IMG/VR virus record: IMGVR_UViG_3300032291_003067
Location: 1-41,884 of that record
Origin: a virus
Length of the DNA stretch: 41,884 nt
Strand: one strand, 5' to 3'
The position numbers and the translations under genes are program-made. Shown in pieces: positions 1 through 41,884 of this stretch (position 1 is its first letter; every line of letters begins with the position of its first letter). The notes beneath the pieces are model-generated. The model saw only the letters and a program-made list of their open reading frames with translations. It ran no database searches and was not told where the DNA came from.

Positions 1-163
1 ATCGTTTTGAATCCTTGAAGTTTTTTGATTTTGCTAACAAGGTGTAAGTAGCTGATTTACAGTCCTTTGAACAATCTGCACCCTCAAACGTCATATGACT
101 GATGCAATTTGAGCATGTCCTTTGCAGTTAAATTGTAGATGCGTAACATTGCGTGAATAAAAA

Positions 164-199
164 AAGGGGGAGGTGTAGCAATCCACCTTGATCCCCCTT
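164..199 (-). terminator. Intrinsic terminator of the zinc-ribbon gene
   Basis: Read on the minus strand, AAGGGGGA (199-192) pairs with TCCCCCTT (171-164). An inner AGGTG/CACCT pairing sits inside a small bulge, and a run of seven T follows. This is a good intrinsic terminator about 50 nt downstream of the small minus-strand gene at 248-397. On the plus strand the T-run is missing, so the orientation is clear. Confidence 0.7.
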
Positions 200-247
200 C
201 GACACAAACGTTGCACCGTTTATGCCTCGCAATTGGTTACCCAATCA

Positions 248-397
248 CTAGTTGCCCAGCTGGCAGTTGCACTCCGGAATTGGAAAGGGCGCTCGCTTAG
301 CCCTGACGACTTTCCCAGTTATATGATGGATGTAGCTCCATCTAAACTTTACGGGACAGTCGTTTCCGCAGTGTTTGCAGGTAGTCGTGTATGGCAT
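248..397 (-). CDS. Small zinc-ribbon-like protein (49 aa)
   Basis: A short minus-strand reading frame starts with ATG at 397 and ends with TAG at 248. It begins MPYTTTCKHCGNDC and ends with PECNCQLGN. The spacing CxxC-x3-C near the N-terminus and CxC near the C-terminus gives five cysteines, enough for one zinc-binding ribbon. The centre is basic and aromatic (VKFRWSYIHH, VVRAKRAPF), as in nucleic-acid-binding ribbons. It lies between its own terminator (164-199) and a hairpin-rich leader that begins at the promoter at 576-606. A longer plus-strand frame overlaps it, but that frame has no recognisable features. Zinc binding is inferred from cysteine spacing; the target is unknown. Confidence 0.55.
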   Translation of the reverse strand: MPYTTTCKHCGNDCPVKFRWSYIHHITGKVVRAKRAPFPIPECNCQLGN

Positions 398-433
398 ACC
401 CGTGTACGGTTTTCCTCCATTCAATATTAGGCT

Positions 434-462
434 GGAGTTCTCCTATTGGCATGAAAGCCAAT
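434..462 (-). promoter_or_regulatory. Two leader hairpins before the zinc-ribbon gene
   Basis: ATTGGC (445-450) and GCCAAT (457-462) form a perfect 6-bp stem with a 6-nt loop. Directly beside it GGAG (434-437) pairs with CTCC (440-443). Together with the terminator at 501-528 they would fold the 5' leader of a transcript that starts near 570 and runs into the gene at 397. A role in attenuation or translation control is inferred from position only. Confidence 0.35.
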
Positions 463-497
463 TATTTATGAGTAAGCAATAATGAGTTTGGAAAATG

Positions 498-570
498 AAA
501 AATCCCAGTCTGTGCAAAGACCGGGATTATAATTTATGACCACGTTAAGGCATGGGCATGTCCACCACGA
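498..570 (-). ncRNA. Candidate ~72-nt RNA or attenuated leader
   Basis: A perfect Bacteroidota promoter (576-606) points leftwards and an intrinsic terminator (501-528, then five T) lies about 70 nt behind the predicted start. The interval contains only a four-codon frame (MPMP), so the product would be a short RNA. It contains a tandem CATGCC-CATGCC and two CGTGG words but no strong structure before the terminator. Alternatively this is an attenuator in the leader of the zinc-ribbon gene. No known RNA family was recognised. Confidence 0.5.
501..528 (-). terminator. Hairpin terminator or attenuator
   Basis: Read on the minus strand, AATCCCGGTCT and AGACTGGGATT form an 11-bp stem with one mismatch around a 6-nt loop, followed by TTTTTC. 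The T-run is present only in the minus orientation. It would end the RNA that starts near 570. Confidence 0.65.
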
Positions 571-575
571 CAACA

Positions 576-606
576 CAAATGTATAATTCGATACGAAATT
601 CTCAAA
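576..606 (-). promoter_or_regulatory. Consensus Bacteroidota promoter
   Basis: On the minus strand TTTG (606-603) is followed after exactly 19 nt by TACATTTG (583-576). This matches the known Bacteroidota primary-sigma consensus TTTG-N19-21-TANNTTTG at every fixed base. The spacer carries TTCG-TAT-CGAA, a small palindrome that could be an operator. The transcript would start near 570. Confidence 0.7.
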
Positions 607-798
607 GAGCTGAAGCAAATTTAATCTATCCTAAGTTTTAAAAAAGGAGTGCCAGGCGCGTCAATTGCCAAACTATTTAGCATAAAATTTTATTGATCTG
701 ATTGTCAGCGTTTTGCAATTCTTTGCACTTGATAATTACTAACACTTTTAGGTATTTTGTTTATAACTATGGGAAATATTGATTGAAACAGTAATAGA

Positions 799-827
799 AA
801 AAGCCCAGGATATTGTCCTGGGCTTTT
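799..827 (-). terminator. Terminator of the repressor operon
   Basis: AAAAGCCCAGGA (799-810) and TCCTGGGCTTTT (816-827) form a perfect 12-bp stem with a 5-nt loop. It lies 16 bp behind the stop codon of the minus-strand membrane-protein gene. Its A/T flanks make it usable in either direction, but only the minus-strand operon lies behind it. Confidence 0.8.
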
Positions 828-843
828 CGTTTATGCGATGTCG

Positions 844-1098
844 TTACTTTTTAGTTTTCTCAAAACCGGTGAGATAGCTCTTGTAAAGTTTGTCAACTGA
901 ATTGCCAAGAGCTGAGTCCAGTGCTTCTCCTGGAACGCCCTGCTGCCGGGCGATCATGGTAAGGATGTATATCTGTCGTTCTTGCAGATCAACCAGTTTG
1001 TTGATTTTAAAAACCCACCTGGCTATCACTACATAGAGGATCAAGCCGATGATGAAAAGGAAAATCATGAAGACTAAATTGCCGATAGCGTATTCCAT
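844..1098 (-). CDS. Small membrane protein in the repressor operon
   Basis: This 84-aa protein has one long hydrophobic N-terminal segment (about residues 6-29, LVFMIFLFIIGLILYVVIA) and a charged, helical C-terminal part (residues 30-84). It should be anchored in the inner membrane with the tail in the cytoplasm, following the positive residues after the helix. It is the last gene of a three-gene minus-strand unit, 20 bp behind the lipoprotein gene and just before the terminator at 799-827. The family was not recognised. Co-expression with a repressor in the lysogen suggests, but does not show, a role in exclusion of other phages or in host fitness. Confidence 0.6.
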   Translation of the reverse strand: MEYAIGNLVFMIFLFIIGLILYVVIARWVFKINKLVDLQERQIYILTMIARQQGVPGEALDSALGNSVDKLYKSYLTGFEKTKK

Positions 1099-1118
1099 AT
1101 TGTTAGTTTGTTTGGTTA

Positions 1119-1811
1119 CTAAGACTTTAATTTATTGAACAGTGCGACTGTCTCTCTCATCGCTGCCAGTTGTTTGGCTGTTATAACTTTATCATCATAG
1201 TATTGGGATCCTTGAAACCTGACTTTGGCGGATTTACATTTTAGAAGTTTTTCTACAATCTCAGCTGAGCTGTAGGTTAATTCCTCATCATACCATTCCC
1301 AGATATCGCTATCATTATCTCTTTCAAAGCTGCCAGTCCTGAGGTCATAGCTTTGGCCGTCAATCAAGAATGTACATCCCCTGATGAAAAGCCAATCATC
1401 AGCATAATACTGAAGCTTTAACCGGAGTGGGTTGACTGTGCTTTGATGAGTTGAGAAATAGAGATACACGGCATTTGCACTGTTGTATCGGGGAGTAGAA
1501 ATGTGTTCATAGAAAACAAGATCTCGGAACTCATCCTTCTTTTTACGGAACTTAGTCAGCATCTTTTTGACTGATGGCGAATCCATCATGCCAGGCGACA
1601 CAATACCTGAACTGTAACTCAAGCTACTTTCCTCAGCCGCCAAAAGTGAATTAGCAGCTTTGATAGCAGCTGATGCCTGTGAGTCAATACTCGCTACTTG
1701 TGAATCAATTTTTGCGTCAGTTAGTTTGGAATTGTTTTCTGTTTTTTTGGCTTCTTGGTTGCATGATAAAAGAAGCACCATCGATAGTGTTACAGCAAGT
1801 ATGTGTTTCAT
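1119..1811 (-). CDS. Putative lipoprotein in the repressor operon
   Basis: The 230-aa product starts with a lipoprotein signal peptide (MKHILAVTLSMVLLLSC), with Cys17 as the likely lipidated residue. A Lys/Ser/Ala-rich linker follows to about residue 80. The C-terminal domain (about 85-225) has many aromatic residues (LQYYADDWLFIRG, DIWEWYDEEL, RFQGSQYYDDKVIT), a pattern I associate with a conserved domain of unknown function in bacterial and phage lipoproteins. The gene lies 2 bp behind the repressor and 20 bp before a membrane-protein gene, so it is probably expressed in the lysogen. A surface or periplasmic role such as superinfection exclusion is a guess from this context. Confidence 0.65.
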   Translation of the reverse strand: MKHILAVTLSMVLLLSCNQEAKKTENNSKLTDAKIDSQVASIDSQASAAIKAANSLLAAEESSLSYSSGIVSPGMMDSPSVKKMLTKFRKKKDEFRDLVFYEHISTPRYNSANAVYLYFSTHQSTVNPLRLKLQYYADDWLFIRGCTFLIDGQSYDLRTGSFERDNDSDIWEWYDEELTYSSAEIVEKLLKCKSAKVRFQGSQYYDDKVITAKQLAAMRETVALFNKLKS

Positions 1812-1813
1812 GG

Positions 1814-2176
1814 TTACCCGTTTTCGATTTTCTTTTCCAATTGATCCAGCAATGCGCGGATCTTGTCCAGGTCTTTCTTTGCTCCCCTGGCATATGAAGC
1901 CGGTGGTTCTGCCAGGATGTTCTCAGCCTGGTTAACGATTCCAAACAGATAGTCAGGCCTTACCCCGTAAACTTCCCATGCAATTTGCACCTGCTCAGCT
2001 GTAATTCCTTTCACCCCTGACCTCATGCCAGAGAAGAAAGAATATTTAGAAACGTCAGAGACATTAAAATTCTTATAGAATTCATCGGCAGCCAACTTCT
2101 TATCCTTGATTTTCTGGTAGAAGTAGTCATGAAATCTGCGTGTTATCTCGTCTTTAAAGCGTTGGTTATCAGCCAT
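1814..2176 (-). CDS. XRE-family phage repressor (CI-like)
   Basis: The 120-aa protein has a helix-turn-helix of the XRE type at about residues 34-78. The segment SKYSFFSGMRSGVKGIT is followed by AEQVQIAWEVYGVRPDYLFG, which matches the usual recognition-helix and GVNPxYLL pattern of phage repressors. A short coiled coil (about 98-118, DLDKIRALLDQLEKKIE) may mediate dimerisation. It is transcribed away from the early genes, faces the control region 2177-2314, and is the first gene of a minus-strand operon. It has no peptidase or RecA-sensing domain, so induction probably does not follow the LexA/CI self-cleavage route. Its likely role is to hold the early operon off. Confidence 0.75.
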   Translation of the reverse strand: MADNQRFKDEITRRFHDYFYQKIKDKKLAADEFYKNFNVSDVSKYSFFSGMRSGVKGITAEQVQIAWEVYGVRPDYLFGIVNQAENILAEPPASYARGAKKDLDKIRALLDQLEKKIENG

Positions 2177-2197
2177 AAATAAATAGCGTAAAGAAAT

Positions 2198-2238
2198 ATA
2201 TCTAATTCAAAGACTAGATATTGTTTTGATAACTAGAT
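2198..2238. promoter_or_regulatory. Operator candidate: inverted and direct repeats
   Basis: ATATCTA (2198-2204) and TAGATAT (2215-2221) form a perfect 7-bp inverted repeat with a 10-bp spacer. The word ACTAGAT occurs at 2213-2219 and again at 2232-2238, 19 bp apart. They sit 22-62 bp upstream of the repressor start and overlap the likely early promoter. This is the expected place for autoregulation by the XRE repressor. Confidence 0.5.
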
Positions 2239-2241
2239 TTG
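2234..2241 (+). promoter_or_regulatory. Early promoter -7 element (TAGATTTG)
   Basis: TAGATTTG matches TANNTTTG on the plus strand, about 70 bp before the first early gene. No TTTG is found 19-21 bp upstream, so the promoter would be weak or activator dependent. The start site would fall near 2248, inside the TGACA array that begins at 2238. Confidence 0.45.
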
Positions 2242-2314
2242 ACATGTATTTGACAAGTAACTGACAGGCATTTGACAAGTAACTGACAGCCAATTGACAA
2301 ATATCTGACAATGC
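2238..2314 (+). repeat. Seven-unit 11-bp TGACA array
   Basis: TGACA occurs at 2240, 2251, 2262, 2273, 2284, 2295 and 2306, always exactly 11 bp apart. The units follow the pattern NNTGACANNNN, and six of the seven end in A. TTTGACAAGTA is repeated exactly (2249-2259, 2271-2281). The spacing is close to one DNA helical turn, so all sites face the same side of the helix. The last unit overlaps the first possible start codon of the early operon (2311). It looks like a multi-site operator or iteron array. Confidence 0.75.
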
Positions 2315-2577
2315 GCAAGATAACTTATATGACGAATTATTACAAGCGACTCCGGGCACAATTACCAAGGAATTACGCTGTACAAATCAGTGAAAGGATA
2401 CCGGGCACCAACCCACGCCAAGTACGGGCAGTATTCGGCGGGCTGGTGACGAGGAAGGAGATTGTAAATCCTATCCTGAAGGTTGCATTGAAAATCCGGG
2501 ATGAAGAGCAAAAGCGCGAGACCAGACTGAAGATGTCGATTAAGTCCAAGAGAATCAACCATAAACGCGCCGCATGA
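2311..2577 (+). CDS. Cro-like small DNA-binding protein
   Basis: First gene of the early operon, 88 aa, divergent from the repressor. The core (about residues 10-60) reads YYKRLRAQLPRNYAVQISER followed by a predicted turn and a second helix around RQVRAVFGGL, a common layout for small phage HTH regulators. The C-terminus is very basic (KMSIKSKRINHKRAA). ATG at 2311 overlaps the last TGACA unit; ATG at 2329 (residue 7) is an alternative that would free the whole array from coding duty. The stop overlaps the next start by 4 bp. A Cro or excisionase-type role is inferred from position and size. Confidence 0.55.
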   Translation: MRKITYMTNYYKRLRAQLPRNYAVQISERIPGTNPRQVRAVFGGLVTRKEIVNPILKVALKIRDEEQKRETRLKMSIKSKRINHKRAA

Positions 2578-2987
2578 AAAATCAGTTAATTATTTTAAAA
2601 GAAAACCCAACCCGGCTCCTGGGAGACTATTTCCCGGAGATCATGATCGATAACCGGGAGATCCTTGACCAGGAAGCGCAGTTCGAAATCGTGTACAAGA
2701 ATAAGGTCATTGGCCGCGCAGCTCTGCACTACCGTATCCCTTACCCTTCCAGCTCCCTCAGGGAGAGCCAGACATACCTGGTATACAACAAGCCTACTCA
2801 CTGGCTGCACCTTACCCTTTCAAAGCAACTTGAAGAAGGCACCTACAATTCATCCACTCAACTGGTATACTGCCTGTTCAGGTGGATAGAGCGTGACCTG
2901 CTGGTCTTTGAGGATCTGTTCAAGCAATCATGGGAGACTGTGGTCAACGAGAACCGCACACAGCTCCAAATGGAAATGGCAAGCTAA
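2574..2987 (+). CDS. Early protein of unknown function (137 aa)
   Basis: I do not recognise this gene. The 137-aa product has a beta-rich first half (residues 30-75, FEIVYKNKVIGRAALHYRIP) that vaguely resembles PUA/ASCH folds, and a helical second half ending in a charged tail. It overlaps the preceding stop by 4 bp (ATGA), so the two are probably translationally coupled. It lies 11 bp before a small membrane-protein gene. Position in the first early block suggests a host takeover or regulation role, without direct evidence. Confidence 0.55.
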   Translation: MKNQLIILKENPTRLLGDYFPEIMIDNREILDQEAQFEIVYKNKVIGRAALHYRIPYPSSSLRESQTYLVYNKPTHWLHLTLSKQLEEGTYNSSTQLVYCLFRWIERDLLVFEDLFKQSWETVVNENRTQLQMEMAS

Positions 2988-2998
2988 AATCTACCATA

Positions 2999-3403
2999 AT
3001 GACACTACTACTCAACATCGTAATCGCTTTATGCCTGATCGCTCTTTTCTGGGTTTTCAAGCAGCCGGAAGGCAAGCAACTTATCACCAGGGTTTGTGCA
3101 CACATCTCCAAATTTCTTGATGACAATGTGTTCTCTAAAGAGTACCGCGATGACATGATCCGAATGTGCATCAAGGATGCCTTCAACATGGTGGAACAGA
3201 TTCAGGAATCCAAGGATGAAAATGAAGTGGAAGCCTGGTATTGGGAGGTTGACAAGTTCGATAAAGGCTACCGGGATAAGGTTCCAGATAAACTACTGGA
3301 AGATCATTGCAGCCGGTTGTACAATGCCTGCCATGCACGCCGCATTCAACTCAGGGTTCCCAAAGTAAAAGTATTTGACTCACCTACAATAAGCTTGTCA
3401 TGA
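2999..3403 (+). CDS. Membrane-anchored early protein (134 aa)
   Basis: I place the start at ATG 2999, not at an upstream in-frame start at 2930, because 2999 directly precedes a clean transmembrane segment (residues 2-20, LLLNIVIALCLIALFWVF) and avoids most of the overlap with the previous gene. The remaining 110 residues are hydrophilic and helical (YRDDMIRMCIKDAFNMVEQI, DEVEAWYWEVDKF-like acidic stretch) and probably cytoplasmic. No family recognised. The stop overlaps the next gene start by 4 bp. Confidence 0.55.
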   Translation: MTLLLNIVIALCLIALFWVFKQPEGKQLITRVCAHISKFLDDNVFSKEYRDDMIRMCIKDAFNMVEQIQESKDENEVEAWYWEVDKFDKGYRDKVPDKLLEDHCSRLYNACHARRIQLRVPKVKVFDSPTISLS

Positions 3404-3669
3404 AACGAATTGCAATAGCCATCATTCTGTTTTTAGCCATGTCCTGCACAAAAGATGAATGTGCGCCACCGGAGATCACCGGCATCGTTGGAAACGTTGC
3501 ACACTTTAAGCCAGCCGGTCAATACCTCATTGAGATGGAAGGCCTCGACAATCCCTACAAAGGCACCATCACCGTCACTGGTACTTCATACAAATTGGAA
3601 GGAGAGAAGTACCGTATCAGGATCCGCTCTGCATGCTCTGAATGGAGCGAGTGGTTCTATAAACCTTAG
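3400..3669 (+). CDS. Small lipoprotein (89 aa)
   Basis: The 89-aa product has a typical Bacteroidota lipoprotein signal (MKRIAIAIILFLAMSC, Cys16). The mature part is about 73 residues of predicted beta strands (ITGIVGNVAHFKPAGQYLIE, GTITVTGTSYKLEGEKYRI) and could form a small Ig- or Fn3-like sandwich. It is coupled to the upstream membrane protein by an ATGA overlap and is followed by a terminator at 3699-3728. A surface-exposed early lipoprotein may alter the infected cell; no function is known to me. Confidence 0.6.
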   Translation: MKRIAIAIILFLAMSCTKDECAPPEITGIVGNVAHFKPAGQYLIEMEGLDNPYKGTITVTGTSYKLEGEKYRIRIRSACSEWSEWFYKP

Positions 3670-3698
3670 TTTTTTTTCATAAGCAGTTGGAATTGTCC

Positions 3699-3728
3699 AG
3701 CCCCTTGTGTCTACTCGGGGCTCTTTTT
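3699..3728 (+). terminator. Possible intrinsic terminator in the early operon
   Basis: AGCCCC (3699-3704) pairs with GGGGCT (3717-3722) across a 12-nt loop, followed by CTTTTT. The stem is short, so read-through into the next gene (3749) is likely; it may set expression steps within the early genes. Confidence 0.5.
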
Positions 3729-3748
3729 AACCTCTCAAACTTTTATCA

Positions 3749-4033
3749 ATGCCAAAACAAAAGTTCGTTGATATCGCCGTGATCAGCACGGTCATCGATG
3801 ATACTAAGAAGTATGTCACCGGTCTATCCCGGAGGTCCTGGGATAACAAGTTCATCGTGGCCGGTCTATCAGCTGATGTTGACCATGCTCAGGAGTTCTT
3901 CACTGTGGATGTAGCGAAGAACAAGATTGCCAACATCGTGAACCACCACAACCGGGAGTACACCGCTGAAATGGTTACTATCCCAGCATCCCGCCGCCAT
4001 GCCTATTCACCATATGATGATGAAGTAAGATGA
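3749..4033 (+). CDS. Early protein of unknown function (94 aa)
   Basis: Unrecognised 94-aa product, predicted mixed alpha/beta. It starts MPKQKFVDIAVISTVIDDTK and carries a central helix with several His and Asn residues (KNKIANIVNHHNREYTAEMV). It follows the hairpin at 3699-3728 and overlaps the next gene by 4 bp. No motif allows a function. Confidence 0.5.
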   Translation: MPKQKFVDIAVISTVIDDTKKYVTGLSRRSWDNKFIVAGLSADVDHAQEFFTVDVAKNKIANIVNHHNREYTAEMVTIPASRRHAYSPYDDEVR

Positions 4034-4506
4034 TTCAGAAGGATCCACCAGTAATGACCAAAGCACAGATCAGGCTTGCAGAAGTCCTTCGCATGAAGGA
4101 GCAACTGATGAGCAATGCCAACCTTCGCAACCTGATTTACGAGAACCTGGACAACCAGGCTAAACTGGTGGATGGGTTCAAAAAGGTGGAAGTGGCTGCG
4201 ATGATAGACCAGGCTCAGCAGCTGGAAAAGCAAATCATCCCTGCTATCATTGAAAAGCACGGGGAAAACTCTTCTCAGTTTAAATTCTGGAAAGGTGTTT
4301 TGGATACCGTCATATGGGCCATGTATCTGGTGGATCACAGTGACAGCTTGAAACGGCAGCTGATCAGAACGCAGCACATGCTTGGCTACTATCAGAATTT
4401 CGGAAGAGAGATGCAAGAAGAGCTGAACTACTATACTACTCTGGAGAGATTCATCACGGAAGATCAATTGAAAAAAGCAATCAAGAATGAAACCGATTCT
4501 ATTTAG
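4030..4506 (+). CDS. Helical early protein of unknown function (158 aa)
   Basis: The 158-aa product is almost entirely helical, with heptad-like stretches (residues 10-60 and 110-150) and no membrane segment. No family was recognised. The start overlaps the preceding stop (ATGA), and the end overlaps the ASCH gene by 20 bp, so the three genes form a tight coupled run just before the replication module. Confidence 0.5.
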   Translation: MIQKDPPVMTKAQIRLAEVLRMKEQLMSNANLRNLIYENLDNQAKLVDGFKKVEVAAMIDQAQQLEKQIIPAIIEKHGENSSQFKFWKGVLDTVIWAMYLVDHSDSLKRQLIRTQHMLGYYQNFGREMQEELNYYTTLERFITEDQLKKAIKNETDSI

Positions 4507-5071
4507 CACCCCAATGGTGCAGGCGATATTGGCTGGGAGAAAAACCCAGACAAGGCGTGTAATGAAACCTCAGCCAACTTGGGTTTTAAATGATGGTAAA
4601 CCATTATGCCCTACATATCCAAAGTACCAACCCGGCGACATCCTGTATGTGCGGGAGACGTGGCGACACTTGGGAGGATTCGATAGTAGACCGGAGTATG
4701 CTGTTATGACTGAACGGGATTTTGTCTATAAGGCAGATGAAGAATGGAATGGACCTTGGAAACCATCCCTATTCATGCCAAAAGAAGCCGCCCGGATCTT
4801 CCTTCAGGTTACTGATGTCAGGGCTCAACATTTGCAAGATATCACCAAGGAAGATGCTATTGCGGAGGGTATAGATTCTTTCAGGCCAATTCCTGGTGAT
4901 GGGTCCCCTGAAACATTGTATTACCACTATCTTAAGAATAAGTGGGGGCCGAGTCCATTACATAGTTTCCAAACTCTGTGGGACAGCATCAACGCAAAGA
5001 CCAGCCCTTGGGAAAAGAACGATTGGGTATGGGTCTACACATTCAAGAAGATCGAAAACCCAAACCAATAA
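4487..5071 (+). CDS. ASCH/PUA-like domain protein
   Basis: The N-terminus MKPILFSTPMVQAILAGRKT followed by QTRR is the hallmark of phage ASCH-domain proteins (PUA-like fold, predicted RNA or modified-nucleotide binding). The repeated YQPGDILYVRETW and ITKEDAIAEGI segments are also typical. The length (194 aa) is in the usual range for phage versions. It lies directly before the primase/helicase gene and overlaps the upstream gene by 20 bp. Known members are widespread in phages, but their substrate is unsettled. The family call is secure; the function is not. Confidence 0.8.
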   Translation: MKPILFSTPMVQAILAGRKTQTRRVMKPQPTWVLNDGKPLCPTYPKYQPGDILYVRETWRHLGGFDSRPEYAVMTERDFVYKADEEWNGPWKPSLFMPKEAARIFLQVTDVRAQHLQDITKEDAIAEGIDSFRPIPGDGSPETLYYHYLKNKWGPSPLHSFQTLWDSINAKTSPWEKNDWVWVYTFKKIENPNQ

Positions 5072-5093
5072 CTGAATCAATACCAACTAACTC

Positions 5094-7283
5094 ATGGATC
5101 TCGATATCCTGTCCCTAAATCCAATAGAATCGTGGCCACCGGAAAAAAAGCGCATGTGGGAACGTCTGCAGATCCTTGCACCCCGCATCATCGAAAAACA
5201 GGTGGACATCACTTCTGACCTTGGATCTGATTTCTTCACGATCAAAATGACCTTCGCACTGTTTGCCCAGGCGAAGGAGGCCAACACTTTTTATCACAAA
5301 GTCTGTGCGCTGGCTCCCAGCTACAACTATGACCACTGTGAGGATGCATTCAAAAAGGCTGCTGAGAAAACGAAATTCAAAACACTCAAGAGGCTGCTGG
5401 AAATCTGCCGCTTCCATGGCATTGATACCAACTTTGAAGATGAACCCGTTCCCCAGGATAAACAGTCTGAATATCTTCCGGAAGGAGTTGATGAAACCCA
5501 GTTTGATACCTACGGATTTTTTGAACACAAAAACCAGTACTTCACCCTGGAGAAGTCTGGCAACGGATGGAAGCCGGTAGCGTTCACCAATTTCAAGATG
5601 AAGGTGCTCTATCACATGGAGAACGGTATGAAGCCAAAGCGTACCATCGAGATCACCAACATCAAGGGTAAGTCCAAAAGGGTAGATGTGGAGACCGATA
5701 AGCTGGTGAGCAAGAATGAATTCAAGAAGCTGTGTGAAGGTTATGGCAACTACCGGTTTTTTGGGTCCGATGGTAAGCTGGATATGTTGAAAGCCTACCT
5801 GTATGAGCAGGAGTGCCCGGCTTTCCAGATCACTGAACTAGGCTGGCACGAAGATGGATTTTGGTGCTGGTCAAATGGACTCTTCAATTCCAAGTTCCAC
5901 CAGGTGGATACCAACGGCCATGTGGAGCTGCATGATAAGCACTACATCATTCCATCGGGCAACATGGATGAACCGGGCCGCATCAAGAAGTTCAGCAGCC
6001 AGATCCGCTTCCGGCATTTTGCTGAGCACAAGTCAACCTTCACGGAATGGTCCAGGCTTTACTGTGAAGTGTTCCCACAGAACGGCGCGATCATCCTTAC
6101 TTTCTCCGTGGCCTGTATGTTTTCAGATATCGTTTTCGGCATCAAGCAGTTCTTCCCGCTGCTGTTTATATACGGTGAAGGTGGATCCGGTAAAGGATCC
6201 GCGATCAAGATGGCTCAGCGGTTGTATGGCATCCCTCAGGATCCTTTGACGCTTTCCGGAAAAGCCAACACAGACAAAGCCAAGATTGCCATATTCGCCC
6301 AGTTCATCAATACGATGATGCTTCTGGAAGAGTACACACCCAACCATGACACGGATCAGCTGCTGAAGAACCTGTGGGATAGATATGGATATAAGCGCAG
6401 AACGATGGATTCCGGATACAATACAGAAACCGTTCCCATCCAGTCCGGTGTGGCGATCACTTCCAACTTCACCCCACAGGATGATCCACTTCTGCAAAGG
6501 GTGATATACCTGGATCACAATACAAACCAGTTTTCTCAGGATGCCAGTGACCGGTTCAATAAGCTGAAGGTCTATTCTGAGAAGGGAGTTACCAACTGTG
6601 CACATGAGCTGCTGTCACACAGGGCTACCATTGAATCAAAGTACCGTGACTTTCACCAGGATGTTTACAAAGAGATCAAGTCCAAGAATTCAGCCCTGGC
6701 TAATTGCACAGACAGGATGATTGAAAACATCTCCGTGCTGGTCACCATATACACCCTGCTCAGTGAGAACATGATTGTCTTCCCCTTCACCAGGGAGCAC
6801 CTGATTGATGAGCTGGTGAAGACCACCATCCGGCAGAATGAGAAGCGTGATTCCGGTGGCGAGATCCAGAAGTTCTTCGACATCTTCCAGACGGCCGTAC
6901 AGAAAGGAGATCTCATGGAGTATGTTCACTACCGGATCGATAACCAGCACCTATTCTTTAATGTGAAGCAGGTGTATGGGATCTATGCTGAGAATCACCG
7001 GCGCTTTTACAACGTGCCAGGCTTGACCCTCACCAACCTCAGGGATAAGCTAAAGATCCACCCGGCATACAGTGGCTACGCTGATACAGTAAGAATCTCC
7101 GGAGAAGCCAGGACAAGTGCCTTCCTGTTCCACTATGATAAACTGGGTATAGATCTGATCGCTGCAAGGGATGTGTTCAAGGGTATGCGCCGGAGCAATA
7201 ATCCGATGAATGAGAGCTACCAGGATAAGGTCAACAAGGAGAAGGGAGGCTATGAACCGGTCATACCAGGGCCATTATTGTAA
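5094..7283 (+). CDS. Primase/helicase-type P-loop ATPase (DUF927-like)
   Basis: The 729-aa product has a Walker A motif GEGGSGKGSA at residues 361-370 and a Walker B-like MMLLEE at 408-413. It is followed by a segment with SGVAITSNF and DDPLLQRVIYLD, which resembles sensor and arginine-finger regions of DUF927/D5-type helicases. The N-terminal 350 residues probably hold regulatory or DNA-binding parts; I see no classic TOPRIM or primase zinc motif. It lies directly upstream of a repeat-rich intergenic region and a DnaA-like gene, which suggests it opens or unwinds the phage origin. It is the largest early gene and the likely core replication enzyme. Confidence 0.7.
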   Translation: MDLDILSLNPIESWPPEKKRMWERLQILAPRIIEKQVDITSDLGSDFFTIKMTFALFAQAKEANTFYHKVCALAPSYNYDHCEDAFKKAAEKTKFKTLKRLLEICRFHGIDTNFEDEPVPQDKQSEYLPEGVDETQFDTYGFFEHKNQYFTLEKSGNGWKPVAFTNFKMKVLYHMENGMKPKRTIEITNIKGKSKRVDVETDKLVSKNEFKKLCEGYGNYRFFGSDGKLDMLKAYLYEQECPAFQITELGWHEDGFWCWSNGLFNSKFHQVDTNGHVELHDKHYIIPSGNMDEPGRIKKFSSQIRFRHFAEHKSTFTEWSRLYCEVFPQNGAIILTFSVACMFSDIVFGIKQFFPLLFIYGEGGSGKGSAIKMAQRLYGIPQDPLTLSGKANTDKAKIAIFAQFINTMMLLEEYTPNHDTDQLLKNLWDRYGYKRRTMDSGYNTETVPIQSGVAITSNFTPQDDPLLQRVIYLDHNTNQFSQDASDRFNKLKVYSEKGVTNCAHELLSHRATIESKYRDFHQDVYKEIKSKNSALANCTDRMIENISVLVTIYTLLSENMIVFPFTREHLIDELVKTTIRQNEKRDSGGEIQKFFDIFQTAVQKGDLMEYVHYRIDNQHLFFNVKQVYGIYAENHRRFYNVPGLTLTNLRDKLKIHPAYSGYADTVRISGEARTSAFLFHYDKLGIDLIAARDVFKGMRRSNNPMNESYQDKVNKEKGGYEPVIPGPLL

Positions 7284-7432
7284 AAAATGAGTGTCGCAGT
7301 TCAAATATGGGAAAAAACGTTCCTGACAGAACCTGACACTGACAAATAGATAAAATAATGAAAATCAATAAAATAAGTAATAGTAAAAGATCTAAAGTGT
7401 CAAGATGCGTCAGGATGCGTCAGAAACAGGGT

Positions 7433-7459
7433 TTTCGTTTCTGACAGAAACTGACGAAA
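7433..7459. repeat. Palindrome in the origin-like region
   Basis: GTTTCTG and CAGAAAC flank a single A at 7437-7451, forming a near-perfect 15-bp palindrome with TGACA at its centre. The flanks TTTTCG and CGAAAA extend the symmetry imperfectly. It is a candidate binding site for a dimeric protein. Confidence 0.5.
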
Positions 7460-7468
7460 AACAGGCTG

Positions 7469-7529
7469 TTCCTGACAAAATTCAAAACTTAAATAATTGA
7501 AAATCAGCTATTTAAGGTTTTGTCAGGAA
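7469..7529. repeat. 12-bp inverted repeat around an AT-rich spacer
   Basis: TTCCTGACAAAA (7469-7480) and TTTTGTCAGGAA (7518-7529) are perfect inverted copies separated by 37 bp of AT-rich sequence. TTCCTGACA also occurs at 7320-7328. The repeat contains the same TGACA word as the array at 2238-2314. Confidence 0.7.
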
Positions 7530-7587
7530 TGTCGGGTTTGTCAGGAAGGTTTTTCAGTGTTCCAGTGTAAAACAACAATTCACTTTT

Positions 7588-8106
7588 ATGTCACCATATT
7601 CAATCCCCGGAATCGTATCAGCCACCAGATTAAAGGTTAAGACCTACACAAAAGATGAGCTCATGGAAGCAATCCGGCGTACTGTTTCCAACATGTATAA
7701 CCTGGATGCAGAAAATGTCCTTCGTAAGAATCGGAAGCGCGAACTGGCTATTGCCAGGCATATCATGAGGTATATGGCTAGGTCCCTTACCAAGCTATCC
7801 CTTAAGGAGATCGGTGAGTACTTCCCTGGTGGAGGGCCAGCTGATCACACTACGGTCATGCATTCAGTTAGAACCACTTTGGACCTTATGGATACAGATC
7901 CGCAACTAAAGGCACAGGTGATTGATATCCGTAAGACAATCGAAGGTGGAGGCATTGTGATCAAGGGAGAGAGGAAAGCTATTCTTCCAGAGTGTATGAG
8001 AACAAAAGAAAAATATTACTCAGCTCGAAAGCAAAGAACCACAGTGATAGTAGAGCGTGAAATCACAATGTCAGAATCAGAAAAAGTAATGACTAAATAC
8101 TTATGA
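7588..8106 (+). CDS. Stand-alone DnaA domain IV-like protein
   Basis: Residues about 20-115 match the DNA-binding domain IV of DnaA: NRKRELAIARHIMRYMAR, then SLKEIGEYFPGGGPADHTTV, then MHSVRTTLDLM. The DHTTV signature aligns with the DHS/TTV loop and helix that contact the DnaA box, with two extra residues before the Asp. The AAA+ ATPase and domains I-III of DnaA are missing; the protein has 172 aa. The C-terminus ends in a tail shared with the gene at 8689. It lies just after the origin-like region, so it is a good candidate for an origin-binding or host-DnaA-competing protein. Confidence 0.75.
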   Translation: MSPYSIPGIVSATRLKVKTYTKDELMEAIRRTVSNMYNLDAENVLRKNRKRELAIARHIMRYMARSLTKLSLKEIGEYFPGGGPADHTTVMHSVRTTLDLMDTDPQLKAQVIDIRKTIEGGGIVIKGERKAILPECMRTKEKYYSARKQRTTVIVEREITMSESEKVMTKYL

Positions 8107-8708
8107 AACCATTCACACCACAAGATGATCAGTTCATCAGGGACAACTGCCTTACAATGTCCAGCCATGCAATGGATAAGGCACTTGGTAGAAGCAGGGG
8201 CGCAACCAGGCAAAGGATGGAGAGAATTGGTGTGGTTGTTCCAGAGGATATCAGGCAGAAGTTTTTTCAGGATTCGCTGATCAAACCGGGCAATGTTCCC
8301 CTGAATAAGGGAAAGGGCATGAGTAAGGAAATCAGGGATAAAGTCAAACATACCTGGTTTCCAAAGGGTCACCTTCCCCACAACACAAAGGAAGATGGAC
8401 TTGTGGTTACACGTCTTGATAATTCCGGTAGACCATATATGTACATCCGTGAGAAGGTTGGCAAGTGGGAACTGTATCACCGGCATCTGTGGAGGAAGCA
8501 TTTCGGAGAAATACCGAAGGGGCTGATTGTAGCATTCAAAGATGGCAACAGTGAGAATTGTGTGATAGACAATCTGGAGCTGGTAGATCGGAAGACCAAC
8601 ATGCTTCGCAACACCATCCATAACCTTCCGGAAGAAATAAGGAATACAAAATTATTAATCGGATCACTCAACCGTAAAATCAACAGACATGAGCAGAACC
8701 ATAAATGA
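8103..8708 (+). CDS. HNH endonuclease with N-terminal HTH
   Basis: The 201-aa product has a predicted helix-turn-helix at residues 5-45 (FIRDNCLTMSSHAMDKALGR) and an HNH nuclease core at about 126-165. The core shows YHRHLWRKHFGEIPKG, then IVAFKDGNSENC, then IDNLELVDRKTN, which is the HNH_3-type layout with His128, Asn and the final N-L-E-L. This family includes free-standing homing-type nucleases of phages. It overlaps the DnaA-like gene by 4 bp and the next gene by 20 bp. It may be a selfish element or take part in replication or packaging. Confidence 0.8.
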   Translation: MKPFTPQDDQFIRDNCLTMSSHAMDKALGRSRGATRQRMERIGVVVPEDIRQKFFQDSLIKPGNVPLNKGKGMSKEIRDKVKHTWFPKGHLPHNTKEDGLVVTRLDNSGRPYMYIREKVGKWELYHRHLWRKHFGEIPKGLIVAFKDGNSENCVIDNLELVDRKTNMLRNTIHNLPEEIRNTKLLIGSLNRKINRHEQNHK

Positions 8709-8961
8709 TCTCAGGAATCTTCTATTTCAGGCAATGGAAAATCTCAAAAGTGGCAAGATCGATGTGAACCAGGCAAAGCAAATGGCAAACCTTGGGCAGG
8801 TGATAGTCAACAGTGCCGTTGCAGAAACCAAGCATTTGAGGCAGGAAGGCGGTGCGGGTACTGGCTTCATCTTTAACGCGGATGATAAGAAATCTCTTCC
8901 ACTCACAACCAGGGAGCAGACGATGTCGGAACATGAAAAAGTAATCTCAAAATATCTCTGA
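8689..8961 (+). CDS. Small helical protein with shared C-terminal tail
   Basis: The 90-aa product is unrecognised. The first 45 residues are helical (NDLRNLLFQAMENLKSGKID), the middle is Gly-rich, and the end (REQTMSEHEKVISKYL) is nearly the same as the end of the DnaA-like protein (REITMSESEKVMTKYL). The shared tail points to a common partner or to local duplication. It overlaps the HNH gene by 20 bp. Confidence 0.5.
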   Translation: MSRTINDLRNLLFQAMENLKSGKIDVNQAKQMANLGQVIVNSAVAETKHLRQEGGAGTGFIFNADDKKSLPLTTREQTMSEHEKVISKYL

Positions 8962-8962
8962 C

Positions 8963-9256
8963 ATGGAACCAGTGAATAACCTGATTCAAGATTACTGCAT
9001 CGAAAACAAAGTTGCTATAAGGTTTTCAAATCAAGAAGAGCTTGATATGCTGCATGGCCTTTTTAACAGAATGAAGGAACCTTTTTATCTATGGAAGTGT
9101 GGTGGGTGGGTCTCTTACACTCAATTCAAAATTGATATGGCAACCACAACTATGCAGATCAAATGCTCATTTAGTGAAGATTATATTCTTCTCAGTTTGC
9201 AAGAGTTTTTTACCCTGGCACTCCCAAACAAAAGCATTCTTGAATCAATAAAATAA
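8963..9256 (+). CDS. Hypothetical protein (97 aa)
   Basis: The 97-aa product is mixed alpha/beta with many aromatic residues (FYLWKCGGWVSYTQFKIDM). I recognise no family or motif. It follows the previous gene after one base and precedes the putative metallopeptidase by 5 bp, so it belongs to the same transcript. Confidence 0.5.
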   Translation: MEPVNNLIQDYCIENKVAIRFSNQEELDMLHGLFNRMKEPFYLWKCGGWVSYTQFKIDMATTTMQIKCSFSEDYILLSLQEFFTLALPNKSILESIK

Positions 9257-9261
9257 AACAG

Positions 9262-9861
9262 ATGGACATCAAGGCAACATTTCATTTTTATGCAGTTGAA
9301 AACCAACCATACATTGGAGCATATCGAGCTGGATCATTCACAGAAGGAAATCCACAGATCATGTTTGCTATGGACTTTCATACATACACTCTAAAGGATA
9401 TTTCAAAGGAAGAATTGACAGATTCGTTCAAAGACGGGGTTCTGCAAACTCTGACACATGAGTTCTGCCACGCTATGCAAGAAATGCTGGATAAGGATTT
9501 TGACGAGCTTGAAGTTGAAAAAATTCTTGGTGCGTACAAGTCTACCTGGAACGTATTTGAAGCACCAGGAGCGGAAGAATTGCCTGAAGAGGTATTTAAA
9601 ATTTCAGACTTGCTGAGGTGGATTGACAATGTGGATTGTGAAACTGCTGCTGATTTCAAGGATGCCTTAAATAACCTATTTATGGGTCACCGGCAATGGA
9701 TAGAAGCTCACGGAATGACCAAGTATGAATCATTGAAAAAAGAGTTGGAGGATACAACAGCAACATGCAAAAAGTGGTATGAAGCTGCAATGTACTTTAA
9801 AGACATGGCGAACTTAGGAATAAGTATGGCCGACAAAAACTTAAACAACCCACAACCATGA
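9262..9861 (+). CDS. Putative zincin-type metallopeptidase
   Basis: The 199-aa protein contains HEFCH at residues 66-70 within QTLTHEFCHAMQEMLDK, a fit to the HExxH zinc and catalytic motif of zincins. Before it are predicted strands (PQIMFAMDFHTYTLKD), as in small zincin folds. A downstream Glu or Asp (for example in DELEVEKIL or APGAEELPEE) could be the third ligand, but none is certain. The C-terminal half is helical. It has no signal peptide and should act in the cytoplasm. It sits among small replication-region genes. Peptidase activity is inferred from one motif. Confidence 0.5.
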   Translation: MDIKATFHFYAVENQPYIGAYRAGSFTEGNPQIMFAMDFHTYTLKDISKEELTDSFKDGVLQTLTHEFCHAMQEMLDKDFDELEVEKILGAYKSTWNVFEAPGAEELPEEVFKISDLLRWIDNVDCETAADFKDALNNLFMGHRQWIEAHGMTKYESLKKELEDTTATCKKWYEAAMYFKDMANLGISMADKNLNNPQP

Positions 9862-10217
9862 TATTCTCAAAAGTAAAACAAAGGGAGCAGGAGACTATTG
9901 AAAGTCTGAATGATTTTGAACAATACATTCCTGCTGAACGGATTGAAGAGTTTAGGGCTAAGGTTGTCCACCTCAGTGTTATTGCATACATCCGTGGAAG
10001 GATTCGCCAATTGTACAGGGTTATAGAACATTATGAAAAGTACATGCACAGGAAGGATTGCGAGAAATTGACAGCTTGGCATCCTGAGCATCTTGCACAT
10101 ATACAGAGAGAGCGAAAGAACACCAATACCCATCTTGCTTGCTGGAGAGGCAAATTGGAAAAAATGCACAGAGTTCTGGATAATGTAATCACAAGCCCGA
10201 AGGAAATCAAATCTTGA
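9858..10217 (+). CDS. Helical hypothetical protein (119 aa)
   Basis: The 119-aa product is predicted almost fully helical and basic, with a likely coiled coil (RGRIRQLYRVIEHYEKYMHR and a second helix near residues 80-110). No family recognised. It overlaps the preceding gene by 4 bp (ATGA) and its stop overlaps the TTG start of the next mini-gene. Confidence 0.5.
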   Translation: MIFSKVKQREQETIESLNDFEQYIPAERIEEFRAKVVHLSVIAYIRGRIRQLYRVIEHYEKYMHRKDCEKLTAWHPEHLAHIQRERKNTNTHLACWRGKLEKMHRVLDNVITSPKEIKS

Positions 10218-10330
10218 CCACCCAATCCACCATATTACCCCTGCCACTTACCGAGGAAGAGGAAAAATTGGCTAAATTGATAGCCGAGATCTTGGTGGAT
10301 AGCATATTGAACCAGCAAAATCAACAGTAA
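10214..10330 (+). CDS. Mini-protein (38 aa, TTG start)
   Basis: A 38-codon frame begins with TTG at 10214, overlapping the previous stop as TTGA, and ends with TAA at 10328-10330, overlapping the next ATG. The product contains LTEEEEKLAKLIAEILVDSI, an acidic amphipathic helix. Very similar mini-proteins occur ahead of recombinase genes in Bacteroidota mobile elements as far as I recall. The interlocking overlaps on both sides argue that it is translated. Function unknown. Confidence 0.55.
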   Translation: MTTQSTILPLPLTEEEEKLAKLIAEILVDSILNQQNQQ

Positions 10331-10740
10331 TGGACGTAAAACAATTGAGGGTAGGCAACTGGCTTTGTGGTAAGAATAACAAATTCTTCAAAGTTGAAAG
10401 TATCTATAATACATGGAACGAAAATCTTGTTAATATAGATGCAAGTGTCGAAGGGATGCAGGGTTATGAAAGTGCGTGTATATCTGGTATTAATCTCGAC
10501 CAGTGTACACCTGTGCTTCTTACTTATGATAGACTTTTAATGGCAGGCTTTGAGTGCTTTCATATGAACCCAAGACTTGAAACATTTTATATAAACAGAT
10601 CCACCTATTACCCGTTCATCATTTACGAAACTAGGGATCGTCGGTTTTGCTTCAATGAAAATCTTGAAGTAAAAGATGTCCATCAGCTACAAAACCTTTT
10701 TTTTGCAATCACCGGAGAAGAACTTGATATTAAGCTATGA
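10330..10740 (+). CDS. Conserved Bacteroidota phage protein (136 aa)
   Basis: The 136-aa product begins MDVKQLRVGNWLCGKNNKF and continues with the pattern ITLT..-L...GF (TPVLLTYDRLLMAGFECF). I know this layout from many Bacteroidota phage and mobile-element hypotheticals (an RxGNxV opening followed by short beta strands). The function is not known. It is coupled on both sides, overlapping the mini-gene by one base and the recombinase gene by 4 bp. Confidence 0.6.
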   Translation: MDVKQLRVGNWLCGKNNKFFKVESIYNTWNENLVNIDASVEGMQGYESACISGINLDQCTPVLLTYDRLLMAGFECFHMNPRLETFYINRSTYYPFIIYETRDRRFCFNENLEVKDVHQLQNLFFAITGEELDIKL

Positions 10741-12314
10741 AAAAAGGCATACGATACCTCCGCATCTCAAAAGAGAAGCAGTCCAACTTCTCCATCGAAG
10801 CCCAAGATATGTACACCAAAGGCTGGTTTGATCGCAATGATGTGGAGATATCTGGCACCTTCATTGATGATGGGTTTACCGCACAGAACTTTGACCGCCC
10901 TGACTTCCAGAAACTGGAGGCCTTCATAAAACAGCATCATCGCAATGTAGACTACCTAGTAGTGAACTCCTTTGATCGTTTCTCCAGGGATGCCGGTGAA
11001 GCCCTGATGAAAATCAAGCAGCTACAGAACAAGTTTTCCATTTCCGTGGTATCCGTTGTTGAAGGTGTGACCTTTGACCGCAATGATCCAGGATCATTTT
11101 TTTATACAGGCCTGTTGCTTTTGAAAGGGGAGGATGAGCTGATCCGTCATAGGTACCGGATCAACATGGGCATTTACACTGCAAAGAAGAAGTTTGGCCG
11201 CTACCATGGCACACCTCCATGGGGATACAACCGGGTCAAAGATTCCGATGGCCGGCCCAACCTGGTACCGGATCCGGAGAAGGCAGAGGTGATCCGGTTC
11301 ATCTACAAACACTTTCTGCTGGGAGTGCCTCAGTACATTATCCTGGATGATGTCAAAGCCATGACCGGCAATTTCATCAAGTCCAATTCTGCGATCAAAC
11401 GGATCCTCACCAATGGTATCTATACCGGCTACCTGAATGTGAAGCCGGTGCGTGATCTTCCTGGTGGCGTGGTGGATGGTGCCTGGGAACCGATCATTGA
11501 CCGTCCCACCTGGCACATGGTCCAGGAGAAAATGAAGGGCGGCAATCTGAAGCTCATTGTGGATGATCAGCTTCCACTTCGCGGGATCCTCAAATGCCAC
11601 TGTGGTAAGACCATGACAGGCGCGCCCTCACGCGGGAAGTCTGGCAAGCTGTTCAACTATTACAAATGCGTGAAGCCTCACAATAACCTTTCTGCCAATA
11701 AAGCCCACCAGCAACTGGCAGAAGCGCTTTCTCACCTTTCTCTTCCGCATAACATGGTGGCCGCCATTACCCGATGGGCAGAATCAACCATGGAAGCCAG
11801 GCTAACGGAGAACAGGAAAATGATTGAAGCCAAGAAAAGGGATCTCCAAAATCTTGAGAAGCAGATCAACTCCCTGGAAGAGAAATACATCGCAGACAAG
11901 ATCCAGCATGACACTTACTACCGGTGGCACACTGAGTTCACGCAAAAGAAGGTTGATATCCGATACCAGGTGGATCAGCTGAGCGCCGATCAGAACGAAG
12001 CCTTCCTCCTGATGAGGGCAGAACTGCCGAAGCTGACTGACATGAAATACGTGTGGGAGAAGGCAGGAACACTGCATAGGCAAAGCCTGGTGAAGACGGT
12101 GTTCGATAGCCAATTGTATTACCGGGAGGGGGTCTATCGAACACCCTACATCATGCCCATCTTCCATCGTAACACATTGATTCTGAAAGAAAAAAACCTG
12201 CTGATTTACGAAGGCAAGCTTCAAAATCAGCAGGTACTCCCGTCAAGTGGAGCTGGCGGGATTGTAATCGAACACCTCACCCGCTTCTTGGAACTGATCC
12301 GTAAGATCGCCTAA
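10737..12314 (+). CDS. int: Large serine recombinase (integrase)
   Basis: The 525-aa protein has the resolvase-type N-terminal domain with RYLRISKEKQS, where Ser11 is the expected nucleophile, and the YLVVNSFDRFSRD motif. A recombinase domain follows (GTPPWGYNRV at about 156-165), then a zinc ribbon starting with CHCG at residue 287, and a long coiled coil at about 350-420. This is the order seen in phage serine integrases. It overlaps the previous gene by 4 bp and is followed by only 59 bp before the next gene. It should integrate and, with a directionality factor, excise the phage. No excision factor was identified with confidence; the small upstream proteins are candidates. Confidence 0.9.
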   Translation: MKKGIRYLRISKEKQSNFSIEAQDMYTKGWFDRNDVEISGTFIDDGFTAQNFDRPDFQKLEAFIKQHHRNVDYLVVNSFDRFSRDAGEALMKIKQLQNKFSISVVSVVEGVTFDRNDPGSFFYTGLLLLKGEDELIRHRYRINMGIYTAKKKFGRYHGTPPWGYNRVKDSDGRPNLVPDPEKAEVIRFIYKHFLLGVPQYIILDDVKAMTGNFIKSNSAIKRILTNGIYTGYLNVKPVRDLPGGVVDGAWEPIIDRPTWHMVQEKMKGGNLKLIVDDQLPLRGILKCHCGKTMTGAPSRGKSGKLFNYYKCVKPHNNLSANKAHQQLAEALSHLSLPHNMVAAITRWAESTMEARLTENRKMIEAKKRDLQNLEKQINSLEEKYIADKIQHDTYYRWHTEFTQKKVDIRYQVDQLSADQNEAFLLMRAELPKLTDMKYVWEKAGTLHRQSLVKTVFDSQLYYREGVYRTPYIMPIFHRNTLILKEKNLLIYEGKLQNQQVLPSSGAGGIVIEHLTRFLELIRKIA

Positions 12315-12373
12315 TGTATAAACTGGGGAAAAACCGACTGACAATCAATGCATAGCGTAGCTATATTAGAGTC
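12315..12373. other. Candidate attP region behind the integrase
   Basis: Serine-integrase attP sites are usually short and next to the gene. There is no room upstream (genes overlap), so this 59-bp gap is the most likely place. It contains ATAGC-GTA-GCTAT (12353-12365), a perfect 5-bp inverted repeat around a 3-bp centre. No host junction is available to confirm it. Confidence 0.3.
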
Positions 12374-12907
12374 GTGAGGACATTTGCGGTTAATATTCCT
12401 ACGAAGCCTTACCTGCGTAAATACATCCATAAGCGCTACGGACATCCTATCCCCTTGAACCATCGTACCCTGATTGGGTCCGTTATCCTATCATACTTGC
12501 AAAAGAAGGTGTATTCCGATAGGTCTTCCCAGGAGGATCTCCGGAATACTTTTTCCCAGTTCACTGAGCGCATTGAATGCGTGATCCCTCAGAACGAGGT
12601 TATCTGGGGCACCGGTGGGCTGAACATCGAAGTTGCCAAAGTGCTGGTCATCAACCGATACTTTGGGAACCATTTTGAAGAAGATCTCTACCATTTTTGC
12701 CAGCGCAATATTACACCGGGCCGGTATGCCGGTTATGACCGTGCCCTGGATCTATTTGCCAAGCGCTATGATATCGAGTTTGAAGAGGATATCACCTTTG
12801 AAGCTTTGAAGAAAATGGAGTACCGGTACCGAAAATCTTTTGAGCAAAATTTAACCGCAATTGTCCCGCCGTCAGGCAGCTACACCCAGATGTCGATTTT
12901 CGCGTAA
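12374..12907 (+). CDS. Conserved hypothetical protein (177 aa)
   Basis: Translation starts with GTG at 12374. The 177-aa product opens FAVNIPTKPYLRKYIHKRYG and ends in a helical segment (FEALKKMEYRYRKSFEQN) and a short tail. I have an impression of similar proteins in Bacteroidota prophages, but no function can be named. It lies between the integrase and the first late unit and may be a regulator, which would fit a switch gene position. Confidence 0.5.
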   Translation: MRTFAVNIPTKPYLRKYIHKRYGHPIPLNHRTLIGSVILSYLQKKVYSDRSSQEDLRNTFSQFTERIECVIPQNEVIWGTGGLNIEVAKVLVINRYFGNHFEEDLYHFCQRNITPGRYAGYDRALDLFAKRYDIEFEEDITFEALKKMEYRYRKSFEQNLTAIVPPSGSYTQMSIFA

Positions 12908-12921
12908 ACGGCTGTTAATCC

Positions 12922-12930
12922 TGTCCTTTC
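12922..12930 (+). promoter_or_regulatory. Late element 1 (TGTCCTTTC)
   Basis: First of six intergenic copies of this word in plus orientation. Here it lies in TAATCCTGTCCTTTCCC, 15 bp behind a stop codon and 32 bp before the ATG at 12962. It marks the start of the tailspike and lysis unit. Confidence 0.55.
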
Positions 12931-12961
12931 CCTCGCATAAATAATCTACCAATTTACACCC

Positions 12962-13612
12962 ATGAACCAGTGGGTGCAGTTTGATTCCTTCCCAAAAGGT
13001 CCGGTCACTACCGGTCAGATCTGCGCGGTGTATGGAGTTCCTGTGGACTGGATCGTTCAGTTCCCTGAATTCAACCCGCAAACCCAATACCTCCAGGGGG
13101 ATATCATCCTGGGCTACCAAAAGACCTGGCTTCGGTTCATGCCTGCTGCCACCAGGAAGGTTTTCCGGGAGGCCAGCAAAACACTGAAGGGCAGACCCTA
13201 CTGGGATCAAAGCCTGGGCTTCAAAATCAATTGGCAGTCTGGCCTTACTCATATCAAAGCTTCCAACATGGTCAATCACCGGTGGGTGTTCATGGTCAAG
13301 GAAGCCGGCACTGGTCAGTACTACGTGATTGGCAAGCCTCCAGTGGGTGCTGAGATTGCTATTTCCTATACCAATGAGCAAGGAACGGTTACTGAGTTTT
13401 CAGCTTCATTTCAGGCTTTGCACAGAGCGCCATTGTACACAGGCGTTAACAGGTCCGCAATCAGGGTTACAGATGCAGCGGGAAACTTTATTACCGATGG
13501 GGATGGCAACTATGTTGGATCTATTGGCGCTCCAGGAAGTTGGCCTGCGATACCAGCGGGAACAGATTTCTCTTCAATTGACTTTACCGGGAACAATTTT
13601 ATTGTGATATGA
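12962..13612 (+). CDS. Putative tail-fibre-associated structural protein
   Basis: This 216-aa protein is the first gene of late unit 1. It has a mixed first half (WVQFDSFPKGPVTTGQICAV) and a Gly/Asp-rich beta C-terminus (AAGNFITDGDGNYVGSIGAP, SIDFTGNNFIVI) typical of phage fibre accessories. It has no signal peptide. It overlaps a 56-aa gene (ATGA) and precedes the tailspike, so a role at the tail tip or spike attachment is likely. No named family. Confidence 0.5.
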   Translation: MNQWVQFDSFPKGPVTTGQICAVYGVPVDWIVQFPEFNPQTQYLQGDIILGYQKTWLRFMPAATRKVFREASKTLKGRPYWDQSLGFKINWQSGLTHIKASNMVNHRWVFMVKEAGTGQYYVIGKPPVGAEIAISYTNEQGTVTEFSASFQALHRAPLYTGVNRSAIRVTDAAGNFITDGDGNYVGSIGAPGSWPAIPAGTDFSSIDFTGNNFIVI

Positions 13613-13779
13613 GTGAAAAGCTGATAAATCAATACGACGAAACTATTCCGGCGGAAACAGACTATGTGCTGATTGATGACGGATCAGGTTTTTATGAAAA
13701 GTCGCAGACAAAAAATCTTCCCGGTGGAGACGGCGACGGCACCGGTGGTGGTGGTGGTGCGCTTGAGGGTGTCCTATAA
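13609..13779 (+). CDS. Small tail-fibre accessory protein (56 aa)
   Basis: A 56-aa frame starts with ATG 13609, overlapping the previous stop (ATGA), and ends 10 bp before the tailspike start. It opens MSEKLINQYDETIPAETDYV and carries LIDDGSGFYEKSQTKNL and a poly-Gly tail (GGDGDGTGGGGG). This matches small proteins encoded ahead of phage fibres that combine an xxLPPATxxxxDxxLxxD-like segment with a flexible end. The overlaps support real translation. Confidence 0.6.
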   Translation: MSEKLINQYDETIPAETDYVLIDDGSGFYEKSQTKNLPGGDGDGTGGGGGALEGVL

Positions 13780-13789
13780 ATTTTTAAGT

Positions 13790-16700
13790 ATGGCAGAAAT
13801 TAATATATCGCTAAAGAGAATGACCAATACTGGCGGGCTGTATCGCAAGCTCGATCTTTCTGCTACCGTAGATGGTGTTTGGAAATTCCTTGATTCTGAC
13901 GGATCTAAGGTTGAGATAGTAGACAGGAAAGCCCCCTACATAGCAAGGCTTGGCGGCGTGCTACCTGGATCAGATATGACCACACGGGTGCAAAATATTG
14001 TCAATCATGCCGATGTAAAGGAAATAGTATTCGATAGCGGAGATATCACAATTAATGGCACTTTAACGATACCGGACGGTAAAACTATTCACTTTAAGAA
14101 TGCCGCACAACTTACAGGTACTGGTAATATTATTGTTTACCTAAAAGATATAAAGTACAACATAGCAAGGGTTTTTTCCGATAGTTTTACAGTTAAGATA
14201 CTTTCTCATGGTGAGCAGGTTCACCCTGAAATCTTTGGAGCTAAAGCAAACGATCCGGCATATGATAACGCACCTGCTTTTAACAAGCTGTTCAGGTCCG
14301 TTTATGGCAGCATTGAGAATATGAATGCCGGGCAATACGGCAATTTATCATTGAGAATTAAACTTGCGGGTAGTTATTTTATTCAGGATACGATTTACGT
14401 TAGAAACATCACCCCGATAATGGAGGGTAATGGTCACATTGATGGTACTAACTTTATCGCCGGTGGTGATTTGACCTCAAGAAGGACAGTTGCATCAATT
14501 GCTACCGGAGGGCACTATACAATTAACCAGTACAGAATTTACAGCCCACCAGTAGGGAATTTGACGATCACCATTCCCACAATGACACCCGGCACAGTGG
14601 TGCATTACGCCATTGCAGAGCGTGAATTTTCATTGGCTAGAACGGCAATCAAAAGAGGGTCGTTCACCTATACTGGACCTGATTGTGTTATCTACAGGGA
14701 TTACAGATCAAGCTACTCAGAGAGCATTCACCTTTCTACGACCTATGTACCCTACGCATCAATAGACTTCGAATACCTCTCTACTTACCCCCTTGCGTAT
14801 CAAACAGGGTTGATAAATCAGGTAGGCCATCAGGTGACAAGTTTAAAGTTCAGCGGCTTAGAGTTTCTTTCAGCTGCCGCGAATAACAATACGCACACGG
14901 TAGCTGATACGCCCGCTTACGGTCCAGTTCCTCCTTACGATGTCAAGGTAACAATGACGGGCGTTTCAAACGGTACTACTCTTTATTGCACGCGAATAAA
15001 AGACGGCATTGTACAGGGTTCGGCAACATTCACATACAGCGGCGCGGATAGTGTAATACACACAAACTACACTCCGGGGATTCTTAGTGCTACCAAATCC
15101 CTTAACGAGTGGTTTGTTATCGGTACAACGGCAGCGGTGGCAGAGGTTGTAAATGGCAAATGGGCTATCTATGGTAACTCGGTTGGAATTATCAATAGTG
15201 TTGCATCATCTACAATTACATCGTGGAAATTTGACAACGACAACCAGATGTCCAAGTTCTTTTGGCAGGACAAGGCGATGTTCAACATCTCAGGGTGCGA
15301 TAACCTTGAAATGTCTGATCTGTGTTTTAGGGCACCCGCATCCTTGAATCCATTGCAAAAACCGTATGCAGCAATTGCAGCGTATGTAGACATAACCAAT
15401 CCGAATGTTTCTGTAAAGACACAGAGGCAGCATCTTTACAAAAGCCTTCAATTTAAAAACTTTACTTATCCTGATAGTGGGCAATGGACAAAGTATCGTA
15501 GCTTCTTCGCAAACTTCGCTTGTGATGGCCCTTATGCTAACAACGATTTTTTCAAATTCTATCATTGCAATTTCAGTCAAGCTCAATATTGTTACTTCAA
15601 CGACAACCAACAGGCAGTAGCGCATACTCTTTCCGAATGTTATTGGAACCAGTGCGATTGGGCTATAGCTAACATGGCTGGAATGGTGGCCGTAGATAAG
15701 TGCTTTCCAGAATTTGGCGTATCATCAGGGTTTATCAAAGTAATAGGCACTTCAAATGAATCTGTCAACTATCAGATTTATGACTTTAACACCGAAGGCA
15801 TATCTGGATGGTTCTTTATATATGCTTGGGGCGGCGCAGCGGTGAACGTTGATCTGTACAGTCCTCAGCCTGTATTTTGGCGGGATTTTGGATTGACAAA
15901 GGAGTTCTACTTGCTTGCTGCGTCACAGATTTCGCAGGTTAAATTTGTAAGCCACGGCGGTAACTGGATCATGGGCAACGGCGGCGGTGCTGGTCTTGTA
16001 AAGATCCGTGCGGGATCGTCAAACCTCTCAGGCACGTGTTCAGTGTCTATCAGAAACGCGTTCTTCTATCCCAACAGTCTTCCCAGCCTTGCAATTGAGA
16101 TATTGAACTCAAGTTTTATGCTTGAGCTAAATACCCATTCCGGGTCATACGCGCAGGGTTACTCGGGGCACATTTTCCGTGGTTGGGTTTCACAGTTTCA
16201 AGAAGTGTGGACTAAGTACGCGGCTATAGATCCCAGCAACAATGGATACCTGAACTTGTTTACATTGATGTCTAATGAAAATAGTAACCTGCAATCCAAT
16301 TCAACAGGCACTACATGGCTTGATATTGGGCAGTCAGGAAGGCTTGCAACCCTTGGATTTGCATCAGAGTCATTTTGGGCAAGGATAGCAGCAGCAACAG
16401 TGGGCGAAATTACATATGCAAACAAAATACCTGGAGGCAAAAATATTATTGGCCTCGGAATTAAGAATGCTCAACAGGGTTTAGTATTCGATACATCATC
16501 AGATATAACAACATTGCTAACCTATGGATACTGCTATGTGGGTGATTCATACGATTATAAAAAATTCGGTGGATTTGACGCTTACAACGTAGGTTCTAAG
16601 AATGACAAAGCGTTGACTGATGTTAGGTATGATTCCGATGAAGATTTGGTTCTTACAGGCGTGTATAAAACACCATCAGGCACAACGGGAACGCTGGCAT

Positions 16701-17026
16701 CCGGTGGTAACCTTACTGCATCTGGCAACTTGTTTGGTAACAACTCGGATTCCATCAACCAGATTATAGGTCGTAAAATATGGATCACCAGTGGGGCTTA
16801 TGAAGGCTTGCAAGGCACTGTTACAGGTAGGGTGAGCAGTTCGGTTATTACAACTTCATTTTCAGGTATTACAATAACAACTCCTTTTTCTTTCGAGGTA
16901 GAGGGTAAGTTTACTGCTTCACCCGGTTCAGGTATCATGAGTTTTCTTATTTCGTTTCACTTTTCAGAGGCTAACAGAAACGGTGTTGCTGTTCAGTATC
17001 TGGAAGCAAACATTCCGCAGCTATGA
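13790..17026 (+). CDS. Tailspike with pectate-lyase-like beta-helix
   Basis: I place the start at ATG 13790 (MAEINISLKRMTNTGGLYRK), since the upstream in-frame part overlaps the 56-aa gene. The product is 1078 aa. An N-terminal virion-binding region (1-75) is followed by strands typical of a parallel beta-helix (GDITINGTLTIPDGKTIHF), the segment HPEIFGAKANDPAYDNAPAF, and long repeats of short strands. HPEIFGA-KAND-xxD-NAPAF is the usual opening of pectate-lyase superfamily spikes. It probably binds and may depolymerise surface polysaccharide. A C-terminal segment (about 965-1045) carries an IxSGAYEGLQGTV module that resembles modules in the fibre at 21820. Confidence 0.75.
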   Translation: MAEINISLKRMTNTGGLYRKLDLSATVDGVWKFLDSDGSKVEIVDRKAPYIARLGGVLPGSDMTTRVQNIVNHADVKEIVFDSGDITINGTLTIPDGKTIHFKNAAQLTGTGNIIVYLKDIKYNIARVFSDSFTVKILSHGEQVHPEIFGAKANDPAYDNAPAFNKLFRSVYGSIENMNAGQYGNLSLRIKLAGSYFIQDTIYVRNITPIMEGNGHIDGTNFIAGGDLTSRRTVASIATGGHYTINQYRIYSPPVGNLTITIPTMTPGTVVHYAIAEREFSLARTAIKRGSFTYTGPDCVIYRDYRSSYSESIHLSTTYVPYASIDFEYLSTYPLAYQTGLINQVGHQVTSLKFSGLEFLSAAANNNTHTVADTPAYGPVPPYDVKVTMTGVSNGTTLYCTRIKDGIVQGSATFTYSGADSVIHTNYTPGILSATKSLNEWFVIGTTAAVAEVVNGKWAIYGNSVGIINSVASSTITSWKFDNDNQMSKFFWQDKAMFNISGCDNLEMSDLCFRAPASLNPLQKPYAAIAAYVDITNPNVSVKTQRQHLYKSLQFKNFTYPDSGQWTKYRSFFANFACDGPYANNDFFKFYHCNFSQAQYCYFNDNQQAVAHTLSECYWNQCDWAIANMAGMVAVDKCFPEFGVSSGFIKVIGTSNESVNYQIYDFNTEGISGWFFIYAWGGAAVNVDLYSPQPVFWRDFGLTKEFYLLAASQISQVKFVSHGGNWIMGNGGGAGLVKIRAGSSNLSGTCSVSIRNAFFYPNSLPSLAIEILNSSFMLELNTHSGSYAQGYSGHIFRGWVSQFQEVWTKYAAIDPSNNGYLNLFTLMSNENSNLQSNSTGTTWLDIGQSGRLATLGFASESFWARIAAATVGEITYANKIPGGKNIIGLGIKNAQQGLVFDTSSDITTLLTYGYCYVGDSYDYKKFGGFDAYNVGSKNDKALTDVRYDSDEDLVLTGVYKTPSGTTGTLASGGNLTASGNLFGNNSDSINQIIGRKIWITSGAYEGLQGTVTGRVSSSVITTSFSGITITTPFSFEVEGKFTASPGSGIMSFLISFHFSEANRNGVAVQYLEANIPQL

Positions 17027-18315
17027 TAAAAGTATACAATACGGTTTATTCTTTGCGTAGGGTTAAAACCTATGAATCAGGAGTGTTGTACAATGTAGTT
17101 GATTTAAACGCTTTCGGATTCTGGGTGTTTGATCCATCTGATACCACGAGTCCGCATGATGGGCTAAACATTGTCGTTAACAATTCGGGGCAGAGGATTA
17201 AAAGACAAATTTTTCTACTAGCCTTGCTTCCTCCTAGTCTTACCGCAACTTCAGGCGCGTTTGGTGATACCGTGAATCTTTCTTGGTCGCCCAGGCCTAC
17301 ATCTGGTGGATATAACGTACAGTTTTCTACTGACAACATAAACTGGACGGGCATAGGTGGAACGATAGCAGCGGGAACTACAACATACGCCCATACGGGA
17401 AGAACGAATGGCGTTTTGTATTATTACAGGGTAAAGGCTTTAGCGGCAGCAGGGTATCAGGAAAGTGAGTGGGCAACAGCCTCCGTGACCACTACTATCA
17501 CCCTATTGCTTGATACCACCAACTCAGCAGGCGCATGGAGCGTTACCCGGAAACTCAGGACAAGTTATGCAGGTTCGGCTTTTCGTGTCCAGCGAACTTC
17601 GGACAACACCCAACAGGATATTGGATTCAGTGGATTGTATGTTGATGAATCAGCTTTATCAACATTTGCGGCGGGTACAGATGCCCATGTGGTTACAATC
17701 TACGATCAAACCGGAAATGGAAGAAATGCCACAGTTGCCGCATTGACTAACGCGCCTAAGATCGTCAACGGCGGCACGCTTCTTAAAGAAGGTGGTAAGT
17801 TGGTAATGGAATTTGACGGCACAAATGATTATTTCGATGTGGTTGATTACGCATTAGGCACTACCTTCTTTATATTCGCGGTCGCTGGAAAGGTATCTAC
17901 TAATACAGTGAATACTATTTATGGTCGCGGTACGACAAATTCCAATTACTCTCGCGACGGTATGTTATTCCTCGATACGGCAACAAATTTACTAAATATT
18001 CAAAGGGTGGATAGCGCCGGAAATATTGGTATGGCTGGGCAAAGTGCTACGCTCGCCAATATGCAACTGCTTTCTGGTTCGTTGGTCAGTGCAAATTTGA
18101 AGGCATCCGTAAACGCTGTTGAGAGTTCTAATGTTTTTTCAACTGTTACAGGTAGCGTTGACCCACAAACAAGTATTGGTGCAGTTGGCGATGGCGCAGC
18201 AATCAAATACTTTTTCAAAGGTAGAATGTCAGAGATTGTTGTTTACACGACAAATCAAAGCTCTAACGTATCTGCTATCAACACTAACATTAACACACAC
18301 TATACAATTTACTAA
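17023..18315 (+). CDS. Fn3 plus arabinofuranosidase-B-like lectin adhesin
   Basis: The 430-aa protein has a fibronectin type III domain at about residues 68-155 (LSWSPRPTSGGYNVQFSTD, YYYRVKALAAAG). A jelly-roll domain follows from about 165, with RKLRTSYAGSAFRVQR, DIGFSGLYVDESAL, TIYDQTGNGRNAT and VMEFDGTNDYF. This matches the concanavalin-A-like domain of alpha-L-arabinofuranosidase B (LamG-like). It overlaps the tailspike stop by 4 bp. It is likely a receptor-binding or glycan-cleaving tail protein. Whether it keeps enzyme activity is unclear. Confidence 0.7.
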   Translation: MIKVYNTVYSLRRVKTYESGVLYNVVDLNAFGFWVFDPSDTTSPHDGLNIVVNNSGQRIKRQIFLLALLPPSLTATSGAFGDTVNLSWSPRPTSGGYNVQFSTDNINWTGIGGTIAAGTTTYAHTGRTNGVLYYYRVKALAAAGYQESEWATASVTTTITLLLDTTNSAGAWSVTRKLRTSYAGSAFRVQRTSDNTQQDIGFSGLYVDESALSTFAAGTDAHVVTIYDQTGNGRNATVAALTNAPKIVNGGTLLKEGGKLVMEFDGTNDYFDVVDYALGTTFFIFAVAGKVSTNTVNTIYGRGTTNSNYSRDGMLFLDTATNLLNIQRVDSAGNIGMAGQSATLANMQLLSGSLVSANLKASVNAVESSNVFSTVTGSVDPQTSIGAVGDGAAIKYFFKGRMSEIVVYTTNQSSNVSAINTNINTHYTIY

Positions 18316-18488
18316 TGGCTAGGAACACAATAGTAGCAATAATTCTAGGTGTATTCACGGTGATACTAATAACGATGGCAACAATGGACATTATCACTGG
18401 TGAGGTGTTCGCTACTTCTTTAACAGGCATTACCAGTGTAGCTACAATTATAATTGGAATAACTAGTAAGGATAATCAAGACAAATGA
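18315..18488 (+). CDS. Small two-helix membrane protein, holin candidate (57 aa)
   Basis: The 57-aa frame starts with the ATG that shares its A with the previous stop (18313-18315). It contains two hydrophobic segments (residues 5-22, TIVAIILGVFTVILITMA, and about 33-50) and a short charged tail (SKDNQDK). Size and topology fit a small class II holin or an accessory. It overlaps the next gene by 4 bp and sits at the start of the lysis block. Confidence 0.55.
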   Translation: MARNTIVAIILGVFTVILITMATMDIITGEVFATSLTGITSVATIIIGITSKDNQDK

Positions 18489-18790
18489 CATTCAGAATGA
18501 GCGATGATAACATCAGTTTTACGTTTGGTAGTTTGCTAGCTGCTATCCCTGCTATTAGCTGGCTGTGGCCATTGCAGCTTCATGCTATGGATGCCGGTAG
18601 CATGGCAACTATTTGGATTATCAAGATATTCGGCACAATCATTCTGGGATTCTTGGGTGGTCTTACGGGTATGTTTGGGAAAGACGTTTACAGACTTATA
18701 AAAACAAAACTACGTGAAAATAAAAATTTGGGCAGTAATCGCGGCGGCGGCGGTGATTCTAGTGATAGCATTGACGATCAGAGGTTGTAA
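18485..18790 (+). CDS. Membrane protein of the lysis block (101 aa)
   Basis: The 101-aa product has two hydrophobic segments (about 17-34 and 44-64, TIWIIKIFGTIILGFLGGLT) and a Gly/Ser/Asp-rich C-terminus. It overlaps the upstream small membrane protein by 4 bp and the spanin-like gene by 77 bp in another frame, which explains the unusual composition of the tail. A holin or holin partner is likely by position and topology; no family match was recognised. Confidence 0.55.
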   Translation: MTFRMSDDNISFTFGSLLAAIPAISWLWPLQLHAMDAGSMATIWIIKIFGTIILGFLGGLTGMFGKDVYRLIKTKLRENKNLGSNRGGGGDSSDSIDDQRL

Positions 18791-19253
18791 ACATGAGCCG
18801 ATTAAGGACAATACGCAGCAGGTAATCGACTCACTGAAAGATGTTATTGAGAGAAAGGATATCGAGATCCAAAAGCTGGATGAGATTATCACTCACTACG
18901 CGGAGGCTTACGATTCAACGGCGAAGGTTAATGACAGCTTACAGGACCGGGGAGTAAAGACTATCATCAGGTACAAAGAAGCAAAGGTTGTTGCTGACAC
19001 AGCAGAGATCCTGCGTGTATGTGATTCTCTTGCTACCGAATACGAAGAGTTTATTTTCCAAACCAAGGAGACGATCAAAGCTGCTGACAGCCTGATGACC
19101 GCGCAAAGCACACAGATCGGGGAGTATAAGATCCAGAACGATGCATTGAAAGCCCTGGTCAAAAATCTGGAAGAGCGCATTGACCAACAGAAGGAAGAGA
19201 TCGATAAGTGGAAGAAACTTGCCAAGCGGCGAGGGCGAAAGATTGAATGGTAA
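18714..19253 (+). CDS. Spanin-like coiled-coil protein
   Basis: The GTG at 18714 is chosen because later starts would remove the N-terminal membrane segment (IWAVIAAAAVILVIALTI). The remaining 155 residues are a long predicted coiled coil (VIDSLKDVIERKDIEIQKLD, LVKNLEERIDQQKEEIDKWK) with a basic end (KLAKRRGRKIEW). This is the layout of an inner-membrane i-spanin (Rz). The separate outer-membrane lipoprotein partner was not found in this block. The start overlaps the previous gene by 77 bp. Confidence 0.55.
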   Translation: MKIKIWAVIAAAAVILVIALTIRGCKHEPIKDNTQQVIDSLKDVIERKDIEIQKLDEIITHYAEAYDSTAKVNDSLQDRGVKTIIRYKEAKVVADTAEILRVCDSLATEYEEFIFQTKETIKAADSLMTAQSTQIGEYKIQNDALKALVKNLEERIDQQKEEIDKWKKLAKRRGRKIEW

Positions 19254-19271
19254 CACGTCAAAATCAACACT

Positions 19272-19547
19272 ATGGATACAGTTAAGAACATTGGAAGGGT
19301 ATTGCTCTTCCTGGCAATTGTGGTACTCCACATTTACTTCAGCAGAGAGGCCTTGATCTGGAGCTGGATAACCCCTATTCCTTCGGCTTTTCTCTTTACA
19401 GCTGCAACATATGGCCTGGGTGATATCGCCAAGCCATGGAGTGCACCGTCTGACCAGGATGGAGTGATCAGGCGCAATGGCAGCCGGTATATTCTGCTGT
19501 TCCTCGCCATCGCTTTGTACGTCATCGGATTCATTGACAGGGGATGA
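19272..19547 (+). CDS. Membrane protein of the lysis block (91 aa)
   Basis: The 91-aa product has three hydrophobic segments (about 8-24 RVLLFLAIVVLHIYF, 32-50, and 73-88 ILLFLAIALYVIGF) separated by a polar loop with several Asp and Arg. No family recognised. It lies 18 bp behind the spanin-like gene and overlaps the next membrane gene by 4 bp. Holin function is possible, but several genes here compete for that role. Confidence 0.5.
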   Translation: MDTVKNIGRVLLFLAIVVLHIYFSREALIWSWITPIPSAFLFTAATYGLGDIAKPWSAPSDQDGVIRRNGSRYILLFLAIALYVIGFIDRG

Positions 19548-19843
19548 TCTGGATATACATCATATCAGCTGCCATTCTCAACGCCCTGATGGACATCATG
19601 GAGAATGAGAACTTCTTCAGTTCCAGGCTATCAAATCTGAACCAGAAATTCTGGTACAAGCGGGAGAGCTGGAAGCACGCGAAGAAGGTCTTTGGGTGGA
19701 AGTTTGACAGCTGGCATGTTGCCAAATCACTGATGGTGATGGTGCTGCTATGGGCAGTTGCTGATTCAGTCATCCAGTGGCTGATCCTGGGTGCAGTCTG
19801 GAATTTCGTTTTTGGTATTACCTATAAATTCCTAAAGAAATGA
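19544..19843 (+). CDS. Membrane protein of the lysis block (99 aa)
   Basis: The 99-aa product has an N-terminal hydrophobic helix (IWIYIISAAILNALMDIM), a basic, Trp-rich middle (residues 28-58, WYKRESWKHAKKVFGW) and one or two C-terminal hydrophobic helices (SLMVMVLLWAVADSV, LGAVWNFVFGITY). It is coupled on both sides by ATGA overlaps. No family recognised. Confidence 0.5.
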   Translation: MIWIYIISAAILNALMDIMENENFFSSRLSNLNQKFWYKRESWKHAKKVFGWKFDSWHVAKSLMVMVLLWAVADSVIQWLILGAVWNFVFGITYKFLKK

Positions 19844-19926
19844 TGCTTGTGATTATCCTTCTGGCTGCTCTTTTTTTCATCATCAAATTCCTATCCGATG
19901 AATCTGGATCTGGTAAAAAAAGGTGA
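19840..19926 (+). CDS. Single-helix mini-protein (28 aa)
   Basis: A 28-codon frame starts with ATG 19840 in the stop of the previous gene and ends at 19926, 29 bp into the endolysin gene. It encodes one membrane helix (MMLVIILLAALFFIIKF) and a polar tail. It may be a real lysis mini-protein or serve translational coupling to the endolysin. The evidence is the ATGA overlap and the helix only. Confidence 0.4.
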   Translation: MMLVIILLAALFFIIKFLSDESGSGKKR

Positions 19927-20485
19927 CCGGTTCAAACCGTTCTGGAAAACTGAACTTCCCAAGGCTGGGATCAATACTCCCTTAAGGCTTGCAGCCTACT
20001 TCGCGCAGTGTGATCATGAATCCATGGGTTTTACGGCGGTAACCGAAATCCTGAACTATTCCGAAGATGGGCTGATCAATACCTTCCCAAAGTACTTCTC
20101 CAGGATGCCTGGTACCGGCAAAGCCCATGCCGCCCAATATGCCCGGAAGCCGGAGAAGATTGCCAACCTGGTATATGCCAACCGGATGGGCAATGGCAAT
20201 GAAGCATCAGGGGAAGGGTGGAAGTATCGCGGGCGCGGGATCATACAGCTCACTGGTAAGTCAAATTATGCAGCCTATTCTCCTTTGGCTGTGATCAACC
20301 CGGATATCGTTTCCCAGCCTGAGCATGCCGTGAAATCATCAATCTGGTTCTGGACCAGCCGGAACCTCAACAGGCTTGCAGATGTGGGTGATACCGTTGG
20401 CATCACCAGGATCATCAACGGAGGCGTGAACGGGTTATCACACAGACAACAACTTTACCAACAGTACTTAACGATTTTCAAATGA
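19898..20485 (+). CDS. GH19-type endolysin (chitinase-like lysozyme)
   Basis: The 195-aa product matches the phage glycoside hydrolase family 19 pattern: AAYFAQCDHESMGF with Glu41 as the expected catalytic acid, the substrate-binding YRGRGIIQLTGKSNY near residues 107-121, and INGGVNGLSHRQQLYQQYL at the C-terminus. It should cleave the glycan chain of peptidoglycan at the end of infection. No signal peptide is present, so it needs a holin; several small membrane proteins lie directly upstream. It overlaps the following esterase gene by 4 bp. Confidence 0.85.
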   Translation: MNLDLVKKGDRFKPFWKTELPKAGINTPLRLAAYFAQCDHESMGFTAVTEILNYSEDGLINTFPKYFSRMPGTGKAHAAQYARKPEKIANLVYANRMGNGNEASGEGWKYRGRGIIQLTGKSNYAAYSPLAVINPDIVSQPEHAVKSSIWFWTSRNLNRLADVGDTVGITRIINGGVNGLSHRQQLYQQYLTIFK

Positions 20486-21222
20486 TGCAGTCTAAAACAA
20501 CATTCGTACATAGCTGGGTAAACGGTTTTTGGGAGTATTACCCTGACAATTGGGACAAGGTAAAGAATCTACCATTAGTGGTTTACTTCCACGGCTTGGG
20601 AGATACGTTCCCAAAGAAAAGTTTACAAGCTTATTCTGACATCGCACTCCCATTAAAGATTAAACAAAGCGGGATGCCATTTGATTGCGTAGTATTTATG
20701 CCGCAGCTTAATAAAGATTGGGCAGGTGGTGCTACAATTCAAAACATCATTGACTGGGCTATTAAAAATTACGCAGTAGATACGAATAGAATTTACCTTA
20801 CCGGGCCTTCAATGGGCGGTGGGTCCATTATGGATTGGGCAGAACAAGGCCGCGTTTCTTCCGTTGCTGCAATGCTTCCAATATGCCCGGCATCGTGGTT
20901 CACTACCCGATACTCACAACCATACATTGATAACAATATTCCGATCCGGTTTTACCACGCGGAAGATGATGATGTTGTTGATCCATCATCTTCAAAGTCT
21001 TGGATGGACGGCCTAAACAATTTAGGCATCAATCCAAAGGTAGAACGTGTGTTGTATCCCACCGGCGGGCATAACATTTGGGATAAAGTTTATAACGATA
21101 CAGATGCATGGAATTGGTTATTCGCTCAAAGCAAAGCAACCCCTAAAGCGGTAGAAGCTGAGTTCAGTTTCCCTGGCGGAAAGTATATTCTTTACTCGGA
21201 TAAATCTTGGATCAAGCAATAA
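20482..21222 (+). CDS. Alpha/beta-hydrolase, esterase-like
   Basis: The 246-aa product shows a complete catalytic triad layout of esterases: Ser110 in TGPSMGGGS, an Asp in AEDDDVVD (about 162-167) and His197 in GGHNIW. PLVVYFHGLGDTFPKKS supplies the oxyanion loop. The closest fold is the prolyl-oligopeptidase/PHB-depolymerase-like esterase family. It follows the endolysin by a 4-bp overlap and ends the unit before a strong terminator. It may be a second lysis enzyme acting on an envelope ester, in analogy to LysB of mycobacteriophages, or deacetylate surface glycans. It has no signal peptide. Confidence 0.7.
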   Translation: MMQSKTTFVHSWVNGFWEYYPDNWDKVKNLPLVVYFHGLGDTFPKKSLQAYSDIALPLKIKQSGMPFDCVVFMPQLNKDWAGGATIQNIIDWAIKNYAVDTNRIYLTGPSMGGGSIMDWAEQGRVSSVAAMLPICPASWFTTRYSQPYIDNNIPIRFYHAEDDDVVDPSSSKSWMDGLNNLGINPKVERVLYPTGGHNIWDKVYNDTDAWNWLFAQSKATPKAVEAEFSFPGGKYILYSDKSWIKQ

Positions 21223-21288
21223 AACAGTTCCTGTGAAAACGGGCCATAAAGCTACTGCTGTTGCCTAGTAGTTAGTCTGTTGGTTTGG

Positions 21289-21316
21289 GCCGGGCCTTTT
21301 TAGGCCTGGCTTTTTT
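21289..21316 (+). terminator. Terminator of the lysis unit
   Basis: GCCGGGCC (21289-21296) pairs with GGCCTGGC (21303-21310), including one G-T pair, with a 6-nt loop and six T behind it. It lies 67 bp after the esterase stop. Late element 2 begins directly in its T-run. Confidence 0.85.
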
Positions 21317-21324
21317 GTCCTTTC
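21316..21324 (+). promoter_or_regulatory. Late element 2 (TGTCCTTTC)
   Basis: The word follows immediately behind a strong intrinsic terminator, so any transcription of the next gene (ATG 21381) must restart here. This position is one of the best arguments that the word is part of a promoter. Confidence 0.6.
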
Positions 21325-21380
21325 CATACAGGGAAATCATGATGAATTTGAGGCGTGGTTTACAATAAACATAATCAATT

Positions 21381-21809
21381 ATGCCAGACAATGTAGCGTA
21401 CACACCGGGCGCAGGTGCAACAATAGCAGCCGATGACATAGGTGGAGTATTATACCAGCGAGTTAAGCCAGTAACAGGTGAAGATGGTGAAGCCGTTGAT
21501 GTAAGTCAACAAAACCCAATGCCGATAGCAGCATACGGCGAATTGTTGGAAGCCATTGAAGCTATGCGCATGGCAATTAACTCCCTTACCAGAACAATAG
21601 GACTTGCACAGGTAAACCCGTTAACAGGCCGTATGTTAGTTGATGGGTCAGGTGTGACTCAGCCTGTAAACGGCAGTCTTTCCAGTATAACACAAGTTTC
21701 TTTGGTAGCTAACACCCAACAAGTAGGCGGACAAAATGCCAACTCGTTTGTTCCTTCATTTGAAAGGATGACAGCAGATAACTTAAGGAGAAATATAGTC
21801 ACAACATAA
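21381..21809 (+). CDS. Virion-associated small structural protein (142 aa)
   Basis: The 142-aa product opens PDNVAYTPGAGATIAADDIG and continues VLYQRVKPVTGEDGEAVDVS, followed by a helix and a beta-rich end. This GxGxxIAxDDIGGVxxQRVKxxxGxDG pattern is common in phage proteins encoded with tail fibres. It is the first gene of late unit 2 and precedes a kelch-like fibre gene by 10 bp. A role in fibre attachment or trimerisation is inferred. Confidence 0.65.
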   Translation: MPDNVAYTPGAGATIAADDIGGVLYQRVKPVTGEDGEAVDVSQQNPMPIAAYGELLEAIEAMRMAINSLTRTIGLAQVNPLTGRMLVDGSGVTQPVNGSLSSITQVSLVANTQQVGGQNANSFVPSFERMTADNLRRNIVTT

Positions 21810-21819
21810 AAAAAATAGT

Positions 21820-23247
21820 ATGCCAACAACAAACGGAAATAGAAAATTATTAGACCTAAAAAGATGGGAGCAAGTAACACCATGCCCTACATCAACACAG
21901 GCAGGTTCATTTATTGCATCTTCGCGTCATTTCAGACAACAGCAGTTACTTGTGAGAGATGTTAGTACTGCATTCATGTACAACCCTACGGAGGATGGCT
22001 GGGTTCAACTACCATCGCCCGGCCTTAATACGTTAGGCGCAGGGGCAGCAGGTGTAGCATGTGCATTCGGTGCAGGGGCAGCAGTCGCATCTTCATTAAC
22101 GGCAACAGGTGGAACTACATCGACAATTATCACCAATCAGACATTGGCTCGTTCAATAGCGGGTTATTCGGTTCATATCTTATCGGGACCAAACGCAGGA
22201 GTAACGCTTCCAATTTTATCAAACACAATAGGAGCAACTGCAACTATTACAGTGGCAACACAAGCATCGGCATTTACTGCATCAACCGTTTACAGGTTAT
22301 GCACCCCAGTGTTTTACTGTTTAGGTTCAGGAACTTTAGCATCGGGTTCATTCAAAAAATACGACTTTGCTACAAATACTTGGGTGACATTGGCTCACGC
22401 AGGATTAGCGGCTACCATTGGAACGGATAGCAAGTTAATTAGTACGCCTTCATGGTTAAACACAGAATACAAAGCGTTTGCAACAGGAACGGCAACGGCA
22501 AGTGGCGCATCTACTTTGACAAATAGCGTCAAAACTTGGGCAACTAACCAGTGGACAAATTATCAAATCAGAATCGTATCAGGAACAGGAGCAGGACAAA
22601 TTAGAACTATTGCATCTAACACAGGTACAGTTATCACAGTTGGTTCAGCATGGACAACACAACCAGACGCAACATCTGTTTATTCTATAGAAGGCAACGA
22701 TGATTTCATTTACTACATGGGAAACAACGCGGTAACTCTTTACCGCTATTCAATTTCTGCAAACACTTGGACTACCCTTTCACCAGTAGCAGCAAGATCA
22801 GGTGTAGCGGCAGCAGGTATGAGTGGGCATTGGATTTATGCAGAAACTAATACTGCTTGGAATGATGAAAGTGCAATACTAAATGGTCGGTACATCTATT
22901 CATTTAGAGGTGAGAACTCAAGTGTTTTGCATCGATATGATATTGCCGGAAACACTTGGGCTACTATCTCATACGCGCCATCGGCTGAAGTATTTGGCGC
23001 GGGAACAAAGTACACCTATGTGAATGATAAAATTTACATACAAAAAGATGTTACTAACCGGTGGTTTGAGTTTGACATCGCGGATGCAAATATGATGGGA
23101 TGGACGACAATGTCAGTGGTGCAAGGTGCAGCGGTTGTTGGTGATACTGCATTTGACGCGACATATTACGATGGCGAAACGCAAATTCATTATGTGTATA
23201 TGTTGCTTAACACATCGACTCAGATGTACCGTCAAATGATAATCTAA
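21820..23247 (+). CDS. Kelch-like tail fibre with duplicated GAGQ module
   Basis: The 475-aa product carries repeated kelch-type strands (YDFATNTWVTL, YRYSISANTWTTL, YDIAGNTWATI) that form a beta-propeller-like surface. Between them lie two copies of a module with IxSGxxAGxxxPIxSNT (residues about 85-165 and 218-290, for example IRIVSGTGAGQIRTIASNTG). The same module type appears near the end of the tailspike. It starts 10 bp after the previous gene and shares a base with the next start. Likely a receptor-binding fibre. No signal peptide. Confidence 0.65.
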   Translation: MPTTNGNRKLLDLKRWEQVTPCPTSTQAGSFIASSRHFRQQQLLVRDVSTAFMYNPTEDGWVQLPSPGLNTLGAGAAGVACAFGAGAAVASSLTATGGTTSTIITNQTLARSIAGYSVHILSGPNAGVTLPILSNTIGATATITVATQASAFTASTVYRLCTPVFYCLGSGTLASGSFKKYDFATNTWVTLAHAGLAATIGTDSKLISTPSWLNTEYKAFATGTATASGASTLTNSVKTWATNQWTNYQIRIVSGTGAGQIRTIASNTGTVITVGSAWTTQPDATSVYSIEGNDDFIYYMGNNAVTLYRYSISANTWTTLSPVAARSGVAAAGMSGHWIYAETNTAWNDESAILNGRYIYSFRGENSSVLHRYDIAGNTWATISYAPSAEVFGAGTKYTYVNDKIYIQKDVTNRWFEFDIADANMMGWTTMSVVQGAAVVGDTAFDATYYDGETQIHYVYMLLNTSTQMYRQMII

Positions 23248-24002
23248 TGCTTTTAACGCTTTTACGCAATATTGGGGTAGCGCCGAGTGGTTCAACAACC
23301 GGCGCCAGTGCTGGTACTTCTTCAGCATCGGCCTTGGCAATCGCCACAGTAAACACTGTTGGTGCCGCCGCCGGCACCTCATCATGCGTAGCGGTATCCC
23401 TTGCAATAGCCAACACATCAGCAATTGCATCAGGCACATCTACAGCAGGTATCCAGATAGGGGATACAATTTTAGATACCACCGGCGCAGCATCCGGCAC
23501 ATGTACGGCCACTGCTACCGTAAGGGCTACCATCAACACTACAGCTGTTGCAGATGGCATATCCTCAGCTACTGCAGCTGCCAGGTCAATAGTATCAACC
23601 ACGGGCGCAGCATCCGGCACATCTACGGCAAGCATTGAAATTGGCATTACAACCATCAATACATCAGGAGCTTCTTCTGGAACATCTGCAACATCTTTGT
23701 CTGTCATCGGCAGGGCAAATGTTTTGGCCGCAGCTTCTGGCACTACAACATCCCAGGCACTTGCCATAGCAATCTGTAATACAGCAGCGGCTTCTGGTGG
23801 GTCATCTGTGGCGTTTGCGTTGTCGCAGTTTGCCACTATTGCAAATACTTCCGGGTTGGCTGATGGGGTATCATCGGCTTCCTTGAACGCCTTCGGCCTA
23901 TTAATTATTCCACAGATTATCAGCGCATCCAGCCGAATCAGATCTACAAAGTCCGGTGACAGCATTATTTCTTCAACCTTTAACGCTTATTCAAAAATAT
24001 GA
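23247..24002 (+). CDS. Repeat-rich fibre shaft (20-aa solenoid)
   Basis: The 251-aa product consists of about ten units of 20-22 residues with the consensus TGAASGTSTA-x8-NT. Well-kept copies include TGAASGTCTATATVRATINT. The Ala/Ser/Thr-rich, Gly-spaced pattern predicts a beta-solenoid or fibrous shaft. The C-terminus (about 215-251) leaves the repeat with SRIRSTKSGDSIISST. It shares one base with the upstream fibre stop and overlaps the next gene by 4 bp. Repeat number may vary by recombination. Family not recognised. Confidence 0.6.
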   Translation: MLLTLLRNIGVAPSGSTTGASAGTSSASALAIATVNTVGAAAGTSSCVAVSLAIANTSAIASGTSTAGIQIGDTILDTTGAASGTCTATATVRATINTTAVADGISSATAAARSIVSTTGAASGTSTASIEIGITTINTSGASSGTSATSLSVIGRANVLAAASGTTTSQALAIAICNTAAASGGSSVAFALSQFATIANTSGLADGVSSASLNAFGLLIIPQIISASSRIRSTKSGDSIISSTFNAYSKI

Positions 24003-24277
24003 GCTACTACGCAGGTGATTCCTACACGCTTCTAAGACTTGACACAGGTATCTCCCTCGTTGGGGCTACCGTCACAAGGATACTTTACAGAAAGCCCAAT
24101 GGGCTCAAAGGATTTTGGACGGCCACCCCTTCCGGCACTACCCTTCAGTACCAGCTGATCAACGGAGATATAGACCAGCATGGGATATGGGAGATACAGG
24201 CATATGTGGAAGTAGGTAGCAAGAAAGCGCTAGGAAAAATTGTAGAGATCAATTTCGATAAACCTTTAAATCAGTAA
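23999..24277 (+). CDS. Small fibre-associated protein, BppU-like domain
   Basis: The 92-aa product opens with YYAGDSYTLLRLDTGISL and contains VTRILYRKPNGLKGFW and HGIWEIQAYVEVG. This is the pattern of small Ig-like domains found at the N-terminus of phage baseplate proteins such as BppU and in stand-alone phage proteins. It lies between the repeat shaft and the Gp80-like protein with overlaps or tight spacing. It probably helps attach the fibre. Confidence 0.6.
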   Translation: MSYYAGDSYTLLRLDTGISLVGATVTRILYRKPNGLKGFWTATPSGTTLQYQLINGDIDQHGIWEIQAYVEVGSKKALGKIVEINFDKPLNQ

Positions 24278-24279
24278 CA

Positions 24280-24720
24280 ATGAGCAAGTCAAATTCCCTG
24301 GAGAACGATTTTCTTCTTCTCCTTTTCAACAACACCAATGCAGCACTGGTTGGTGATGCCACCGGTCTGAGGGGTTCTGTCGCAGCCGGCAGCCTTTTTA
24401 TCTCTCTTCACACAGCTGATCCTGGTGAGGCGGGCACGCAGGCAACAAGTGAAGCCACATACGGATCATATGCAAGGCAGGCCGTCGCTCGTTCCGTTGC
24501 AGGTTTCACGGTAGTGGCTAACGCTGTGAGCAATGCCGCTGCAATCACGTTCCCTGCTGCATCATCTGGATCTCAGACGATCACGCATTTTGGAGTAGGT
24601 ACGGATGCTTCCGGCGCAGGCAAGCTGTTGTACAAGGGTGCACTCACGCCATCCATTGCAGTAAGCACTGGGGTGTCTGTTAACATCCCTGTTGGAGACC
24701 TTGATATCACTGAAGATTAA
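24280..24720 (+). CDS. Gp80-like phage tail fibre accessory
   Basis: The 146-aa product shows SLFISLHTADPGEAGTQAT, then SYARQAVARS, then FPAASSGSQTITHFGVGTDA and an end of GVSVNIPVGDLDI. This sequence order is widespread in phage proteins annotated as tail fibre or Gp80-like. It is the last gene of late unit 2; its stop codon is part of the TAATCC that opens late element 3. Confidence 0.7.
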   Translation: MSKSNSLENDFLLLLFNNTNAALVGDATGLRGSVAAGSLFISLHTADPGEAGTQATSEATYGSYARQAVARSVAGFTVVANAVSNAAAITFPAASSGSQTITHFGVGTDASGAGKLLYKGALTPSIAVSTGVSVNIPVGDLDITED

Positions 24721-24723
24721 TCC

Positions 24724-24732
24724 TGTCCTTTC
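24724..24732 (+). promoter_or_regulatory. Late element 3 (TGTCCTTTC)
   Basis: The context TAATCCTGTCCTTTCCC is the same as in element 1. It starts directly at the stop of the previous gene and lies 32 bp before the ATG at 24765, the same distance as in element 1. It opens the capsid unit. Confidence 0.55.
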
Positions 24733-24764
24733 CCTTTTTTTTAATCCTTGCAATCTTTGATCCA

Positions 24765-26069
24765 ATGATTCAGATTCTCAGGCAATTGTTGAACACTAAA
24801 TGGCTCATGGAGCCCACTGCTGCAAAGCAATGGAGCGCGGTGGCCATACAGTTTTTGAATGGGGATCTGTCACCAGAAGCTTTCACTGAGCGTAAGCAGG
24901 AGATCATGGCCGGTGTGCCTGTAAAATGGGATGCCAGGAATGCATATAAAAGCTTCCTGCGTGCAGATGAAAGTGGCAACTACGCGCCCAAGGGTCCAGT
25001 GCAGATCGTGATGATCGATGGCCCCATCATGAAGTATGACTACTGTGGTGCTGCCGGTACCATGACCATGGGTCAGGCAATCATGGCGGCCAATCAGGAT
25101 GATTCAGTTCAGTCCATTGTGCTTTACATGGATTCACCTGGTGGATCTGTGGATGGCACTGAAGCTCTGGCAAACATTGTCAAGGGATCTCAGAAGCCGG
25201 TGGTTGCATATGTCAACAGCAAGATGGCCAGTGCTGCATACTGGATCGGTTCAGGAGCCAAGATGATCGTGAGTGATGGGTCCAACAAAGGGTTCAACGC
25301 TACCATCGGTTCCATCGGTACCATGGCCAGCTGGATTGATCGCAAAGGGATGTATGAGAGGCAAGGCGCTGTGGTGCATGAGGTGTACGCCACTGAATCC
25401 ACAGACAAGAACGGTGACTTCCATAAGATGAATCAGGGCGATTACACGCAGCTGATTCAGGAGGTTCTGGATCCACTCAATGAAACTTTCCTGAGTGCGG
25501 TGAAGGAGAACAGATCCGGGAAGTTGAACTTGGAAAAAGAGAACGTGCTGAGCGGGAAAACGTACAATGCCAAAGAGGCCATGAAGTTTGGCCTGATCGA
25601 TAAGATAGGAACCTTTGAGATGGCAATCAAGGAATCCCTTACCCTAGCCAAAAAACAAAAAAAGATGGAACAATCAGTGACCGCATTTAATCGCACCCTC
25701 ACAACAGCGAAGGCTGAAGCTTTTGAAGTTGTGGAGAACGGGTTTCTTCTGACCGAAGATAACCTGAACAATATTGAAGCTCAACTCGGCAGTCTGGAAA
25801 CTGCTGCTGCTGAAGCTGGCACCATTGCCACCGATGCTCAAACGGCATTGCAAGCTGTCAATGAGCAGAACGCTCAGCTCACTGCAGACCTAGCCACTGC
25901 AAACAGCCGTATTGCAGAACTGGAAGCGCAGGTGGAGAAGATGAACCCGCTGACGCTTGCTCCGGTAAACACCAACAAAGCTGCTGATAGCTTTTCGGAT
26001 AACCCTGAGGATAAATACCTCACCAGCTATGACCTTGAGAAGAAGGCTCAGCTGGCCAGAATCAAGTAA
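24765..26069 (+). CDS. S49-type prohead protease fused to scaffold
   Basis: The 434-aa protein has an S49/SppA-like serine protease domain at about residues 40-295: VLYMDSPGGSVDGTEALA, then NSKMASAAYWIGSGA with Ser156 as nucleophile, then TIGSIGTMASW, and YATESTDKN with Lys215 in the position of the general base. The last 130 residues are a coiled-coil domain (LQAVNEQNAQLTADLATAN) ending in a polar tail, as in protease-scaffold fusions. It directly precedes the major capsid gene. It should shape and mature the prohead. Confidence 0.85.
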   Translation: MIQILRQLLNTKWLMEPTAAKQWSAVAIQFLNGDLSPEAFTERKQEIMAGVPVKWDARNAYKSFLRADESGNYAPKGPVQIVMIDGPIMKYDYCGAAGTMTMGQAIMAANQDDSVQSIVLYMDSPGGSVDGTEALANIVKGSQKPVVAYVNSKMASAAYWIGSGAKMIVSDGSNKGFNATIGSIGTMASWIDRKGMYERQGAVVHEVYATESTDKNGDFHKMNQGDYTQLIQEVLDPLNETFLSAVKENRSGKLNLEKENVLSGKTYNAKEAMKFGLIDKIGTFEMAIKESLTLAKKQKKMEQSVTAFNRTLTTAKAEAFEVVENGFLLTEDNLNNIEAQLGSLETAAAEAGTIATDAQTALQAVNEQNAQLTADLATANSRIAELEAQVEKMNPLTLAPVNTNKAADSFSDNPEDKYLTSYDLEKKAQLARIK

Positions 26070-26102
26070 TTCATACACTTTAAAAACTAAAAAACACAGA
26101 TC

Positions 26103-26993
26103 ATGCCAACTCCCGATCTTTCCGCGTTAACCAGCTCGTTTGTTGAGCGCGGTCCGTCAATTTTCGAAAAGAACCTGCTCAACTGGAACCTTCGTGGTCA
26201 GGGCGTTCAGGTTCGTACCAATGTCAACGCCCCTCAGGCGATGACCAAGCTCAGCGCAGTGGGTAACCCACGCCCTTACACCGCTGCTGATGCGTTGACT
26301 ACCGGCCCGAAATTCACTGACAGGGTGCTGACCGCATACCAGTCAAAGTGGGATTTCGATTTTGATGCCGAAGAATTCAGGAACACATACCTGGCTAACC
26401 AGGATGGTGCACCGTTCTATGAGCAGTCTTTGAACCACATCTCCAAGGCTTTCTTGGATGAGGTGCTCAGGAACTCATTGTATCTGGGTGTACGAAACGC
26501 TTCTGGCACTACCTCCGCAGCCATCGCAGATGGTTGGGGAACATCCATTGCGGCTTTGATCACAGCAACAACCTTGAGTCCCGTTGTTACCGGTGCGATC
26601 ACCGATGCCAACGGTGTTGACAAGTTCGAGCTCATGGTGACCAACGCCCCCACCTGGATGCGTGAGAGAGGATTCAGCATTTATTGCTCCTACGCGAAGT
26701 TTGACAACTTCCGTAAGCACTACCGTACCGCGTACAACTTCCAGTTTGACAAGAACGCGGAAGGCCGGTACAAGATGGACAACTTGAACGTTGAGATCCG
26801 TCCTGTATCCTGGATGGGTACCTCCAGCCGTCTCATTGCGACTTTGCCAGACAACCTGGTGTTCGGTACAGACGCTGAGCGTGTACGGGTAGCCGCTTCA
26901 CAACGCAGGAACATCATCGAGGTTCGCTTGATGATGCCCATTGGCACACAGATCCAAGATCTGGACGCTATCCTGGTGAACGATCAGGCATAA
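26103..26993 (+). CDS. Major capsid protein
   Basis: The 296-aa product directly follows the protease-scaffold gene and precedes head and tail-tube genes. Segments such as VRTNVNAPQAMTKLSAVG, FDFDAEEFRNTYLA and MMPIGTQIQDLDAILVNDQA suit an HK97-type coat protein in which the last strand returns to the P-domain. No long N-terminal delta domain is present, fitting the separate scaffold. Identification rests on position, length and overall pattern. Confidence 0.75.
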   Translation: MPTPDLSALTSSFVERGPSIFEKNLLNWNLRGQGVQVRTNVNAPQAMTKLSAVGNPRPYTAADALTTGPKFTDRVLTAYQSKWDFDFDAEEFRNTYLANQDGAPFYEQSLNHISKAFLDEVLRNSLYLGVRNASGTTSAAIADGWGTSIAALITATTLSPVVTGAITDANGVDKFELMVTNAPTWMRERGFSIYCSYAKFDNFRKHYRTAYNFQFDKNAEGRYKMDNLNVEIRPVSWMGTSSRLIATLPDNLVFGTDAERVRVAASQRRNIIEVRLMMPIGTQIQDLDAILVNDQA

Positions 26994-27006
26994 ACCAATC
27001 AATCAT

Positions 27007-27028
27007 AAGGGTGCCTGCGGGCACCCTT
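27007..27028 (+). terminator. Hairpin behind the capsid gene
   Basis: AAGGGTGCC and GGCACCCTT form a perfect 9-bp stem with a TGCG loop, 13 bp behind the capsid stop. Only three T follow, so it may be a leaky terminator or an mRNA-stabilising hairpin. A nearly identical copy occurs at 27886-27907. Confidence 0.6.
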
Positions 27029-27041
27029 TCAAACTACTAAC

Positions 27042-27302
27042 ATGGCAAAAGCAAACAAAGCCCCAAAACCTGCAGCAGATGTTGCAGAAGCTGCACAAGC
27101 AGAAGCGCCCAAAGCGGGCCAGAAATTCACCGTTGATGAGCAAGACTATGTCTACGCCATCGCGAAGTTTAACGTGCCAGGCATCGGAGAGAGGACTTCC
27201 TTGGAAGCCTCTACTGATGATACACAGTACGAAGAGCTGGGTGGTAAAACCATCAATAAGTTCCTGGTATCGGTGAAGGCAGGGGTGATTGAAGAAGCAT
27301 AA
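27042..27302 (+). CDS. Small head-associated protein (86 aa)
   Basis: The 86-aa product has an Ala/Pro/Lys-rich N-terminus (residues 1-28) and a compact C-terminal part (FTVDEQDYVYAIAKFNVPGI and VKAGVIEEA). It lies between the capsid and tail-tube genes, where head decoration or connector subunits are usual. It opens MAKANK, like the gene at 27924. No family recognised. Confidence 0.5.
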   Translation: MAKANKAPKPAADVAEAAQAEAPKAGQKFTVDEQDYVYAIAKFNVPGIGERTSLEASTDDTQYEELGGKTINKFLVSVKAGVIEEA

Positions 27303-27326
27303 TTCTTACCATTAAAACTTAATACA

Positions 27327-27872
27327 GTGCCTTACAATTTTGGAAATATCACAAGCGCAGTTGTTGGTGCCGCGGACATTAAGCCCGGGCATTCTGACAT
27401 TGCCCTGTTCGCACCACTGTCAGAGTTCACACTGATCCAGAAACCTGCCACTTGGGCTGCTGCCGGTGATTACAAAAAGATCACTTCGGCTCACACCTTT
27501 CCTGCCCTTAAAGGGTTTTCTCAGCTAAAGGCTAAATCTGGTGCAGTGCGCCAGGAGGGTTCTGCAGCTGTTGGTGAAAAGGGTGGACTGGTTCCAAACT
27601 ATCAGTATATCATCACCGTGAAAGGTCACTCTGCCGTCATCGAAGAATGGCTGGAGCAAGTGATGAACGAAGATGGCATCTGGATTTTCAATGATCCTAC
27701 ATGCGGCGTTAACAATTACGTCCAGCTGGGCTCTGAGTGTAACCCTGCACAAGTGAGTGCGTACACTTCAAAGAGCGGAAGCCGGAACGATGGTGGCGTG
27801 CGTGAGTATGAGATCACCATCCAGAGCGCAGACAAGTACTGGTATTCTGGTGCAGTGACCGTCAAAGCGTAA
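27327..27872 (+). CDS. Major tail tube protein (putative)
   Basis: Translation starts with GTG at 27327. The 181-aa product is rich in predicted beta strands (SEFTLIQKPATW, YQYIITVKGHSAVIEEWLEQ, VREYEITIQSADKYWYSGAV), fitting the beta-barrel of siphovirus tail tube subunits. Its place after the capsid genes and before the tape measure supports the call. Sequence identity to a named family was not recognised. Confidence 0.6.
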   Translation: MPYNFGNITSAVVGAADIKPGHSDIALFAPLSEFTLIQKPATWAAAGDYKKITSAHTFPALKGFSQLKAKSGAVRQEGSAAVGEKGGLVPNYQYIITVKGHSAVIEEWLEQVMNEDGIWIFNDPTCGVNNYVQLGSECNPAQVSAYTSKSGSRNDGGVREYEITIQSADKYWYSGAVTVKA

Positions 27873-27885
27873 ACCAATCAAGCAT

Positions 27886-27907
27886 AAGGGTGCCTACGGG
27901 CACCCTT
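27886..27907 (+). terminator. Second copy of the capsid-type hairpin
   Basis: AAGGGTGCC and GGCACCCTT again form a 9-bp stem, here with a TACG loop, 14 bp behind the tail-tube stop. The surrounding sequence from the stop codon to the next ATGGCAAAAGCAA is repeated from 26991-27055 with few changes. Confidence 0.6.
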
Positions 27908-27923
27908 TCAAACTACTACTACA

Positions 27924-28133
27924 ATGGCAAAAGCAACATCATCATTTCAGTTCAAGCATCCGGAGGTAGCAAAGAACTACCAACCGGTTGACTGCCCCGC
28001 AGACTTTAAGATCAGGGTTCCCCAAGCGAATTGGCCTGCCAATGGAGATCAAGGATGGTTTTCCGAGATCACGCCAGAGGTGGCTGATCAGCTGATCAAA
28101 GAGAAGTACAACCGTCTGTCTCCCGTTGAGTAA
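27924..28133 (+). CDS. Small structural protein (69 aa)
   Basis: The 69-aa product contains CPADFKIRVPQANWPANGDQ and ITPEVADQLIKEKYNRL. It lies in the place between tail tube and tape measure. Its upstream region and first five codons copy those of the 27042 gene, but the remaining protein is not similar. No family recognised; a tail assembly role is likely from position. Confidence 0.5.
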   Translation: MAKATSSFQFKHPEVAKNYQPVDCPADFKIRVPQANWPANGDQGWFSEITPEVADQLIKEKYNRLSPVE

Positions 28134-28211
28134 AACACATCAGTTTTAACGTTTTTTTCCCAATGAAAGGCCGCAGTAATTGAGTAACATCGCAGGCTCA
28201 ATTTATACCAT

Positions 28212-28382
28212 ATGAGAGCACTCAGCTTAGAGGAACAACAGCTCCTGGATCATATCCGGGAACACAGGGAAGAGCTTCAACGTACCCTGTTTTACCTTGT
28301 ACTGAACCACCCGAAAGATCTGCCAAGTCCACCTGAGCCTATCTACAGCCTGTACCTGTTTATTGGTGAGATGAAAAACTAA
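28212..28382 (+). CDS. Small protein before the terminator (56 aa)
   Basis: A 56-codon frame (ATG 28212 to TAA 28382) encodes MRALSLEEQQLLDHIREHRE followed by a hydrophobic helix segment (LFYLVLNHP) and a Pro-rich link. It ends exactly where the strong terminator at 28381-28409 begins, as expected of a last gene in a unit. It sits where tail chaperone genes often lie. Function unknown. Confidence 0.5.
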   Translation: MRALSLEEQQLLDHIREHREELQRTLFYLVLNHPKDLPSPPEPIYSLYLFIGEMKN

Positions 28383-28409
28383 AAAAGCCCCTTCCCTCGG
28401 GGCTTTTTT
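28381..28409 (+). terminator. Strong terminator of the capsid unit
   Basis: AAAAAAGCCCC and GGGGCTTTTTT flank a 7-nt loop, giving a stem of up to 11 bp and a T6 tail. Late element 4 starts one base after it (28411). Confidence 0.9.
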
Positions 28410-28410
28410 G

Positions 28411-28419
28411 TGTCCTTTC
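28411..28419 (+). promoter_or_regulatory. Late element 4 (TGTCCTTTC)
   Basis: The word sits directly behind a strong terminator, so the tape-measure unit needs its own promoter here. A TATCATTG, one base off TANNTTTG, occurs at 28431-28438, but a matching sequence at the same distance is not found in the other copies. Confidence 0.6.
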
Positions 28420-28450
28420 CATCACGGTTTTATCATTGCAACTTGCTACC

Positions 28451-28834
28451 ATGGACATCAATTACGATGTGGCGAATGCAAGAATTGTGGGATGGGCACA
28501 GAGTACCAAAGGTGACCTTGTGACTGAGATCCGCACCCTGGGGATCAAGCACAGCGATAAATCGAAATCTCCGAAGGCGGCGGAAAGATCTCTCACCGTC
28601 CGCACTCCCAAAAAAGACAAGCTCATATCCCGCGTATCATATGCCATTCCCCGGCACATGATCTACGTGCATAAAGGTGTGGGCCGTGGCACCACCATTG
28701 ACCAGGTAGGATCCACCAACCGCGTTGCAAAGCCCTGGTTCAATCCAGTCATTGAGCGTAGGATTGATGAGCTGGCAGACATCGTGGCTGAAGAGATAGG
28801 TTCAGAAATCATTAATAAACTTTTGATCAGGTAA
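28451..28834 (+). CDS. HK97 gp10-like tail completion protein
   Basis: I use ATG 28451 (MDINYDVANARIVGW); an in-frame TTG at 28436 is less likely. The 127-aa product contains YAIPRHMIYVHKGVGRG, then a long gap, then KPWFNPVIERRIDELADIV, the order seen in HK97 gp10-like neck and tail proteins (basic middle, PWFxPxxxxxxxxL end). It shares one base with the tape-measure start. Confidence 0.65.
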   Translation: MDINYDVANARIVGWAQSTKGDLVTEIRTLGIKHSDKSKSPKAAERSLTVRTPKKDKLISRVSYAIPRHMIYVHKGVGRGTTIDQVGSTNRVAKPWFNPVIERRIDELADIVAEEIGSEIINKLLIR

Positions 28835-31503
28835 TGGCAAACGAAGTTGTTAATCGGCGGCTCAATATCTACATCGATCAGGCTACTGCTGAGCAGTCCC
28901 TGGAGCGGCTGACCAAGAAGGAGAATGAACTGGTGGCGGCCATTGAGCGGCAGAAGAAAGCTGGCAAGGATGCCACCAAGCAGATGAATGACCTGGCTGA
29001 CACCAGGAACCGCATTGGCCAGATCAAGGACGTGCTGGATGGTAAGGTGCTGCCATCAATACGGATGGCAGAGGCTGCTGTGCAGAAGCTGAACCGGGAA
29101 TTGAAAAGCCTTCCAGCCAATAGCGAAGCAGCAGCGCAGAAGCTGCAACAGCTGAGGGCGGCAGAACAGACGCTACTTCGGGTTCGCAATGCAGCCAATG
29201 GCATCAACACGTCTCTGAATGATATCGCAAAGAACCAAGGCTTCCTGGGTAAGATCCAGAACGGGTTGGGTAGTCTGCTGGGTAACGGTGGGCTTCTGGC
29301 TGGTGGAATCTTGGCGGGAGGTGCAGTATTGTCTAGTGCAATTAACTTTTTGTCTGAAGGAGTTGATGAGGCATTGCAGGCTGAAGAAGCTGCTGCCAGG
29401 CTTAAAGCGACACTTGATAATTTAGGTAAGTCAGATGCATTCGAGCGAATATCTAGCCAGGCAGATAATCTTGCGGAGTCACTTGGGTTTCTAGACAATG
29501 ATGAGATTCTGGGAGTGTTTGACAAATTGCTGTTATACGGTAAGTTGACTGAAGACCAGATAAAGAAACTCGTTCCTGTAATTCTGGATTTTGCCGCCAA
29601 ACAAAGGATAGATCTCGGCACCGCTACTGATGTTATCACCAAAGCGCTTGAGGGTAATGGTAAGGCCTTGAAGACCTATGGCATCAACATATCGGATGCA
29701 AAAGATGAGACTGAAGCTTTTGGGATCATTATGGATCAACTAAAGCCGAAGGTTGATGGTGCTGCTAAAGCCTTTGGAGAAACTACCGCTGGGCAGATCG
29801 CAAAAACCAAACAGGAAATTGCCAACCTTAAGGAGTCGATTAGTACGGATCTGCTGCCAGTGATCAAAGAATTTTTTTCGGCGATATCGGGTGTCACCCA
29901 ACGAATATCTTTCCTCTATGACAAGGCAAAGGATATGAGTTTTTGGGAGCGGCTCAAACTTGGTTTCAAAACGGTAACATCAGGCGGTAAGAACCTAGTG
30001 ACTGGAGAACTTGAAGATGATTTCCAAAGACAGCGAAGACTAAAAGAACTTTCGCGAAACGCTCCTAGTTTGCCCTCTTTCACTATCCCATCAATAGATC
30101 AAACTGTAACGAGAGGTACCGGGTTGACCGAGGAAGAGATTAAAAAAACTGATGGTCAGAAGGTGTTGAACAGTTTGAAAAGGGAGAACGAAAAAGCCTT
30201 GAAAGACTTTCAGGATGTAAAGAACAAGGTGCAGGATGTTGTTCAACCGATCCTGGCTGCATATCGAAAAGTTAATGAAGAAGCAGAGGACCGCATCAAG
30301 AAAATAAATGAAGCACTTAAGCGTGGGCTGATCACTCCTGAGCAGGCGCGGGAAGCTCTCAATGGTGTAGAAGAGGTTTTGAAAAGGGAGCTTGACAATT
30401 TAGCATTCAGAAAGGTATCTGAAGGCAGGATTGATTTCACATCATTTTTTGACTTGGATGAAGATCAGGCCAGAGCAAAAATAAAGTCTCTTATTGAGAC
30501 GATGTTGAAAACAGGTTTTGAGGAGGCTACAAAACTAGCCCCAACCAAGATACCTGTAAAAGTCGATGTTGTGCCGAGCAAGGAGGTTCAGGCCAATATC
30601 GATGCCAGTCAAGCAGATCCAATCGGTGATTTTGCAAGGAAAAACCAGGACAATGCTCAATATGTTCTTGACACTATTTCAGGACTCACTGACGCGTATA
30701 CAAATTTATCCCAGGTAAGGGCAGCAGCTGAGGATGCAGCCTTACAAAAAGAACTTCAAAACAACGAACTCAGGAAAAGGGCTGTTCAAGAACTTTTTGA
30801 TAAACGTGTCATCTCTCAACAGGAGTACGAAAGGAGAGTTGCACAGATAGATAAGCAATCCGAAAATCGGCAACGTGAGATTAGGAAAAGACAGTTTGAG
30901 CGCGATAAGAATGCTCAGACGGTGCAGGCGCTTATTGGTGCCGCATCGGCAATTATCTCAACTCTTGCAGCAAGACCAGGTACACTGGATGCTGCAACCT
31001 TTGGAGTTTTAAGAGCTGTTCAGGTTGGTTTGGTTGCTGCGACTACCGGCGCACAAATTGCAGCCATTCGCTCAGCCAAAGCTCCTCAATTTGCAGACGG
31101 TGGTTTTCTCCCTGATGGACCCAGCCATGCGCAGGGTGGTATCGCACTCGTTGATCGCGCCGGCAGAAAGATAGGTGAAGTGGAAGGTGGTGAACCAATA
31201 TTATCCAGGAAGACATATGCCAGGAACAAGCCCCTGATTGATATGCTCATGGCAGGATCTCAATCCGGTACCGGCCTCATGACAATGAATATCCCGAGGA
31301 TCACCAGCTCAATGAAGACAGTTTTTGAAAATGGTGGATTTATTCCGAGGGCAACCGAAGCATCAAGCAATGAACTGACTACAGCCGTAAAGGATCTGAA
31401 CCAGATCCTTGCCAATGGCATCATCGCGAAGATGCTGTATGGAGAATATGAAGACGTGAGCAACCGGATTGATAACATCAGGAGTCAGTCCAGGGTAAGT
31501 TGA
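28834..31503 (+). CDS. Tape measure protein
   Basis: At 889 aa this is the second longest gene. Long coiled coils at both ends (LERLTKKENELVAAIERQKK, LQKELQNNELRKRAVQELFD) flank a hydrophobic segment near residues 148-172 (LLAGGILAGGAVLSSAINFL) and another near 700-740. The Gly-rich FADGGFLPDGPSHAQGG motif near the C-terminus is typical of tape measure proteins. It should set tail length, about 1.5 Angstrom per residue by the usual rule, and help DNA entry. It ends the unit just before late element 5. Confidence 0.85.
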   Translation: MANEVVNRRLNIYIDQATAEQSLERLTKKENELVAAIERQKKAGKDATKQMNDLADTRNRIGQIKDVLDGKVLPSIRMAEAAVQKLNRELKSLPANSEAAAQKLQQLRAAEQTLLRVRNAANGINTSLNDIAKNQGFLGKIQNGLGSLLGNGGLLAGGILAGGAVLSSAINFLSEGVDEALQAEEAAARLKATLDNLGKSDAFERISSQADNLAESLGFLDNDEILGVFDKLLLYGKLTEDQIKKLVPVILDFAAKQRIDLGTATDVITKALEGNGKALKTYGINISDAKDETEAFGIIMDQLKPKVDGAAKAFGETTAGQIAKTKQEIANLKESISTDLLPVIKEFFSAISGVTQRISFLYDKAKDMSFWERLKLGFKTVTSGGKNLVTGELEDDFQRQRRLKELSRNAPSLPSFTIPSIDQTVTRGTGLTEEEIKKTDGQKVLNSLKRENEKALKDFQDVKNKVQDVVQPILAAYRKVNEEAEDRIKKINEALKRGLITPEQAREALNGVEEVLKRELDNLAFRKVSEGRIDFTSFFDLDEDQARAKIKSLIETMLKTGFEEATKLAPTKIPVKVDVVPSKEVQANIDASQADPIGDFARKNQDNAQYVLDTISGLTDAYTNLSQVRAAAEDAALQKELQNNELRKRAVQELFDKRVISQQEYERRVAQIDKQSENRQREIRKRQFERDKNAQTVQALIGAASAIISTLAARPGTLDAATFGVLRAVQVGLVAATTGAQIAAIRSAKAPQFADGGFLPDGPSHAQGGIALVDRAGRKIGEVEGGEPILSRKTYARNKPLIDMLMAGSQSGTGLMTMNIPRITSSMKTVFENGGFIPRATEASSNELTTAVKDLNQILANGIIAKMLYGEYEDVSNRIDNIRSQSRVS

Positions 31504-31511
31504 AAAATTCC

Positions 31512-31520
31512 TGTCCTTTC
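31512..31520 (+). promoter_or_regulatory. Late element 5 (TGTCCTTTC)
   Basis: The context is AATTCCTGTCCTTTCAT, 8 bp behind the tape-measure stop and 33 bp before the GTG at 31553. It opens the portal and distal-tail unit. Confidence 0.55.
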
Positions 31521-31552
31521 ATTGGGCAGTATAAAGATGAAAATTCGCACCA

Positions 31553-31852
31553 GTGCAAACAGTTGAACTATATGAAGTAATCAATCACATCGACAGCGGC
31601 AGGCCGTTCAATATGACCTATGTCACCGCTGACAAAAAGAAGGGTACCGGTGGCCAGATCAAAGTTGTCAAGAACTGGGTTCGCTGCGATCTGGCCGCCA
31701 TGCCTGAAATCATTCTCAGGCGTAATAAGGTTGATAAGATGCCCAGGCATCAGGAGCACAAAACAAAGAACATCATGAACCCTGCAACCAGGGATATCAA
31801 AAAGGTTCACATACGGTTGATCTGTGAATTTAATGGGAGGAGAGTAGTATGA
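31553..31852 (+). CDS. Hypothetical protein before the portal (99 aa)
   Basis: Translation starts with GTG at 31553 (VELYEVINHIDSGRPFNMTY). The 99-aa product is basic and beta-rich, with VTADKKKGTGGQIKVVKNWV and a Lys/Arg/His-rich second half. No family recognised. It overlaps the portal gene by 4 bp, so it likely serves head or connector assembly. Confidence 0.5.
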   Translation: MQTVELYEVINHIDSGRPFNMTYVTADKKKGTGGQIKVVKNWVRCDLAAMPEIILRRNKVDKMPRHQEHKTKNIMNPATRDIKKVHIRLICEFNGRRVV

Positions 31853-33186
31853 TCATCAGTAATGGAATTGGTTATTCCACAAAGGGACGCACGGCGTTCA
31901 TCACTGGCTTGTCTGGCAATCCCAATCAGAAGGATGCCACGCAGCCCATTTATGAAGACCTGACCAGTACTAACCTTTGGGCCAACTGGGGTGCAGACAA
32001 TCAGTTGCCCATCACCATGACCAAAACCATTGAAGGTTGCGGTGTGCTGATGTCAGCCATTGATGGCAAGGCAAGGTTTGGTTTGGGACGCGGTGTGAAG
32101 CCTTTCCGGATCGTGGAGACAAAGCCAGATGGAAGTGAAGTGTTAGAGCCAGTGTATAATACAGAAGTGGAAGACTGGCTGGAAGAAAGCAATATGTTCT
32201 TCCAATCCTTTGCGCTCTTCAAAGACATGATTGGTTTTAGCAACTACCATGGCCGGTTTAGGTTCAATAATGCAGGGGATAAGATTGGTCTGTTTGTTCG
32301 CGATGATGTGAGTGAGTTCAGGTACGAAAAAGAGAAGGACGGGAAGATTACCAAAACATTTCTTTGCGCGGACTGGTCAAAGACCCCAAGCACATCCGAT
32401 AAATCACTTATTGAAACTCCACTATTGCCTTGGATTGGCCCATCCCAATACCTATCCAGCATAAAACCAGAACAGCGCAAAGCCGCGCAGTTTGCCATCA
32501 CCGGCAGGCTACCTGGTTGGAACCGTCACTACTATTCCATGCCTACCTGGTATGCTGCAAAGAAGTGGGTGGATATCGCAATGGGTGTTCCTGATATGAA
32601 GGCTGCTATGTTTGAAAACAACATCAGGCTGAAGTATGTGGTGATCGTCTATGATGAATACTGGAACCTGGTGTATGGTAGTCAGTGGGCAGCGTTCACC
32701 CCTGAAGAAAAGCAGCAGAAGCAGGAAGAGCTTTTCCAGTCCATCGATGACTGGCTGGTAGGTTCGCAGAATGCATACAAGAGCGTGTACATCCCTGGAA
32801 CGCTTGATAAGGTATCAGGCAAGGGACTGCAATACATTGAGATCAAACCCATCGATGATACTACCAAGCAGGGTGAACTTTTACCAGACAGCGCCGCCGC
32901 AAATAGTGAGATCCTCTTTGCCCTGATGATGAATCCGGCACTGATGGGAGCCGACACGCCAGGCGGCCCTTATAGCGGCGGTGCTGGTTCTGGTTCTAAC
33001 ATCCGTGAAGCTGCACTGGTGCAGGTGATGATACAGGAGTTTGAGCGTCAGCAGATCAGTCGAATCCTGAACATCGTGAAGAAGGTAAATGGCTGGCCAG
33101 CTGACATTGTGTGGAGGTTCCCAGGACTGGTTCTTACCACACTCGATACAGGTAAATCCACCAAAGAGGTACAAACGGGAGGTTAA
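31849..33186 (+). CDS. Portal protein (putative)
   Basis: The 445-aa product shows the usual portal pattern near its end: NSEILFALMMNPALMGADTP, then GAGSGSNIREAALVQVMIQE, then RQQISRILNIV, which resembles the LxIPPxLxG and later helix of HK97-type portals. The middle has YYSMPTWYAAKKWVDIAMGV and SQWAAFTPEEKQQKQ. The length fits the family. In most tailed phages the portal follows the terminase; here it lies behind the tape measure, about 8 kb ahead of the terminase. The stop is followed by one base and the next start. Confidence 0.75.
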   Translation: MIISNGIGYSTKGRTAFITGLSGNPNQKDATQPIYEDLTSTNLWANWGADNQLPITMTKTIEGCGVLMSAIDGKARFGLGRGVKPFRIVETKPDGSEVLEPVYNTEVEDWLEESNMFFQSFALFKDMIGFSNYHGRFRFNNAGDKIGLFVRDDVSEFRYEKEKDGKITKTFLCADWSKTPSTSDKSLIETPLLPWIGPSQYLSSIKPEQRKAAQFAITGRLPGWNRHYYSMPTWYAAKKWVDIAMGVPDMKAAMFENNIRLKYVVIVYDEYWNLVYGSQWAAFTPEEKQQKQEELFQSIDDWLVGSQNAYKSVYIPGTLDKVSGKGLQYIEIKPIDDTTKQGELLPDSAAANSEILFALMMNPALMGADTPGGPYSGGAGSGSNIREAALVQVMIQEFERQQISRILNIVKKVNGWPADIVWRFPGLVLTTLDTGKSTKEVQTGG

Positions 33187-33187
33187 G

Positions 33188-34159
33188 ATGCCACTGATCA
33201 CCACTATTCAACAGGTAAAGCAGGTGCTGAAGATCAGCAACCTCAACAATACATCCACGCTTCCGGATATTGAATCCGCGGAAGAGAAGTACATCATTCC
33301 CAAAATCGGGAAAGCCTTATACAACGAGCTACTAACGGCGTATCAGGGAAATACGCTCACCACCATCCAAAAAGCGTTGCTGCTGAAGGTGCAAAAGCCT
33401 TTGGCAGCTTTCGCCTATTTTGATGGACTGGCTATCCAGCACGCGATGATCACTGACACCGGTGTACGCAAAATTGCCACAGATGCGATGCCAACAGCGT
33501 ACCGGTGGGAATTTGATGGAGTGAAAGATTCGCTGGCAAACATGGGCCACCAGGGTATGGAATCCCTGCTTCAGTTCCTGGAAGACAACAGTGCCAGTTT
33601 TCCGAGCTGGACCAGTTCCGAGGCCTATGCCGTCCGGAATAAGTTTCTGATCAAAACAGCACTGGACTTCTCAGACCAGTACAGAATAGATCAGCCTCAC
33701 CGCACTTACAGCTCATTGCTGAGTGTCATGGCCGATGTGGAAGACCTCTACATCAAGCCAACCATTGGTGAGGCTTTTTTTGCTGAACTAAAAGCAGATC
33801 CAGCGCCCACAGCTGATGAAAAGCAGGTGATCGCAACCCTGAAGAAAGCCATCGCGCAGCTCTGCATTCACCATAGCCTGGAGAAATCCCTGGTGAAGAT
33901 CACTGAGGCTGGTGTGTCAATTTATGACCGCTATGCGGACAGGGGAGACAGTACCGCGTCGCAGCCTACCGCTGATCAGATTCAGTTTGTGTTAAATGCC
34001 ACCAAGCGGGATGGTCAGTCTTACCTGGTGAAGGCAAAAACCTATCTGGATCAGAAAGCAAGTGGATCTGTGTTTGCAACCTATTTCGGCAGTTCCTACT
34101 ACTCCGCACCAAAGGAGTATGAGGATCCCAATAAGAACAGGAAAATCTTCAGATTTTGA
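33188..34159 (+). CDS. Connector-type protein (DUF6712-like)
   Basis: I use ATG 33188, one base behind the portal stop, because the upstream in-frame sequence overlaps the portal gene. The 323-aa product opens MPLITTIQQVKQVLKISNLN and continues DIESAEEKYIIPKIGKALYN, the pattern of a Bacteroidota phage family (DUF6712, as I recall). A second copy-like segment starts near residue 185 (MADVEDLYIKPTIGEAFFAE), so the protein appears to hold a repeated domain. It follows the portal and probably belongs to the head-tail joint. Confidence 0.6.
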   Translation: MPLITTIQQVKQVLKISNLNNTSTLPDIESAEEKYIIPKIGKALYNELLTAYQGNTLTTIQKALLLKVQKPLAAFAYFDGLAIQHAMITDTGVRKIATDAMPTAYRWEFDGVKDSLANMGHQGMESLLQFLEDNSASFPSWTSSEAYAVRNKFLIKTALDFSDQYRIDQPHRTYSSLLSVMADVEDLYIKPTIGEAFFAELKADPAPTADEKQVIATLKKAIAQLCIHHSLEKSLVKITEAGVSIYDRYADRGDSTASQPTADQIQFVLNATKRDGQSYLVKAKTYLDQKASGSVFATYFGSSYYSAPKEYEDPNKNRKIFRF

Positions 34160-34947
34160 AGCAGCTGCATTTCAGAAAATGGACCTATGACGTTCCAGAA
34201 TCATGGAATGAGATGGATGGCAAGAGGCTTACCCAGGTGATGCAGGTCATTGAGTCCGGCATGGATGACGAGAAGGGGATCCTTTCTCTCTTCCGCGCAC
34301 TCGCTGATATCCCCTGGTTTCAGTTTTATCTCATGAGGGAACGGGCGCTGATGGATACAGCTGTGGAGTGCACAGAGTTTCTGTTTGGCGAGAACACGCT
34401 GACCCGTAACCTGATTCCATCATACCGGGGCTTGTACGGACCTGCAGACGGGCTGAGCAATATGAAGATGGCTGAGTTCTGTTTTTCTGAATACCGGTAC
34501 ATGCAGTATGTGAAAGAGTCCACGCCTGAAAATCTGGATCTCTTCATTGCCGTGATCTACCGCGAAGGCAAGAACATGTTCTATGACTACGTGCGCAATC
34601 CTGATGGGGACGTGAGAAAGAAATTCAATGATGCTATCTCCCCACTGCTGGCAATGAAGATCCGCAAATGGCCGAACCACGTTAAAAGGGCGATAGTTCG
34701 CTTTTACGAGGGTGCCAGGGACGCGAAGGTGAAGGCCAACGACAAGGTATTTGGATCCAGTGACGGGCAGGAAAGTTTGTATGGGCTATGGTCTGTCATG
34801 AGATCCGTAGCAAAGGAGGGAACCTTTGGTGATTTTGACCGCGTGAATGAGCAATATGTGGACACCATCCTCATGGATCTGAACGAGGTGGTGGCTGAAG
34901 CAGAGCAGATTGAAATGGATCGTAATAAAGTAACCGTTAGCAGATGA
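34156..34947 (+). CDS. Tail or connector protein of unknown function (263 aa)
   Basis: The likely start is TTG at 34156 in the stop of the previous gene (TTGA); an in-frame ATG at 34213 is the alternative. The 263-aa product is helical and rich in aromatics (WTYDVPESWNEMDGKRL, FSEYRYMQYVKESTPENLDL, KKFNDAISPLLAMKIRKWPN). I recognise no family with certainty; similar proteins occur in the tail modules of Bacteroidota phages. It overlaps the next gene by 4 bp. Confidence 0.5.
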   Translation: MKQLHFRKWTYDVPESWNEMDGKRLTQVMQVIESGMDDEKGILSLFRALADIPWFQFYLMRERALMDTAVECTEFLFGENTLTRNLIPSYRGLYGPADGLSNMKMAEFCFSEYRYMQYVKESTPENLDLFIAVIYREGKNMFYDYVRNPDGDVRKKFNDAISPLLAMKIRKWPNHVKRAIVRFYEGARDAKVKANDKVFGSSDGQESLYGLWSVMRSVAKEGTFGDFDRVNEQYVDTILMDLNEVVAEAEQIEMDRNKVTVSR

Positions 34948-35429
34948 CATATTTTGAAAATATCCAGGCCTATATCCAGGAGCTGTGCCAGAAGCATAAG
35001 AAGCTTCTGCACGGCGAAGGCGGTACCGCATTCATGCCTATGACCGTGGCAGATGAAAGTGGAGCCATCTATCCAGACATCAAGCCCACCTATGTCAAGG
35101 TGTTGGATGCATCGTCTTCGGTTCGTGAAGGAGATATGGTGTGGGTGATCCAGCTGGCTGTGATGCAGAACGTGAGCATGAACGCCACCGTTGGCCGTGA
35201 GCAGGCCATGGAGATCGCGTCCAGGGAAACACAGGAGATCCTGTATGATTTCATTGCAAGGATCCGCAACCAGGATGATGAGAGTTGCTCCTTTATGACC
35301 AGGCTTTTGGATGGCAACATTGAACCGGTTGCCCTCAGCGATCAGAGTGCGGTGGGCTGGCAGTATTTTCTTCGATTCAATACGCAGGGACCGGATTATA
35401 ACGCAAATTCATGGGAGGATGATGTATGA
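34944..35429 (+). CDS. Putative tail completion protein (161 aa)
   Basis: The 161-aa product is alpha/beta (MTYFENIQAYIQELCQKHKK, DMVWVIQLAVMQNVSMNATV, FNTQGPDYNANSWEDD). The short, coupled position between connector-type and large tail genes suggests a neck or tail-end component. It overlaps both neighbours by 4 bp. No family recognised. Confidence 0.5.
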   Translation: MTYFENIQAYIQELCQKHKKLLHGEGGTAFMPMTVADESGAIYPDIKPTYVKVLDASSSVREGDMVWVIQLAVMQNVSMNATVGREQAMEIASRETQEILYDFIARIRNQDDESCSFMTRLLDGNIEPVALSDQSAVGWQYFLRFNTQGPDYNANSWEDDV

Positions 35430-36868
35430 TAACACTGTTGGAGAGGCCCTATGAGGTTTGTTTTTCGCGCAACCCTGTGGTGTACAAGTTGCAAACGAAC
35501 ACTGTGCTGTCAACCCAAGGGTTGAAGATTGATGTGCGGTTGATGTTCCGCCGCTTTGGTGCCAATAATTTCATTCAGCAGATTGCGATATCCTTGGTGC
35601 CGGATAGTTCCGGTATTACCGAGATCGATTTCAGCAAGGTGCTGGACAGCCTGGTTGACTACTCTTTGCCGGCGATCACCACGGCTGTTCCGGAAAGGGC
35701 ATTTGACCAGGTTGGTGAATTTTATATCGGTTACCGGGAGGTCACTACAGCAACTCCCAACCCGGCATGGACCACGGACGGTAGCACCATCCGGGTAGTG
35801 AAGGGAGGCCTGCCGCATGAGAAATGGCAAGGCCCGAATTACTTTATCAACAACAACGGTGTGCTCACCTGGCAGAAAACTGGCAGGCTCATTGGGCCCA
35901 CTGAAAAAGCATGGTACTCATACCTGCACTTGGGCACAAATAACCAGGCCAATATGGCCGCCAAAGTGAACTTATACTTCACCGATGGTACGGTACAACT
36001 CAATGCGGTGACGATCAATTTACCGGACACCGCAGTGCCCAAGTACGGGATTTATCGCATACCGGTGGGTGCGCAGCTCGGGCTGAAAGATGTTCAGCCG
36101 GCAAAGACCATCCACTACTATACGGTGCGTATTGCAGCAAACACCACCAACCTGACCGTTGAGTTCAAGTACATCGTTGACTACCGTGGCAACTATTCAA
36201 AGACCACGCTTTACTACATCAATTCCCTGGGTGGGCTGGACTCTATGCGCCTGCTGGGTGAGATGGGTAAAAAGGTAGCCTATGACCGTCAGTTTTCTGA
36301 GAAAACCCTTGGAGGGAAGTATTACTCCACCACGGAGATCGCGGCCATGCAGGAGAACATCAAGAACGTTGAACAGGTTACCTATTCCGGATCCGTTGGA
36401 CTGATGGATGATGAGGATCAGTATGACCGGACCCGGGATCTGATGATCTCCACCAAAGTAATGATCATCAAGTTCAACCGATGGGCACCGGTACTGGTGA
36501 CCAACAACTCTGTTGATATGGGTACCAACAGTGACCCGATCAAAGATTTTCCGGTTGAGTTCACCCCGGGATATGTCAATGAGTCCTATGCACCTGATAT
36601 CCGCATTGGTGATCTCCCGGTATGCCCGCTGATCACCAGCATTAGTGCGGTTGCGGGTACGCTCAGCTGGGGACCATCCAGCGCATCTCATGTGCAGTAT
36701 GTGGTAGAGCTGTGGGATGTGCTTCAAACGGTGAAGCAGCAGACCATTCTTACCACAAGTAATTCGTACACGTTTACAGACTTTGGGTTGATCGGCTATG
36801 CCAGGGTAAAAGCCATCTGTGGATTTTCTGAAACGCCATTCACTGACTTTGTATACATCGCAGTATGA
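35426..36868 (+). CDS. Distal tail protein with C-terminal Fn3-like domain
   Basis: The 480-aa product is mainly beta (YEVCFSRNPVVYKLQTNTVL, KIDVRLMFRRFGANNFIQQI, TTLYYINSLGGLDSMRLLGE). Residues about 395-480 form a fibronectin-type domain (PLITSISAVAGTLSWGPSSA, YVVELWDVL, ARVKAICGFSETPFTDFVYI). It overlaps both neighbours by 4 bp. The layout suits a tail-tip or hub protein with an adhesive end. Proteins of this type are frequent in Bacteroidota siphophages; an exact name is not justified. Confidence 0.6.
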   Translation: MITLLERPYEVCFSRNPVVYKLQTNTVLSTQGLKIDVRLMFRRFGANNFIQQIAISLVPDSSGITEIDFSKVLDSLVDYSLPAITTAVPERAFDQVGEFYIGYREVTTATPNPAWTTDGSTIRVVKGGLPHEKWQGPNYFINNNGVLTWQKTGRLIGPTEKAWYSYLHLGTNNQANMAAKVNLYFTDGTVQLNAVTINLPDTAVPKYGIYRIPVGAQLGLKDVQPAKTIHYYTVRIAANTTNLTVEFKYIVDYRGNYSKTTLYYINSLGGLDSMRLLGEMGKKVAYDRQFSEKTLGGKYYSTTEIAAMQENIKNVEQVTYSGSVGLMDDEDQYDRTRDLMISTKVMIIKFNRWAPVLVTNNSVDMGTNSDPIKDFPVEFTPGYVNESYAPDIRIGDLPVCPLITSISAVAGTLSWGPSSASHVQYVVELWDVLQTVKQQTILTTSNSYTFTDFGLIGYARVKAICGFSETPFTDFVYIAV

Positions 36869-38703
36869 TAGGGATAAAGAAGAGCGGAGAGTATTTGGAT
36901 TTGCAGCCTGGTACCAGGATACAGAGGGAGCGCAGTTCCCCAATTTTTTTGGAGCAAACGGAAAGCGGCAAGGATGCGATCCCGGGTGAGGTGTCTTACC
37001 CTTTCACGCTTCCATTGAGTGATAAAAACCTCAGGCTGTTGGGATGGCCGGATCAGCTGCCGGTGAATAAAGTGCTGCAGCACGATGTCATCCTCGAGGA
37101 TGCTGGTATGCAGCTCAGCCAGGGTAAGCTGGTGATCAACAGCGTGACCGCTCACCTCAACAAAAGCAATGTAGGCAACATTGATTGCCACATCCTTTCC
37201 AATATCAGTGAGTTTTGGCAGCGCGTGAAGGATAAGAAGCTTAGTGATCTATCCCTTGGTGGTGAGAGATCCTTTGCATGGGCAGGATATGATCTTACCA
37301 CTCCTGGCTTCTGGAAGCATGCGCACGACACCTGGGCTTACAATGACAGCGATGATGGTGACTATGTTTTCAGTCCCATACTTTGCAAAAACTATAAGGG
37401 TGAAGATGAGTTAACCTGGATAAATGGCTGGGAGGTGCACAGTGGGCAGATTCAGCTTGCCAGGGAGAAAAACTATTACTGCCTTTGCCCTCATGTATTT
37501 GTTTCATACATCATCAAGCAGATATTCATTGAGCATGGCTATACTGTCACCGGTGATCTGCTGAATGATTCAGACTTCAAGCAAATTTGCTTTGAAAGCT
37601 ACCGCTCTGTGAATTGGGCCATCCCACAATTGACTGGCCCATTGATTGAGCCGGTTATTACCGTTACGCCACAAAACCCTGTAAAGATTCGATTGGCTGA
37701 GCACGTCCCACCGGTGATGACCATTGGCGAACTATTTGTGGAGCTGCAGAAGCTTTTGCCGATCACATTTTTGATCAATGACAGGTCAAAGAGCTGCCGC
37801 ATCATTTGGCTGAGTGAGCTATCCGGTACGGGATCAACAGACCGCACTGAAAGATTCTCTCCACAGATCTCACTCAGTTTTGAAACATCAAGCATAGGAC
37901 CGAAGATCATTGGCTTTGACCGCGCGAGGGATGAAATCTCCATGGAAGCCACTGAAGAGTACATTGATATGGGATCTGTGAATTCAATTGCAGATTTACC
38001 CGCGCCATCGTCAGCTGTGCATCAGCACATGTACTATGTGAGATACCTAAACGCATATTATGCCTGTAACAACTACATCGGCGTTGCAGGTGGACCATTT
38101 GCAATTTATCTGTGGGTTGTTGTTGGCGATAATGTTGGTGGATACTTCCCGCAAGGGTTTACAGACACCTACAATTCAACCATTGAAGTGTCGCTGATTC
38201 GGCAGGGTTTGATAATCAAGGATTACTACGGATCAGGTGATGATCTGGTGGGATACTTCCCGCGCACAGATCGGCTGGGCAACTGGTTTGCTTCTGGCAA
38301 CAGCAGGGATTTTGAGCCATGGCCGGCGAGGGTGTTTTTTTACCGCGGATCACAACCGTTTTCAGCTGGTGGCACTAAGCCACTTGCCACCAATAGCATC
38401 TATAATTTTAATAGTTCATGGCCAATGACTTCCAGCCATTCCACGGTTGGCAACTGGTCACTATCTTACAAGGTTGGTACTGGCAACTTCGGATTGATTG
38501 ATCGGTTCTGGTCAAATTGGTTGCCATCCCTACAGATTAATGAACTGATCAAGGGCCGTCTATTCCTTAAATTCCATGAGTATCTGCAATGGGACTGGAA
38601 CAGTGTTCTGCTGCTTCGCAACACACCATACCTGGTGAAGAAAATCACTGAAGTGCTGCCGTACGAAGGGTACATTGATATCGAAGCCCAGCGCGTGCAG
38701 TAA
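36865..38703 (+). CDS. Tail tip or hub protein (612 aa)
   Basis: The 612-aa product begins MIGIKKSGEYLDLQPGTRIQ, then VSYPFTLPLSDKNLRLLGWP, and has many short strands with CPHVFVSYIIKQIFIEHGYT in the middle. The end is RNTPYLVKKITEVLPYEGYIDIEAQRV. I associate this layout with Bacteroidota phage distal-tail structural proteins. It is the last gene of late unit 5; its stop forms part of the TAATCC of late element 6. Confidence 0.55.
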   Translation: MIGIKKSGEYLDLQPGTRIQRERSSPIFLEQTESGKDAIPGEVSYPFTLPLSDKNLRLLGWPDQLPVNKVLQHDVILEDAGMQLSQGKLVINSVTAHLNKSNVGNIDCHILSNISEFWQRVKDKKLSDLSLGGERSFAWAGYDLTTPGFWKHAHDTWAYNDSDDGDYVFSPILCKNYKGEDELTWINGWEVHSGQIQLAREKNYYCLCPHVFVSYIIKQIFIEHGYTVTGDLLNDSDFKQICFESYRSVNWAIPQLTGPLIEPVITVTPQNPVKIRLAEHVPPVMTIGELFVELQKLLPITFLINDRSKSCRIIWLSELSGTGSTDRTERFSPQISLSFETSSIGPKIIGFDRARDEISMEATEEYIDMGSVNSIADLPAPSSAVHQHMYYVRYLNAYYACNNYIGVAGGPFAIYLWVVVGDNVGGYFPQGFTDTYNSTIEVSLIRQGLIIKDYYGSGDDLVGYFPRTDRLGNWFASGNSRDFEPWPARVFFYRGSQPFSAGGTKPLATNSIYNFNSSWPMTSSHSTVGNWSLSYKVGTGNFGLIDRFWSNWLPSLQINELIKGRLFLKFHEYLQWDWNSVLLLRNTPYLVKKITEVLPYEGYIDIEAQRVQ

Positions 38704-38706
38704 TCC

Positions 38707-38715
38707 TGTCCTTTC
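38707..38715 (+). promoter_or_regulatory. Late element 6 (TGTCCTTTC)
   Basis: The context is TAATCCTGTCCTTTCAA, starting at the stop codon of the previous gene. It lies 43 bp before ATG 38758 and opens the terminase unit. A 12-bp palindrome follows at 38719-38730. Confidence 0.55.
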
Positions 38716-38734
38716 AATCTGTCCGGACAGTTGC
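38716..38734. repeat. 19-bp palindromic repeat, copy 1
   Basis: AATCTGTCCGGACAGTTGC contains the perfect palindrome CTGTCCGGACAG (38719-38730). It recurs with two changes at 41859-41877, behind the large terminase gene. The two copies flank the terminase unit. Confidence 0.65.
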
Positions 38735-38757
38735 CATATTGCTGTTAAATCAACAGT

Positions 38758-39063
38758 ATGAGTAACGTTTGTCATGCACGCTCAAAGCAGAAACGCAGAA
38801 AACTTCGACTTCGCAACCGTATGCAGTCTATTCAGCAGAAAAGGATTGCAAAAAGAATGAAGGAGTTGCAGCCCAAAGGCAAAACCTTAATCGGAATTGA
38901 TGCCGTAAGGGTTGCAATTCACACCAATGAACTGGCACCAAAAGACTTTTCAGGCTTGTATTATCGCGCCGGGAAGTATTTTGATCATCAGCACAAATTA
39001 AGACTCAACCAGCGTCAGAAAAGGAAAAGAGCCAAACAAGCAAACAGGAAATTAAAGCGATGA
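38758..39063 (+). CDS. Very basic small protein (101 aa)
   Basis: The 101-aa product is extremely Lys/Arg-rich (RSKQKRRKLRLRNRM, RQKRKRAKQANRKLKR) with a short neutral centre (GIDAVRVAIHTNELAPKDFS). It should bind nucleic acid. It is the first gene of the terminase unit and overlaps the next gene by 4 bp. It may help DNA packaging or neutralise packaged DNA. No family recognised. Confidence 0.5.
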   Translation: MSNVCHARSKQKRRKLRLRNRMQSIQQKRIAKRMKELQPKGKTLIGIDAVRVAIHTNELAPKDFSGLYYRAGKYFDHQHKLRLNQRQKRKRAKQANRKLKR

Positions 39064-39725
39064 CCAGAATTGCAGATTGGCTGAAGGCCAAGGACTATCT
39101 GGAAGGCGTTCGTCTCTACCTCGAATTGGGCACTGATGAGAACCTGATCGAACTGTTTACCTCTGAAGCCAGAACAGAATACAAAGCCAAGCGATTAGAA
39201 CGCGCCCTGCGTGATCTGGCAAAGGGATCTGCACCACCGCCAAAGCGTGAGCCAGTTGCCGTTGTTTCCAGCCCGGTGAAGGATTGGCCAGATGAGCTGG
39301 ATGACATCCTTAAAGCTCTCAAGTCTGATGCTATGCGGAAGTTCAAAGAGTTGCAGGACCTGAGATCTCAGCTGCTTCATTTCACGGATGATCACACCAG
39401 GGGAGAAGCAGCACATGCCATCCTGAGGCTGGATGATGAGATCACTGAGATATGGGCCAAAAGAGACTACTACCGGGAGCATGGCAGGCTTCCAGCTGAG
39501 CAGCAGGATCCATACGTCACAGATCCGCTCAGGATGGGAAAACGCATGGAAACCCTACGCCGGTACATTCGCAGGGAACGTGATAACCTGGCAAAAGATC
39601 CTGGCAACGTAGGTGCTGCATCGCGCAGACAAAAATTTATCAAAGAGTACAATTTTTATGCGGAACGACTTGGAGGAAATCATATTCAGGAAGAAGCTAC
39701 AGCAGGTAGCCAAACCGAAGAATGA
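39060..39725 (+). CDS. Helical protein upstream of the terminase (221 aa)
   Basis: The 221-aa product is helical and charged (YLELGTDENLIELFTSEART, KFKELQDLRSQLLHFTDDHT, RMETLRRYIRRERDNLAKDP). It has no known catalytic motif. Related proteins lie ahead of terminase genes in Bacteroidota phages as far as I recall. It overlaps the small terminase gene by 68 bp in a different frame. Confidence 0.5.
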   Translation: MTRIADWLKAKDYLEGVRLYLELGTDENLIELFTSEARTEYKAKRLERALRDLAKGSAPPPKREPVAVVSSPVKDWPDELDDILKALKSDAMRKFKELQDLRSQLLHFTDDHTRGEAAHAILRLDDEITEIWAKRDYYREHGRLPAEQQDPYVTDPLRMGKRMETLRRYIRRERDNLAKDPGNVGAASRRQKFIKEYNFYAERLGGNHIQEEATAGSQTEE

Positions 39726-40293
39726 TGTGGAAGCGGTGATCGCTCATCTGTTAGATGAGAACCAGAAGCTCACAGTAGCTCAGGATCTGTTGTGCACACG
39801 TCTGTTATATGCAGACACGATGGTGCGCAGCCGAGAAAAAACCTTTGATCAGGTTGTGCAGGATATTACTGAAAAGTTTGGTGTGTCAAAATACCGCGCT
39901 GAACAGGATATCTATGACGCGCAGAGTGTGTTTTCAAAGACCAGGAAGATATCAAAGGCATACGTTCTGCACTATCACATTCAAAGCATCGAACTACAGA
40001 TCAAAAAGTGTGAAGATGCCAAACAGTTCAAGCTTCTCCCCAAACTGTATGACGCGCTCACCTATGCCCTGAATTCTCTTCCGGAAGACAATGACAAGGG
40101 TCAGCCACCACCGGCCACACTGGTCTTCCAATTCAATGGCCAGCTGCCGGTAGAGCAGAAGCCGCTATCTGAAGTGCTCAAAGACACACTAGAACTATTA
40201 AAAGCCCCAACGCATGGAGACTACCTCGAATTCGAAGAAGATCATTCAGCTGAATCTGCCTCAGATGATGGTGCAGATGGTTCAGTCGAATGA
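39658..40293 (+). CDS. terS: Terminase small subunit (putative)
   Basis: I use ATG 39658 (MRNDLEEIIFRKKLQQVAKP); an in-frame start at 39613 would lengthen the overlap with the previous gene. The 211-aa product has a predicted HTH region at about residues 70-95 (ITEKFGVSKYRAEQDIYDAQ), then a helical middle (IQSIELQIKKCEDAKQFKLL) and a Pro-rich end. This order and its place directly before the large terminase fit a DNA-recognising small subunit. Its stop lies 80 bp inside the large subunit gene. Confidence 0.65.
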   Translation: MRNDLEEIIFRKKLQQVAKPKNDVEAVIAHLLDENQKLTVAQDLLCTRLLYADTMVRSREKTFDQVVQDITEKFGVSKYRAEQDIYDAQSVFSKTRKISKAYVLHYHIQSIELQIKKCEDAKQFKLLPKLYDALTYALNSLPEDNDKGQPPPATLVFQFNGQLPVEQKPLSEVLKDTLELLKAPTHGDYLEFEEDHSAESASDDGADGSVE

Positions 40294-41809
40294 GACGTGG
40301 CTGTTGTGGGGACGCGGTACCGGTAAAACCGTTGGTGGCATAGGCCCGTGGATGGCGCGTGTGGCTGAGGCTATGCCCGGCCACCTTTCCGGATTATTCG
40401 GTAAAGACTTTGAAACCCTGGAGAAGAACATCCTGCCTAAGTTTATCCAGGGAATGGAGCTTGCTGGCTACTACCGTGATCAGCACTTCGTCGTAGGTAA
40501 GCGCCCACCCAGTCGGTGGCCCAACTGCCTGTATTCAATCAAGCGATGGGATCGCACCATTGCCTGGCATAATGGAACTGTCTTCCAGGAGATCTCGCTA
40601 TTCAACAAAGGATCTGCCAATGCGTTCGACTTTCAATCCGGCGCTTTTGATGAGGTGAAATTTATGGATCCTGGTCAGCTGGAAGATGAGGTGTATCCAA
40701 CTTTTCGTGGTTACGAAAAACTGTTTGGTCATCTGCCTGAATATCTCTCAAAGATCTATGCCACTGATAAGTATGCGGACCATGTGCAGATCAAGTGGAT
40801 CCTGAATAAGAGATCCCGCCATGATCAGCGCAAAGTGGAGACAGTGATCAGGCTGCAGCTGCACCTCAATGACCTGTATCTCATGCTCCCCAAGGCAGGT
40901 AGAAACAAAGGGAAGACCATGGCCGCGATCAGACAGATCGAAAGCCATCTTCGTGAGCTGAGAAAAGACCTGGTGTTTGTTTCTGAGGCCAGCGCACGCA
41001 CCAATATCGAAAACCTTGGTAAGCGTTGGCTTACCGATAAGAGGCGAACCATGGCCAAATATGAATACGCTGTGGCCATAGAGAATGAGGATCCCATCAA
41101 GGCTGAAGATTCATTCTATCCATCGCTGACTGAAGAAAGCTTTTATGGACCTGAAGTTGTGAGCGATGTGATAACAACACAGCCATTTGTTATTGCATTG
41201 GACTATCAACACAGTGTTACCCCTTTACTGGTTACACAGGCCCAACAGCTCATTGGTCAATCTAAGCCATCAGTCAACTTTGTTAAGGAGTTCTACACTA
41301 CACCACCAGAAGGGATCAGTGAGTGCATCAAACAGTTCTGCCGATACTATACAGCCCATGCTAATAAAGTGGCCTACTATGTGTATGATGCAACGGCTAC
41401 TGGTGCAAGGCAGAGTGCTAAGCGATTCAAGGACATAGTGGTTGATGAGCTGAGACGCAATGGATGGCATGTGGTGGAGTGCTACATCGGTGATCCTCCT
41501 GATCACTTCTTGAAGTACCAGAGCATCAAGCGATGGATGGAGGGACCTGATGACCAGGCATACCTGGTGAAGTTCAACAAAGCCAAATGCCCAAAGACTG
41601 AGATCAGCATGCAGGGCGCTGGTGCTATCGTTGTCAATGGAAAGACCAAGAAGGATAAGAAGTATGAACAGACCAATCGGTTCAAGAGCATTGACCAGAC
41701 AGAGACCACCCACTTCAGTGATGTAGTTGATCAGCTGTTATGGTATTGGTTTGGTACGGGCAAGGCTATCACCATGCCAGGCACTGGGGTAGGGGTTGCC
41801 TTTAGATAG
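40214..41809 (+). CDS. terL: Terminase large subunit
   Basis: The 531-aa protein has Walker A LLWGRGTGKT at residues 30-39 and Walker B FDE (Asp146, Glu147). The C-terminal RNase H-like nuclease shows Asp330 in IALDYQHS, Asp392 in YYVYDATATGAR and Asp503 in SDVVDQLLWYW. It should translocate and cut phage DNA during packaging. The start at 40214 overlaps the small subunit gene by 80 bp; later in-frame starts (to 40277) would also overlap, so the overlap is real. It is the last gene of the window, an unusual place for a terminase. Confidence 0.9.
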   Translation: METTSNSKKIIQLNLPQMMVQMVQSNETWLLWGRGTGKTVGGIGPWMARVAEAMPGHLSGLFGKDFETLEKNILPKFIQGMELAGYYRDQHFVVGKRPPSRWPNCLYSIKRWDRTIAWHNGTVFQEISLFNKGSANAFDFQSGAFDEVKFMDPGQLEDEVYPTFRGYEKLFGHLPEYLSKIYATDKYADHVQIKWILNKRSRHDQRKVETVIRLQLHLNDLYLMLPKAGRNKGKTMAAIRQIESHLRELRKDLVFVSEASARTNIENLGKRWLTDKRRTMAKYEYAVAIENEDPIKAEDSFYPSLTEESFYGPEVVSDVITTQPFVIALDYQHSVTPLLVTQAQQLIGQSKPSVNFVKEFYTTPPEGISECIKQFCRYYTAHANKVAYYVYDATATGARQSAKRFKDIVVDELRRNGWHVVECYIGDPPDHFLKYQSIKRWMEGPDDQAYLVKFNKAKCPKTEISMQGAGAIVVNGKTKKDKKYEQTNRFKSIDQTETTHFSDVVDQLLWYWFGTGKAITMPGTGVGVAFR

Positions 41810-41858
41810 TTGCATAGACAACCATAAGGGCGCCGAGGGTCATATTTCCACCCAAAAA

Positions 41859-41877
41859 AATCTATCCGGACAGCTGC
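41859..41877. repeat. 19-bp palindromic repeat, copy 2
   Basis: AATCTATCCGGACAGCTGC matches copy 1 (38716-38734) at 17 of 19 positions and keeps TCCGGA as its centre. It lies 50 bp behind the terminase stop, in the last 75 bp of the window, which hold no gene. Confidence 0.6.
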
Positions 41878-41884
41878 GGAATAG

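Follow-up and report, generated by a model that had tools for sequence, protein, structure and literature searches.

What turns on the late genes of a phage that carries the same nine-base word at the head of one late unit after another? The question is raised by a 41,884-nucleotide stretch of viral DNA (the window, taken here at its full length) that by its gene content belongs to a temperate siphophage of Bacteroidota type. Known phages gave no match to the window DNA as a whole; the relatives of its proteins are found in uncultured viral contigs, in prophages of Chitinophagaceae and, distantly, in cultured Bacteroidota phages. Lysogeny and early genes come first and include a CI-like gene on the minus strand, a primase and a protein with a DnaA C-terminal domain. 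The integrase, a large serine recombinase, follows, and then come the late genes, with an endolysin, head maturation protease, capsid, tape measure, portal and a terminase-like end.

The word, TGTCCTTTC, occurs six times in the window, at 12922, 21316, 24724, 28411, 31512 and 38707, always on the plus strand and never on the minus strand. Dinucleotide shuffling predicts 0.57 copies on average, the largest number in any shuffle was four, and none of 100 shuffles reached at least six. All six copies are intergenic, and thus confined to non-coding DNA, which makes up 5.8% of the window (the coding share is 94%); the word is absent from coding DNA rather than equally frequent there. These results reproduce every position in the preliminary description of this DNA, which had reported six intergenic plus-strand copies, three of them in a longer form. 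Exact copies of that longer form, TAATCCTGTCCTTTC, begin at 12916, 24718 and 38701; in the last two, the TAA doubles as stop codon for the gene upstream. Among open-licence PMC papers, TGTCCTTTC led only to papers with titles on unrelated subjects, and no paper was found for the related word TGTCCTTTT together with phage. A seventh TGTCCTTT (within TGTCCTTTG) is present at 116-124 on the plus strand, near the left end; its AnnTT is one base late, no clear gene lies behind it, and it is a chance copy or a remnant.

The box is one half of a bipartite element. An AnnTT sequence lies exactly 20 bp behind every copy in the window (n=6), so that A is found at position 21 and T at positions 24 and 25 in all six; a fourth invariant column, at position 3, is at chance level. 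When six gene starts with similar offsets were drawn 20,000 times, 0.075% of the draws had three or more invariant columns within the first 29 positions. The claim in the preliminary description that the copies share no -7-like element downstream is refuted by this observation. When all exact TGTCCTTTC copies found in the window and in related viruses were aligned blind to the downstream sequence, A, T and T were each found at positions 21, 24 and 25 in 23 of the 24 distinct sites, and the roughly 19 bases between box and element showed no strong conservation. The motif search in related phages that had been suggested at the outset returned the same box and the same -7 element in phage and prophage relatives: these relatives and the window together provide 67 distinct TGTCCTT-type sites, and AnnTT stands at the exact 20-bp spacing in 59 of them, where base composition would predict about 2%, sites within one orthologous group not being independent of each other. 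Orthologous copies in G001-G007 keep the box and the -7 element and the spacer drifts; the copy at G004:18670, a box without the -7 element, is probably a recombination joint.

The downstream element is often AnnTTTG or AnnTTGC, the core of the sigma-A -7 box, which in Bacteroidota reads TAnnTTTG (PMC6847099, PMC7366714, PMC9723704). The A at -11 and the T residues at -8 and -7 of the Flavobacterium consensus are retained in 59/67 sites. T at -12, nearly invariant in that consensus (PMC6847099), is present in 17% of the phage sites, with C or G there in 72%, and positions -6 and -5 are a mixture of T and G; some copies, such as G239:11819, have a perfect TAnnTTTG. The host -33 TTTG is absent and TGTCCTTTC stands in its place, with TTTC at about -35 to -32. 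The loss of T-12 from most sites fits a promoter that depends on an activator.

The distance from the box to the gene is also informative. RNA synthesis in F. johnsoniae starts 4-5 nt behind the -7 box (PMC6847099), which places the predicted RNA start at position 32 or 33 behind the phage box, where it coincides with the start codon, so the mRNAs are probably leaderless. The preliminary description had given 31-33 bp between box and start codon in four copies; the gaps measure 31-32 bp, and it had overlooked that this constant register puts the predicted RNA start on the start codon itself. At late promoter 1 the box (12922-12930, predicted to cover about -40 to -32) is followed by the -7-like element CAATTTAC at 12950-12957, positions 20-27 behind the box, and by the ATG at 12962, the predicted RNA start, 32 bases behind the box. 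Late promoter 3 (box 24724-24732, AATCTTTG at 24752-24759) precedes the head maturation protease gene, whose ATG at 24765 begins 33 bases behind the box. The box of late promoter 4 (28411-28419) and its element CAACTTGC (28439-28446) lead after 32 bases to the ATG at 28451, and the TTG at 28436 in the mechanical list of open reading frames is probably not the real start of this gene. At late promoter 5 (box 31512-31520, AAAATTCG at 31540-31547), which precedes a 99-aa gene and then the portal gene, a GTG at 31553 lies 33 bases behind the box. At these four promoters RNA is predicted to start at the start codon or within 1-2 bases of it.

The remaining two promoters are predicted not to produce leaderless mRNA. 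Late promoter 2 (box 21316-21324, GAATTTGA at 21344-21351) has its ATG at 21381, 57 bases behind the box, giving a predicted leader of about 25 nt; late promoter 6, that of the terminase unit (box 38707-38715, CATATTGC at 38735-38742), has its ATG at 38758, 43 bases behind the box, with a predicted leader of about 11 nt. The spacer of this last promoter contains a palindrome, TGTCCGGACA (38720-38729), made of two facing TGTCC halves. It is the only one in the window. G001-G007 have it at the orthologous place, and similar palindromes are present in G239 and G078. Its role may be that of an operator adjusting the level of terminase expression, or the regulator that would bind the box may recognise it as a second site. 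Promoters 2 and 4 stand directly behind intrinsic terminators, as had been pointed out before: RNA folding at 21287-21312 gives -20.2 kcal/mol (z -4.4) and is followed by a T run, and that at 28380-28410 gives -16.6 kcal/mol (z -4.9), both on the plus strand.

The same register is seen among the relatives. Taking as start codon the first possible one of an open frame of at least 60 codons, it begins 31-34 bases behind the box in 44/59 sites, 32-33 bases in 39 and exactly 32 bases in 34, and the mRNAs of the 44 are, judging from this spacing, probably leaderless. Some cultured phages (laban6-1, 6H and BT-TP2) have a longer leader behind the same promoter, so leaderlessness is no part of the promoter itself. 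Host mRNAs differ in being rarely leaderless: leaderless or near-leaderless messages make up 3.7% (5' UTR below 10 nt) and 5.5% of those mapped in B. thetaiotaomicron and F. psychrophilum (PMC7366714, PMC9723704).

Which protein might read the box? The last gene of the early region (12374-12907, plus strand, GTG start) immediately precedes late promoter 1; it encodes 177 amino acids and ends 14 bp before the first box. Its product has no match in Pfam, NCBIfam, PHROG or PDB and belongs to a family without a name; family and fold libraries revealed no recognised DNA-binding or sigma-contact domain, and a fold search of its AlphaFold model (mean pLDDT 76, only moderate) against PDB returned nothing. 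Homologues occupy the same place in G004, G007 and G008; the G008 protein is 31% identical and its phage has four TGTCCTTTT boxes at the same spacing. In an all-against-all comparison of 14 phages the family had a member in each of the 13 motif phages whose sequence extends over the locus, which makes it as widespread as the capsid and protease genes, and in most phages the gene stands directly before the first box. The earlier statement that no known activator is visible holds in that no named one was found, but an unnamed candidate does lie immediately before the first copy. The integrase gene directly upstream of this candidate (10737-12314) encodes a large serine recombinase that is also DNA-invertase-like.

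That related phages share both the bipartite promoter and the unnamed protein points to a late-gene switch made by the phage. We consider it likely that the six copies are late promoters at which the host polymerase with sigma-A reads a weakened -7 box and a phage activator, most likely the product of 12374-12907, binds the 9-bp box. The earlier proposal that the copies open late transcription units is supported. RNA polymerase with the primary sigma factor (sigma-A, or sigma-ABfr) would read the -7 box 20 bp downstream; sigma-A is known to read AnnTT(T/G), and a promoter that lacks T-12 and the -33 TTTG would on established knowledge be weak by itself. The box, at about -40 to -32, would replace the usual weak -33 contact, and the 177-aa protein would bind it and recruit or re-aim sigma-A. 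Expression of the activator would then turn on the structural, capsid, tail, portal and terminase units together, transcription would restart behind the terminators, and four of the six promoters would start RNA at or near the start codon to give leaderless mRNA.

Distant homologues of the gene, and promoters of the same build, are present in cultured phages of Bacteroidota. Among viral models, one clear structural match to the model of the candidate activator was found, a protein of Polaribacter phage Leef_1 (E 2e-7) that from its length of 157 aa we take to be Leef1_39. This gene stands between the integrase and the late genes; the order integrase, regulator, late genes is thus found again in Leef_1. 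A profile built from 13 regulators finds Leef1_39 independently of the structure match (5e-13), together with laban6-1 gp42 (9e-10), proteins of MZ447863 (9e-10) and MT835542 (4e-8) and Ingeline1_41 (4e-7); a Porphyromonas prophage protein (0.0016) and 6H gp40 (0.009) match weakly. BT-TP2 gp8, whose E value of 0.19 is below significance, is assigned because of its position. Boxes of the form TGTCCTTT are present in Leef_1, Ingeline_1, BT-TP2, MZ447863 and MT835542, and the endings differ in laban6-1 (TGTCACAA) and 6H (TGTCTTAAA); in most cases AnnTT follows at a distance of 20 (or 19-21) bp. Taken alone, the 8-9-base words of Leef_1, Ingeline_1, laban6-1 and 6H exceed Markov expectation only moderately in number, and the case for these phages is made by strand, place and spacing rather than by word counts. 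TGTC is constant and the ending varies with the phage lineage, even between the two Flavobacterium phages 6H and laban6-1; such differing endings, each in a phage with a homologue, favour a reader that is borne by the phage and co-evolves with its box over one borne by the host. 6H gp40 and laban6-1 gp42, both from phages with TGTC-type late boxes, belong to phrog_21888, a family of unknown function which the window protein, whose box ends differently, does not match. The paper that describes Leef_1 and Ingeline_1 does not mention promoters.

MZ447863 (L022), a so-called Microcystis phage, has the promoters, with the regulator homologue about 3.6 kb before the first one. Its box is extended upstream to an exact TAACACGCTGTCCTTTT at 13088, 19632 and 28689, with a fourth, near-identical copy at 17597. 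Since promoters and proteins are of Bacteroidota-phage type, the assignment of Microcystis as host deserves to be checked.

The regulator gene was found in 10 of 296 Chitinophagaceae genomes, in prophage regions where the promoter follows behind the gene and then recurs downstream. At least three full promoters within 40 kb on one strand were present in 5/10 regulator-positive genomes (G021, G078, G217, G239 and G265) and in 0/286 negative ones, about 1e-8 by our own hypergeometric calculation. The full pattern otherwise gave scattered single matches across the 296 genomes, not above the reversed-pattern control, and host-wide use of the promoter was rejected on this count. A regulator-positive Limnovirga genome has two matches, one on C8 without a phage match and one on C6 that precedes a phage head gene within prophage DNA and so does not represent host use.

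Other readings of the box must be weighed against this one. The activator could be a different phage protein, with the 12374-12907 product merely travelling along: the genomes of Ingeline_1 and Leef_1 contain a LuxR-type regulator gene as well, and a second shared early gene could have been missed because the early regions of several relatives are incomplete. We regard this as unlikely, given that no further non-virion family is common to all 13 phages and that the primase and recombinase families reach 7/14. It is distinctly unlikely that a dedicated alternative sigma factor, of the phage or of the host ECF type, recognises both elements, with the box serving as -35 and AnnTTTG as -10. ECF promoters typically combine a strong upstream box with a weaker downstream one, as is seen here, but what lies downstream corresponds to the core of the sigma-A box, perfect in places, no sigma family (regions 2 and 4 included) was matched among those window proteins that were scanned, and the regulator model has no sigma-like match in PDB. 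Of the two factors allowed for in the preliminary description, a phage activator working with host sigma-A is thus the most likely, ahead of a sigma-like one.

A host regulator in place of a phage protein would accord with the restriction of all hosts to Bacteroidota and with the lack of a recognised DNA-binding domain in the phage protein, yet the pattern does not exceed its reversed control in most Chitinophagaceae genomes, it clusters only in prophages, and two Flavobacterium phages have boxes with different endings; this makes the proposal very improbable. Short oriented repeats can serve as recombination or packaging signals, and the word might be such a site or an mRNA leader element rather than part of a promoter. 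The fixed spacing to the -7 box and the start codon, the location behind terminators, the absence from coding DNA and the lack of any Rfam match render this extremely improbable.

The preferred reading, a phage activator acting with host sigma-A, invites comparison with the middle promoters of T4, where MotA and AsiA appropriate sigma and a MotA box takes the place of the -35 element (PMC2988021). In both cases a phage box of 9-10 bp stands in for the host -35 contact and the host -10 core is kept (here judged from sequence only), and a small phage activator, here a candidate, opens a whole gene class. However, the box of the window is centred near -36, 20 bp from the -7 core, whereas the MotA box is at -30; it serves late and not middle genes; and T-12 is mostly lost from window-type sites, where T4 middle promoters keep an excellent -10. 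The 12374-12907 product shows no MotA homology by Pfam, PHROG, PDB sequence or fold: the candidate activator is MotA-like in anatomy but no member of the MotA family. With Bacteroidota sigma-A promoters the elements share the AnnTT(T/G) core, the spacing to the upstream region and a start 4-5 nt behind the box, but they differ upstream, where the phages have a specific box of strong conservation and the hosts a -33 element that is weak or undetectable. Mu C and P2 Ogr are phage activators of several late promoters that are read by the host polymerase, and the proposed system resembles theirs in each of these respects; the binding positions are different and the proteins are unrelated as tested by family and fold libraries.

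These results yield a precise promoter grammar and a single candidate gene. Among open-licence PMC papers we found nothing on late promoters of Bacteroidota phages or on leaderless phage mRNAs, and no description of a late-gene switch for the common temperate Bacteroidota siphophages, isolates from Bacteroides, Polaribacter, Cellulophaga and Flavobacterium included. If the proposed mechanism is correct, a protein family that now lacks a function would receive one, and Bacteroidota would provide a further case of promoter takeover. The system would also supply prophage-specific expression parts for these bacteria and, for a phylum with few leaderless mRNAs and no Shine-Dalgarno sequences, a natural collection of highly expressed genes whose messages are probably leaderless. 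The chances seem to us evenly balanced that such phages form a phylum-wide family in which previously undescribed late activators seize sigma-A through TGTC-N5 boxes with lineage-divergent endings, and in which the late mRNAs of the Chitinophagaceae group are leaderless and escape their hosts' unusual leader rules.

Three further non-coding features of the window may be recorded. An operator region is suggested by an array of alternating TTGACA and CTGACA repeats at 2225-2310, which separates a divergent repressor-like gene (1814-2176, minus strand) from the first early gene. About 300 bp of non-coding DNA at 7284-7587, flanked by the primase gene and the gene for the DnaA C-terminal-domain protein (7588-8106), are dense in CTGACAG and TTTGTCAGGAA-type repeats on both strands and are a candidate replication origin with iterons. 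Finally, a near-identical intergenic pair at 26994-27041 and 27873-27923, each with a hairpin (GGGTGCC..GGCACCC) and then TTTCAAACTACTA, stands ahead of two genes in the capsid region, neither of which has a late box; these hairpins are possible attenuators or mRNA stabilisers.
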